The notes under the pieces are model-generated. The model ran no database searches and was not told the DNA's origin. It saw only the letters and a list, made by a program, of their open reading frames with translations. Of a stretch of DNA of 64,000 nucleotides, positions 1 to 64,000 are shown piece after piece. Position 1 is the first letter of the stretch, and each line of letters starts with the position of its first letter. The stretch covers positions 21,376,913 to 21,440,912 of the forward strand of contig OZ018410.1 of assembly GCA_963969595.1 (NCBI GenBank), given 5' to 3'. This DNA comes from Neckera pumila. Its lineage: Eukaryota > Streptophyta > Bryopsida > Hypnales > Neckeraceae. Position numbers and translations under genes: made by a program.

Positions 1-768
1 TAAATAGAGTCAAAGACACTCTTGTAGAGATTGATTTCATAGATAGCCTTTTTATTTGTAATCTAGCAAGCAAACAAAAAAATCTATGAGCTTGAATGTA
101 TAGTAGCCTAGGTCATTAGATTGTTCATTTCTAATCCAAAAGTTGTTGGAAATGCAAAAGAATTTCACTCAAGTGGTGATGCTATATAGAAAGTATTATA
201 TCATGAGAAAATTCTTCAATACTTTTATTTATGATTTGTCTGGATACTTTGCTTTTTCTATTTGTTGCGGTTTTTCACAGTAATTTGTACTGAAAAGTTT
301 TCAATGAACATTCCATTGCCTTAGTATCTTTAATTCTTACTATTTATAAACCCTAAATTCATAAGAAACTAAAAAAATCCAATTTGGACCTTTTTGCAAA
401 TTAAGACAAGCATGCATGTTGCCAATTTTTGAGAATAAATTTTGAATGTGTATGGACACATTAAATATCTCCAATTCAAAACAAAATTTGCTACATTGTA
501 GAAAGAAATTTTCATCTCACCAAAGACATTAAAAAGTAATAAATCCAAAAGAAATTTGATGTATCAGCTAGCTATCTGCTTGCACAACGCTTCTTGAGCA
601 AAGGCAAGTTTCAATGGTCCTTGCAGGTGCAACCTTCCCACAATTTATAAATAGGAAGATCCAACCACAATTTATAAATACAAAGACCCAACCTCAATTT
701 TCATTGACCTTTTTCATTGTACCGATGAGATTGATAAATTTCATTCATCAAATTTAGGGCTTTGTTAA

Positions 769-1683
769 CCCCTAAAGGCCCAAGGCCTTTTTTTTGCCGA
801 AAAACATCCAATATTGCCTTTTTTAAGGCAAAGAGTAAACAAATTTTAAAAAATGTTTTTTTGCACATCTAATCAAAGGATCTTACACCTTACTAGTATG
901 AAAATGTGTGGAAATTTTTTTTGAATTTTTGACCGCACAAATTGAAAGATACATGCGTTTAAAGTAAAAAAGATAAGTTTTTTAGCACATTGTGGCTAGA
1001 TTTTTTGATTTTGAACATTTTTAACTTTAAATATTTGCACTATAGAGTTTTGAGCTTTAAATTTTTATAGTGGAGAAATGAGCTGAGAGTCTAGGAAAAA
1101 AAATCCAAAAAAAGAAGAAATTAATTATTAAAAAAATATTAAGTTGAAACAGGTACAAGATAGTAGGAAATTCTAAAATATTAATATCTTTTATATGGAA
1201 TTGAAATGCACTAATTCCAATGGTGAGATTGTTCTAGCACAAAAAATAAATCGTGTGGAATTTCATTTTTTCTTTAAATCATAAAAATTGCATTCAGAAA
1301 TGAATCCTACAAATTCTTTTTTTTTCAAGAAGATGCTCTAAGTGCCCGAAAACCATCATCGTCCATAACTTTCTCATAAAGAATCCAAACAAAATGAATC
1401 AAAGCTTTAAAAATGGAAAAAATATAAGCTATTAGAAAAAAGTTTAAAAAAGTTAAAAATTAAAAACTTGCAAATTTTTTTTGCTGCCCCCCAAACAATG
1501 TTTTGAGCTTATTCGGGCATAACTTTTTTTCTTGGGCATCGATTCAAAAAAATTTGTATTCCCACAAAGCTTAGCATTTTTTTTGTCTTCAAAAAGTTTT
1601 TGAAAATCACGACAAAAATTCAGCCCGTAAATACCTTCCCAAAAGCCCATTTGTCTCCCAATTGGACAATGGGTTGTTAGGGA
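769..1683 (+). mobile_element. TTAA-flanked A-type non-autonomous element, 915 bp
   Basis: TTAA at 765-768 precedes CCCCTAAAGGCCCAAGGCC, and the right end GGGTTGTTAGGGA is followed by TTAA at 1684-1687. U2 carries the orthologous copy at 34,806-35,694. U3 has the uninterrupted flank with a single TTAA at 52,178-52,181. The interior is AT-rich with no long ORF. A subterminal stem (ttgtctccc / ggacaa) lies just inside the right end. The TTAA duplication fits the piggyBac superfamily; no transposase is present. Confidence 0.9.
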
Positions 1684-1883
1684 TTAATAGAAAAGTACGC
1701 TTGAGAAAGGAAGAAGGCTAGCCCAAAGCCCATGGATGTAGCAAGTAGTATAATTTTCCATTAATCCCTCCATACGATGCACAACCACAATTTAAGTATG
1801 TACAAGTCTTTTTTGTGCATAATATCTTGGTGTAAAGTGGGTAACTGCTATTTTTTGCTCCTGAACTTAATTATCATTATTAA

Positions 1884-2621
1884 CCCCTAAATGATGGACC
1901 CATGACCATTGATTTCAAACCTCATTGTCTGTCACACAATTTGCTACCATTTTGCAACTAGATATAAATGAATAATTTTATATTTATTTTTCAGAGATGA
2001 AAGTACATGTCTTCTTTACTTCAGAAAAAATTAAATTTTTTTTTTTGTAGAAAGTTAAGTTTTTTAAGAATTTCTAGAGAAAAGTGAAGAAAAATCATAT
2101 TAAATAGGAAATTATTTCAAAAAATCTGAAAATTTCACCATAAGTGTATATCACAATGACAAACATCATGGTGTAAACTCAATTTCCGTGTCATTCTATA
2201 AATAGAAAATAATAGACATTGAAAATACACACAATGTTCAAATTGCAATAAAATATGCAAAATTCGGAATTTTTTCAAATTCAAATTGGAGTAGAAACTA
2301 GTGTAGACGATCTTCTTTTTTTTCATTTGACTTAAATTCAAAAAACATCATTTTTGTGGAGAAATTTTAGATTTAAAGCAAGGAGCAACAACTTCTCAAA
2401 ATACTCTAAATTAGCATATTTTGTGATCCGTTTTTTTAGTAGCTTCTCATTTCCGTGAAGACAAAACTTAGAAAGAGTACAAACTCAATTGGATACTCTT
2501 CATAATCCAATGTGAAAGGTCAATAAGGAAAAGGAAGATGAAAAAAATGCTTTTGAACTCTTCTTAGCTCAACAGTATTGTCATTGGACCGCCATGGAAT
2601 GGAATCCGCGACACTCCAGGG
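1884..2621 (+). mobile_element. TTAA-flanked element, divergent subfamily, 738 bp
   Basis: TTAA at 1880-1883 is followed by CCCCTAAATGATGGACCC. The right end GACACTCCAGGG is followed by TTAA at 2622-2625. The sister unit U3 shows the empty site, with attattaaattga reading straight through TTAA at 52,390-52,393. The termini match the other TTAA elements, but the interior differs from the A and B types. No ORF of note. Confidence 0.85.
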
Positions 2622-3032
2622 TTAAATATGTCAACTTTTCACATTATTTTATTAGCAAGTGAAAAGAGGTTTCTACACACCAAAGAACACAACATTTGAT
2701 ACCGAATGCAAAAGTCATTAAAGAACTAAGTTTGATTCTAAATTGGTTTCTTCCACATAGATATATAATTGATTTGGAAGATGTGTCCAAATTGAAGATG
2801 GCGGTTTAGGGTCAGTGCTCCATTTGGAAGTGCCCATCTTAATTGTACATAGAACTATAATAAACTATAATCTTTGGTATGCATGTTGTACTATATTTAT
2901 CTATAGATGTGCCTTTTAAACCATGCATTCCTAAATTAAGGGACTTTGTTCTTAAAGACATTTAGAAGCCAATGCCTTGACAATTTAAATAGTAGCCTAG
3001 CTCAACAAACTATGTCCCTCTTCAAGGAGTGG

Positions 3033-3300
3033 TTAACCTCTAAATGATGCAAGACCATGTATTGAACCTTAGTATTTTTTGCTCTACAATGCTGTATTTT
3101 TCACTAAATATGAGTAGAAATATTTTATTTATTTTTTGAGCTGAAATAAGTTTTCTACATTTCCTAAGATTTTCAAATTTTTGATTAAATTTGAACTTAT
3201 TATAAATTTCTGAAGAACATGTTGGGTCATTGCAAAAAAGAGCATTCATTTTCCATAGTGTTTTTCACAGACTCATTTTTTCTTTTGGGAATACTTTACA
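3033..3300. mobile_element. Possible remnant of a TTAA element (left end only)
   Basis: TTAA at 3033-3036 is followed by CCTCTAAATGATGCAAGACC, resembling the left end at 1884. U3 keeps the inner part (about 52,765-52,960) but lacks the terminus. No right end was found, so the boundaries are unknown. Confidence 0.35.
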
Positions 3301-4799
3301 ATTAGAAAATTAATTTTTTTTAAATATAAAAAATATGTTTAATGGATACGCCTTTAAAAAGAAGGTGCCTTAGGAAAGAAAAGCATAGAAAAACTCTCAA
3401 ACTAGGAGAACTAGGAAAGTGCAAAATCTCATGAAAATAGATATTGTCACTATAGTTTTCCATTTTAATTTGTAAAAAATAGGAAAATAAATTTCTTAAA
3501 AACATAAAATTGTCCATTTGGGAGGAGTTTATAGTGATGAGATTTCACTTGAACGGTTATCTTAGAACCATCTTCATTGTTAGAAATTGCACGCAATGAG
3601 AGTGCTATTTGCATTCATTTGGAGGACACAAACTAATATTTTTTTAGACTTCCTCTAGTAGGAATATGCTTTCCTACTATGCAAATAAACCATGAAAACT
3701 TCATCTCCGGATCATTAAATTTGGCGACTCCTAACATAGTAAAAACCCATAAACTGCACCATGTGACAAATTAACAAAAAGGATTTAAATATATTGAATA
3801 TAAAATATTTTTTATTTATTTGTAAAGCAAGAGATATGATTAATATAAAGTTATTCATCTCTAATGAAAATTTCATGTTCATTGGACTTAGGCTTCTGAA
3901 GTTATAGCAAATAACAAGAAAGGGTATATCAAATGTGACGGGAAATAGGACCATCCTTTCTTGCAATGTCCCATTTAAAGCAATTCATATCAAATATAAA
4001 AAATACTTCAAAGTTTCACAGTTTTCAAAGTTTCTATATATTTTAGTTTAGAATATCATGGTGTGAACCAAAATTCTGTTCCATTCTATAATTAGAACAT
4101 CATTAGACCTTGGTTATAAATTCAAATTTCAAACTTCAACTTTCAATAAAATATTGATTTTGAGAGATTTAAATATTTTCAAATTAGAATAGACACTAGA
4201 CTTAGTAAGATTCATTTTGTTAGTTGGGTTCAAGTTAAAAGGAGATCATTTTATTGTCAAAAATTCAAACTAAGAGCAAGGATGTACAAAGAAGTCAAAT
4301 TAAATACTCTAAAAGATCATCTTTAGTCATTGTTGCTAAAATTGTGTATCCTATACAAAATTTGAAGGGAAATTGATTGAAGGAAAATTTGAAGGAAAAT
4401 TGCAATCCTTAAATTTTAGCCTTGTTGTCTTGTGTGGGTTCAAGTTTTAAGTAAAAATCCTTAGCATGTCATCATAGACAATCCGCAAGAAAACTCTTGT
4501 TACTCAAAAATTGTTTTGTAGAGGATCTCAAATTATCTTTGGCAATATGATTTGGAAGTCCTTATCCAAGTATTGATGAAAAACCAATGTAAATAGAGCA
4601 CTTCAAGTACATTTTGAAAGTTTAAAGAAGTTGTATACTTTAGTGTGCAATTGTCTTTATACTTGAGTCCCTCAAAGGAGATAAGAAAATTATGGCAATA
4701 AGCTTTGTTATTTTATAGTTGAAAATCTAATTTATATCAAGGAGATATCACAACCTTGAGAAGGATGAAATGACCTTGACTATGATAGATGATTGAAAT
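3251..4799. other. AT-rich intergenic sequence, no gene seen
   Basis: I see no credible coding region or RNA gene. About 3,355-3,490 is an inverted, diverged match to 47,815-47,945 and shares the phrase ttaatttgtaaaaaa with the foldback at 16,153-16,866, so it is probably a fragment of that repeat family. Confidence 0.5.
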
Positions 4800-5066
4800 T
4801 ACGGGAGGTTGTGGGACCGGCAAGGCAAAAACGCAAGGTTTGAGGGATAAATGTAAAAAAAAAGCCCCCTATTGTGAGATGTGTCTAGGGTATTTATAAA
4901 CCTCTCCTAGCTAATTTAGGGCCTTTGATTGCAAATACGAATTTAGAATTTGCAAAAGAATTCATGTGTGAAAAAAAAAATTCTTGTGTTTTCCCCAGGG
5001 ATAAAATTCCTACGTTTTCACCCTACTGGTCGCACTTCGTAGAATAGGTTTAACGTCTCGCAAAAA
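4800..5066 (-). mobile_element. Probable diverged copy of the 10-bp-TSD element found at 44,363
   Basis: The reverse complement of about 4,890-5,060 matches the interior of the element at 44,363-44,626 (shared phrases tatttgcaatca, aattagctaggg, aaaacgtaggaattttt) and ends in a related gacgttaaa terminus. The outer end near 4,800 is unclear, and no target duplication was recognised. Confidence 0.4.
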
Positions 5067-5552
5067 AAATGCGGCCATCCAATTGACTTGGATGAAATCA
5101 TGACAGAAGGCTGTGACATAATTGTGTATTTACTATACATTGAATTCCAAATTGAACATCGTTTTTGTTAAATTGTTGATATTCACACCACCCAAAATTG
5201 TAGCCTATATTTTTACAAAGGTCTAATTTCAGGTCACAAATGTGGAAATGAATTGATTTTGCATTTGGGCCACGCATCCTTAATCCTTTAGTGACCGGTT
5301 GAGTACTTTTTGGTCGAATATTGTTTTACTACTTCAATATAGGATATTTGAAAAAACTCAAAGAACAACGCAAATAGAGCTTCAGCATGCGGTCCAAACA
5401 AATCCAGTTTCAAAGAATTTTGTGCAGTAACAAGGTAGCAGTGCTTGTCCAAAGACAATAGGACTGACCTAAGTCATACCTTCTAAGTCTCATATACATT
5501 GAACAACTCATGTGATTCTATTTGAACTTGACGCCTAAGAACGATAGAAACA

Positions 5553-6410
5553 TTGCCCAGCAATCCCATGAATTGTGGAGGCATGTTTCAAAAGTTATGG
5601 GCAATAATGTATCATGCTTCTTCAGCTGAAGGCTATTTTGATGCATCGCACTTTGAAGATCACTCACAACAAATTGCACCGTCTAATCATGTTCACTTTT
5701 TGTTTTTTTCACGGATGAAGCCTACAACATCAACTCCTACATTTTGATCTGGGATTACTTCCTTGGAGTAATGATGAAATTTCCCTTTTTCAAATTTATA
5801 TTCAAAAAAATTGCGCTTGCCTCCCAAATCAACCATGGTCACTAAAGGGTTAAATGAACCAAAGTAATGGAATGTCACCAATTTAACAAAATTGAGGAAT
5901 GAGTGTACTTTGAACCTGCAACTCGACCTCCAAACTTCTCTAACAATTCACCTGGTGGCATCATGATCCGGTTGTTTTACTAAGAGCGCAGATTCTAGTT
6001 TCTCTGTACAGACTGCGCCCAACCTCATCACCAAAACAACCAATGTCCTGATCCAGATTTTTCATCAGTTTGAGCAAATTGGAAATTTAAGCAAGGCCGG
6101 TTGCTTTCTGAAATAAAGCTTTGGTGGTTCCTTGTGTGTTAGCAGCAGATTAATTTGTGTCATATTGCGCTGCTTGCCTTTGCTCCAAGTCTTTGATTGT
6201 GCCAGTCGTCGGTAGTGTTTGTTGTTTCTGGATATAGTTTTCGGTCTCTTGCATCTTTTTTGTTTCCTTCTTTCGAAGCAAATGAAAGCACTTGACTGTC
6301 ACATTTGCAAGTGGAACCTCTCTCTCTTTAGCAACATGCATAGATAGCACTGGGCTGTCTCCAACAATTTGAGATCTGTGCATGTGAATGATGTGCTTCC
6401 TCTGTATGCC
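5553..6410 (-). other. Possible decayed coding relic, function unknown
   Basis: This stretch is less AT-rich than its surroundings. On the minus strand it holds several short open segments in different frames, about 6,383-6,150 and 5,881-5,693. A phrase near 5,960-5,900 (GELLEKFGGRVAGSKY) reads like protein. Stops and frame changes separate the pieces, and no splice pattern joins them convincingly. I do not recognise a family. It could be an old exon cluster or transposon-derived coding sequence. Confidence 0.25.
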
Positions 6411-6689
6411 AGATTGGTTAAATAGAGAAACCTAGATTACATAAAAAAATATATCTATTTTCCAAAATTAGGACATTGTCAACCCAATGTTTCATTTTTT
6501 TTTATAGAGGAATTTGTGAACTTTTTTTGGAGATGCTTGTTGAAGAAAAGATGCGCATATAGATATTTCTTACATATCTCCGCAATTGAATTAAAAAAAT
6601 TCATCATTAATTGTTTTTAGTAAAATATTATGTAAAACCATGAAAGTTGACTTTAAAAATTCACCAAAAATGAAGTTTTGCTATTTTAA

Positions 6690-7609
6690 CCCCTAAAGGA
6701 CCAAGGTGATTTTCCTATAAAAAAACATTCAAAATTGTCATTTCTATTGCAAAGAGAAAAGAGCTTTAAAAGTTGTTATTTCTTGCATATCCAACTGTAA
6801 AATCTTATACTTGACTAGTATGTGAATATGTGGAAGAAATTTCAGAAACTTTGACCATGTAGATTGCAAGATATATGCATTTAAAGTAAAGAAAATAAGT
6901 CTTTTTGCACCTTGCTTGACTAAATTTTTTGGCTTTTAGTCTTTTTAGTTCAAATTTTTTGCACTGTGGACTTTGATTTTCTACTTGTTTATGTTAAGTA
7001 GTTAAGTCAAGAATCTCCCAAAAAAACTTAGGATAAAAAGCACTTAATTTTCACTCATAAAAAAATTGTTAAATAGAAGTGGGTTCAAGATTGAAGAAAA
7101 AACTAAATTGTTAATAGATTTTAGATGGAATTGAATCACAATAATCCCAACGGTGAGATTGTTCTAGCAAGAAAATCTAACCTTGTCTAACAATTTTTTT
7201 GAAAAGTTCTAAAAATTGCATTGAAAAACAAATTCTACAAGTTACTTTTTCAAGAAGATGCTTAGATTGCCCAAAAAACTATGTCCATAACCTTCTCATT
7301 ATTAGTCCAAGTTGAATGAAACAAAGCTTCACATATAGACAAAAATATAGTCTTTGAGAGAAAAATTTGAAAAAAAATTATTTTGACTTTTTATGATTTT
7401 TTTTGGGCTACCCGCAGAACTCCAATTTTGCTTATTGTGCCATAACTTTTGCTCCTAGGCATCAATTAAAATAAAAATTATATATTCACAAAGCTCTTGC
7501 AAAAATACACAACTTCAAAAAATCCCCAAAACTATTATGAAAAATTGAGACAGTAGGAACTTGCCCGGACTCAATTTGTCCCCCGAGGAGACAAATGGTC
7601 CTTTAGGGG
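6690..7609 (+). mobile_element. TTAA-flanked A-type element, 920 bp
   Basis: TTAA at 6686-6689 is followed by CCCCTAAAGGACCAAGG one base in. The right end is TGGTCCTTTAGGGG, and the flank beyond it is decayed to TTGTAA. The termini are near-perfect inverted repeats. Just inside the right end is a strong stem, ATTTGTCCCC / GGAGACAAAT. The length matches the copies at 769, 26,608 and 59,898. Confidence 0.85.
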
Positions 7610-8235
7610 TTGTAATTTGGAATACATGATTGGGATTAAGGTAGGAATGTAATGATATAAGAATTATATAAAAATTATAAAAAATGGTGTTTGAAAATGG
7701 GGGCATTTGTGCAGGAACAAAAGGGGGCAACGATACTTTTGTTCCTCCATTGTACAGGGTGCATCTCTTGAAGTCGATTATTCTAAAGCAAACAATTTTT
7801 TTTATTTTTTTATTTGAAACACATGGACAAGGAGAAAACAACTTTCACTAGTACCATCAATCTTAGAACAAATTCAAGGTTTTTAACCAAATGTTCATTA
7901 TTGGAAGATTTTTTTGAATTTACAATGAAGGCATGAAAAAAATTAAGTAGAAACCGAGCAAAATTTAGCCAGTTTTGGGATTGCTAACCAATACCATCCT
8001 TTGTTGGTCCAATTTATGACACAAAAGGTACAATTCATATTTCCTTTAACTACTTTGCAATGCCACCTCGGCAAGCTTCAGTTTGGAGGTTATCCTCCTT
8101 CTGGTTTTGGAATGACTCCAAACTTTCTAGAATTGGAAATGTACCCCCAGTACCCTAGTGCGAATGGAACACCACCAGGAGTTTTCCACCATTTTTGTAG
8201 AACAATCCCACGGTTGATCAAGGTAAACTCCAGAT
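7610..8235. other. Intergenic; short proline-rich open frame only
   Basis: A 78-codon open frame at 8,001-8,237 (plus) includes the phrase QFGGYPPSGFGMTPNF but begins and ends without gene context. It has no match to a family I know and is absent from the sister units. I would not call it a gene. Confidence 0.3.
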
Positions 8236-8343
8236 AAATGAGAGCAAGCCCATTGTAAGCTAAATTATGTTAGTGGTGTACATTCAAGTATTGAAAATGT
8301 ACATCACTAACATAACTTAGCCCACAATGGATTTGCTCCATTT
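8236..8343. mobile_element. Near-perfect palindromic MITE, about 108 bp
   Basis: The left arm starts AAATGAGAGCAAGCCCATTG and the right arm ends CAATGGATTTGCTCCATTT. The arms pair almost to the centre, leaving a loop of about 13 bases. The sister unit U2 carries the same element at 36,450-36,561, so it predates the U1/U2 split. The structure could fold into a small-RNA-like hairpin if transcribed. Confidence 0.75.
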
Positions 8344-8668
8344 GGTATGCAGTGGGGTAGTTTATCTTATAGGCCTTTGATTTAGCAACTTCCGGTTCTA
8401 ATTTGGATGTGGTTTTGTTTTTTATGTTCTTTGTTTTCTATTATCTCTTATAGATTTTTCTTAGAAATAGACTTCCAACGGTGAAAGACAAACATATTGA
8501 ATTGTTGACGTATAAACATTGCTTTTCCAAATTGGTTGAATGAAAGCTTTTTTCAAAATAGGAATTAAATGAATCAATTCTTCACACGGGCAAATTCGGT
8601 ATTGTAAGCGCCGCAACAAAATTGCAAAAAGCAATGAATCTTTCTATTGTCGTGTATGATTATCTTTG

Positions 8669-8672
8669 TTAA
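8669..8672. other. Empty TTAA target site (U1) for the element at 36,889
   Basis: The flank gattatctttgTTAAtgaa is continuous here. In U2 the same flanks are split by an 889-bp element between gGTAA and TTAAtgaa. Confidence 0.85.
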
Positions 8673-8768
8673 TGAATATATAATTAACCATTTTTTATTT
8701 AACAAAGGTGAGAATTATAGGTCTCTTTCAAGGAGAAAGTGCCTTGGTGGCAAGCCAAAACATCAACC

Positions 8769-9194
8769 ATTAGGAAAAAATAAGCCCTGGAAGGGGCTCC
8801 TTTCTAGTGTAAGCTTCCCCTCCAGGGAATTCAAGGGAACTAAACAGTGATTTACAATAAAAAAATATTTAAAAAATAATAAAAATATTAAAATATTAAT
8901 AAAAAATAATAAAAATAATAAAATAATAAAAAATTGTAATGATTGCAATCTGACATGGCATGTGTGGTGCCATGTCAGATTTAAAAATTTTGTAATTTTG
9001 AATTTATTTTAATAAATTATTTCTTAATGTTTTTTAAAGCAGTTTAACTGCACTCTTCCTTGCTATTCCGTGCCATTCCGCGTCTGCAATTTGCAAAAAA
9101 AAAAGAAAAAAAAAAAAAAAAAAAAAAAATTTGGCTTGCGTTTCCTATGTTCTCAGGTCTTACAGCCTCTTCCAGGGTTCATCTTTTTCCTAAT
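8769..9194. mobile_element. MITE specific to U1, about 426 bp
   Basis: The left end ATTAGGAAAAAATAAGCCC mirrors the right end, which reads TCATCTTTTTCCTAAT; inner matches extend to CCTGGAAG / CTTCCAGG. The sister flank in U2 (aacatcaacaatggcaag, near 37,865) is uninterrupted. It contains an AT-only stretch, an A-rich run at 9,097-9,129 and a small palindrome around ctgacatggc (8,950-8,980). No target duplication is clear. Confidence 0.7.
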
Positions 9195-10464
9195 GAATGG
9201 CAAGTTCTATCCAGATTGACATGTCATTTGGGTAGGTCAGAATATGTCAAGATTTGAACAAACTTTGAATGAGACTATCGGTAGTTATCGTACAAACTGC
9301 ATTGCAGTAAGCCAATGAAAGCACAACAAATTGACAAGATTTGAGTCTGCTGGTAATGGTGCTCTGAGGATCTCTCCTAGTGCCTCAAGAGCACCTTCCT
9401 AACTTTTTGTGTACATCATGTAAGGACTTTCTTTTTATTGATTCTATTTATTGGCTCTATCCTTTGGATGGAGACTATCGCATCAACTCTTGCATCAACT
9501 ATGGTTTTTGAATCCAAGTTTCCAAATCCTATCTACAATGGTATTTACATTGCATATGCGGTTAGAGTTTGGTTGGAGGGGTGTCCAACTAGTTGGGACC
9601 GCCTCTTCCCTATCCGATTGGTGCCCCCTCTCTGTCCGCTGGTTGGATGGGGGTCAAATTTCACTACTAACAACAGGAAGTAACAATTGCAACACATCAT
9701 CAATTATTTGGCAGTGGGTTTGTGGCGGTCCTCAACCTTTGCTAAAAATTCATGGTCTATTGCAGTCCATTGCAAAAGTGCTGCAAAGTTGTTGCAGAAG
9801 CCGTAGGCACGGAACCAATGCATATTTATGCCCAAACTGTTGCAATCTCAAATTATAGTTGAAAATACATAGCATAACGTACTTACTACAAATCCATTTG
9901 CAAAATTGATGTTAGATTACTGGCATTCATTGCAAAAACGCTGCAGAATCTGTTGCAAGTCTCACCCTTCTGTACTTATGTTTCAATTTTCAACTTCTGT
10001 TCCTAGCTCTTCCTCCATTCCTGCTTGGTGTTTGCTCTGAAGTATGGCACATAAATTTTCCTGAAGTTCCATCACTTGCACTATCTGTCAGTACTGAATG
10101 GTTGCTATAGAATCCAGAAACCACTGGCTTGGTGCTCTCCAGGGTGCACTCAAAATGTAAACATGTCATGGATCTACAACTGCTTACTAGCCCTATTGAT
10201 CAATCACCATGATTTAATGAAGTACAGCAAAGAAAACATAACTTGTCCAAATGTAGTAAGACCCACAGACTGCTACTAACTTTCGTAAGAATGACCACAT
10301 GCAATTCAAGTGTAAACAAGCAGGTGCCTGGGTCCACTCCTTCACATATCTTGAAAAATATCTGAAATCCAACACTGACTTCTCAACAGATTCAAAATTC
10401 AACCCCACTGCAAGCGCATCACAAAAAGCAGTCAACCACAACATCAACCACAACAATTTCAATT

Positions 10465-11279
10465 GAGAATATACTGAAAATAATCCCATTCTTGGCATTC
10501 ACACCATTGCAGATAGACGCCACAGTATACATCAAACATGGCTCAATCTCAAAAAGCTTCCCCATTTTCCAGGTCAGGACTGAATTGAAGGCAATCAAAA
10601 ATCCATACCAATCTGAAAAAGATTGCAGGAATCCACAAAGAAACAAAAAAGTTAGGTCTGGGTACTAGAGTGGATTGCAGACTGATACATACAACATGCT
10701 TTTAATACTCTTGCTGCTGTCCATCAAAAATGAACGTCAAGTCCAGTGACAGATGATTGAAATATTTGGTACCTCTTCAGACAACTTTGAATTGTTGTAA
10801 CTTTGATTCCCTTAAGATTAAGTTAGTGATGGGTACTGCAGTACTGCTCAAATGAAGTCTTTCACTAAAATTTTGGACGTCTGCTCATCTGGTGGCGTAT
10901 GGGATTCAAGCACAAAGCTCTCAAATGAGAATATACTGAAAATAACCCCATTCTTGGCATTCACTCCATTGCAGATGGACGCCACAGTATACATCAAACA
11001 TGGCTCAGTCTCAAAACGCATCCCGATTTTCCAGGTCACGACTGAATTGAAGGCAATCAAACATCCATAAAAATCTGCAAAAGACTCCAGGAATCCACAA
11101 AGAAATGAAATTGTTAGGTCTGGGTACTAGAGTGAATTGCAGACTGATACATACAACATGCTTTTAATACTCTTGCTGCTATCCATCAAAAATGAACATC
11201 AAGTCCAGTGACAGATGATTGAAATATTTGGTACCTCTTCAGACAACTTTGAATTGTTGTAACTTTGATTCCCTTAAAA
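10465..11279. repeat. Tandem duplication, 462-bp period, two copies in U1
   Basis: The sequence from gagaatatactgaaaat at 10,465 recurs from 10,927 and both copies run through tttgaattgttgtaactttg. U2 has a single copy (about 40,041-40,397). On the minus strand each U1 copy is open across a similar peptide (for example PCLMYTVASICNGVNAKNG), but U2 is frame-shifted at the equivalent position, so this is not clearly coding. Confidence 0.8.
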
Positions 11280-11292
11280 ATTTGAAGTTAAA

Positions 11293-11422
11293 GTGGCACA
11301 GGGCTCTAAAATCGCCCACCCCCTAAAATGTACACTATTATACATTGTTGAAGGCTATGAAAAAGCAACATGTACAAGCAATGTACATTTGAGTAGGGTG
11401 GGCGATTTTAGAGCCTGTTACC
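11293..11422. mobile_element. TA-flanked AGGTA-family MITE, about 130 bp
   Basis: The inverted ends contain GGCTCTAAAATCGCCCACC on the left and GGTGGGCGATTTTAGAGCC on the right. The right end finishes GTTACCT then TA; the left end is slightly decayed. The inner arms also pair (aatgtaca). It resembles the TA-flanked elements at 12,548, 43,523 and 44,794, whose ends begin AGGTA. Confidence 0.7.
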
Positions 11423-11540
11423 TTAAACTCCATTTACAGCCTCATACTTTCTCTCTTTCCTTAACTCCACAAATCTCCATTCATCTACACATTTTCCAAA
11501 CTAGGACACAACGATCTCCATCATACAGACACTCATAACC

Positions 11541-11841
11541 AATTGTTGACTTTTCAATGCTTGTGTGGCACCATCTCCAACCAATGAGCTGCGCTAGTGG
11601 CGAATAGGTTATTGTACATAACCGGTTGTACATTTTTCAATCACAACCTTTGATCTTCATGATTCAAGGGTGTAGGAAGCAAGTTGAAAGGAAAGAAGGT
11701 TACGAGTTGCAACTTGTAATGGCAATGGTGACGGGTTGCCAATGGGATGGTGCCACACGAGCATTGAAAAGTCAACAATCAGTTATGTATTAGATAACCT
11801 ATTTGCCACTAGCGCGGCTCATTGGTTATCTAATACATACA
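11541..11841. repeat. Scrambled foldback repeat
   Basis: Two inverted pairs are present: TTGTTGACTTTTCAATGC at 11,541 pairs with GCATTGAAAAGTCAACAA near 11,762, and CCAATGAGCTGCGCTAGTGG near 11,579 pairs with CCACTAGCGCGGCTCATTGG near 11,805. The order is A, B, A', B' rather than nested. The B' arm sits inside a second small hairpin (gtattagataacc / ggttatctaatac). Confidence 0.7.
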
Positions 11842-12547
11842 CAAACTCCATCACTTAATCTCACTGTCGAATTTGAATTCACACAGAAAGAAGAAAAATA
11901 TGTAGCACAGCTCAGTTGGACATGCACTAGCACTCTCATGAATGGGTGAAGAAAAACTACAAGACAACCACCTAAGGTGGAAGCACCCAAAACCGTCAAT
12001 ATTAAGCAATTCAGCATAATTGGAGGCAACTTTTCCTAAAGTTAGTATTTTTTTAGTATTGGCAAGTGAAAAGCATGAATATTAAAAAAAAAAAGAGTTT
12101 TTGGATGTGGTATGTAATTTCTATGATTTTTCAGAGAGATGGCTCCGTAGACCACTGAAATTGTCACATAGGTGGACCTAAAATTGAAATCAACAAAAAT
12201 CAGATGAGAACAAATGAGAGTTTGGAATGTGTCCTTCAAATGCGCTAGCCAATCAAAGACAAGCATTTCAAGGACACATTAATGAGAAGCCTAAGGACAA
12301 AAATAGTCACAGTCTAAAGTACATGAATGGGAGCAGGGACGCTATTGGGTGTTTCTACCTTAATAAGAATCTGCATCCGAATTAGATACCATTTAAGGAG
12401 ATAATCCAACCATCAAGCAACTTGAACCTGCACCACTAAAACTACAAATCCAAATTGGACACTTTAGACAACCCAACTAGCTTGCTCACACCTGCACACT
12501 ATCAGACTTGGAACTTCATCCACAGCTGATTGCTTATTTGACAATTA
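11842..12547. other. Intergenic, nothing recognised
   Basis: The stretch has AT-rich sequence with short unsupported open frames only. No repeat partner inside the window was noticed. Confidence 0.4.
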
Positions 12548-12848
12548 AGGTAGGATGCTCTAAAAGCAACCATTTAAGGGCTGGCCCGCCTTTTTTGTAG
12601 GTTTGCATGAATAGAAATAGTTTTCACTCGTTTTTTAGAGAAAGAAAAATAGATGCCAAACGTAACACAAGTGGTTTCATATTGATTGAAGCAATTTTGA
12701 TTTAGTTATAAACTACCTAAGATTTTTGTTTTAGGTACCTATTTGTGACTAAACTAAATTGGTCCATTTAAAGACCACCTCATATCCATTTAGTACCATT
12801 TTATAGGGTCGATTTGAAGAAGATGGTCGCTTTTAGAGCAAACTACCT
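12548..12848. mobile_element. TA-flanked AGGTA-family MITE, 301 bp
   Basis: Flanked by TA on both sides. The ends are AGGTAGGATGCTCTAAAAGC and GCTTTTAGAGCAAACTACCT, an imperfect inverted repeat of about 26 bp. The interior is non-coding. The TA duplication and AGGTA terminus group it with the copies at 43,523 and 44,794; Tc1/mariner-like mobilisation is an inference. Confidence 0.75.
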
Positions 12849-13655
12849 TACATCCCAAATTGGCTGAACACATGTCTCACTCCAACTTGGCTCTATTATC
12901 CATTGACTTAGCAAAACTACCACACCATGCTATTAGATTCCTAAAAGAAGCACAGCAAAAACGACTTCCAAATTGATCAATATTACCCCCAAACTACCAA
13001 TTTGGAACACAAACTAACAACAACTGTTAAAAGCTAAGCAAACACACAGTTGTATACCAAAAAGTTTAAAAATTTGCTCCAATTTGACTATCTACAGTTA
13101 TTAGTGATGAATTTAGTTGTTGTTTTTCCATCATGTAAGTTGATCTCTAGAGGAGGTCTTGTCATGGAAATCAAAATTGCAATACACCTTAACCTTGAAA
13201 TGCCTAGGAGGCCCAAAAATGACATTTCATATCTCTTGGAGGTAGAAAAAAAAAATTTCATTCATTTTTCTTAAAGACTTGGTTGAGCACTTTTGCAAGA
13301 AGGTGGTATAGGAAATCTTCTCTTTGTGATATTGTTTACATTTCTATGTAGGATGAGATGCTTTATCCAAAGATGAATATATAGTGTATTTTGGCAACTT
13401 CAAGCTCCTTGCTCTTGATGTGAATTTGAGCCATAGAAATAAAGTTTTTTTTTAATAATTTTAGACCAAAGAATGAAATGAAAATAATAAGGTTTGGTTT
13501 CTACTCCAATTTGAAAATTTGAAGAATTCTAAAATTCAATATTTTACTGCAATATGAAATTTAGGTCTACATCTCAAATTTTAAATTGAACTAAAATAAT
13601 ATTGAAACCATAGAAATCAATACCTAGTGTCGTGCAAACTTGTTTCAATGCCATA
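12849..13655. other. Intergenic, nothing recognised
   Basis: No coding region, RNA gene or clear repeat boundary was identified. Confidence 0.4.
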
Positions 13656-13915
13656 TTGAGACAATGATCATTGAAAACAATATTCAAACAACACCTTCTT
13701 GTATCAATAAAAAAACAATTGTTTATTGTCTTTGAATTGATACAATGATCATTGAAACAATTAAAAGACAATACTAAATCATTACCTTCTTGTATCAATT
13801 AGAAAGCAATTGTTTACTATTGATGAATTGATGCAATGACCATTGAAACAATGCAAAAAACAATACCTTCTTGTCTTAAATAAAAAGCAATTGTTAATTG
13901 TTGTTGAATTGAAAA
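13656..13915. repeat. Degenerate tandem repeat, three units of about 81-92 bp
   Basis: The phrase taccttcttgt recurs at 13,692, 13,784 and 13,865. Each is followed by aagcaattgtttattg-like sequence and then an acaatgatcattgaaaca-like phrase. Related ACAATG phrases recur at 15,690-15,830. Non-coding. Confidence 0.65.
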
Positions 13916-15181
13916 TAGTTTGTATTGTAAAAATAGAAGAACAATGACTCATTTGGTTACTACTTTGTATCAATTTTCCTACAATTTTAAATTACAAAAT
14001 TGCATTTCAATTAGTAAATATTGTCAAAATGAAGCAAATAGAACTTCTAAAGAGTTGTGGTGTTTATCACCATTCAAATGTCACATGCTGTCCAATAGAC
14101 TCTACAGTTGCCTAATGAATCCATCTCAACATAATTGATTGTCATGGTAAGACAAATACAGATAAACTCTGTGGGTAAAATATGAAAATAACCAAATTGG
14201 ACGGGCTCCCGGATCAACAATCCCACCCACCAATAAATTATCAGGATAATGCAGACCAGTTATAGGAGGCAATTTTTTGAGGACAGCTTGCAAAAATAGC
14301 TATGGGAGTCCCAGATATAAATGTAAATTCATATCTAATTTAGGATAAAAATATTTTCTTTTCTAAAAATTCTTTATTATTATTTTGTTCATCTATTTCA
14401 AAATAATTGTCAGAATCATTGTTTAATTTTTTGCCTCAACAAGCAATTGTAATTTTCCTTTCACCATTTCTCCAGCAACGATATCTAGGGTGATCAATTT
14501 TGTCATCATCATTGCGACACTGGAAGAGCTTGTCATGTTGATCTTCCCAATATTACCTTTGGCCTCGGCAACTGCTCAATCCGTTGTAATTTCTCCCTCA
14601 GTTCTCTTCTTGCTATTGATGACTAGACCAAACTGTGGAGAAACGGAAGATTCTAATATGGATTCAACAAAAAATTCTTGAGTAATAGTGGCATGACTGG
14701 CATCGCAACTTTTGAGAACAATGCAGTATTGAAGCAAAATGAAAGCAAATTGAGCAAAATGAAAGCCTTAACACACCCATTAAGCTCGTGAAGACAATGG
14801 ACTACACAAGCTTTCACTCATTCAAATGGAGCTCAGCTTAGCAAAACAAGGTGTCAGGGATTCCTTTTTATGTCAATTCAAAGGTTCTCAAGAAGAATAT
14901 TATAGTTGTACAGCACCTTGGGGAACATATTTTGCTGAAACAGAAACTTCTCAATCTTGAGGTGCTCATTTTTCTCTAAGAGGGCTTTATTTTTGGCCTT
15001 CATCCGGTCAAAACTACAACATTTCTCCAAATACTTCACCTACGAGGTTCATAGAATAGAGGAAAACATCGATCATCCATTACAAAGATTGCTAGCAAAA
15101 ACAACCATGGTAATTGTGAAAAAGATGGTGTTTTAGCAAATGATACTGATAAGGTCAAAAACAACTTCAAATAAGAAGGCC
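13916..15181. other. Intergenic, nothing recognised
   Basis: Short open frames (for example 14,490-14,681 plus) show no family signature. No RNA gene was seen. Confidence 0.4.
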
Positions 15182-15399
15182 ACATTTAACTACTTTTGGA
15201 CTATTTAATGAATTATGGACTAAACATCTAGAGATTTCAGGATAATAACATCAAAAGATCTCCCGATGTTTGTATAGATCTCTAAAAGTTTTGTATTAAT
15301 CTCCCAATGTTTTGGTTTATTACTTGATGATCATTTTTTTCCTCCTAATGACTATTATTAGTTTTGGACTTTTAAAAGTCCAGAAGTAGTTAAATATGA
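15182..15399. mobile_element. MITE, about 218 bp
   Basis: The left end reads ACATTTAACTACTTTTGGAC and the right end reads GTCCAGAAGTAGTTAAATAT, an inverted repeat of about 20 bp. The interior is AT-rich without coding capacity. No target-site duplication was confirmed. Confidence 0.65.
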
Positions 15400-16152
15400 T
15401 ATAAGAGTGACATTGTGAGCACCATAAGTTTCTCATTTCCATGAAGCAGGAAACCTAGCACATCGCTGGTGACATTTTCTAAGGGTGCATTGAGCATTAA
15501 TAAATTGGCCGTTAGGGGAAGATTTGTATCTTTGTCCTAAATCTTGAAAGATAACTGCACAACTTGACACACCAGGCTTTATAAAGATCCCTTCCTCTTC
15601 AAATGATTGCACATGAATATACAAGGTTATCATAATTATAATGGGGCATTGCAAAGGTCTATATACTATAATGAAACAATGCGGTATTGAATTTGCATAG
15701 TTACAATGATCTTTGGAATGGCATAAAAACAATGGCCATTGTAATTACATTGTTTCTATGTTGCTTTTGGTAATTGAAACAATCTAAAAACAATGACACA
15801 TTGTAATAAACTAACAATGAAAAATCAACACCCTTCCTAATTTAAGATGTAGAATGGCAACCTATTGATTTTTTAATGTTAATAAGACATGATTTATATC
15901 TTAATACCATGATATTATATACTATTATATACATCCATGAAGAAATTTAAAACTTTCTTTAGCTAATTTATGTTGATATAATTTTTCTTCACTTTACCCC
16001 TAAAATCCTCAAAAAATATCACAGTAATTTAAGATTTCCACAAAAAAATTGAAAATTTCATGACTTATAGATGACATGTGATTTCATCTTAGAAAATAAC
16101 ATTTGAAGATTTCAAGAATAAAAAATCACAACATGGGAACATATAGAGTGCA
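15400..16152. other. Intergenic, nothing recognised beyond ACAATG-rich phrases
   Basis: The 15,650-15,830 part has repeated caatg / cattg motifs related to the tandem repeat at 13,656. No gene was identified. Confidence 0.4.
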
Positions 16153-16866
16153 AGGATTTTTCTCACAATGGCTAATTTAGGGGGGTTTAGCACCATTTAA
16201 GCACAATAAAACAAATTTTGAGCTGGAATTTCAAAAAATTGGTCTCTTAGTAGACTTATAGCTACTATCCAAAGGAATTTGAAAAATACTTATTTTTATG
16301 TGGTGTAGAGGTTCACAAAGAGAGCTTTTTTCTACATTTTTTTCCAAAGATACAAAACAATATTTTGGTGATTTTTTTGGTCAAATCTTATTACCAAAAA
16401 GTCTTCTCAAATAGTCATTTTTTATATATTTCTTTTAAGAAAAATCCTATTTTTTACAAATTAAAATGTTAGAAGTGGTATTTTCTTCAGTAGACTTTTG
16501 GACATAGAATTCACGTAGAATTCCGGTGAAGAAAATACCACTTTTAACATTTTAATTTGTAAAAAACAGGATTTAAAAAAAAATATATATATACCTAAAC
16601 TAAATATTTGAGAAGAAATTTTGGTGATAAGATTTGACCAAGAAACTCACCATAATATTGTTTTATATGTTTGAAAAAAATGTAGAAAGAAACTCTTTTT
16701 GTGGACTTCTACACCACATAAAAGTAAGTATTTTTAAAATTTCTTTGGACAGTAACTATTAGTCTACTAAGAGACCATCCTTTCAAAATTTCAACTCAAA
16801 ATTTGTTCTTTTGGGTTCCAATTAGTGCTAAAAAACCGTAAATCACCCATTGTGAGAATTTTTTTG
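16153..16866. repeat. Long foldback repeat, arms about 350 bp
   Basis: The left arm runs from tttttctcacaatgg (about 16,157) to gaagtggtattttcttc. The right arm mirrors it from gaagaaaataccactttta to ccattgtgagaattttttt. The centre is near 16,508, around ggacatagaattcacg. The arms have diverged by scattered substitutions and short indels but pair throughout. A transcript would form a hairpin of roughly 350 bp. No coding region is present. Confidence 0.8.
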
Positions 16867-17205
16867 GGTTGTTTAAATATAGTAGTATATTTTTAAGAAA
16901 TCTTCAAATATTAGGTAAGGTATATAATAGTTACAAGTAGCTTCTATGTAAATTTCAAATCATTTGGAGCTAAAATACAGAAGTTATGACTAAAACAAAA
17001 ATAAAAAAACTAAAGTGTGACATACCAAATTAAGAATTTCTTGCAATCACCCGTAAATGAAATGTAGAGGTGAGGACAAATAGACGCCAATGTTTTTTTT
17101 TAAATAGTCATTTTCCAACTCTTGTTCAACTCCTTCCAAAAAATTGTTGGACATTAGAATTATCCATTAAGTCACATTGGTTCATAGTGACACGATGAAC
17201 CCCTT

Positions 17206-17604
17206 TTAGAAGTCATCAATCTCAATGGTGCTAGTGGCACTAGAAAACCATTGCATTCTACAATTGCTACCCCTATATGGCAAAGCCATCTCATTCCAAG
17301 CAAAAATGGATTCAATGTGAATGAGCCTTACCCTATGGTTCACCGTAGTAACGTGAAAATCTCTACTGACATCACTTGTGGTCTTTTCCACCTAATTTGC
17401 TCAGTTATCCTCACTAATTTTTGAAATTGGTTCACCTAAAATTTGTGTGCTAGTAAAAGGCAGTTGACTTATATGGTCAAATTGGCACAACTCCAACAAT
17501 TTCCAATGGTTGGGAACAATGTCACTTGCAAATGATATACTACTCCTAGTATATCCTTTCTGCCAAAGTAAATCCAATTTTGGATTTACAAGTAATATTG
17601 CCAT
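17206..17604 (-). pseudogene. Degenerate coding-like stretch, unidentified
   Basis: Two minus-strand open segments (17,604-17,401 and 17,391-17,206) abut in nearly the same frame with one stop between them. Phrases such as YTRSSISFASDIVPNHWKLL look protein-like. I do not recognise a domain. It lies upstream of, and could belong with, the retrotransposon debris that follows, but that link is a guess. Confidence 0.25.
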
Positions 17605-17629
17605 GCCTTGTTCTTGCCTTCAATGGCTT

Positions 17630-17800
17630 CAAGAGTCAGGTTATTTATATTGAATCTCAAAGCTTGAGTATTAACTGAGTCATCTAATTATGCACTTGCT
17701 TAATCATCATTGAGATAATGTTGAGCTAATGCTTGATTATGATTGAGCTCATGTTCAATGGCTCTGAGATTCAATATAGATAAGCTGACTATTTGATCAA
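17630..17800. repeat. Short inverted repeat
   Basis: The phrase tattgaatctcaaagcttga near 17,650 pairs with the sequence around ggctctgagattcaatata near 17,775; internal arms also contain ttgagataatgttgagct-like repeats. Its function is unknown. Confidence 0.5.
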
Positions 17801-17992
17801 GTGCTTGTTATATACCTCCAACAGTGGACTTCAAATACAAATACAAAATAGACTTATTCACAAGAATGTTTCACAAGGTGCTCAAATTATCCAACTATAG
17901 AAAGAGATTCATCTCCAAAGAGTGTCTCTTCACCTCCAAGCTTTGTTTTATATAATTAACACTATCAATAAAGACTATTAGACAGTCCTTAA

Positions 17993-18559
17993 CCCCTAAA
18001 GGACCGGAGAGGTGTCCAGATTTCCAAAATTGTGAAGATCTATTATAAAATGCAACTTAGAAGAATATTTTAATGATGACTATCAAACATTAGTTGTAAA
18101 TGCTATTTATAGATCACATCCATACGATTAGATCAACAAAAATGTATACCAATATTTTTCAATAAAATTTGAAGCCAGAAATTGGAAATTCCTTCTAAAA
18201 TCAATTGTAGATTGAATATTTATGATTTTTAAAAGATTTTTTTTTCTATAAGTTCAATATATTGAGTTCTATTTATAGAGATTTTTGAAGATTTTTATTT
18301 GATTTTTTGATTCAAGTCATTTTTGAAGGGTCATTTTTTGAACTGAAAAAGTTACATTTTGAGACTAGACCTCCCGATACCTTTTGAATTACAGAATATT
18401 TGCAAAGTAAAATCTTCATAATTTGAACCATACAAATGTTAAAGAACTAATATAAGAATCATCAAACAAAATTGATGGATGAAAAAATGCATTTCAGTGA
18501 GTTCAGGATGTGTTTCCGTTCATTTATAGTTCAAAATCTGCACTCATGGTCCTTTAGGG
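17993..18559 (+). mobile_element. TTAA-flanked element, short C-type, 567 bp
   Basis: TTAA at 17,989-17,992 is followed by CCCCTAAAGGACCGG, and the right end GGTCCTTTAGGG is followed by TTAA at 18,560-18,563. The termini agree with the A-type elements but the interior is different. No ORF. Confidence 0.8.
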
Positions 18560-18563
18560 TTAA

Positions 18564-19309
18564 AATAGACTAAGCCTTCTTTTCTACCTTTAACTTTCAA
18601 TCCTTGATTCTATCTAGAACCATCCACTAAAGTAAAAGTCCTAGTTATACCTCTCCAATCAAATCTTACCCAAATCATCTCTTATCCAAATCTTGATCTT
18701 CTATTTGGAATTACCTAACTCTGAGTTCCAACACACTTGTCTTTATCTGGAAGTTGTCTAACTCTAGTGCATTAGTCATCCAAGTGGAGTTTTCTAACTC
18801 CATTGCATAAATCTATTGTTTGGAGATATCTATCTCCAAGCACTCTTGTGCCTTTGTCATCCAACTAGAATTGTCTAAGTAGAACAGTGCACAAATCCAT
18901 CATCTAGAAATATCCATCTCTAGGCAATCTTTGTTTGTCTACTAGTGCACATTTCATCATGAATCAGTTCATCTATCAATGCACAAATCAATCATCAGAA
19001 AATATCCATATCTAGAAAATCTTTGTTTATCTACTAGTACACATTTCAACAAGAATTAGTTCATCCATCAATGCATTCATCCGTCAAAGGGTTGTGGCAA
19101 GAATCATAAAATTAATCATTGCCCTCAACAACAAACTAGGGTAATCTTTCCAAAAATCAATCTTTCTTTCCTAAGAAGCTTCATCTTCAAGGTAATTCTT
19201 CTACTTTATCAACAACCTTTGGAATCATTTATTTCTTAGATGTTGCATATCAAGTTTTAGTATCCTCTCTGGTTCTGCAAGTAATGCTCTTTCAAGCTTA
19301 GGCAGCACA
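18564..19309. other. Low-complexity sequence next to gypsy relic; 102-bp tandem pair
   Basis: The sequence is rich in atctc / ccaatc phrases. A unit starting atatccatctctaggcaatc near 18,910 repeats at about 19,012 with substitutions. It lies just downstream of the broken integrase reading frame, so it may be retrotransposon 3' sequence or LTR debris. No LTR pair was identified. Confidence 0.4.
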
Positions 19310-20160
19310 TGGCTGGGATTAGAAACATATTATACAACAAACTCACATAAAAAACATTGTGAATCTTTTAACTACTAGGCAAATTCAATTTGTAAGTCAC
19401 TAGTCTTATATGTTTGAAAATTTCAAATGGACCACAAAATCAAGGAGATATCTTCCTTGACTTACCAAGATTCAATCTTAATTGTTGAGGTGCAATTTTC
19501 AAAAACACTTTATCACCTACTTCAAACTCATGATGACTCTTTTTCTTATTAGCATAATATTTAGCTCTATCTTGAGATTCAATTTTACAGATTCAATGAC
19601 TTTATTCAAATCCCTTATCATTTGATTTATACCTTCAATCTTTGAATTAGGAGTTGATAGAGAAATTGGAGTCCTACATTCTTGACTATATAAGGCAAAG
19701 AATGGATTGACATTGATATTGCTATGAGTCGTATGGTTATAAGAGAATTGTACCAAGTGTAGCCATCTTATAAGAGTGTTGTTTCTTACCAATATACATC
19801 CTAAGCATATGTTGAAGAATTCGATTACTTTGTTCCGTTAGCTATCAGTCTTAGGGTGATACAATGTATTTAGTCAAATTTTTGTTCTATGTAGTTTAAA
19901 AAGAGATGACTAAATTCACTTATAATCTCTAAAGGTTGGACATGATTCCCAAAAATATGTTTCATAAACAATTCAGCTACACCAGAAGCAATGACAGTGA
20001 TAACTGTAGGAATAAATTGAGGAGATTTTGTCATCTCTCCACTACAACAAAGATGCTATCATACCTTGCTGAAATTCTAGGTAGGTCCACAAAAAAATTC
20101 ATAGTGATAGATTCCCATTTTAAATTTAGAACTCCAAGAGGTTGCAAGAATCCCATTAAC
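19310..20160 (-). pseudogene. Ty3/gypsy integrase fragment, broken
   Basis: Read on the minus strand from 20,160, it gives the segment before the integrase core (LLQPL-like, then WESITMNFFVDLP near 20,117). Next come phrases matching DSIxVVVxR...TKSxxFIP, LTEQSNRILQHMLRMY (about 19,850-19,800) and an open stretch at 19,792-19,517 with HLVQFSYNHTTHSN. The C-terminal part reads DKVFLKIAPQQLRLN and FCGPFEI, then YKLNLP (to about 19,380). The order is that of chromoviral Ty3/gypsy integrases. Several in-frame stops and frame changes show it is dead. Gag, protease, RT and RNase H were not found; a MITE interrupts the upstream side at 20,161. Confidence 0.85.
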
Positions 20161-20422
20161 AAAATTTCAGGTCTCAACAAGGCCGCTAAGCCTTGCCCCC
20201 CGTGGTGCAATTATGAAAAAAAAAAAAAAAAATTGAAAATTTCGACCACGTCATCGCTGTCAGCACCACGTCAATGCCATGTCAGATTGAATTCTTTTAA
20301 ATATTTTTTTCGAAAAAAAAAATTGAATTTCTTTTTTCAATTTATTTATTTATTTATTCCATAATTGCACCCTGCGGGTGCCAAAAATCATGCACTCGCA
20401 GTCTTGTTGAGGCCTGAATTTT
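20161..20422. mobile_element. MITE inserted beside the gypsy integrase, about 262 bp
   Basis: The ends are AAAATTTCAGGTCTCAACAA and TTGTTGAGGCCTGAATTTTT, an inverted repeat of about 20 bp. Inner arms also pair (gtgcaattatg / ataattgcac). It includes an A-run and a tttatttatttattta tract. It truncates recognisable integrase homology, so it inserted after the retrotransposon. Confidence 0.7.
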
Positions 20423-21212
20423 TTTGTAATGATGACTTTTAATTATTTGAAATTGAATGGTTCAAATGTTTTAGACTTTAGAGTAGGTGTCAATCTACAC
20501 AACAAAATAAAATTAGTTAATCCTTGTTTAGAATATATTTTTAGCAACCAATTTTGACCCTAAAATAAAAAAATTGATAATCTTTTCTATATATATTGGA
20601 ATGATGTGAAACAAGCTTTGCATGTAATCAGAATGATTAGCGTCTATTTTAAAAAACTCAAGATAAAATTCCAGATTACGAAGTCAATAGTGGTTGGTTA
20701 AATTGTCAAGAAGCCCAAAGTGAGTTCCTTAGTCAATTAGAGATTAAATCATCAAAAACATTTTTAGTACAAATAAGTAATGAACCATTTAAATAATACA
20801 AATATAAATATTTAAACTATATCTCCACAATCAAATCAAAAAAAATTATTACCATTTTTTTAATAAATGATTATGTAAAACCAAGAAAATATAAAAACAT
20901 CAATAAAATGTGTAATTTTGCTTCACATGTTTTTCTTTTAGAAAATTTAGAGATAATTAGTCCACTTATCTTTGAAGATTTCTTGAATTTTGGGATGCTT
21001 TGAGGCTAAGTGGCAATGCTTTCACTTTGAATTATATATCAATGTGTCGAGGATTTAATTTTGTTCTCAATTATTTTTTTACAACAATGTTAATTAATCC
21101 TAGTATGCAATTGAATGCTAATATTGTATTGTCTTATATGCAATTGTCTGCAATCTATTCAAAGCCAATAGAGCACATCAAATTTAAGGATGTTTCTACT
21201 AAGCAACATTGA

Positions 21213-21213
<1 letters not shown>
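20423..21213. other. Intergenic AT-rich sequence, nothing recognised
   Basis: No gene or clear repeat boundary was seen. Confidence 0.4.

Positions 21214-21243
<30 letters not shown>
21214..21243. repeat. (TA)15 microsatellite
   Basis: Uninterrupted TA dinucleotide run. Confidence 0.95.
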
Positions 21244-21244
<1 letters not shown>

Positions 21245-21879
21245 TAGATATAATTGTGCTTTCAAAATGTATTGCTTCAACCGAAAAAGTAACTTGATGT
21301 AGGAAAGTGGTTATCATGGCGTTATAAACTTGAATAGTTGAGTACAAAGGGTCTTGCTTTAAATAAAGGTGTACAAAGAACGTGATCAAGAAAAATGCAA
21401 TGGAAGAATGCATCTATAATATAGCCTAGAATGTAGTCACTTCATGGTAAAATCTAAGAAGTGATTTAAAGATGAAACATGGACACACTAATTGAGGACA
21501 ATATACTTGAAATTTTTTATCCAATGAGGTTGCTACAAGTACTAAGTGTCAATGGATGACAAAGAATCCTTCTTTGTAAGACAAAAGTGCAGATGTTCAT
21601 TCTTGAAATCTTGTGTAAAAAGGGGAGATCTTGCACAATAGTTTGACCTCTAAAGAATGCTCTTGGTTTTTTTAAGCAAATGATTTATTGATTCACACAG
21701 TACCCAAAAGGATGATTTCTCCAATGACTAGTCCAACTTTCTAGGGTTAAATAGACTAAGACCTTACAACTGGATTCATCAAAAAGTTGAAAAAGTTGAA
21801 AAAATATTTTAAAGTAGTTTTGAACCTCAATACACTTCAAAACTTTAGAAGTTAATGACATAAAGCATCCCAATTTTCA
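21244..21879. other. Intergenic, nothing recognised
   Basis: AT-rich, with no supported feature before the TTAA element at 21,884. Confidence 0.4.
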
Positions 21880-21883
21880 TTAA

Positions 21884-22448
21884 CCCCTAAAGTCCCATTG
21901 TTCTATCAAGGGACAAAATTGATTTTGGGCACGCTCTTACAATCTCAATGTTTGTTGTAAATTTTTAAAGTTTTTGTGAATATAGAAAAAACCATGAGCT
22001 TTTTGAGAATATAATTTTTATTTCAATCACTATCCAAGATCAAAAGTTATGGCACAATAAGCCCCAAATTTTTTCATGAGAGAAAATTAAGTGTATTATT
22101 TTCTTTTGAATTTGTTTCCCTAGACTCTCAACTCAATTCTTCAACATTAAAAACTCAAAATTCAAAATCCATAGTGCAAAAATTTTAAGTTAAGAAGATT
22201 TAAAAGCTAAAATATCTAGTTCAGCAAGGTGCATATAAATTTGTTATCTTCACTTTAAATAAAAATATCTTGCAATCTATGCTGTCAAAGTTTCTAATAT
22301 TTCTTTCACATATATTTACAATAGTCTAGTACAAAAAGATCCTACAGTTAGTATGCAAAAAAAAAAAAAAATCTTTATAGTTCTTTGCTCTTTGCAATAG
22401 AAATGGTGGTTTTGAATGTGTTTTTATGAAACCTTGGGACTTTAGGGG
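21884..22448 (-). mobile_element. TTAA-flanked A-related element, minus orientation, 565 bp
   Basis: TTAA at 21,880-21,883 is followed by CCCCTAAAGTCCCATTG, and CTTGGGACTTTAGGGG is followed by TTAA at 22,449-22,452. The reverse complement of the right half matches the left half of A-type elements (tgcaatagaaatg, ctagtacaaaaagatccta). The internal length is reduced, probably by deletion. Confidence 0.85.
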
Positions 22449-22561
22449 TTAAATTACATTAAAATATTTTTTGAATTAGAAATTGTTACTTATAAATTAC
22501 ATATTTTCACCAAAAATCTTATCACCTACATCAATTTTTTGTTGTTCTTTTAGATTGGTTA

Positions 22562-23746
22562 CTAGGTTAGTCCATTACCAAACTCTTTTCCAGAATCACT
22601 ATCAGAATCACTATCTGAGTCCGAGTTACTATTAGAATCACTATCTGAGTCCGAGTTACTATTAGAATCACTATCAGAACTAGTAGTTGAATCATGAAAT
22701 TCTATTTTATCATCATCACTAGCAATAATATTAACATATTCATCTTCTTTAATATTTCCTCCGCAAATTTTCTTTTTGTTTCCTTTTGATTTTGCTATTG
22801 TCAAAGATTTATTGTTTGTACCAATTCTCGGCTTCTTATTACGGCTTTTCTTCCAATTTGTCACTAATCGATCTAATTCCCACAATGTTTTGGTATCAAG
22901 ATCTTCAACTACAACTTCTACTTCATGGTCACCATTGTCCTCACCATTAGCAAGGATTTGCATCACTTGTGAAATCTTTTGTTCGGGAAGCATTTGAAGA
23001 TCTTCCGTTAGCTTGATTTGTTCGTCATATGTCATTGGCCTCTTACTCAAGTCGTGCCGGCTTGGTTTTGGTAACTTTGAAGAACATTTTCTTGCTATGT
23101 ACTTATTATTAACTTTGGGTTTTGGATTCCATTGTTTTTCAAATATATTTGATAATGCTTTTGCCATCTTGTATACATCATGATTTGCGTTATTATAAGT
23201 CATTGCATTTGAAAATGTGAGCCTCACATCGAAAGCAAAATCTTCGGGATTTCCATAACAACCATCACGCAATTTTTCATTTATTGTGCCCAAATCCATT
23301 GGATTTTGGATAATCGAAAGGTAATCGGGAATGCATAACTTGACGGGATCAACATGCTCATTGAACACCCATCCATTCTTGTGCTTCATCAATGTTTTTA
23401 AGATTACCGAACAACGCTCTATTATTCCATCATAGCTAGGATCCACCCTTTTTTGCTTTCCAAGTGTCGTGACTTTTTTCACACTTGATTCATCATCCCA
23501 ATTCATAAATTTGTCATCACGATAGAATGAATTTGATTTTGGTATGCATTTGGAGTGTTTATTAAACTTGACATCTTCATGGTATGTTTGTGGTACTTGG
23601 AGAATATTCATCCTTGAATTGATATTTGTTAATGCGTCAAAATGTGCTTTCATTTTGTTTTTTAGTTTATACCTTTCATGTGCTTTGTACCTTCCAATGT
23701 TCACATTCATAGTCCTAATATAGAATAATGATTTTCTATATAACAT
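22562..23746 (-). CDS. GTE-type bromodomain + NET domain protein (BET family)
   Basis: Predicted nuclear reader of acetylated histones in the plant GTE (BET) family. The 394-residue frame holds a bromodomain at about residues 108-206. GWVFNEHVDPVKL supplies the shelf region, NPMDLGTI follows, and TYNNANHDVY carries the conserved acetyl-lysine-binding Asn (N185). A NET domain lies at about 236-302 (RPMTYDEQIKL, LPEQKISQVMQI, DTKTLWELDRLVTNWKK). A basic stretch and a Ser/Asp-rich acidic tail (about 355-388) follow. The first Met (23,746) is uncertain: a second Met lies 13 codons in (23,711), and ttctatattag directly before it could be a 3' splice site, so a 5' exon may exist upstream. No intron interrupts the bromodomain-NET part. 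It is not repeated in U1-U3 and looks intact. Confidence 0.85.
   Translation of the reverse strand: MLYRKSLFYIRTMNVNIGRYKAHERYKLKNKMKAHFDALTNINSRMNILQVPQTYHEDVKFNKHSKCIPKSNSFYRDDKFMNWDDESSVKKVTTLGKQKRVDPSYDGIIERCSVILKTLMKHKNGWVFNEHVDPVKLCIPDYLSIIQNPMDLGTINEKLRDGCYGNPEDFAFDVRLTFSNAMTYNNANHDVYKMAKALSNIFEKQWNPKPKVNNKYIARKCSSKLPKPSRHDLSKRPMTYDEQIKLTEDLQMLPEQKISQVMQILANGEDNGDHEVEVVVEDLDTKTLWELDRLVTNWKKSRNKKPRIGTNNKSLTIAKSKGNKKKICGGNIKEDEYVNIIASDDDKIEFHDSTTSSDSDSNSNSDSDSDSNSNSDSDSDSDSDSGKEFGNGLT
22605..22679 (-). repeat. 30-bp minisatellite coding the acidic Ser/Asp tail
   Basis: A 30-bp unit (on the plus strand ctatctgagtccgagttact plus ten bases) is repeated about 2.5 times in frame. It encodes alternating SDSDSNSN in the C-terminal tail of the bromodomain protein, so tail length is likely to vary by unit slippage. 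Confidence 0.8.
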
Positions 23747-23810
23747 AAGTATATGATAAATTAGACTAAGTATGTTATTAACATATTATGAATGTTTGGT
23801 ATTTACTAAT

Positions 23811-23812
23811 AT

Positions 23813-23882
<70 letters not shown>
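23811..23882. repeat. Compound (TA)n(TG)n microsatellite
   Basis: A TA run is followed by about 27 TG units (23,829-23,882). It lies roughly 70-135 bp upstream of the first in-frame Met of the minus-strand bromodomain gene, in its promoter, 5' UTR or first intron. Confidence 0.95.
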
Positions 23883-23885
<3 letters not shown>

Positions 23886-24261
23886 ACAATATATAGATTT
23901 TATTACAAAACGTCATAAAAATAGTATGATAAGAATATATAGTGGAGTCTGATTTTTGTAAAAGTATAAAAAAACAAAAAATATTCAAAAAGTAAAAAAT
24001 GGTTTTTTTAGAAGATATATATATATATATATATATGTGCCTTAAATGAAGCTATTTGTTTGTTAGGGTGAGATCTCCAAAATCGTACGTCTTTTGGTAA
24101 CATTGAATTGCATTCTACGGGGAGGGGTGCACAAATTTTGTTTTGTGATGTTTGGACCTACAGTGAGAAAGTTATTGAACTTTGAAGATTCTGTAAATTA
24201 GAAAATTAGAAAATTATTTTTTACTTTGACTTTGATTGTGGCAACGGCACAGGGTACACTA

Positions 24262-24262
<1 letters not shown>

Positions 24263-24329
<67 letters not shown>
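24263..24329. repeat. (TA)33 microsatellite
   Basis: A long pure TA run upstream of the bromodomain gene. A shorter TA run lies at about 24,016-24,035. The open frame across it is a repeat artefact. Confidence 0.95.
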
Positions 24330-24331
<2 letters not shown>

Positions 24332-25049
24332 ATCATGTAAAAAGTAAAAGAATTTTCCTTCATGTTATAAAGTATAGGTTGTCTAATTTCCGTCATTCAA
24401 AATATCATTCCAAAATGGATCACAAGAGGAGGAGTCTAGCACATTTTTAGCTTGTTTCTATTGTTACAAGGGAGGAATTTAAGATGATAGAGCTGTTATT
24501 TTGAAAGATGAAAGCTTGGCCTTTTAACTAATAACAACTTTTATTTTAGAAAATGTTATTTGAAAATGAAGGTTATGATTCTCTCCGTGTATTGTACCGA
24601 GTTGCTTTGGTTGTGCTGAAGCTTGTATTTTAGGCTTGTATTTGTTATAATTATGTGCAATGAAGTGGTTTCATTTGTTTTTAAAGTAAAAATATAAATT
24701 TATCTCTAGAATTTATTCGTAAAAAGTGTTGAATCAAAATGAAAATGAAAATAAAAGTATCAATTGGAAATTTAGAAATTTCTAGCATTATAATAAAAAT
24801 TTAAGTTACAAGGTCAAATTTATAATTTTATAGTAAAAATAGAAGTCAAATGAGTTCTAAAAAAAACAATTTTATCATGGAAAATTTGGAAATAAACATC
24901 TAAAACCATTTTGAAACCCGTCTTGAGGTGTAAATAGAGTTTGATGCATTCCTATCATTTAGGAATTTGAATTTCAAATGATGAGTTTTCAGAGTGTAGT
25001 TTTGGAATACTTAAAAATTGAATTTTTGGAGCATTTTCAAGGAGGCTTC
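24330..25049. other. Intergenic AT-rich sequence
   Basis: No gene or repeat boundary was recognised between the microsatellite and the start of U2. Confidence 0.4.
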
Positions 25050-25450
25050 AGATTAAGTTAGTGATGGGTACTGCTCAAACGAAGTTTTTTTACTGAAATT
25101 CTGGACCTCCTCTTATCTGGTGGAGTAGGGGATTCTATTGTCATGAATCAAGGACTAATTTATGTCACCACACGCAACTGGAATATGACCATTGCAAGTA
25201 TCAAGTGAAGCAGAATGATGCTTCTGGGCCTCATGACCCAGGTTTTTTTGGGCCGCGTATCAGCTTGATGGCGTCATTGCATAGGCCAATTTTTGGAGGG
25301 ACAAGGACATAGAGGTAAGAAGAATCTCGCAGATTGAGTGAATTTTGTTCGAAATAAGAAAAATTGTTGCTCATGACAAGGACGTGACAAGGACGTGACA
25401 AGGACGTGGCTTTGTAATGTGACATTTAGAGTGCTTGTATTTGCTTTTAA

Positions 25451-26603
25451 CCCCTAAAGGCCCAAGGCCTTGTTTTTGAACACCCAAAACTACCATATAT
25501 ATAGCAAAGAGTAAATAGAATTGAAAAATATTTTTTTTGCACATCTAACCAAAGGATCTTACACCTAACTAGTATGAGAGTGTGTGGAAAACATTTCAAA
25601 TTTTTTGACCGCATAGATTGCAGGAGATCTGCATTTAAAGTGAAAAAAACAAGTTTTGCAACACATTGTGGGACTAGATTTTATGATTTTGAACATTTTT
25701 AACTTAAATGTTTTGCTCTATAGAGTTTTGAGCTTTAAATATATGTAATAGAGAATTGAGTTGAGAATCTACGGGGAAAAAAACTCTAAAAAAAATTAAT
25801 TTTCATTTTAAAAAAATTTGTTAAGTAGAAGTAGGTACAAGATAGAAGGAAAATCTAAAATATGTATCTTTTTTCTATGGAAATAAAAAGCACTAATTCC
25901 AGTGGTGAGATTGTTCTAGAAAAAAAAAAAAAAACTTGTCAAACTTTTTGTTTGAAAAATTGTAAAGTTGCACTCATAAATGAATCCTACAAGTTATTCT
26001 TTTTAGGAAAATGCCTTAAGTGCCTAAAAAATAAAATTTTCCATAGGATTTTCATAAAAAATCCAAATGAAATGAATTAAAGCTTTCCCAATAGAGAAAG
26101 GTACTAGCTTTGTCCCACTAAAAAGCTCTTGATTTTACCTCCTTTTTTTTCTTAGTAGTTTTGATTACGCATATTGGAAGCTTGCTTGGATCCAATTTTT
26201 ATTTTAGTTGCATTGAACAGATACAATGTTCTTCATGGATTGTGGTGGTATAAAATTTAGACCATTCTGAATTATACATTTTACAACATGGTCAATGAAA
26301 TTAGTATAAGAAAAACATGAGATAAAATAAGGAGCTTTTTAGTGGGACAGAGGTAGTGTAATCTATTAAGAAAAATAAATAAAAATTAAAAAATTCTTTT
26401 TGCTTCCCCCGTCTTCTATTTGAGCTTGTTTGGGCATAATTTTTTTCTTGAATATCGATTTGAGAAAAACATCATATTCCCATAAAGCTTAGCAGATTTC
26501 CAATCTTCAAAAAAAAATTTAGAAAATTATGAAAACAATTCAGCCCGTAGGTACCCGCCCAAAATCCCATTTGTCCCCCAAACGGACAACATGCTTTCAG
26601 GGG
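25451..26603 (+). mobile_element. A-type TTAA element carrying a nested Stowaway-like MITE
   Basis: TTAA at 25,447-25,450 is followed by CCCCTAAAGGCCCAAGGCC. The right end GCTTTCAGGGG is at 26,603, after the subterminal stem (tttgtccccc / ggacaa). Removing the nested MITE (26,104-26,356) leaves about 0.9 kb, the standard A length. It abuts a second, inverted element at TGAA 26,604-26,607, a decayed shared TTAA. Confidence 0.85.
26104..26356. mobile_element. Stowaway-like MITE nested in an A-type element, 253 bp
   Basis: The left end CTAGCTTTGTCCCACTAAAA follows TA. The right end TTTTAGTGGGACAGAGGTAG is its inverted partner. The terminus CTACCTCTGTCCCA resembles the Stowaway consensus beginning CTCCCTCCGTCCC (known family feature). 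The right TA is blurred (TGTA). Confidence 0.7.
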
Positions 26604-26607
26604 TGAA

Positions 26608-27525
26608 CCTTTAAAGTACCAAAGTCCCCTCGAGGGACACTTGGGATTTCGGGCAAGCATGTACGACCTGAAATTTTGACCTGATTTTTTGAATTGTTTT
26701 TTGAAGATAGGAAATCACATTAGCGTTCTAAAAATATAATTCTTTTTGCAATCAGTGCCCGGAGCAAAAGTTATACCACCCAAAGTCAAAAAAGCAGTTT
26801 GTCGGGAAGAAATAAAAAACTTTAAATTTTTTTATTTTATTTATTTTATTTTTTTCCCTCAAAGATCATGTTTTTGTCTACATTTGAAGCTTTGATTCAT
26901 TCTATTTGGACTCTAAATGAGAAAGTTATGGACAATCTTGTTTTTTGGGCAATTTAAGCATCTTAAGAAAAAAACTTATAGAATTCATTTTTGAATGCAA
27001 TTTTCAAATTTTTCAAATTTTTTTTTTGAAAAGGTTAAGTTTGTTTGCAAGGGCAATCCCACAGTTGGGATTATGGTGTTTTAATTCAATCTAAGAGCTA
27101 TTAACAATTTAGAATTTTGTTCAATTTTGGACTTACTTCTACTTAACAATTTTTTTATATGTGAAAATCACGTTTTGACACTCTGTAACTTTTTTCCCCG
27201 ACTCTCAACTCAAATTTTCAACACAAATTTTTTTAACTTAATGGTGTGTAGTGCAAAAAGAATCCACAAATGTCTGTCAAAGTCATTTGAAATTGCCGGC
27301 CGTAGTTCAAAAAAACTTCTTTTTCCAACTTCAAATGCCAATATCTTCCAATCTGTACGGTCAAACTTCATGAAATTTTTACCACATGATCTAAGACAAA
27401 TGAAGTACAAGATCCTAAGGTTAGTTTCCAAATTTTTGTTTTTTTTCTGGTTTAGGGAGTAATCGTAGCAAAAATGGCAGTTTTCAGTGGTTTTGGAGCC
27501 AGAAACTGCCTTGGTATTTTAGGGG
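26608..27525 (-). mobile_element. A-type TTAA element, minus orientation, 918 bp
   Basis: Starting at the shared TGAA (26,604-26,607), CCTTTAAAGTACCAAAGTCC is followed by the stem CCCCTCGAGGG. It is the reverse complement of the A-type right end. The other terminus GGTATTTTAGGGG is followed by TTAA at 27,526-27,529. Internal open frames of up to 111 codons (27,127-27,462) are not conserved as proteins between copies. Confidence 0.85.
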
Positions 27526-27530
27526 TTAAG

Positions 27531-27791
27531 TACAATTTGATTTGGATGAACTGTGGCATAAGAAAACGTCACAAAGTAGGCCCAAAGTATGATACCAAGG
27601 AGCCAAGAATATCATCTCAGTTAATTACCAGTTTGCTCTCTTTGCAAGGGTGGAACTTAGGTTACACGAAGGTACCTCTTGAATTCCCAAAATATAGTGT
27701 AATTCAAAATGTAGTAACTATTGGAGAAATAGGTAGTGGACCAAGTTGGGTTTGCGCTTTGTCCAAGGTCCATGTTGTTCTTTGTGGATGA
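27531..27791 (+). CDS. Unidentified 87-codon open frame shared by U2 and U3 (doubtful gene)
   Basis: From the TTAA junction the frame reads YNLIWMNCGIRKRHKVGPKY through ALSKVHVVLCG and stops at 27,791. The partner at 40,800-41,060 has the same length, frame and stop. About a fifth of residues differ (for example LLSLQGWNLGY is kept), and most base changes alter amino acids, which does not suggest strong constraint. No start codon precedes it except inside the adjacent transposon (27,474). I do not recognise the family; it may be an exon or a relic. Confidence 0.3.
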   Translation, partial: YNLIWMNCGIRKRHKVGPKYDTKEPRISSQLITSLLSLQGWNLGYTKVPLEFPKYSVIQNVVTIGEIGSGPSWVCALSKVHVVLCG

Positions 27792-28475
27792 GAAATCCAT
27801 TTAGAATCCTACATAAACACAATCAATAACATAATGCTTTTTTAAGGAGTTTTTTCTTTGCCAACCTCTTTGAGATAGGCCTACCGGAAATTTAGGAGAG
27901 CATGAATCCATGACAAGCTAATTTCACACAACTATTGAGATTTTTTTGAAATAATTGACCTTGCAATCTAATGATAGATTAATGTGGCTTGGCCGTGGTC
28001 TCTTTTGGATTTACACCAAGATTATACCACAGTATATTATTATTTTTCCCTAGGGAGGATCCCGCTTCATGTGGTCACATTTAAAAGTGGTATACCTCTA
28101 GCTTTGAGTGCTTTGGATCCCTTGGTATGGCCTTGGTGTAAATTGGCCTTTAAACTTCAATTTAGAAAGGTGACTAATTATGACTATTATGTGAATTGAT
28201 TGAATGCAATCATATTTTGTTGCCATTACAAAAAAATTCAAGTGCAATTAAAAATTTAATACAAACTCTAGAACAAAGTGAAGATGATATTTAGGATAAT
28301 TTTAGCATTATAGAGAATCACTATATACAAAGTAATCCCTAAATGACTAAGCAGTCCACTTTGGATTTTTTGAGAACTTGGTGATAAAATGTATTAACTT
28401 TATAATTTGAAATTTTTGCACAAAATTTTTAGAATGGATGCTAATATTCTTCCGAATCTCTTAGTGAAGCTTTGC
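27792..28475. other. U2 intergenic sequence with empty site at 28,150
   Basis: It is collinear with U3 41,061-41,957. The junction ggcctTTAAacttcaattta at about 28,150-28,153 is the empty counterpart of the U3 element at 41,422-41,642. Around 28,341 a taatccctaaatgacta phrase may be a decayed TTAA-element end. Confidence 0.6.
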
Positions 28476-28479
28476 TTAA

Positions 28480-29007
28480 CTCCTAAATGCCCAAGGCACC
28501 AAAATGTGGTGTCAAAGAAACTTTGAAGTTAAATAAAGCCTTATTTAAATTCTATTTTTAGTATTTTTATATTTTTGAAAAACTCTTTTTGAAGTCTAGT
28601 TTTAGCTTCAAAAATCTGATTATCAAAATGAATGATTATGTTTTTTCTATTTAATATTTTGTGCAAGGGTACCCATTGCAATCTTGACTTTCCATAGTAT
28701 TGAGGGCTCTTGAAAATGAGCCTCAAGTACACAAGATCTTGGAAAAAAAATCACACTAGAAATTCATTTGAAAAAATTGTAGAGTAGATTTTGAGAAGCT
28801 GTAAATTGATTGAGGTTATGCATGTTAGGCCCTTCAACCTTGTATTTTTTTGGTGACCAAATTTTTATATTTGACATACAAAAAGAGAGTTAGTTTGAAT
28901 TGGTATGGTTACATTTCAAAATTGATTCAACTTATCAAAATGTTGTCTCTTTGTTTAATTTAGAACAAATTCCAAGAAGCTCAAAACAAGCCTTGGGCAT
29001 TGAGGGG
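28480..29007 (+). mobile_element. TTAA-flanked E-type element, 528 bp
   Basis: TTAA 28,476-28,479, left end CTCCTAAATGCCCAAGGC, right end GCCTTGGGCATTGAGGGG, TTAA 29,008-29,011. A related element lies at 45,395-46,491 in U3 (shared gcccaaggcaccaaa). At the orthologous TTAA in U3 sits a different, B-type element (41,958-42,901). It contains the empty site (28,529-28,532) for the element nested in its U3 relative. Confidence 0.85.
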
Positions 29008-29136
29008 TTAAAGTTCATTCCAAAGCAAAAGTTAGAAGTTTCTTTTTGAATTTGAATGTTATAATAGATAGGTAAAAATATACTCTATAAGATATTAATT
29101 AATTTTGTTGGACTGTATAGATTGATGCCTACTTAC

Positions 29137-30048
29137 CTCTAAAGGACCAAATGGCTTTTCTTTGGCAACACAACAATTTTGGGCAGCTCACACTAAATGA
29201 AAAACTTTATTGTTTTTCTTTGAGAATTTCACACAACATGTGCCCAAGGAGTAGCTTTAAGGCCCAACAATTTTCAAAACTTTTGAATACATGGTCAAAA
29301 AGTAATTGGATGATATGTCATTTTCAACAGTTGGTGGGCAGCTCAAAAAAATTCTGAAAAATCACTTTTAAGAAAAAATAAAAATTTGAAATTGGTTTTC
29401 GTAGATTTATATATATTGATTTATTCCATTTTGATTTATGAGATGAAAACGATGAGCTGTTCTAGTTTGCGGGCAATTATGGAATCTCTACTCTAAAATA
29501 AACTTTGAAGTCCTTTATTTAACTCAATTTTCAATAATTTTGAAAAAACATAAAAATATTGGATGTAGATTGTTTATCACAACATGACAACCATTGGGAT
29601 TGGAATTTTTCAATTCTATAATTAAATTCTTAACAATTTAGTGTTTTGAATCATTCTCTACCTCTTTCTACTTACTATTTTTTTCCTATATGTTGTACAA
29701 TTCCAAATGATCTGAACTTTTTCAAGCATGTAGCCAACTTGCTTTGAAAAATGAATTCAAAGAGTAGCCACCATTTTGGACATATTTTCATACAAATGTG
29801 ACCTGTGAAGTGCAACTGCCCGATTTTTGCAAGGCCAAGAAAAGGGGTCTGTCAATTCAAATGCTAATATCTTGCAATTTACAAGGTGGAAATTTCTAAA
29901 TTTTTTTCTACATATTCTAAAACAAGCTTACTACAAGATCCTACTGTTACATGTGTCCAAAAATGTTTTTTTCTATGATTTGGTACTTGTACTAGAAATT
30001 GCAATTTTGGACCACTTTGGTGAAAACGTAGTCTTTGACCTTCGGGGG
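29137..30048 (-). mobile_element. B-type TTAA element, minus orientation, 912 bp
   Basis: The left end CTCTAAAGGACCAAATGG follows a decayed TTAC, and CTTTGACCTTCGGGGG is followed by TTAA at 30,049-30,052. U3 runs from gcctact straight to caaaagcattt near 43,012, so the element is absent there. The interior is the reverse complement of the B-type copies at 41,958, 53,262 and 55,483. Confidence 0.8.
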
Positions 30049-30052
30049 TTAA

Positions 30053-31440
30053 AAGCATTTGAATTAATTAATTCCAAATAATAAGGTGAACGTTATGAAG
30101 TTTTATTTTACAAGCAATGAAGGCAAGAGAAAACAAATAAAGTCAATTAGTGAACTCAAATTTGAAATTTTTCAAATAAAAACAAAAAGAAAGATTATCA
30201 ATTGTTTACAAAAACAATTCTCAACATTGGTATTAACAATCTTTAGTTCCTTGTAACGTTATTTGCAATTTTGTTTTTTCTTTCATTTAATACCGCCCTC
30301 CACTTTGGTAATTTAAAAAAAAATGAATATGAAATTTTTTTGGTTTAATTTTTTAACATATATTTTCAACACATTTTTTCAATACGTTGACTAAGACACA
30401 CAAGTTATGGAGCAGATATGTTATTTTCTAAAAATGTTGAAAGATAAAGCTTTGCCCTTTAGAAGGCTAGAATTTTATTATATCATAAAGTTTAGGCAAA
30501 ATGATTGAATTTTCACTAAACTGGTAAGGATTTGGACTCATTTTAAAATTTTGGAAGGATGTATTTGGACAAGTTAACTAAATGACTCAACAATTAAATT
30601 TGTTACAATATAATTGTAGATAAAGATTTTAATCTTGCTTTGGAGATGAGTATTTTGTAGCAATTTTGGGCCTCTAACTACCCATCAAAGAACTTTAGGG
30701 ATGAAAATGGTGAAAATCTCAAAATTTAGCACTTTTCTAGACACTTGTCCTAACTTGTTTTTACAACTCTTTGTACTGTGCATACTTAAATGTCTCATTA
30801 ATTTTGGCCTCCTATATTTCATTATTTCAATTAATATAGAAAAATACAAAAGTTGTGGATAAGCAAAGAAAGGAACAAGGAGGGTTAGATTGAGTGACTG
30901 ACTTCATCATTATCCAGTTGTAATGAAAAATAGTCAAATAGGGCAATTATTTTGATTAAATTGGCAAGTTTAAATTGCCAAAAATGAGATGATCAATTGC
31001 AAAAATTGCAATTTTTTCTTATACCCGTAATTGTCCAAATGACTAGTTTTGGGTTGTTGCCCCTCTTTGCCAAACAATAATTTCTTTTCTCCAAGTAATT
31101 TGTTGTCTCCAAGTAATTTGTTGAGTTATAGGTGTCTGAAAATGTATTATTTTATGCAGTTTACGTCTTTGCAAATAGGGCTCCCTTGTGCACATACTTC
31201 TAAATATTAGAGATGGCTTAAAATCATTATTTTGCTAAAATATCTTTACCATGAAGTCCTCCTAATTGGCCAATTTTTGGTTTCTTTGCAAAATCGTAAA
31301 GTTGACGGTATATACTCAAATTATTATCCATTAGGCTAAATTAAGACATACATTATTGACTACCCCATTCACAATGGTCTAAAGGTTAGCATGATTACTC
31401 TTATCCATTCGACTCTATTTAATCTATTGATGATTGACCA
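30053..31440. other. U2 intergenic sequence, collinear with U3 43,020-48,450
   Basis: No gene is seen. It holds the uninterrupted counterparts of three U3 insertions: about 30,558 (43,523 element), 30,863 (44,363 element) and 31,028 (44,794 element). Confidence 0.6.
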
Positions 31441-31449
31441 CATCAGTTA

Positions 31450-31840
31450 CAATATTCAAGTCAATTCCAAGAGTAGATAGTTGGATCAAAAAGGATAATG
31501 GCTTCTTTACATTAGTGATAAAGGACCGCAACAAAGACAGCCACAACATTCAAGTCAATCCCAAGAGTAGATAGTTGGATCAAAAAGGATAACGGCTTCT
31601 TTACATTAGTGATAAAGGACCGCAACAAAGACAGCCACAATATTCAAGTCAATCCCAAGAGTAGATAGTTGGATCAAAAAGGACAATGGCTTCTTTACAT
31701 TAGTGATAAAGGACCGCAACAAAGACAACCACAATATTCAAGTCAATCGCCATAGGCGATAGTTGAAAAAGTGATCCAAGTGCTCTAACAACCTCTTTAC
31801 ACTAATGTCCAAGGGCCGTAACAAAGACGATTTCTTGCAC
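31450..31840. repeat. 94-bp tandem repeat upstream of the U2 TPD1-like gene
   Basis: Units start at caatattcaagtcaat 31,450, 31,544, 31,638 and 31,732 (period exactly 94). Three are nearly identical; the fourth is diverged but keeps ccgtaacaaagac. Each unit carries tagatagttggatcaaaaag and aaaggaccgcaacaaagac. U3 has only the first few bases of one unit (about 48,543-48,560) before continuing into the promoter. It sits about 1.1-1.4 kb before the ATG and ends roughly 50 bp before the conserved TATA-like box. Confidence 0.9.
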
Positions 31841-31886
31841 AGTGATTGGAGGCTCTTCTCCTCGAATCAAGACCCTAAGTCACTAA

Positions 31887-31892
31887 TATAAA
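31887..31892 (+). promoter_or_regulatory. TATA-like box, U2 TPD1-like gene
   Basis: TATAAA within gtcactaatataaa is conserved with U3 (48,601) at the end of a conserved block (tcaagaccctaagtcactaa). If used, the transcript leader would be about 1 kb, possibly with a 5' UTR intron. Confidence 0.45.
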
Positions 31893-32799
31893 CTGAAGCA
31901 CCTTCCCCTTGAATTACAGAAGCCCTTCCATTTCCTTCTCCATTTCCCTCCTCCGGTGGTAACAGTCGTTGCTTTGCTTCCTTTGCCTCATCAAGTCCTA
32001 GTATGTATCTATTGGCGGCACATGTTGCTCTTCTTTCATTGCATTAGCTGCAAGTTCATGCTTTTTGTGCTCTTCATGCTTTTCAATCTAGCTACGTAGG
32101 GCAGTCAATCCAATTGCAAAAAGTAGTTTGCATGCGACTGTTCCACTGCATATGCGTGCATTTCCTATTGTAAGTCATGTCTTTAGTTTGTTTCTAGTAA
32201 ATTTGGAGAGATTTCTTTTGAAGTTTGTTAGGTGCAGTCGAGCAACATACAATGTTATTGAGAGTTGAAAAAGAATTGAAATTCAACTGGTTTTATTGCA
32301 ATTTTTGCACTGCATTAATTCCCAACTTGGAGTATATCAAACCTAGATTCTTTTGAGTTCAGACTTGTTCAAATTCCCGTCCGACCGGTTTAAATCTTTT
32401 CATGATTGTAGGTGAACTTCCTTTTGATATTAAATCCCATTCCCAACACCCATCTTTTTTCTTGTGGTGCTAGTGAAGGATTGGAGCTACCTCTTTAATT
32501 CAAAGTAAACAAAATTGAAGAGTTTCCTAGGGAGTTCTTTGCATTTTAGATCTTTTGCTTGTGCAAATTAAAGCATAGTTGAACATCAATATTATCTCAA
32601 TGTTGAGTTTTGCACTTTTCAAGTTAGATTTGTACTTATATTCAGGTTTGTCATGAATCGTTTTGGTTTCCAAACACGTACGCCTAGCTTGCATCCTATT
32701 GTTGTTGCCCTCGTTTATTACTAAAAATCTAACTAGCTACAACACTACACTCTTCTTGACAACAAGTTTAATTGATCATTGACACTCCGTGTTCACCCT

Positions 32800-32816
32800 A
32801 TTGTATTCCATTTCCA
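32800..32816 (+). promoter_or_regulatory. Possible 3' splice site of a leader intron
   Basis: The pyrimidine-rich ttgtattccatttccag is conserved as ctctccatttccag in U3 (ending 49,516). In both genes it precedes ttgtaacttat(a/t)ccaag and lies 72-73 bp before the ATG. No donor is clearly conserved, so the intron is an inference. Confidence 0.35.
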
Positions 32817-32888
32817 GGTTGTAACTTATACCAAGACAAGCCCTCACAATTAAGACCCAATCCACTGCTGCAAGATTGATTGAGTACC

Positions 32889-33356
32889 ATGGCGTCGCTC
32901 AAGTTCCTTGCAGTAGTTCAACTGCTTCTAGCCATCCTCTGGTTCTCGGAGTCTGCTCGGCCAACCTTTGTTGAATCCGAATCATCTGCCATGGATCAAA
33001 CGTTGGCAAGGATCCCCGTTGTTGGCTCTCAAGCCGTAACTAACCCCTGCCACCCACAAGACATTAGCATCCAGCAATACAAGGCCTCCAGCTCAGGCCT
33101 TCCCGTTTGGCAAGTCGACATCAAGAACTTGTGCACCAACCCTCCATGCATGATCTCCGAAGTGATCCTGCAATGTGGTGCATTTCACACGCCCACTCTG
33201 GTGAACCCCCACATATTCAGGCGTTATGACATGAAAGCCAGGACTTGTATTGTGAATGACGGGAATAAGATTGAGAATGCAAATACAGTGTCGTTTGAGT
33301 ATAGTGAGATCATGAAAGAGCCACTGACGATCTCCAACAGCTTGCAGATGTATTGA
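32889..33356 (+). CDS. TPD1-like: TPD1-like secreted cysteine-rich protein, U2 copy, altered C-terminus
   Basis: TPD1 family proteins are small secreted ligands; Arabidopsis TPD1 acts with the EMS1/EXS receptor kinase in anther cell fate (known family biology). This copy is 155 residues from the ATG at 32,889 in context taccATGG. An N-terminal signal peptide (LAVVQLLLAILWF, cleavage near residues 20-23) is followed by the family core: NPCHPQDISIQQY, PVWQVDIKNLC, CMISEVILQCGAFHTPTLVNP, FRRYDMKARTCIVNDG and VSFEYSE. Cysteines are at 54, 82, 87, 96 and 120. The sixth, Cys155 in the U3 copy, is missing because a 79-bp deletion after codon 147 joins the frame to former 3' UTR, giving the tail ISNSLQMY. 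No intron interrupts the frame. It may still be secreted, but folding could be affected. Confidence 0.85.
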   Translation: MASLKFLAVVQLLLAILWFSESARPTFVESESSAMDQTLARIPVVGSQAVTNPCHPQDISIQQYKASSSGLPVWQVDIKNLCTNPPCMISEVILQCGAFHTPTLVNPHIFRRYDMKARTCIVNDGNKIENANTVSFEYSEIMKEPLTISNSLQMY

Positions 33357-33462
33357 AGAGTAAATAAATTGGCTTTTGGAAGCAGTAGCTAGTGGCTAGC
33401 TTTTGAGGAAGTTGCTTGTTCGCCGATTGGCAATGCATGTAGGTGGCCAATGATCCTCCAAT

Positions 33463-33468
33463 AATAAA
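33463..33468 (+). terminator. Polyadenylation signal, U2 TPD1-like gene
   Basis: AATAAA within ctccaataataaagaa is conserved at 50,250 in U3, about 110 bp after the stop. Confidence 0.55.
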
Positions 33469-33479
33469 GAATTGATTTG

Positions 33480-34805
33480 AATTGAAAAGTATTAAAAGAT
33501 TATCTAGAATTATGTGGATATTTTGATGTCGAATCATTTTTTGGCTTTTTTAGATGAACGGTTGTTGTTTCAATGATACATTTAAATGATGAAAAGTTTC
33601 TTAGGATTTACAAACCTTTCATACGTAGACCTAACTAGCTAATCCAGAAGATGAGGATGTAAACCCTATTGCTGCCCTATCAATTCTATGATGAATAGTT
33701 TCAATTTCATTTCTACAATTTCTTTGAATGTAATTCATGAGACATTTTTATATAGTCCTTGGTGCCAAACAATCAATCCAAAGCCATTGAAAGAAAAAAT
33801 TTAGTTATAAAATGGAAAAAAAATATTAAAAAAACTCCCATATTTTGCTCAAGAGTTGAAATTCTATAGAAAGCATTAAAAAATTTATAATTTGTCAAAA
33901 AACTCAATGAATCTTTTATTACCAAGGCATTCCATGGATTTTCTCAATTACTACTTTATCGGCATTCTTTTACAATTTAAATTTTTTCAAAGAACCTTTA
34001 GTTATCTATTGTTATGAACCAATGAAAAGTTCTTTGAAAACCTCTCAATACAAAATAGAGTCAAAGACACTCTTGTAGAGATTTATTCCATATGTAACCT
34101 TTTTATTTGTAATCTAGCAAGCAAACAAAGAAATTCATGAGCTTGAATGTATAGTAGCCTTAGTCATTAGATTGTTCATTTCTAATTCAAAAGTTGTCGA
34201 AAATGCAAAAGAATTTCACTCAAATGGTGACGCTATATTGAAAGTATTATATCATAAGAAAATTCTTCAATAATTTTATTTATGATTTGTCCTATTTCCT
34301 ATTTGTTGCAGTTTTTCACGGTAATTTGTAGTCAAAAGTTTTCAATGAACATTCCATTGCTTTAGTATTTTTAATTTTTACCATTTATAAATCCAAAATT
34401 CACAAGAAACTAAGAGATCCAGTTTGGACCTTTTTGCAAATTAAGACAAGCATGCATGTTGCCAATTTTTGAGTATAAACTTTGAATGTGTATGGACATA
34501 TTAAATATCTCCAATTCAAAAAAAAGTTTGCTGCATTGTAAGAAGAAATTTTCATCTCACCAAGGACATTGAAAATATAATAAATCCAAAAGAAATTTGA
34601 TGCATAGCTATCTACTCGCACAACGCTTCTTGATGCCAAAGCAAGGTTTAGTGGTCTAAGTGGGTGCAACCTTCCAACAATTTATAAACAGGAAGATCCA
34701 ACCACAATTTATAAATACGGAGACCCAACCTCAATTTTCAACCAACTTTTTCATTATACCAATGAGATTTGTAAGTTTCATTCATCATATTTAGGGCTTA
34801 GTTAT
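33480..34805. other. 3' flank of the U2 TPD1-like gene, no further gene
   Basis: It is collinear with U3 50,270-52,177; from 34,055 it is also collinear with U1 1-768. Conserved phrases include tccttggtgccaaacaatca and tttgctcaagagttgaa. No gene is seen. Confidence 0.7.
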
Positions 34806-35694
34806 TCCCTAAAGGTCCAAGGTTTTTTTTTGCCCCAAAACATCCAAAACTGCTTTTTTTTATAGCAAAGAGAAAAACAAATTAAAAATGTTTTTTTGCA
34901 AATCTAATCATAGGATCTTATACCTTAATTTAAGAATTTAAGAATTTTTGACCGCACAAATTGCAAGATATCTACTTTTAAAGTAAAAAAAAATAAGTTT
35001 TTCAACACATTGTAGGACTAGATTTTTTGACTTTGAACATTTTGAACTTTACATTTTTGAACTACAGAGTTTTGAGCTTTAAACTTTTATAGTGGAAAAA
35101 TGAGGTGAGAGTCTAGGAAAAAAAATCCAAATAAAGAAAAATTTAATTATTAAAAAAATATTAAGTCGAAACATATATGAGATAGTAGGAAAATCTAAAA
35201 TCTAAAAATATCTTTTATTTGGAATTAGAATGCACTAATTCCAATGGTGAGATTGTTCTAGCAGAAAAAAATAAACCTTGTGGAATTTGTTTTTTGAAAA
35301 ATTGTAAAAGTTGCATTCAAAAATGAATCCTTCAAGATGTTTTTTTCAAAAAGATGCTTTAAGTGCCCTAAAAGTGTCCATAACTTTCTCATACAGAATC
35401 CAAATGAAATGAATCAAAGCTTTTCCAAATAGACTAAAATATAAACTATAAGAAAAAAAAAATGATTGAAAAAAACAATTGCAATTTTTTTTGCTGCCTC
35501 CCAAAAGCTGTTTTGAGCTTATTTGGGCATAATTTTTTTTCCTGGGCACCAATTCAAAAAAATTAATATTCCCATAAAACTTAGAAGTTTTTTTATATTC
35601 AAAAAAGTTTCGAAAAATCATGACAAAAATTTAACCCATAGGTACCTGCCCGGAATCCCATTTGTCCTCCAAAGAAACAATGGGCTTTTAGGGG
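34806..35694 (+). mobile_element. A-type TTAA element, U2 ortholog of 769-1683
   Basis: A decayed TTAT (34,802-34,805) precedes TCCCTAAAGGTCCAAGG, and GGGCTTTTAGGGG precedes a decayed TTAG (35,695-35,698). The flanks match U1 exactly (tttagggctta / aaaagtacgct). It was therefore present in the common ancestor of U1 and U2, or lost precisely from U3. Confidence 0.85.
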
Positions 35695-35884
35695 TTAGTA
35701 GAAAAGTACGCTCGAGAAAGGAAGAAGACTTAGCCCAAAGCCCATGGGTGTAGAAAGGAGCATAATTTTCCACTGATCGCTCCACACGATGCACAACTAG
35801 CAGTTAAGTGTGTACAAGTCTTTTTTGTGCATAATATCTTGGTGTAAAGTGGGTACCCCTCAATCCGCTACTTTTTGCTCATGT

Positions 35885-36447
35885 GGGATTAGATTTTCTT
35901 TCTATCTTAAGTAGAAATAGATACAAGATAGAAGGAAAATCTAAATTATTAGTATCTCCAAAATGGAATTAAAATGCACAAATTCCAATAGTGAGATTGT
36001 TAAAGCAAGAAAACTAAACCATGTGGAATTTTTTTTTTTTAAAATTGTAAAAATTGCATTCAAAAATAAGTCATACAAGTCATTTCTTCAAAAAAGATGC
36101 TCTAATTGCCCAAAAAACAAGATAGTCTATAACTTTCTCATTACAAATCCAAATGTAGTGAATCAAAGGTTTCCAAGTAGACAAAAATGTAGTCTATGAG
36201 GAATTTTCTTTTTAAAAATTCGAATTTTTGGAATTTTTTTGTTGCCCCTTCTCCCCCCCTTCCAAGTTCCAAGCAATTGGGGGCAAAATTTTTGTCCCCG
36301 GGCATTGATTGAAAAAAAATTTATATCCCCACAAAGCTAATAAATTTTTCTATCTTCCAAAAACGTTTGATAAAATTTCAGCCCGTAGGTACCTGCCCAA
36401 AATTCCCATTTGTCCCTTGAAGGGAAGGGACAATGGTCCTTTACGGG
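35885..36447 (+). mobile_element. A-type element, 5'-truncated
   Basis: It begins abruptly inside the A interior (tttctatcttaagtagaaat). It runs through the usual gagattgtt, cccgtaggtacctgccc and stem (catttgtccc / gggacaatg) to GGTCCTTTACGGG and TTAA 36,448-36,451. The left third is missing. Confidence 0.75.
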
Positions 36448-36888
36448 TTAAATGGGAGCAAGCCCATTGTGGGTTAAATTACATTAGTGGTGTACATTCA
36501 AGTTTTGAAAATGTACATCATTAATACAATTTAGCCTACAGTGGGCTTGCTCCATTTGGTTTCAAATGGAGTTGTTTACCTTATAAGCCTTTGAATTAAC
36601 TACTTCAGATTCCAAATTAGATGTAGTTCTATTTTTGATGTTCTTTGTTTTCTGTTTTTCTTACAGTTTTTTCTTAGAAATAGACTTTCAACCAAGTGAA
36701 AGACAAATATGTTGAATTGTTGATGTATAAACATTGTTTTCCCAAATTGGTTGAATGAAAGCATTTTTCATAATAGAAATGGAATGAATCAATTCTTCAC
36801 ACGAGTTTGGTATTGTAAGCGCCGTAGCAAAACTGCAAAAAGCAATAAGTCTTTCTATTGTCATACAATATATGATTATCTTTGGTAA

Positions 36889-37777
36889 CCCCTACATAAC
36901 CAAGGCCATTTTTTTGCCAAAAAACACTCAAAACTGCCATTTTTATAGCAAAGGGTAAAAAAATTTCAAAACTATTTTTTTTTCACATCTAACCATAGAA
37001 TCTTATATCCAACTAGTATGAAAATGTTTGCAAAAAAAATCATAATTTTTGACTGCACAAATTGCAAGATATTTGCGTTTAAAGTGAAGAAAACAAACTT
37101 TTCAGCACATTGTGCTACTATTTTGAACATTTTTTAACTTTAAGTTTTGCACTACAGAGTTTTGAGCTTTAAATCTTTATAGTGGAGAATTGAATTGAGA
37201 GTCTAGCAAAAAAAAATCAAAAAAATTTAATTTTCATTATTAAGAAAATGGTTAAGTAGAAGTCGACACAAGAAAAAGGAAAATCTAAAATAATTATATA
37301 TTTTATATGGAATTAAAATTCACTAATCCTAATGGTGAGATTGTTCTAGCAAAAAAACAAAACCACATGCAATTTTTTTTTTTTTAAATTGTAAAAATTG
37401 CATTCAGAACTGAACCCTAAAAGTTTTTTTCCAGGATGATGCTCTAAATGCCCACAAAATAAGATTGTCCATAACTTTCTCATAAAAAATCCAAAAGGAA
37501 TAAATCAAATATTTCTAGATAGACAAAAATATAATCTATGGGAAAAGAAATTTTAAAATTTTTGCAAAGTTTGTTTTACTGCCCCCTCCCCCATGTCTTG
37601 AGCTTATTTGGGCATAACTTTTGATCTCGGGCACCAATTGAAAAAAAAAAATTCCACAAAGCTTATCAGTTTTTCTATCTTTGAAAAAAGTTTCAAAGAA
37701 TCTAGACAAAATTTCAGCCCGTAGGTACTTGCCCCAAACCCAAAATGTCCGCAAAACGGACAATGGTCCTTTAGGAG
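36889..37777 (+). mobile_element. A-type TTAA element, 889 bp, absent from U1
   Basis: It is preceded by GTAA (36,885-36,888). The left end is CCCCTACATAACCAAGGCC and the right end GGTCCTTTAGGAG is followed by TTAA 37,778-37,781. The subterminal stem is tgtccg / cggaca. U1 retains the empty site at 8,669-8,672 with matching flanks on both sides. Confidence 0.9.
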
Positions 37778-38477
37778 TTAATGAAGACATAATTAGCCAT
37801 TTTGTATTAATAAAGATGAGAATTACAGATCTCTGTTAAGGAGTAAGTGTCCCATTGGCAAGAACATCAACAATGGCAAGCCCTATCCAAATTGACATGT
37901 CAATCGGGTAGGTTAGAACAAGTCAAATTTGAACAAACTCTAAATGAAACTATTGATAGTTATTGTACAAAACTGCATTGCTGAAAGCCAATGAAAGCAC
38001 AACACATTGACGAGATTTGAATCTGCTGGTAATGGTGCTCCGGGGGATCTCTCTTGGTGCCCCGAGAGCACCTTCCTAACATTTTGAGTACATCATATAG
38101 GGACTTTCTTTTTATTGATTCTGTTTATTGGCTCTATCCTTAGGACGGAGACTCTTGCATCAACTCTTGCATCAACTATAGTTTCTAAATCCTATCTACA
38201 ACCACATTTGCATTGTACATGTGGTTAGAGTTTGGTCGGAGGGGGTGTCCAACTAGTTGGACCTCCCCCCTCTTCCCTATCCAATTGGTTGGATGCCCCC
38301 TCTTTGTTCGATTGGTTGGATGGGGGGGGCAAATTTCACTACAATAGGAAGTAACAATTGCAATGCATCATCAATTATTTTGCAGTGGGTTTGTAGCGTT
38401 CATGGACCTTGCTAACAAATCATGGCCTTGTGTGATCCATTGCAAAAGTCGTAGGCATGGAACCAACGCATATTTAA

Positions 38478-39173
38478 CCCCTGAAGACCAACATGTGTTT
38501 TTTGGCAACATATAAATTTTAGGCAGATACATGTGATTAGAGATTTGCATATTTTGGGCTGAAATTTTAACGGAAGGTGGGGACAAGGAATATCTTTCAT
38601 ATGCACAAAACTTCATGACATTTGGAAATATGAGTCAAAAGTTATTGCATGATAAGTAGTTTGTTTCTCAACTTGGGCAGTCCCAACAGATCAGAAAAAA
38701 TCACTTTTTTCAAAAATGAAAATTTGATTTATTAGATTGGTTTATTGGATTTATATATACGTGGAAAGCTTTGAATCATTACATTTTGATTGATGAGTCA
38801 AAAGTTATGAGGAGTTTTAGTTTGCAAACAGTTATGGATTCTCTACTCTAAAATAAACTTCGAAGTTGTTTATTTTACTCAATTTTCAATATTTTTTGAA
38901 GAAAATAAAATCATAGGATGTAGATTATTTTTGAAAATATTACAACCATTGGCATTGACATTTTCAGTTCCAAAACAAAATTCTCAACAAATTAGTACTT
39001 TGAACCATTCTCTATTTCTAAAAGTTTTTCCACATCTTCTCAGACCAGAGTACTACAAGATCCTACAGTTATATGTGTCCAAAAGTGATATTTTTCAAAA
39101 AATTGATACTTGTACTAGAAATGGCATTTTTAGAGCATTTTTGGTGAGAACATCAGTCAAGGAACTTTAGGGG
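38478..39173 (-). mobile_element. B-type TTAA element, minus orientation, 696 bp
   Basis: TTAA 38,474-38,477, left end CCCCTGAAGACCAACATG, right end AGGAACTTTAGGGG, TTAA 39,174-39,177. The left part is the reverse complement of the right end of the element at 53,262 (aaagttat, tccaatcacatgtacctgcc). U1 lacks it near 9,826, although the flank there differs by a few bases. It is shorter than other B copies, so it is internally deleted. Confidence 0.8.
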
Positions 39174-39392
39174 TTAAGTTATGCCTAAAGTATTGCAATC
39201 TCAAATAGCTGAAAATACATTGCACAACTTAGTATAAAACCATTGCAAAATTGATATTAGATTTCTGGTATTCATTGCAAAACCGCTGCAAAAAATATTG
39301 GAATCTCACCCTTCTGTACTTATGTTTCAACTTCTGTTCCCAAGCTCTTCCTCCATTCCTAAAGTAAGTTATGGCAGATAAATTTTCCTTAA

Positions 39393-39606
39393 CCCTTGAA
39401 CGTCGAGGCGGACGTTATGCGTCCGATGAATGACAAGAGAATCTCCTGTGTAATGCAACTATTCATCCTCCAAATTTTGTTGTGAAAAGGAAGGTCCTTT
39501 ACAGTAGTTTGAAATCCAATGAATACTTTTTCATTTTTTTAAGCCAATTGTTCCCACGGTTTTGCAAAAGGGTGATTTCCACGGCCACCAGCCCGGCGTT
39601 TAAGGG
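39393..39606. mobile_element. Distinct small TTAA-flanked MITE, 214 bp
   Basis: TTAA 39,389-39,392, left end CCCTTGAACGTCGAGG, right end CGGCGTTTAAGGG, TTAA 39,607-39,610. U1 has the empty site, decayed to TGAA, at 10,062-10,065 (aattttcctgaagttc). It is more GC-rich than its surroundings (gcggacgttatgcgtccg) and unrelated to the A/B interiors, yet uses the same target. Confidence 0.85.
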
Positions 39607-40794
39607 TTAAGTTCAGTCACTTGCACCATCATGGATGATCTGCCAGTACTGAATCGTTGCTATAGAATCCAGAAACCATTGGCTTGGTGTGCTCCAGGGT
39701 GCACTCAAAATGTAAACACACCATGGATCTACAACTGCTTATTAGCCCTATCTATCAATCACCATGAATTAATGAACTATAGCAAAAAAAACATAACTTG
39801 TCCAATTGTCGTAAGACCCGGACGGCTACTAACTTTACACAGACTGCTACTAACTTTTGGAAGACTGACCACACGCAGTTCAAGTGTCAACAAGTGGGTG
39901 CCTGGGTCCACTTCCTTCACATATCTTGAAAATCATCTGAAATCCAACACGGATTTCTCAACAGATCCAAAATACAACCCCCGTGCAAGCGTATCACAAA
40001 AAGCGGTCAACCACAACATCAAACACAAAGCTCTCAATTGAAAATATACTGAAAATAATCCCATATTTGGCATTCACTCCATTGCAGATAGATGCCACAG
40101 TATACATCAAACATGGCTCAGTCTCAAAACGCATCCGGATTTTCCGGGTGGGTCACGACTGAATTGAAGGCAATTACAAATCCATATCAATCTGAAAAAG
40201 ATTGTTGGAATCCACGAAGAAACGAAATTGTTAGGTCTGGGTACTAGAGTGAATTGCAGACTGATACATACAACATGCTTTTAATACTCATACTGCTGTC
40301 TGTCAAAAATGCACGTCAAGTCCAGTGCCAGATGATTGAAATATTTGGAACCTCTTCAGATAGCTACAAATTGTTGTAACTTTGATTCCCTTCAGACTAA
40401 GTTGGTGTTGGGTACTGCTCTGTGTACAAGCTAATCCTGTTCAAACGAGTTTTTTTTACTGAAATTCCGGACCTCCTCTTATCTGGTGGCGTATGGGATT
40501 CTATTGTCATGAATCAAGGACTGGAATATGACCATTGCAAGTATCAAGGGAAGCAGAATGATGGTTCTGGGCCTCATGACAGGGCTTTTCTTGGGCCGCG
40601 TATCAGCTTGATGGCGTCATTGCATAGGCCAATTTTGGGAGGGACAACAACTTAGAGGTAAGAAGATTCTTGCGGATCCAATGAATTTCATTGAGAAAAA
40701 GAAAACATTGCTCATGACAAGGAGAGGACGGTTTGTTGACTTCAAATTGATTTTTATCTTTGTAATGTGACATTTAGAGTGCTTGTATCTGTTT

Positions 40795-40798
40795 TTAA
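40795..40798. other. Empty TTAA target site (U3) for the paired elements at 25,451-27,525
   Basis: Here gtttTTAAgtacaatttgg is continuous. In U2 the same flanks enclose 2,075 bp of two elements bounded by TTAA. Confidence 0.9.
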
Positions 40799-40799
40799 G

Positions 40800-41060
40800 T
40801 ACAATTTGGTTTGGGTGAATTGTGGTATAAGAAAACCTCACAAAGTGGGCCCAAAGTATGCTACCAAGGAGCCAAGAGTATCATGTGAGTTAATTATCGG
40901 TTTGCTCTCTTTGCAAGGGTGGAATTTAGGTTATATGAAGGGACCTCTTGAATTCTCAAAATGTAGTGTAATTCAAAATGTAGTAGCTGGTGGAGAAATA
41001 GGTAGTGGTCCAAGTTGGATTTACGCTTTGTCTAAGATTCATGTTGTTCTTTGTGGATGA
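40800..41060 (+). CDS. Unidentified open frame, U3 partner of 27,531-27,791 (doubtful gene)
   Basis: Same length, frame and stop as the U2 copy, reading NLVWVNCGIRKPHKVGPKY to ALSKIHVVLCG; an upstream start is possible at 40,767. Shared features are GEIGSGPSW and SLQGWNLGY. No domain is recognised. Preservation of the frame in both units is mildly suggestive, but the rate of amino-acid change is high. It could be an exon of an unannotated gene or a relic. Confidence 0.3.
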   Translation, partial: YNLVWVNCGIRKPHKVGPKYATKEPRVSCELIIGLLSLQGWNLGYMKGPLEFSKCSVIQNVVAGGEIGSGPSWIYALSKIHVVLCG

Positions 41061-41421
41061 GAAATCCATTTAGAATCCTACATAAACACAATCAATAACG
41101 TAATGCTAGTTTTAAGGAGGTTTTTCTATGCCAACCTCTTTGAGATAGGCCTACCAGAATTTTAGGAGAGCATGAATCCATGACAAGTTAAATCCTCACA
41201 ACTATTGAGATTTTTTTGAAATAATTGACCTTGCAATCTAATGATAGATTAATGTGGCTTGGCCATGGTCTCTCTAGGACTTACACCAAGATCATGCCAA
41301 GTTTTATTACTATTTTTTTCCTTGGGATCCCGCTTCATGGGGTCGCATTTAAAAGTGGGATACCTTTAGATTTGTGTGCTTTTGGTCCCTTGGTGTGGCC
41401 TTGGTGTAAATTGGCCTTTAA

Positions 41422-41642
41422 CCCCTAAACATCTCAATCCTTTTCTAAATATTTGCACATCTTTGCTTATATCTTTATACAGAAACATCATTTACTAGAA
41501 TTTCATGAATTTGTTCATTAAATAAGGTTGTCTTTTCTAGATTCAAATATTACATTAGATGAATGAGAACTTAGTTGGATGAAACAGTGCCTCAAAGGCA
41601 TTTGTTCATCGTCCAAAATACAGACGTTGAAGCACTTTAAGG
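41422..41642. mobile_element. Short TTAA-flanked element, 221 bp
   Basis: TTAA 41,418-41,421, left end CCCCTAAACATCTC, right end GAAGCACTTTAAGG, TTAA 41,643-41,646. U2 has the empty site at 28,150-28,153 with the flanks ggcct and acttcaattta. Confidence 0.85.
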
Positions 41643-41957
41643 TTAAACCTCAATTTAGGAAGATGACTAATTATAACTAATAATGTGATTTGATTGCATG
41701 TCATTCCAAAAAAAAGTCAAGTGCAATTTAAAATTTAATACAAACTATAGACCAAAGTAAAAAAAGATGACTTTTAGGATAATTTTAGCATTATAGATAA
41801 TCACTATATACAAATTGACCTCTAAAGGAATAAAGAGCCCACTTTGGATTTTTTGAACACTTGGATAAGATATATTGACTTTATAATTTGAAGTTTTTGC
41901 ATAAAACTTTTAGGATGGATGCTAATCCTGATAATCTGTTCGTGAAGCTTTGCTTAA

Positions 41958-42901
41958 TCCCTAAAGGTTTTAACTATGTTTCACCAAAAAAACGCTCCAA
42001 AACTGTCATTTCCAGTACAAGTTCTAATTTCTGGAAAAAAAACAATTTTGGATACATGTAACCATAAGATCTTGTAGTAAGGTTGTTTAAAAAGATGTGA
42101 GAAAAGTTTCAAAAATTTCCGCTGTGTAGCCACTGCAAGATATTAGCATTTGAAGTGACAAATTCCTTTTTTTGTCCCTGCAAAAAACTAGGCAGCTGCA
42201 CTTCACAAGGTCACATTTGTATGAAAAAATGTCCAAAATGATTGTAATTATTTGGATTCATTCTTCAAGGTAAGTTGTCTACATGCTTGAAAATTTTCAA
42301 ATCATTTGGATTTGTACAACATATAGGAAAAAAATGGTAAGTAGAAAGAAGTAGAGAATGATTCAAAATACTATATGTTAACAATTTAGTATTGGAATTC
42401 AGAAATTCCAATCCCAATGGTTTAATGTTGTGATAATCAATCTACACCTTATTTTTTATATTTTTTTCCAAAAATATTGAAAATTGAGTTAAATAAAGGA
42501 CTTCACAATTTATTTTAGAGTAGGGTTTCCATAATTGCCCGCAAAGTACGCAAAGCTTAAAATCCTCATAACTTTTGTCTCAAAAATCAAAATGGAATGG
42601 TTCAAAGCTTTCCTTGTGTATATAAATCTAGAGAAGCAATTTCGAATTTTTACTTCTCAAAAAAATGATTTTTAGAGAAGTTTTTTTGTTGCCCCAGCTG
42701 CCCGCCGAGCAATGAAAAGTACATATCATACCATAATTTTTTAACCATATAGTCAAAATTTATAAGAATTACTAGGCCTTAAAGCCACTCTTTGGGAGAA
42801 TGTTTTGTGAAAATTTCAAAGGAAAAAAATAAAACCTCCATTTGTAGTGATTTGTCCAAAATCGCTATGTTGCCAAAAAACACTATTTGGTCCTTTAGGG
42901 G
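41958..42901 (+). mobile_element. B-type TTAA element, 944 bp
   Basis: TTAA 41,954-41,957, left end TCCCTAAAGGTTTTAAC, right end TTTGGTCCTTTAGGGG, TTAA 42,902-42,905. It occupies the same TTAA that holds an unrelated E-type element in U2 (28,480-29,007). No protein-coding content. Confidence 0.85.
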
Positions 42902-43009
42902 TTAAAGTTCGTTCCAAAGCAAAATATGAATTTCAATACCAAAATAGATAGCTAAAAATATGTTCTAAAAAATGTTCATTAATTTTATTGGATAAGATAG
43001 ATTATGCCT

Positions 43010-43520
43010 ACTCAAAAGCATTTAAATTATTTAATTCCAAATAATAAGGTGAACATTACGAAGAATTTGATTTGCATGCAATGAAGGCAAGGAAAAATAC
43101 ATAAAGTCAATTAATGAATTCAATTTTGAAATTTTTCAAATAAAAACAAAAAAAAAGATTATCAATTGTTTACAAGACCATTTTAACCATTGGTATTAAC
43201 AATCCTTAATTCCTTGTAAAGTTTTTAGCAATTTGGTTTTCTCTTTCATTTGATAACATCTTATACTTTGTAAATTTTTAAAAAATGAATTTGAAATTTG
43301 TTTTGGTTAAATTTTTTTACATATATTTTTGATCCATTTTCAACATATTGACTAAAACACACAAGTCATGGAGCATATATGCTATTTTCTGAAATTATTG
43401 AAAGATAAAACTCTGCCTTTTAGAAGGCTAGAATTTTATTTACATCATGAAGTTCAAGCAAAATCATTGAATTGGCACTGAATTGGGGATTTGGACTTAG
43501 TTTAAAATATTGGAAGGATG
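43010..43520. other. U3 intergenic sequence, no gene
   Basis: It is collinear with U2 30,050-30,557. Near 43,012 it is the empty counterpart of the U2 element at 29,137-30,048. Confidence 0.6.
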
Positions 43521-43522
43521 TA

Positions 43523-44023
43523 AGGTAAAACAACCCATCACGGTCATAATTAGGAGTTTGTCCTCATGCCTTTGCTGAAATTAAAAAAAACAAAAAACAT
43601 GAAGATAAGTGTGAGAAACAGAGTGAACAGTTGAAATTATATTTTTTTTGACAAAGTATGAATTAGCTATGAATTTTTTTATTTTTTATTTTTTATTTTG
43701 CTAGCTACAAATTTTTGAAGGTTCAGCCCCAAAAGAGTCTATAGACTATTCCATAACCAACAAAAACTACATCCATAATGCTCACCTTACTCATCTAAAG
43801 AAGTCAAAATATTTTCTAATGTGAAAGATTTTAGAAAGGTCACTTTCTACAATGATTTACACTAAAAAAGTTGGGTGTTCCTAATGTAGCTACTAATCAC
43901 TCCATTAGTGTCAAATGAGACATTGATTGTAGCCCAAAATCTTACAAATTGAAAATAACCGTCATAGGATCATTCCCTAGGTGTCCATTATGGGTCATTT
44001 GACCATGATGGGTTGGTTTACCT
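43523..44023. mobile_element. TA-flanked AGGTA MITE, 501 bp
   Basis: TA on both sides. The ends are AGGTAAAACAACCCATCACG and CATGATGGGTTGGTTTACCT. U2 reads ggatgtatttggacaa without it at about 30,558. A close relative sits at 44,794-45,264. Confidence 0.9.
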
Positions 44024-44362
44024 TACTTGAACAAATTAACTAAAAGATCCTACAATTGAATTTGTTACAAAATAAATATAGATGAAGATTTTAATCTGCT
44101 TTGGATTTGAGTATTTAAAAGCAGTTTTGAGCCTCTAACTGGCCATCAATGAACTTTAGGGGTGAAAATCGTGAAATTCTCAATAAATTTAGCACTTTTC
44201 CAGACACTTGTCCTAACTTGATTTTTTACAACTCTTTGTAATGTACATACTTAAATGTCTCATTAATATTGTCTCATAATGACTCATTAATTTTGGCCTC
44301 CTACAACTCATTATTACAATAAATATATAAAAATACAATTGTTGTGGATAAGCAAAGAGAGG

Positions 44363-44626
44363 CAGGACGTTAAATTGTGCCATCCTTTGTAGAGCCTGCG
44401 GGCCAAATTCACTACAAAGAAAACGTAGGAATTTTTTATTTACCACAAACTTTATTTTTGGCAAACTCTTGAATTCATATTTGCAATCAGAGGCCCGAAT
44501 TAGCTAGGGGACTAGCAAGTATTTCTAGATACGGCTCAAATATAGGGGCCTTTTTTTACATTACCTTTGAGAACCCTGAATTAACCCTGTTGGGCCCACA
44601 AAGGATGGCACTATTTAACGTGTTTC
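44363..44626. mobile_element. MITE with 10-bp target duplication, Mutator-like, 264 bp
   Basis: CAAAGAGAGG at 44,353-44,362 is repeated at 44,627-44,636. U2 has one copy (caaagaaagg, 30,863). The inverted ends include ACGTTAAATTGTGCCATCC and GGATGGCACTATTTAACGT. The long duplication suggests a Mutator-like transposase (inference). A diverged copy may lie at 4,800-5,066. Confidence 0.8.
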
Positions 44627-44793
44627 CAAAGAGAGGGACAAAAAGTCCGATTAGATTGAGTGACCAACTTCATCATTATCCAATTGTAATGACAAATTGT
44701 GAAAGAGGGCAATTATTTTGATTAAATGGCAAGTTTAATTGCTAAACATGAAATGCTCAGATGCAAAAGTTGTAATTTATTTTTTTAATCATA

Positions 44794-45264
44794 AGGTAAA
44801 ACAACCCATTGTGGTCAACTTTAAAAGTTTGACCTCACGTAGTTGTTGAAGTTTTTCAATTTTGTCTCTATAGTAGTGCAAGTGTGAGAAACAGTGAGTG
44901 CAATTGAAATTATGTTTTTTTGACAAAATATGAATTTACTATGAATTTTTGAAGTATTCAATGCATCATGGCCCTAAAGAGTCTGTAGACTACCTTAGAA
45001 CTAACAAAATCTGAATCCATCATGCTCACTTTGCTCACCTAAAGCATTCGTAGTATTTTCTAATATGAAAGGCCTAAAAAGTTAATTCTCACAATGAATT
45101 CTCATTGAAAAATTAGAAGTTCCTAATGAAGTGACTAATCACTCCATTAATATTATGTAAGACATACACTGAAGCCAAACTCTCCTAAACTAAGAAAAAT
45201 TATAATGGGATCATTCCCTAGGTGACCACTATGGGTCATTTGACCACAATGGATTGTTGTACCT
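44794..45264. mobile_element. TA-flanked AGGTA MITE, 471 bp
   Basis: TA 44,792-44,793 and 45,265-45,266. The ends are AGGTAAAACAACCCATTGTG and CAATGGATTGTTGTACCT. U2 reads cccgtaattgtccaaatgac uninterrupted near 31,028. It is homologous throughout to the element at 43,523. Confidence 0.9.
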
Positions 45265-45394
45265 TAAATGTCCAAATGACTAGTTTTTGGTTGAATATTG
45301 CTCTTCTTTGCCAAGCAATCATTTTTTTCTCCATGTACTTTGTTGAGTTGTCTTTTGTTCGTCATAAATTCGAAAGTAGTCATGGGTCATTAAT

Positions 45395-46491
45395 CCCTAA
45401 ATGCCCAAGGCACCAAATTTTGGTGTCAACAAAACTTTGAAGTTAATCCTTAATTGCCTAACCAACCAAATATAGTTGGTCCAAAATTTTAGGCTCATTT
45501 TAGGGTGGGCAGTTGAATTCCTTTGGCCATTTAAAATTTTTTTACGGGGAGTTTTGAAGATTATCTATTGAAACTTTTTTATTTTTCATTGAAAAAAGGT
45601 AAATATTTGATTTTTGAGAGGTCCTCAGAGGCATATGTGTCTCATTGAGGAAGAATAAAGCTTACAAATTTTACTTGATTCTTGGCTTTAATCAAAGCTT
45701 GCCAATTTCACTTGAATTAAGCTCATTAAACATCTACATGGTTAGGTTTTGAAAAAAAAACAATTTGCGTCATTGGAGATAACTATAAGTCCATGATCTA
45801 ATTTCATAGGAAATACACACTAGGAAAGGCTTAGGCACTTAGGGGTTAAATAAGACCTAATTAAGTTTCTATTTTTAACAATTTAAAATTTTTCATCAAT
45901 ATCTAGGGTATTTTATCTAAACTGGCGCCGCAAAATATTTCAAAATATTCCTTTTTGCTTGTCCAGAATTCTTTTGTAGTCTAATTTTAGCATCAAAAAT
46001 CCAATTTTGAAAATGAATGATTATGATTTTTCTGTTTAAAATATTGTGCAAGGGTACCCATTGCAATCTTGACTTTCTGTAGTGTTGAGGGCTCTTAGAA
46101 ATGAGCCTCAAGTACACCGAGAAAAAATCACACTAGAAATTCATTTAATTAATTGTAGAGTAGATTTTGAGAAGCCATAAATTAATTGAGGTTATGCATA
46201 TTAGGCCCTTCAACCTCCTATTTTTTTGGTGACCATTTTTTTAGATTTGTCATGTAAAAAGAGAGCTAAAAGATTTTCATAGTTTTGAAACTTTCAAGAT
46301 CAAACATTATATCTTTCAGTCCATAAACGATATTGCCGTATTTTCTTTTCCTATATGATCTCTAGCATGTCTAATTTGAATTTGTACAGTTACAATTCAA
46401 AAAAAATTGACTCAAATTATCATAATGTTGGCTTTTTGTTCAATTTCAGCAAATTCCAAGAAGCTCAAAATAGGTCTTGGCCTTTTAGGGG
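45395..46491 (+). mobile_element. TTAA-flanked E-type element with a nested TTAA element
   Basis: TTAA 45,391-45,394, left end TCCCTAAATGCCCAAGGC, right end TCTTGGCCTTTTAGGGG, TTAA 46,492-46,495. It is related to 28,480-29,007. The nested element at 45,447-45,845 splits it. Confidence 0.85.
45447..45845. mobile_element. Nested TTAA element, 399 bp
   Basis: TTAA 45,443-45,446, left end TCCTTAATTGCCTAACC, right end GGCTTAGGCACTTAGGGG, TTAA 45,846-45,849. The related host element in U2 reads ctttgaagTTAAataaagcc intact at 28,529-28,532. Confidence 0.85.
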
Positions 46492-46495
46492 TTAA

Positions 46496-48480
46496 AAAAA
46501 ACACGGATTCTAATTATTTGTCACAAGTTGCAATGTCAGAGCTTTCCTTTTCCATAATTGATTGATTGCAAGAAACACTTGTACTATTTGTTGTGTTTTT
46601 TATAATCATCTTTTCAATACTTTTTGTACTATGAGTCACCTTAGATACTACCATGGACATAAAACATGAAATCTGGAAGGTCGATTGGATTCTAGATTTA
46701 TTATTTTGAAAACATGTGATGTTCATCATTGGATGGCAAGGATAGATTGCAATACTTAATTTGCCATAAAAATAGTCTACACAATAGATTAGAGGGGCCA
46801 TGGGCCTCCACCAATGCTATTGAGTCTTTTTGTGTACCCTAAAATACTATTTTGAACTACAAGTTACAATTTAAGCTAATAAATGTGACTATTATATTTC
46901 TATTTTTTTAAATTAGAAAGTGCAAATGAAAATTGAATTTTATAAGTGGCCATTGGTGCCAATTAAGAGCAAAGAAGGAAGATCAAAGCCAATTGAACTA
47001 AAAACCATTATTAAGTCAATATAACTTCCACCTAAACATAACTCACTTTAGGTCAATGCAAAACATACTTGGAAATCCCACTTCTAAGAAGGTGTATTTT
47101 TTTAAGTAAAGCTAATCTACCAAATTTGATGACATAAATCTTTAGAAAAGGTACTCAATTGTACTAAAACCACCAAAAACGTCTGAGTGACATGTATTTG
47201 AAATCCAATCTCACCTCTTGATTTATTTAAATATTTTTGAAATAATTCAAATAATTCAAATACATCGTCTATTGCTATAAGGAGCTTCCTTTTGAATATC
47301 ATATTCACTCAATCATTTTTGCAATACTTATGGCACAAAACAACTTCTGTATTGAACATGTAATGCCAAATAAGACAAGTGTTTTTTGCAATCATCCAAC
47401 TTTTGAAGCATGACTTGTATGAACTTGAAATTTTTATGGGAGATGGCTATCTTGAGTGTAATCATATTCCATATTTTTTTAGAAATTTTAAATATCATTA
47501 AATATATTTAAAAATCCATTTTGTTAGTTTATCTTATTTTGAGTTTTAGGAGATTTTAGAATTATAAAGTATCCAAAACTAATGATTTGGAGCTATAATT
47601 TTGATAGTCTATTTCTACAGTAATTAGGCATGTTCCTACCAAGACATGTTTGAAAATAAATTATTTTATGTCATCTACTTTTGTGCAAATAGGGCTCCCT
47701 TGTGTATACACTTCTAAACATTGAATATGGCTTAAAATCATTCTTTTGGTGAATATCTTCACCATGAAGTCCTCCAAATTGACCAATTTTTGGTTTCTTT
47801 GTAAATCCTTTTTTCTATTTTTTACAAATTAAAATGTCAAAGTACCTATTTTCTACTTTTCTTGTAATTCTACACTTTTCTAGTTCTCCTACTTAAATAA
47901 AAATTCTATGCTTTTCTTTTGTAGGGTACCTTCTTCTTTGCTTCTTACAAGTGTATACATTGAACATGATTATAAATGTTTAATACTTAATTTAAATTGT
48001 TTATATTTAATTTTAAAATTTTAAAATTTTATCGTATTCTTAAAAAACGGCTAAAAATTGGCAGATCGGAACAGATTCAATAGGTCATTTGTGCAATCAC
48101 CCTCATTATTAGTATAATTCACAACACCAATATTATTAATCTAGCAAAATTTCACCTAGCTGAATTCTACAACTTTTGGTACTTTCAAATTGCATATTTT
48201 GAAATATTTGTTTGTATAAATTCTAGTTTTTAAAGCCTTTTCAAGAGTTTAAGAAAAATGCGACAATTTTTTGTTCACTCCAAACTATTAACAGATTTAA
48301 TTTGGAATTATACTATAAGAGTCTTTGTCCCTATCTTCAAGGTAACATTTGTTAATACAAAATGTCCTTCCGTTTGGTTCTAGAATCAATAAGATTGACG
48401 GTATATACTCTCAAAATATGATCCAGTAGGCTAGCTTGAGACACGGATTGTTGACTACCCCATTCACAATGGTCTTAGGG
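46496..48480. other. U3 intergenic sequence with U3-only stretches
   Basis: 46,500-47,640 and 47,808-48,390 are absent from U2; 47,815-47,945 is an inverted match to 3,355-3,490. No gene or clean element boundary was found in either. Confidence 0.5.
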
Positions 48481-48600
48481 CTAGCATGATTATTCTTATC
48501 TATTCAACTCTATTTTATCTATTGATGCCTGGCCACATCAGCCACAATATTCAAGTCAATCCTTGGCTTTTCTCCTCCAATCAAGACCCTAGGTCACTAA

Positions 48601-48606
48601 TATAAA
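48601..48606 (+). promoter_or_regulatory. TATA-like box, U3 TPD1-like gene
   Basis: TATAAA follows the conserved caagaccctaggtcactaa and is the counterpart of 31,887. It lies about 980 bp before the ATG. Confidence 0.45.
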
Positions 48607-49587
48607 GAGGCTCTAAGCACCTTCCCCTTGAAACACATAAGCCCTTCCTCTTCCGGTGGTGACAATCGTCGCTCTACCTCCTTTGCCTCATCAACTCCTG
48701 GTATTTATGTATCGGCGGCACCTGTTGCTCTTCCTTCATTGCATTTTCTGCAAGTACGTGCTTTTTGTGTTTTTTTGTGCTTTTCAATCTAGCTACATAG
48801 GGTAGTCAATCCAATTGCAAGTTGATCATCTCTTTGTAGTTTGCAATTGTTCTGCTGTATATGCGTGCATTTCCTATTGCAAATTGTGTCTTTAGTTTTT
48901 TTCTAGTAGATTCGGACAAGTCTGTTGGGATTCATTAGGTGCGGTCCAACCGTATACAAGTTTGTTTGAGGGTCTAAAAAGAGTTGAAATTCAATCGATT
49001 TTGTATCTTTTTACTCTTACATTATATATATGCTCAAGAGTGTGTCACTTCAAGTCTAGACTCTTTTTAAAATTCTGACCTGTTAAATTCCTGTCCGACC
49101 CGTTTAAGTCTTTACATGATTGTATGTGAACTTGCTTTTGATACCAAAACCTTTTCCCAAAATACTCCCATCCGTTTTCTTGTTGTGCTAGAGAAGGATC
49201 ATAATTACCTCGTAGTATACACAATTGGAGGGTTTTCCAATGAGTTGTGCATTTTTCGATCTTCTCCTTGTGCAAATTAAAGCAGTGTTGAACATCAATA
49301 TTATTTCAGTGTTGAATTTTGCACTTTTCAAGTTAAGTTTGTACTTATGTTTGGATTTGTCATGAATCATTTTAGTTTATGAATATGTACCCCTAGCTTG
49401 CATCTTGCCGTTGTTGTCTCCTTTATTATTAAAAACCTAGCTAGCTAAAACTCTGCACGCCTCTTGACAACAAGTTTAATTGATCACTGACCCTTTCTGT
49501 GACTCTCCATTTCCAGATTGTAACTTATTCCAAGACAAGCCCTCACAATTAAGAACCTATCCACGCCTGCAAGATCAATCGAGTACC

Positions 49588-50058
49588 ATGGCGTTGCGCA
49601 AGTTCCTTGCAACTGTCTTCCTATTATTTGCCATCCTCTCGTTCTCTGAGTCAGCTCGGCCAACTTTTGTAGAATACGAATCATTTGCCATGGATCAAGC
49701 GTTGGTGAAGACCCCCATCATTGGCACTCAAGCCCTGGCTAACCCTTGCCACCCACGAGACATCAGCATCCAGCAATACGAGGCCTCGGGCTCGGGCATT
49801 CCCGTCTGGCAAGTCCAGATTGCGAACTTGTGCACCAACCCCCTATGCATGATCTCTAAAGTGATTGTGCAATGCGGTGCATTTCACACACCTACTTTGG
49901 TGAATCCCCACGTGTTTCGACGCCTGGACGCGAAAGCTGGGACTTGTATTGTGAATGATGGGAATAGGATTGAGAATACGAATACAGTGACGTTTCAATA
50001 TAGTGAAATCATGAAGGAGCCACTAACGTTGAAATCGGCAAAGGTGACATGTTGGTGA
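49588..50058 (+). CDS. TPD1-like: TPD1-like secreted cysteine-rich protein, U3 copy, full-length
   Basis: The ATG at 49,588 is in context taccATGG, conserved with U2; an earlier in-frame extension is not ATG-initiated and matches the noncoding leader of U2. The 156-residue protein has a signal peptide (FLATVFLLFAILSF, cleavage near residue 23). The TPD1 core follows: NPCHPRDISIQQY, IPVWQVQIANLC, CMISKVIVQCGAFHTPTLVNP, FRRLDAKAGTCIVNDG, VTFQYSE and a C-terminal SAKVTCW. Cysteines at 54, 82, 87, 96, 120 and 155 give an even set of six, as expected for disulfides. The intronless frame is intact. The promoter block and poly(A) region are shared with U2. It probably acts as an apoplastic peptide ligand or ligand-like protein; its receptor and tissue cannot be read from sequence. 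Confidence 0.9.
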   Translation: MALRKFLATVFLLFAILSFSESARPTFVEYESFAMDQALVKTPIIGTQALANPCHPRDISIQQYEASGSGIPVWQVQIANLCTNPLCMISKVIVQCGAFHTPTLVNPHVFRRLDAKAGTCIVNDGNRIENTNTVTFQYSEIMKEPLTLKSAKVTCW

Positions 50059-50249
50059 TGGAATGGAGACCAGCTTTGTATGGAGCTACTTGATAGCATC
50101 AATCTTGATCTCCAGCAAATGTGTTGTATAGTGAAATTATTGGCTTTTGGAAGGAGTAGCCAATGGCTAACTTTTGAAAAAGTTGCTTGCTAGCTTGGAT
50201 TCACTATGTTAGCTATTTGGCAATGTATGTAGGTCAATGATTCTCCAAT

Positions 50250-50255
50250 AATAAA
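50250..50255 (+). terminator. Polyadenylation signal, U3 TPD1-like gene
   Basis: AATAAA in ctccaataataaagaa, about 190 bp after the stop. The U2 equivalent is closer to its stop because of the 79-bp deletion there and other small differences. Confidence 0.55.
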
Positions 50256-51031
50256 GAAATGATTTGGTTTTGTATAAGTGTTAAGAGATTACTTGAATCA
50301 AGTGGGTATTTTGTTGTCCAATCATTTTGTGCCTTTTTTAGATGAACAATTGTTGTAATGAAAAGTTTCTTAGGGTTTCCAAACCTTTCATATGTGAACC
50401 TAACCGGCTAACCCTATAGATGAGGATGAAAACTCCATTGTTGCCTTATCATATGATGAATAGTTTCATTTTTATTTCTACAATTTCTTTGAATGTCATT
50501 TATGAGACATTTTTATGTAGTCCTTGGTGCCAAACAATCAATCCAAAGCCATTGAAAGAAAAAATTTAGTTATAAATTTGAAAAAAAATATAAAAAAAAC
50601 TCCCATATTTTGCTCAAGAGTTGAAGTTCTACAGAAAGCATTAAAAATCTATAACTTGTAAAAAAACTCAATAAATATTTTATTACCAAGGCATTTCATG
50701 GATTTTATTGATTATTGCATTATTGGCACTCTTTTACAATTTAAATTTTTCAAAGAACTTTTAACTTATCTATTATTGTATTGTGGAACAATGAGAAGTT
50801 CCTTGAAACCTTTCAATACTAAATAGAGTCAAAGATACTCTTATAGAGATAGATTTCATATACAACCCTTTTATTTGTAATCTAACAAACAAATAAAGAA
50901 ATTAATGAACTTGAATGCATAGTAGTCTAGGTCATTATATTGTTCATTTCCAACCCAAAAATTGTTGGAAATGCAGAAGAATTTTACTCAAGTAGTGACA
51001 CTATATAGAAAATATATATCATAAGAAAATC

Positions 51032-51650
51032 CCGGGAAATCATTTAGAAGGTCCATTAGGAACTACGTGTGTTAAGATTTTGGACCCCCTATCTTATGTT
51101 CTAAAATTTAAACAAAAGGAAAAGAAAAATATATGAGTAGATTTTCCTACTTTGAAAGTTTATGTTTTGAATTATTGATAATTACTTCAAGTTATTGATG
51201 ATTAAAGTTTAAGATAGTTAAAGTTTATATTTTAATTATAATTAGTTACTAATTTTTGAAGTAAAAAGATACACTGCAAAGCTGAAATTAACTTTCACAC
51301 TCCTATTTTATATAAGAAAAAATTGTATGAAAAATACACAAAAAATTCTCAAAAATAATTCTCTATTGAAAGTTCATATTCATTGAATATTGATGCAATA
51401 GTCAGCAAAATGTATTCTCTATAAATATTTGAGTTGAAAAATATGCCATTTTAGTCCATTTTTCAATCTTCTCTAGAAATCATTTAATCTGGTATTTGAA
51501 TTGGGAATATTTTACTATAGAAACCTATAGCCTTTGTTAAATAAATAATGCTCAAATTTATAGGTCGAAATCATAATAATGAATAGGAGGGCCAAAAATT
51601 CACTTGAACACATGTCGTTAGTTATAGATACACTAAGTGACTCCCCTGGA
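51032..51650. mobile_element. hAT-like MITE specific to U3, about 619 bp
   Basis: AGAAAATC (51,024-51,031) and AGAAAATT (51,651-51,658) form an imperfect 8-bp target duplication. U1 and U2 have a single agaaaattcttcaat. The ends TCCCGGGAAATCATTTAG (counting the last target base) and CTAAGTGACTCCCCTGGA are inverted partners. The 8-bp duplication and a CAGGG-like terminus suit hAT. The interior is non-coding. Confidence 0.75.
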
Positions 51651-52177
51651 AGAAAATTCTTCAATAATTTTATTTATATTTTGTCCTAACACTTTACTTT
51701 TTCTTTATGTTGCAATTTTTCATGGTAATTTGTACTCGAAAGTTTTCAATGAACATTCAATTGTTTGTGTTTTTAATTTATACCATTTATAAACCCTAAA
51801 TTCCTTAGAAACTAAAAAGTCCAATTCTCCGGAAATAAATTGGCCAATTGTTGGGAATAAATTTTCAAAGTTTGTGAATATACAAAATATCTCCAATTCA
51901 AAACAGAATTTGCTACATTATAGGAAGAAATTTCCTCTCACAAAGGACATTGAAAAAAAATAAAAATCCAAAAGTAATTTAATCCATCACCTACCTGCTA
52001 TGACCAAATCTTACACATGCCACCTGGCACAACGCTTCTTGATGCAAAGGCAAGTTTCAATGGTCCAAGCAACACTCTCACATTTTATAAATACAAAGAC
52101 CTAACCACAATTTTCAGCCACCTTTTTCATTGTACCGATGAGATTTGTAAATTTCATACATTGTATTTAGGGCTTAG

Positions 52178-52181
52178 TTAA
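52178..52181. other. Empty TTAA target site (U3) for the element at 769 and 34,806
   Basis: The sequence tttagggcttagTTAAtggaaa is continuous, against tttagggctttgTTAA ... TTAAtagaaa in U1. Confidence 0.9.
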
Positions 52182-52389
52182 TGGAAAACTATGCTTGAAA
52201 AAGGAAGAAGGCTTAGCCCAAAGCCCAAAGGTGTAGCAAGGAGCATAATCTCCTCAATCCCTCAATATGGTGCACAATCACAAGTTAAGTGTATACTATG
52301 TGTACAAGTCTTTTTTGTGCATAATATCTTGGTGTAAAGTGGGTGTCCCTCAAACCGCCACTTTTTTCTCCTATGCTTAATTACTATTA

Positions 52390-52393
52390 TTAA
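52390..52393. other. Empty TTAA target site (U3) for the element at 1,884
   Basis: The sequence actattaTTAAattgatc is continuous here. U1 splits the same flanks with 738 bp between TTAA copies. Confidence 0.85.
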
Positions 52394-53261
52394 ATTGATC
52401 AAATTTTCATATTATTTTATTGGCAGATGAAAAGAGGTTTCAACGCACTAAAGAACGCGACATTTGAATATTGTAAGCAAAAGTTACTAAAGAACAAATG
52501 GTTTCTTCTATATAGGTACATAATTGATTTTGGAGATGTACCCATAGTAAAGATGGCGGTTTAGGGTCAGTGGTGCATTTAGAAATGCCCAACTTAATTT
52601 TGCACATAACTATAACAAATTGTAATGTTTAATACATTGTACTATATGTATCTATATAGATGTGTCTTTTGAACCATGCATTCTCCTAAATTAAGGGACT
52701 TTGTTTCTTAAGGAAATCTAGAAACCAATGCCTTGACAATACAAATATAGCCTAGCTCAACAAACTGTGCATTATAAGACCATATATTGGACCTCAATGT
52801 TTCGTGCTCTACATTGCTATATTTTTCATTAAATATGAGTAGAAATATTTTTATTTTATTTTTTGAGATGAAACAAGTCTTCCACATTTCCTAAGATTTT
52901 CAAATTTTTGATTAAATTTGAAATTACTATAAATTTTTTGAAGAACAAGCGCTCAAACTTCATCTAATCGGACCTAAAATCCTATTATTACATGAGGTGC
53001 CCAAGAGTTTTTAAATATTTTTTGCTTAGACTTAAATTTAAAGTGATTAATTTTCTCGGTTTTCCAATTTTTTTCTTTAGTGCATAGTCCAAACTATGGT
53101 CCATATGTGGACCGCTTGGATTTATATATCCACAAATTTTATTATTTCTCTCAAGGTTGTCCTAGATAAGTGAAATTTGAATGAATCATCTTTTGTTCAC
53201 AAGTTCTTTTCCTATGTTGAAGGCATCAATATTGTAATAGAATAGTTAGTTCACTCTTTAA

Positions 53262-54179
53262 TCCCTGAAGTTCCATGACTATATTTTCATCGAACTGAAG
53301 GCTCAAAAATTGCCATAGTACAAATACCAAATTTTTGAAATTTTTTTTTTACACACGTAACCATAGGGTCTTGTAGTATGCTGATTTGAGGGCATGTGGT
53401 AAAAATTTCAGAAATTTCCACTGCAAGGATTGCAAGATATAAGCATTCAAATTCATTGAAATTTTTTTTTGGCCCTGCAAAAAACAAGGCACTTCACAAG
53501 CTCACTTTTCTATTGAAAAATGTCCAAAATGGTGGTGCTTCTTTGGATTCTTTTATCTGGACAAATTGACCACATGCCTAAAAAATTTCTGATCATTTGG
53601 AATTGTACAACATATAGAAAAAAAACAGTAAGTAGACAATAGTAGAGAATGACCCAAAATACTAAATTGTTAAGAGTTTAATTATGGAATTGAAAAATGC
53701 CAATCCCAATGGTGACAATGTTGTAATAAACAATCTACATTCTATGATTATATTTTTTTCAAAAAGTATTGAAAATTGAATAAGATAAAGGACTTCAAAA
53801 TTTATTTTAGAGTAGAAAATTTGTAACTGCCCGCAAACTAAAAATTCTATTAACTTTTGACTCATTGATCAAAATAGATTGATTCAAAGCTTTTGTTTGT
53901 ATGTATATAACTCTAGAAAACCAATTTCAAATTTTTGTTTTTGAAGAAAGTGATTTGTTTTATATGCCTAGATTGCCCATTTACAAAAAAAATAATATAT
54001 TAGGCCATAACTTTTGACTCATATTTCCAAATGTCATGAAATTTAGTGCATATGAAAGATACTCCTTGTCTCCACTTTCTTTTAAACTTTGGTCCAAAAA
54101 TATGAAAATCTCCAATCACATGTACCTGCCAGAAATTGCTATGTAGCCAAAAAAGCAAGCTGGCATGGTCCTTTAGGGG
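53262..54179 (+). mobile_element. B-type TTAA element, 918 bp
   Basis: TTAA 53,258-53,261, left end TCCCTGAAGTTCCATGAC, right end CATGGTCCTTTAGGGG, TTAA 54,180-54,183. It has the usual catgtaaccat..gatcttgtag box about 100 bp in (here gtaaccatagggtcttgtag). It shares its right TTAA with the next element. Confidence 0.85.
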
Positions 54180-54183
54180 TTAA

Positions 54184-54707
54184 TCTCTAAAAGCCCAAGG
54201 GGTTTGGACAAAATACAAATGTGTTATAAAATACAAGTTCTAAGACTTTTTTGAAGTTTGCATCAAAGAAGATAATGTGAAGCACAAAAAGTAGAAAACA
54301 TCCGTAAGGTCAAAATTACAAAATTATTTTTAAAATGAATTTTGAAGATATAACTTCAAAAATTCACCAAAAATACAATTTCTATTTTTAGCGTTTGAAT
54401 TTTTTTTTGATTAGTCAAAATTGTGGTTTCTATCGATTTGTGAAAAAAATGCATGAAATCTAGTAATGAGAACACCAATACTTTTTCCATATAGTAAGTT
54501 TTTCAACACTAGGCAAATCTAGACACTTTGTGCTATTTCTCTTATAGTTTTTGTTTGACCAAAGCGATCTGAGTTTTGAATATAAATATTAATAGACAAC
54601 CCAATCTTTTGGGAAAAAAAAAAAAAGAATCTTTTTTTTTTTTTTGCCCAAAAATTTTGCCCGAAGTCGGGTAGCGACCAAAAAATGGTCGTTTGAGAGC
54701 TTAGGAG
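54184..54707 (+). mobile_element. TTAA-flanked D-type element, 524 bp, abutting the previous one
   Basis: Shared TTAA 54,180-54,183, left end TCTCTAAAAGCCCAAGGGG, right end TTTGAGAGCTTAGGAG, TTAA 54,708-54,711. The interior is distinct from A and B and contains poly-A/poly-T runs near 54,615-54,645. Confidence 0.75.
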
Positions 54708-54959
54708 TTAACAACATTAAATCACAACAATTATGCAATGTTAGAGTTTGAAATTTGAAAATACTTTTTGAAAATGAGATATAAAGAAGATTTGATGGTA
54801 AATTTGTTAAAATATTTGTCAAATTTGTTTTGCTTCAGAGATTAATTTATCTTAAAGAATCATTTTCAAGCCGTTTGAGACTTATAGCACTATAAAACTT
54901 TAGTAGTTAGAAATTAAAATACTTAAAGATTTTTCAACTTCTATATTTAGAAAGTAGCA

Positions 54960-56750
54960 AAGTGATATTGCATTTTGATTTCTCTTGGCGATTGATTCAA
55001 GAAGTTATTGACAGAATGGATTTTGGGCACGATCCTATGGTCTCAATATTCATCACAATTTTTCTAAACCTATTGTGAAGATAGAAAAACACATTAGCTT
55101 TAAGGGAATATAAAGTTTATTTAAATCAATGCCTGGATACAAAAGTTAGGGCACAAAAGGTCCTTTTTGGGTGTGGCGGGCAGAAATTGCCTCTCACAAA
55201 AAATAAAAGTTTAATTTTAAATTTTTTTTCTCATAAATTATAATTTTATCTACATGGGAAGCTTTGATTCATTCCATTTGGATTTGTTATGTGAAAGTTA
55301 TGGGCAATCTTATTTTTTCGGACAATTAGAGCTGTTTTTTGATAAAAAAACTTATAGGATTCATTTTTGAATGCAATTTTCACAATTTTTCAAAAAAACT
55401 TGTTTGACAAGGTTAAGTTTGCTTGCTAAAACAATCTTGCCAATGGGATTATAGAGCTTTGATCCCATCTTAGAGCTATTAATTCGTGCAGGTTTTTGAC
55501 TATGTTTTCACCAAAACTGCAATTTCTAATACAAGTACCAAATTTTAGAAAAAAATTAGATTTGTACACATGTAACCATAAGATCTTGTAGTGCGCTGGT
55601 TTGAAAAGATGTGGAAAAAATTTCAGAAGTTTCCACCATGTAGATTGCAAGATATTAGTGTTTGAATTGAGAAAATCCTTTTTTTGTCCCTATAAAAAAC
55701 GGGCAACTGCACTTCACAAGGTCACATTTGTATAAAAAAATGTCTAAAATCGTGTTTACTTTTTAAATTCATTTTTGAAGTCAAGTTGGCTATAAACTTG
55801 AAAAATTTCAGATCATTTGAAATTGTACAACATACATGAAAAAATTAGTAAGTAGAAAGAAGTAGAGAATGATTCAAAACACTAAATTGTTAAGAATTTA
55901 ATTATAGAATTGAAAAACTCCAATCCCAATGGTTGTTGTGTTGTAATAAACAATCTACATCCAATGTTTTTTTTAATTTCAAAAATATTGAGAATTGAGT
56001 TAAATAAAGGACTTCACAACTTATTTTAGAGTGGAGATTCCATTACTACCCGCAAACTAGGACTCCTCATAATTTTCATCTCATTAACAAAAATGGAATG
56101 ATGCAAAGCTTTCTATGTATTTATAAATCTAAAGAAGCAACTTCAAATTTTTATTCTTTTAAAAAGTGATTTCTTAAGAATTTTTTGAGCTGCCCGCTGA
56201 GCATTGAAAATCACATATCATACAATAACCTTTTAACCATGTTGTCAAAAGTTATGAAAATTCTTGAGCTTTAAAGCTACTCTTTGGAAAAATGTTGTGT
56301 GAAAATTTCAAAGAAAAAGATAAAAAATCCGCTTGTCGTGAGTTGCCTGAAAATGCTATGTTCTCAAAAAAGCATTAATGATTTAGTTTTTTCTTTCAAC
56401 TTTGGACCTACTTCTATTTAACAAATTTTTTAAAAATGAAAATGAAGTGCGTTTTTAAAAAAAGAAAATTTTTAGATTTTCAACTCAATTCCTTAAAACC
56501 AAAAAAATTAAATTCAAAGTCTATAGTGCAAAAAAATTCACAAATGGCGGTCAAAGTCATCTGAAATTGCAGGCTAGTGTTCAAAAAAACAAAATTTTCC
56601 AACTTTGAATGCTAATGTCTTCTAATCTATGTAGTCAAACCTTATGAAGTTTTTAGTACATGATCTGAGATAAGTTAAGTACAAGATCCTGTGGTTAGAT
56701 TTAAAAAAAAAGAATTATTTTCTTCTCTTGGATGAACGCAGCAGAACTAG
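54960..56750 (-). mobile_element. Damaged A-type element, split by a nested B-type element
   Basis: About 55,020-55,480 and 56,379-56,720 are consecutive parts of a minus-orientation A element (tgggcacgatcc, cttttcacttattcg-like phrases, then tttggacctacttct and ctatagtgcaaaaaa). The continuity is broken exactly at the TTAA pair of the nested element. Both outer termini are decayed, so the limits are approximate. Confidence 0.65.
55483..56374 (+). mobile_element. B-type TTAA element nested in an A-type element, 892 bp
   Basis: The host reads gagctaTTAA (55,479-55,482) then, after the insert, TTAA (56,375-56,378) tgatttag. The intact host at 27,085-27,110 reads gagctattaacaatttag. The interior matches B-type copies at 41,958 and 53,262 (ttgactatgttttcacc, gtaaccataagatcttgtag). 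Its terminal CCCCTAAAGG bases are decayed. Confidence 0.8.
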
Positions 56751-56819
56751 ATTTAAACATATTCTTGGAGTTATAGGTTTCGTGAAATTTTGGGAATTAT
56801 CTCTTTATTTTTCATTTAA

Positions 56820-57450
56820 TCCCTAAAGTTCTAAGGCATTAGATTAGTGATTAAATGAATGTTTTATATGCTTAATAGAGGTTTGCATTTATATGTTATT
56901 TGAAATTTGAACGTCTAATCTAATAAGGGTAGATGAAAAGCTTGAGCTATAAAATTGTCATCTAATAGTGACAATGATGTTTACGTTGTAAGTTTTAATA
57001 TATTGTTGGTAAGCACTTCAAGATGAAATACTTCTAAAATACCCTTCAATTCTAGCTTCAAAAGTTTGTAATCCCTATTAAAATTTTTGAAAAATATGAA
57101 CCAGTTTAGAATTGATAACATGTCAATGACTTCTAGTGGTCTTTGAAGGAACTATGAATAATTTTTTTTTGAGGTACACAATTTCTTTGAAAATTGGGAT
57201 CAATGCTTAAAAAGATGCCTTATTGGCAATCCCAAATACATGAATTATCACTAAAAACCTGTGAGATATTATAATTATTATTTCAAATAAGTAGTGTGGC
57301 TTTGTTTCATTCATAGATTACTTGTTTGATATTTCCACAAATTGCATATATCTAAAATGCACTCTTCATGTGCACCACATTTTTATTGAGGGATCATGCT
57401 TTCCGTGTCACCTATTTGTAAAGTGATCCTTTGAATTAGAGTTTGTGATA
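56820..57450. other. Solitary TTAA-element left end, then unassigned sequence
   Basis: TTAA 56,816-56,819 is followed by TCCCTAAAGTTCTAAGGC, but no matching right end was found downstream. It could be a truncated element. Confidence 0.35.
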
Positions 57451-59387
57451 CTATTAGAACCAATTTTCTACAATATGGTAACTATTCCTTACGCTAAAGC
57501 TCAAATGATCAAAGGTATGGATCTTTAATTTAAAGACAATGTGATCATTTTTCTTTGATTGGCCACATTTTTCCCACAAGGTACCAGTGTAATGTCTGAC
57601 ATTCCATGCTAGTTTATTTTTGAGTAATCTTTTTTTTTCCCAATGGCAAAGGCTTATTAATAGGCAAGACTCATGTACAACAATGGAACTCATTTCCAAA
57701 AGCACTGGATATAAAGAGAATGGTAATATTTAATATTAATATATCTCATATTGCTTAAGATGTTCTTATTGACTTTGGGTTGAGTGCAAGCATTAGTAAT
57801 GCAAATGAAGCAAGCATTCAATCACATGTTAGGATCCTTTAAGCTTATCATTTATAAGAAATCAAAGTGGGAACATTCAAGTAACTAAAAAAGAGCTTGA
57901 AGAAACTAGTTTCACCCCTTAATTCATCAATTCATCTCTTGAAGTTTCATAAAGATGTATCATAAACAAAAACTTGGAGAATTAATTTGGTCTTGGTATA
58001 TAAAAAGAAGTTGTGGATTGTGAATTTTGAAAAATATTGGAAGAAAAAATTGATTTGTGATTTTTTTAGCAATATTTTAAAAAATACAAACATAGAGTCT
58101 AAACTAAATTCTTTTAAATAATTAATTTCATCTAGAATATAGACAATTTGAGAGTGATTCTTTTTATAATGAATGTATAATTGTAAAACTAAAACTAAAA
58201 TTATTATTTTTTTAACTAAATTAAAAATTAAAACAAGGAATTTGCTGCTCTTTGTACTACCTTGACAATGATTGAGTACCAGCCCTTTTTTGAGGGGCAA
58301 AATGGAGCCAGAAAGCACCATTTCGTAGTAAAAAAAAAAATTTTGCCAGAAAAGTTTCAATCTTATTTAAAATATGGATGAAAATGTCAAATGTGGATGA
58401 AAAAGTGTATGAATTTGATTGAAAAGTGTTTTATGGTACAAAAGATGGATGTACAAAGGAATAAAATGCTTCACCAAATTTTAAGTGATCACCATCTTGG
58501 CACTTTTTCAAAAACCCTAAAACAAGGACTCAATGAGTACTTCAGGCTTTGGAGAATTTGGAGAACAAGCTTTTTCAATTCTAATTCTTCAATTAATTAT
58601 GGGAATGGTCATTATAGCTCAATATATTGATAGTCTTTTTTTATAGCCTAGCATCCTAATTTATCTACTATTTTGGGTGCATCAATTTTTTAATATTTAA
58701 TTATGATTTGAAGCAACAAGGTTGAGTACATGTAGATTGACGTTTTCAATTTCCACCTAATCTTTTGTATAAGATTGAAATTGTTCTACAAGTACTTATA
58801 CTCTTAAAAAATAATGCTACTTAGATCATAAGTAATAAATTATATTTCATTTATAGTTAACTATATTACATATTTATGACGAATTTCTTCCAATTTTGAA
58901 AAATTAAGAAGGTTTTTTAATATTGCATATTAATGTACCAAAGACTTCTGACTAAATGTGACAATAGTTTCAATAAAAGTGCATTGGATTTTTTAGTGAC
59001 ACCCGAGAAATGTTTCAAGATTGAATACTGGAGGTGGTCAAAATCTCTATTATAACTTTAATGTTAATTGTCACCTCCTTGAGATTATACTAAAGTCAGA
59101 ATAACTTTCTAAAGCATTTGTAGGTCATAGCACTTTGGTTCCTAGGACAATTTTATTGCATATTTTGACCAAAAATTTAATTTTTAAGACATAAAAAATA
59201 AAATAAAATAAAACTATTACAAATTTTTAAGGATCAATTATATATAATAAACAATTCAAGGTAATAATTTGTCTTTAAGTTTAAGTTCAAGAGATTTGAA
59301 GTTTCTTGTTTAATGTACTTAGATTAAACCATGGTAAAGTATTGACGATGAATAAATTCCTTTATTATTTATTTGCCTTTATATAAT
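57451..59387. other. Intergenic AT-rich sequence, no supported gene
   Basis: Open frames at 57,454-57,705 and 57,947-58,360 (minus) and 58,391-58,630 (plus) show no domain, start context or conservation. No repeat boundaries were recognised. Confidence 0.4.
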
Positions 59388-61195
59388 GCCTAAGTTCTAA
59401 GACCATTTTTCCATCAATAACCACTCAAAACAACCATTTCCAATGCAAAGAAAAAAATTAGAACATTTGTTTTTTTGTATATGTAACCATATGAGTGAAC
59501 AATAGACTAGTATGAAAATGTTTAGAAGGTATTTCAAAAACTTTGACTACATAAATTACAAAAAATATAAGTGTTAAAGTGAAGAAGACAAGATTTCCTC
59601 TATCTAGTTTGCCTAACTTAAAAGGCTTTGATTCCTCTCAACTTTAAAATTTTATATTACAGATTTTGAATTAAAGAAAAATTTATGTTAAAGAATTGAA
59701 TTGAGAGTTTGAGAAAAAAAATGAAAACCCTTCTTGATTTTCATTCTTTAAAAATTAGATGATATCAATGTAGGTACAAGATAGATTGAAGGAAAAACTA
59801 AATTGCTCATTGCTCCAAGAGGGAATTGAAACACAGTAATCCCATTAGTGAGATTGTTATAGAAATCAAACTAAACCATGTGGTATTTTCTTTTTATCCC
59901 TAAAAGACTATTTGTCCCACCGGGGAACAATTTGGGTCCAGGCAAGTTCCTATTATCTCAATTTTAAGTGACATTTTTTGGAATTTTTGGAGGTTTATAA
60001 TTTTACAAGAGCTTTGTGAATATATAATTTTAATTTTAACTGATGCTTGGGAGCAAAAGTTATGGCACAATAAGCAAAAATGGAGTTTAGAGGGCAGCAC
60101 CAAAAAGAACACAGAAAGTCAAAATAATTTTTTTTAAATTTTTTTCTCAAAGATTATATTTTTGTCTACATCTGAAGCTTTGTTTCATTCAATTTGGACT
60201 AATAATGAGAAAGTCATGGACAATCTTAGTTCTTTAGGCAATCTAAGCATCTTCTTGAAAAATCACTTGTAGAATTCATTTATGAATGGAATTTTTAAAA
60301 ACTTTCAAAAACATTCATTAGATAGGGTTAGATTTTTTTGCTAGAAAAATCTCATTGTTGGAATTATTGAGATTCAATTCAATCTAAAAGCTATTAACAA
60401 TTTAGTTTTTCTTCAATCTTAAACCCACCTCCATTTAACAATTTTTTAATGAGTGAAGATTAAGTGCTTTTTTTTCATAATTTTATTTTGTAGATTCTCA
60501 ACTCAACTATTTAACATAAATAAGTAGAAATCAAAATCAATAGTGCAAAAAATTTGAACTAAAAAGATTCAAGGCCAACAAATCTAGTCAAGCAAGGTGC
60601 AATAAAACTTGTTTTCTTCACTTTAAATGAATATATCTTATAATATACAGGGTGAAAGTTTCTGAAATTTCTTCCATGTATTCATATACTAGTCAAATAC
60701 AAGATCTTACAATTGGATATGCAAAAAACAACAATTTTTAAAGCTCTTTTCTCTTTGCAATAGAAATGACAATTTTGAGTAATTTTTGGTAGGAGAATCA
60801 CTTTGGTCCTTTAGGGTTTAAATTGTGAAAATTGAGTTAAAAAATAAATTCAATATATTATTTTCTCAAGAATTTGCAAAAAATGCCATCAAAACAAGAT
60901 GCTCTACAACTTTTACATCACTTATCCGTATAGAATGAATAAAATCTTTCTATATAGATAAATATATAATCTATAAAAATTTGTATTTTTTATTAATTCA
61001 ATTTTTTGTTGTTACCGCCCACCCTTGCTTGATTTTGGTTTGGATGACATAACTTTTGCTCCCAATCACTGATTGAAAAAAAAATATCATCTTTTTTTAA
61101 AATAATCATTTTTTCTATCTTGAAAATATCCAAAACATCATGCCAAAAATTGGGATTATATACAGGAACTTACCCTAAGGAACTTGTGGGAATCA
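59388..61195 (+). mobile_element. A-type element, plus orientation, split by a nested A-type element
   Basis: 59,388-59,893 is the left part (cctaagttctaagacca, accactcaaaacaaccattt, gagattgttatag). 60,822-61,195 is the right part (gcataacttttgctccc-like, gggattatatacaggaacttaccc). The outer termini are decayed. Confidence 0.7.
59898..60817 (-). mobile_element. A-type TTAA element, minus orientation, 920 bp, nested
   Basis: Preceded by TTAT. The left end CCCTAAAAGAC is followed by the stem tttgtccca / ggggaacaa; the right end CTTTGGTCCTTTAGGG is followed by TTTAAA. The length and reverse-complement match to 6,690-7,609 are close. It is inserted in an opposite-orientation relative. Confidence 0.8.
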
Positions 61196-61969
61196 TATTA
61201 CTTTGTATTGCTAATAAAAGGTATTGTAAATTAGATGTGCAAATATGTACACATGCCTAAAGACACATCTACACAACAATTGAACATGAATTCTAACCAT
61301 CCAATGATTAGCACGTGAACTTCTCTAGCGTGCTTCTATTTTTATTCAAATAGGCCTAGTTTTGCCAAATATACGAGCAACAAGAGACACCTTTGACTAA
61401 ATACTTCAAATGGAACTATATCATCAAATACAAACCATCAAGACTCAATCTCTTACTAAGCTCTCAAATACTTTATACACACAAAAACAAGACCTGAAGA
61501 GAATGAAGAAGGCCAAGGGATGGCTAAAGGTAGGAACCACTTCAAACCAACCTTCCAAAGTCTTATTCACACTTCAATTGCAAATACTATGTTAGACACC
61601 TCCCAATGGTCAATACATGACCAATTAAACTGTACCAAGGTTAGAATTAGTCATTAACCCCTAAAGGAGGTTGCAACCACCATGGCCTACGCCTTTTGTA
61701 TTCACCTAATAACACATTGAAAATGAATATATTTGTAAATACATGCAACTTGAATGTTGTTGGTATTGATGTAAAGAAAAATTAGATTTTTTTTTAAAAT
61801 TTTGAGATCCTATGAGAAATCTTTGCCTATTGGACGTGAGCAAAAAGTGTATCTATTGCAAGATCGTATCTCTTGTGAGATTGTGTGATGCAAATACTGT
61901 ACATTGTCGTAAGGTATTAGTAACTGGTCTAACCAGTTTAGGGTGGTTAGCAAACTTCTCACCATGATG
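61196..61969. other. Intergenic; solitary CCCCTAAAGG end at 61,658
   Basis: TTAA 61,654-61,657 is followed by CCCCTAAAGGAGGTTGC, but no right end was identified. The remainder has no recognised feature. Confidence 0.4.
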
Positions 61970-63341
61970 CTCTCCTTGGATGGTCACCTCAGGGTGTAGA
62001 TTTGGTGCTTGTGCATTTACACATTACCGTTGTGGACCATGCAGCTTCTGCAAACATCATTGCGGCTTCTCTTGCAATTTGGGACATTGCTTTGATCTCA
62101 TCTTCTCCGAGTGGTCTCTTTATGCAATTGTTGTTCCCCTAGGGTTTGGAGTAATTTACTGACTTCAAATCGCCAAGGGAACAGGCCAACAGCTAATTGA
62201 ACTCCCCCCTGGACATCGAAGCTTCACAATTGGTTGAGCCTCATCCATTCTAACAGCTAGACAGACACTGAGCCAACAAATAGGTGAGCTTCTCTTAGGG
62301 TGGCATAAAAGAATCAGGGTCACTCTTCTTAAGTCTGGTCCCCTCTCTATGTTGGCATCATTGCTGAGCTCTTCTTTGACCCGGGGAGGTGGTCTTGGGG
62401 GTAGTCAGTACTTCTTCACTCTTATACTACCAAAATGGGTCGGTCCCTGTTGACTAATCGATTTGAGTAACTAAGCCAATTCATGTGAAGTGGCACGGGG
62501 ATATGGTGGTGGGCTACAAACCTAAGTGGACCGAGGTATGGTACAAGGCAAGACCACAGAAGGAGGCAAGATTCCTCTGGTCAATTTATCACTGTGCCAT
62601 TGCAGTTCATGCATGGCGCAAGCTTGCCAACCCTAATAGCTCTACCGATTGCCAGAGTTGCCCCAATGGCCTCGAGGAAACGATCCTTCACCGGTTCCAC
62701 CACTGCCCTAAAACTCGGTATACATGGGATTTTGCCCTCTCGATCCTCTATCAGGCCTTGAAAGTCCCCCACGTCTCAGGCATTTGGCCAGCACTGACAT
62801 GGCAACAGTGTCTGCTGGGGTCTAAATTGCCTTGCCGGCTTAGTATGGGCGGTCATTATTCAGAGGGTCGGTCATCTGGCTTGCATGGTTGGACCGGAAT
62901 GCAGTTTGCTTCAACAACACTCTGTGTCCGTCCCAAAGACTGGAACAGGCAGTTGGGGAGGCCATCACTGACCATGCAAGAGCTTTGTGGTTTAGAACGA
63001 CTAAGCTTTGTGCTCTCTATCTTGACAAGGTTGGAGTCTTCCTCAAGCGCTTTGATAACATCTGGCTCCAAACTGATTTCTTTGGTAAGAGGTCCTACTT
63101 GCAGATGAGCTGGAAATTGGCTCATCCCAAGATGGGATCTTTTGCCTAAGCTTCTTACCTGGGCCTTCTCTCCTCTTTGGCCACTCTTAGAGTTGGTGCT
63201 GTGAATTGGCTCTTTGGTTTTAGCTTACATTATTAAAAATAGATGTGAAAAATGGAAATATGTCGCCGGGGACTTGGTCCCTTGGTTTTGTGTACTATTT
63301 CCCTTTGCAATGAGAATTGTCCATGTATTTCAAAAAAAAAC
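61970..63341 (+). pseudogene. LINE (non-LTR retrotransposon) 3' fragment
   Basis: The best-preserved part, 62,485 to about 62,850, has the zinc-binding zf-RVT region that follows reverse transcriptase in plant LINEs: EARFLWSIYHCAIAVHAWRK, then CQSCPNGLEETILHRFHHCP with the C-x2-C...H-x4-C spacing. The frame then shifts, and continues at about 62,870-63,147 with WLAWLDRNAVCF and KLCALYLDKVG. Upstream to about 61,970 the sequence is coding-like in mixed frames. The 3' end is non-coding and finishes in an A-run at about 63,332-63,341. Reverse transcriptase and endonuclease domains are missing, so it is dead. It lies 66 bp before the fasciclin-like frame. Confidence 0.8.
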
Positions 63342-63406
63342 TAACTTATGTAATATACACTGTGACAGGTAATTAATTGCGAAGTTCAACGAGCAACTAT
63401 TTCTTG

Positions 63407-63943
63407 ATGGAGCCTTCACAGAGAATTGTGACAAGAGTCGCCATGCTGAAGTGGATTCTTCTTGGGATGCTTCTCTGCTGTGAGAATGCGTGCATAGCAA
63501 TTGCTGCTTCAACGAATGAAGAATTCGACATCAATGGTGCAGTACGAAAGTATAATGCTAACCATGCACCCGAGATATCACATCTGGATCAGAGTCAGAT
63601 GCACCAAGACGTCGTGCGGGCTTTGCGAATTGGGTTAAAGTATAGTACATTTGCAGCATTGCTGGAGAACATGACAGAGTTGGTCATCTGTCCGGGGATA
63701 ATAGTCTTTGCGCCCTGCAACTAAGCTCTATCCGACTTTCAAAAGACGAAGGTGGAAGAATGTCTATAGGACGTTATAAGATTCCATATCATTACGGTCC
63801 CTATGCCTTTCTCAAACCTCCTTCGGCTCAAGCCGATTGATGACGGATGTGTCAAATCATATGATTCAGGTCACGAATGTAACTGCAAGTGCTTACAAAT
63901 TGGACCAGTGTCCGGGAAGAACCGGCGGCTAATACAAAGTTAG
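63407..63943 (+). pseudogene. Fasciclin-like (FAS1 domain) protein, broken by two stops
   Basis: FAS1 proteins such as plant FLAs are secreted cell-wall adhesion proteins (known family). From the ATG at 63,407 (or 63,443) there is a hydrophobic signal segment (WILLGMLLCC), then a FAS1 domain. YSTFAALLENM leads into the H1 motif VICPGIIVFAPCN, and later DVIRFHIITVPM is the H2-like motif. In-frame stops lie at 63,722-63,724 (inside H1, where FAPxxxAL normally continues) and 63,767-63,769 (before DVIRFHI). The same frame then stays open and FAS1-like to TAG at 63,941. Each stop needs only one base change, so decay is recent, or the locus encodes a truncated product. No GPI signal or AGP region is seen before the terminal stop. 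Confidence 0.75.
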
Positions 63944-64000
63944 CCGGTTGAAATGGTAAAAAAACCGGTTGAGCTTTGAAAGTGAAGGATGGAAAACCGG

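What the first reader, a model, noticed from the sequence alone, without database searches (positions are those of the whole stretch)
769..60817. Abundant TTAA-specific, CCCCTAAAGG-terminated elements: a piggyBac-like set in a plant genome
At least fifteen intact or nearly intact elements with termini CCCCTAAAGG...CCTTTAGGGG lie between TTAA copies, in several subfamilies (A and B about 0.9 kb, others 0.2-0.7 kb), filling roughly a quarter of the window. TTAA duplication with a CCC-start terminus is the hallmark of piggyBac transposons (established), which are poorly documented in land plants. No transposase is in the window, so the driving enzyme is unknown.
Basis: partly seen in the sequence, partly recalled or inferred. 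Interest (0 to 1): 0.88.

Follow-up and report, generated by a model that had tools for sequence, protein, structure and literature searches.

The report
TTAA-targeting mini-transposons in a plant
A quarter of this stretch of plant DNA is made of short "jumping" elements without a recognisable gene of their own that landed in the four letters TTAA, a habit typical of the piggyBac family known mainly from animals; the enzyme that moves them was not found.

Summary
Families A and B (about 0.92 kb, distantly related) and C (about 0.5 kb) cover 16,159 of 64,000 bases (25.2%). Singletons of 0.2-0.75 kb share their ends: CCCCTAAAGGNCCA, with TTAA outside. Among 24 end-like sites found without using TTAA, 16 have exact TTAA outside, with all four positions similarly conserved (19-22 of 24). 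Old segmental duplications inside the window allow a direct test. Of 8 insertion events with a readable unoccupied twin site, 5 twins show one exact TTAA, 2 show TTAA with one substitution and 1 is unclear. Two other insertions in the same segments carry TA and a 9-10-bp repeat instead. So these are non-autonomous, TTAA-specific DNA transposons. TTAA plus a 5'-CCC end fits piggyBac and speaks against Kolobok (5'-RR), mariner (TA) and Harbinger (3 bp). Sola-type (4-bp) enzymes, reported from a moss, remain open. No transposase was found, and 14 genome-wide search calls did not complete, so the piggyBac name is probable, not shown. New member of a known kind, in a host group where such elements are thinly documented.

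The parts
765..1687 (+). A1, full family A element, 919 bp between TTAA copies (all coordinates include the flanking tetranucleotides where present)
   Evidence: empty twin site at 52178-52181 with one TTAA
34802..35698 (+). A1p, duplicated copy of the A1 insertion; left TTAT, right TTAG, mutated
6686..7613 (+). A2, full family A element (right flank now TTGT)
21880..22452 (-). A7, family A element with internal deletion, 569 bp, TTAA on both sides
25447..26607 (+). A3, family A element with extra internal sequence
   Evidence: A3+A4 block absent at ~40796, which has one TTAA
26604..27529 (-). A4, family A element abutting A3 at a shared boundary tetranucleotide (now TGAA)
35905..36451 (+). 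A8, left-truncated family A element, right end with TTAA
36885..37781 (+). A5, full family A element (left flank now GTAA)
   Evidence: empty twin at 8669-8672, exact TTAA
59389..61177 (+). host family A element interrupted by A6
59893..60821 (-). A6, full family A element nested in another A (left flank now TTTA)
55010..56746 (-). host family A element interrupted by B5
55479..56378 (+). B5, family B element nested in A at an ATTAAT site, TTAA on both sides; own termini degenerate
29132..30052 (-). B1, full family B element (left flank altered)
   Evidence: twin site downstream of 42905 reads TCAA, single copy
41954..42905 (+). B2, full family B element; occupies the same TTAA as C1 in the sister segment
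53258..54183 (+). B3, full family B element
38474..39177 (-). B4, family B element with internal deletion
   Evidence: twin site at ~9800 not clean, a few bases shorter than expected and without TTAA
28476..29011 (+). C1, family C element, 532 bp
45390..45849 (+). C2, family C element, 456 bp
45952..46495 (+). C3, left-truncated family C element
17989..18563 (+). D1, single element, 571 bp, same termini (orientation arbitrary)
1880..2625 (+). E1, single element, 742 bp, CCCCTAAATG left end, weak right end (orientation arbitrary)
   Evidence: empty twin at 52390-52393 with one TTAA
39389..39610 (+). F1, small element, 218 bp (orientation arbitrary)
   Evidence: twin at ~10050 reads TGAA, single copy
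41418..41646 (+). G1, small element, 225 bp, weak right end (orientation arbitrary)
   Evidence: empty twin at ~28151 with one TTAA
52178..52181 (+). unoccupied twin of the A1/A1p site, single TTAA

Best explanation
These are non-autonomous (MITE-like) DNA transposons with short terminal inverted repeats (CCCCTAAAGGNCCA, about 14-18 bp). A transposase supplied from elsewhere binds the ends, cuts the element out and inserts it at TTAA, which is duplicated. Shown: shared ends, TTAA specificity, single-TTAA empty sites, nesting, no transposase domain in frames of 110 aa or more. Inferred: cut-and-paste movement, supply of the enzyme in trans, and that the enzyme is of the piggyBac superfamily.
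For: Shared ends far beyond chance. 16 of 24 core-only sites carry exact TTAA (T21, T22, A19, A22 of 24). 30 of 40 catalogued ends are exactly TTAA, per-position 36, 36, 36, 37 (part of these ends were located with TTAA in the pattern, A1p duplicates A1, and the two B5 rows there are out of register). Of 8 twin sites, 5 have a single exact TTAA and 2 have TTAA with one substitution. Outside the TTAA, none of 18 elements (A3 and A4 taken as one block) has a 5-, 8- or 9-bp direct repeat and 2 of 18 match over 3 bp, so no longer duplication hides there. B5 sits inside an A element whose consensus has ATTAAT there. Two different elements, C1 and B2, use the same TTAA in sister segments. Two other insertions in the same segments show TA and a 9-10-bp repeat, so TTAA is not a property of the region. 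Published piggyBac hallmarks: TTAA duplication, TIRs of 12-19 bp, CC[C/T]T end (PMC2872659, passages); CCC starts common (PMC10813416, passages). Kolobok, also TTAA-specific, has 5'-RR ends (PMC9587614, passages).
Against: No transposase or autonomous relative was seen. The first four bases are mostly CCCC (position 4 is C in 31 of 40 ends, T in 8), not strictly CC[C/T]T, though one coral piggyBac MITE family also begins CCCCT. One of the 8 twin sites (B4) is not a clean single TTAA. A 2023 review names seven TIR superfamilies of plants, Sola among them and piggyBac not (PMC10741241, passages). DNA alone cannot tell a 4-bp stagger on TTAA from a 2-bp stagger on TA inside an obligatory TTAA.
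Confidence: 0.62

Rival explanations
1. The same elements are moved by a Sola-type (for example Sola3-like) transposase, which also makes 4-bp duplications.
For: Sola has 4-bp TSDs and is reported from the moss Physcomitrella (PMC10741241 and PMC9033089, passages). That Sola3 prefers TTAA is recalled, not read; the original Sola paper was not held.
Against: The CCC terminus is the described piggyBac mark; Sola termini are described as very variable, so this is weak evidence. No transposase domain in the 13 scanned frames.
Confidence: 0.14
2. The elements belong to a TA-inserting superfamily (mariner/pogo) or a 3-bp Harbinger-type one whose enzyme happens to demand an extended TTAA target.
For: TTAA contains both TA and TTA/TAA, so each single insertion could be read with a 2- or 3-bp duplication. 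Mariner and PIF/Harbinger MITEs are known in plants, though described as low in copy number in lower plants (PMC12550479, passages).
Against: Only 11% of TA dinucleotides in the window lie in TTAA, yet the outermost T and A are about as conserved as the inner two. A 3-bp duplication would break the left-right symmetry of the ends. A TA-flanked family in the same window shows varying outer bases in its two copies.
Confidence: 0.1
3. The elements are Kolobok-derived, the other well-known TTAA-specific superfamily.
For: TTAA target; Kolobok occurs in green and red algae (PMC9587614, passages).
Against: Kolobok termini are 5'-RR...YY-3'; here position 1 is C or T in 39 of 40 catalogued ends.
Confidence: 0.03
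4. An undescribed plant transposase superfamily with TTAA specificity drives the set.
For: No enzyme seen; the three protein searches gave no close named relative of the host's proteins, so the genome looks little studied; families are old and diverse.
Against: A known superfamily already has the same target and a matching terminal signature.
Confidence: 0.09

Closest known systems
piggyBac-derived MITEs, e.g. coral CMITEs (PMC2872659, passages read)
   Same: TTAA duplication, short TIRs starting CCC, no coding capacity, several families with shared internal sequence
   Different: CMITEs are about 100 bp and come from a genome with isolated piggyBac elements; here elements are 0.2-1.2 kb, ends are CCCCTAAAGG, the host is a plant and no partner is known
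Sola DNA transposons (reported in the moss Physcomitrella)
   Same: 4-bp target duplication
   Different: Described elements are mostly 2-9 kb with very variable termini; no sequence link tested here
Kolobok DNA transposons
   Same: TTAA duplication
   Different: Kolobok ends are 5'-RR; these are 5'-CCCC
Tourist (PIF/Harbinger) and Stowaway (mariner) plant MITEs
   Same: Short non-coding TIR elements of plants
   Different: Their duplications are TAA/TTA and TA; here the target is the full palindrome TTAA

Membership tests
piggyBac superfamily | TTAA target, duplicated on insertion | tested here: met
   5 of 8 twin sites single exact TTAA, 2 more one base off, 1 unclear; 16 of 24 core-only sites
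piggyBac superfamily | Short TIR beginning CCC / CC[C/T]T | tested here: inconclusive
   Begins CCCCT: CCC start met, strict CC[C/T]T at positions 1-4 not met in most ends; hallmarks
piggyBac superfamily | DDD transposase with DDE_Tnp_1_7 (PF13843) between matching ends | tested here: inconclusive
   None among 13 frames of 110 aa or more in the window; genome search for PF13843 unanswered
piggyBac superfamily | Seamless excision restoring TTAA | not testable with these tools
   Needs excision products; same-site use by C1 and B2 is compatible but has other explanations
Kolobok | 5'-RR...YY-3' ends | tested here: not met
   Position 1 is C31, T8, A1 of 40 ends; definition
Tc1/mariner (Stowaway) | TA duplication with free outer bases | tested here: not met
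   Outer T and A about as conserved as inner TA; expectation 11% of TA sites
PIF/Harbinger (Tourist) | 3-bp TTA/TAA duplication | tested here: not met
   Symmetric 4-base TTAA on both sides and in empty sites; a 3-bp reading of a single site cannot be excluded by DNA alone
Sola | 4-bp duplication | tested here: met
   Length compatible; definition
Sola | Sola DDD transposase between matching ends | not tested
   No autonomous copy available

The most novel reading that the evidence does not exclude
A land plant genome, perhaps a bryophyte, carries or long carried an active piggyBac (or undescribed TTAA-specific) transposase that produced several MITE lineages over a long time, making TTAA elements a major genome component in a group where such elements have hardly been described.
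Probability: 0.5. Interest if true: 0.68.

Novelty: new member of a known kind. Interest (0 to 1): 0.5.

Why it matters
TTAA-specific transposons are thinly documented in land plants, and the record is mixed. PMC10741241 (passages) names seven TIR superfamilies of plants without piggyBac, and the main text of a 207-genome plant MITE survey holds neither 'TTAA' nor 'piggyBac' (PMC12550479, word search; supplements not seen). On the other side, a plant review lists PiggyBac among class II superfamilies (PMC10794571, passages), PMC4438587 tabulates it for all groups including land plants, and a fern repeat table lists 1,230 PiggyBac annotations (PMC6890710). A dense, old and diversified set with TTAA empty sites points to a long-lived enzyme source in the host that can be looked for directly with the terminal sequence. 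A plant-native TTAA transposase would also be of practical use in plant genome engineering (inference).

Tried and rejected
Own-genome search: 14 calls, none answered (12 for the end sequence: 2, 4, 12, 16, 25, 32, 40, 55, 57, 63, 65, 67; 2 for PF13843: 45, 59). Exact pattern TTAACCCCTAAAGGNCCAAGG in viral contigs: 0. TTAACCCCTAAAGGACCA in prokaryote contigs: 1 match, in a Denitrovibrio MAG, taken as chance and not read further. Rfam at gathering score: 0; tRNA: 0. Coding potential of the family consensuses: frames of 85 aa at most, too short for a transposase. Single-strand fold of A2 as DNA: z = -2.18, 0 of 20 shuffles as stable, the 14-bp end pairing visible, no strong foldback. Partners for four lone left ends (3033, 54180, 56816, 61654): none convincing. 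Other indels between sister segments: of 7 looked at and 1 more (51030-51651), one gave TA and one a 9-10-bp repeat; the others gave no clear duplication or could not be interpreted. Host identification: TPD1 query gave 4 hits, the only named one from the moss Ceratodon at 48%; the bromodomain query gave a 78% unnamed JGI metagenome hit, then unnamed and angiosperm GTE proteins, with no named bryophyte among the 120 listed of 493; the LINE fragment gave 5 hits without an organism name. So 'moss' is only a lead. My first empty-site attempt for A5 used the wrong stretch and showed nothing; the right stretch is. Considered and set aside: TTAA as part of a longer TIR with another duplication outside it (0 of 18 elements with a 5-, 8- or 9-bp repeat there).
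Full report
Observation. The terminal word is real and far beyond chance: 7 exact TTAACCCCTAAAGG words (both strands) against 0.0 on average in 20 simulated sequences, and 33 against 0.5 with up to two mismatches. Self-comparison and pairwise and profile work sort the copies into family A (profile 932 bp), family B (916 bp) and family C (525 bp), plus single elements D1, E1, F1 and G1 that share the ends; E1 and G1 have weak right ends. Profiles A, B and C together cover 16,159 of 64,000 bases, 25.2%; the profiles were made from copies in the same window. A and B copies are 46-55% identical over a joint alignment, but the B profile finds A copies and the reverse, and they share conserved inner blocks besides both ends, so they look like two old branches of one 0.92-kb element. 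Substitution distances are 13-32% within A and 15-25% within B: these are old insertions. Four left-type ends with TTAA have no convincing partner.

Target. When sites are picked by the inner ten bases only (CCCCTAAAGG, at most one mismatch), 16 of 24 have exact TTAA just outside, and the four positions read T21, T22, A19, A22 of 24. Allowing exactly two mismatches adds 46 sites, 11 of them with TTAA; most of the rest look like chance matches to the core. In the catalogue of 40 ends from 21 elements, 30 are exactly TTAA and the positions read 36, 36, 36, 37 of 40. Some of those ends were located with TTAA in the pattern, one element (A1p) is a duplicate of another, and two rows (B5) were placed out of register; B5 has TTAA on both sides. 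Only 11% of TA dinucleotides in the window lie in TTAA. Beyond the TTAA, 0 of 18 elements (A3 and A4 taken as one block) have a direct repeat of 5, 8 or 9 bp, and 2 of 18 match over 3 bp.

Empty sites. The window holds old segmental duplications around TPD1-type genes, so many insertions have an unoccupied twin. Eight events could be read. A1 with its duplicate A1p, E1, G1 and the A3+A4 block each face one exact TTAA, and so does A5. F1 faces TGAA and B1 faces TCAA, single copies one base from TTAA. B4 faces a sequence a few bases too short with no TTAA. Two elements are nested in other A elements: B5 where the A consensus reads ATTAAT, and A6 in a T/A-rich stretch where the alignment is weaker. 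C1 and B2, from different families, sit in the same TTAA of two sister segments. This means independent use of one site, or a tandem insertion followed by losses, or excision and reuse; the data do not choose.

Controls in place. In the same sister segments another insertion (43520-44026) has TIR AGGTAAAACAACCCAT and a TA at the empty site, and a second element of that kind is flanked by TA as well. A third insertion (44358-44631) has a 9-10-bp repeat, (C)AAAGAGAGG. The other indels examined (5 of 7, and 51030-51651) gave no clear duplication or could not be interpreted. TTAA is therefore a property of the CCCC-ended set and not of the region.

No enzyme. All 13 stop-to-stop frames of at least 110 aa were scanned against Pfam (5, 8). 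Found: Bromodomain+BET, TPD1_C twice, zf-RVT; one sub-threshold EIAV_GP90 match (E 0.051) is taken as chance. No transposase. Shorter frames were not scanned. The whole-genome search did not complete in 14 tries.

Mechanism. Short inverted ends, a fixed duplicated target, single-site twins, nesting and lack of coding capacity make non-autonomous DNA transposons by far the best reading (about 0.97 in my judgement). Which enzyme moved them is inferred. piggyBac integrates at TTAA and its excision site is repaired without a footprint (start of the abstract of PMC7351741, seen in a search listing). Its elements have TIRs of 12-19 bp with CC[C/T]T ends (PMC2872659, passages) and CCC starts are frequent (PMC10813416, passages). 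Kolobok has 5'-RR ends (PMC9587614, passages) and is disfavoured. Sola makes 4-bp duplications and occurs in Physcomitrella (PMC10741241 and PMC9033089, passages) and stays possible. My estimate for piggyBac is 0.62.

Novelty. A search for TTAA/MITE/plant terms held 59 papers; of the 25 listed, 'TTAA' occurs only in an insect and a coral paper. Other literature searches. One plant paper in those listings holds 'TTAA' three times and was not opened (PMC3310237). Against novelty, a plant review lists PiggyBac among class II superfamilies (PMC10794571, passages), PMC4438587 tabulates it for land plants and a Ceratopteris repeat table counts it (PMC6890710). I call the set a new member of a known kind in a thinly documented host group. 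The host is a plant by its genes; moss is only a lead, from one 48% hit.

Noticed in passing
window 28476-29011 and 41954-42905: Two elements of different families (C1, B2) occupy the same TTAA in two sister segments; B1 lies about 120 bp beyond C1, inverted relative to B2, where the sister segment is empty.
   Followed up: partly
window 43521-44025 and 44792-45266: A separate TA-flanked family with TIR AGGTAAAACAACCCAT, mariner-like by target.
   Followed up: partly
window 44358-44631: Insertion with a 9-10-bp direct repeat (AAAGAGAGG) and inverted ends, Mutator-like by duplication length.
   Followed up: no
window 16160-16858: A palindrome of about 700 bp (82% identical to its own reverse complement), possibly a foldback element.
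   Followed up: no
window 32880-33356 and 49480-50058: Two TPD1-type genes inside old segmental duplications, with further duplicated blocks at 8235-11277 and 36449-40392.
   Followed up: partly
window 22562-23785, minus strand: Uninterrupted frame with bromodomain and BET domain (GTE-like); best match is an unnamed metagenome protein at 78%.
   Followed up: partly
right ends of family A elements, e.g. window 7560-7609: The family A consensus carries an extra inverted pair (CCATTTGTCCC...GGGACAATGG) just inside the right terminal repeat, seen by eye; a possible second transposase binding site.
   Followed up: no
window 3033, 54180, 56816, 61654: Left-type element ends with TTAA and no convincing right partner; probably broken or unrecognised elements.
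   Followed up: partly
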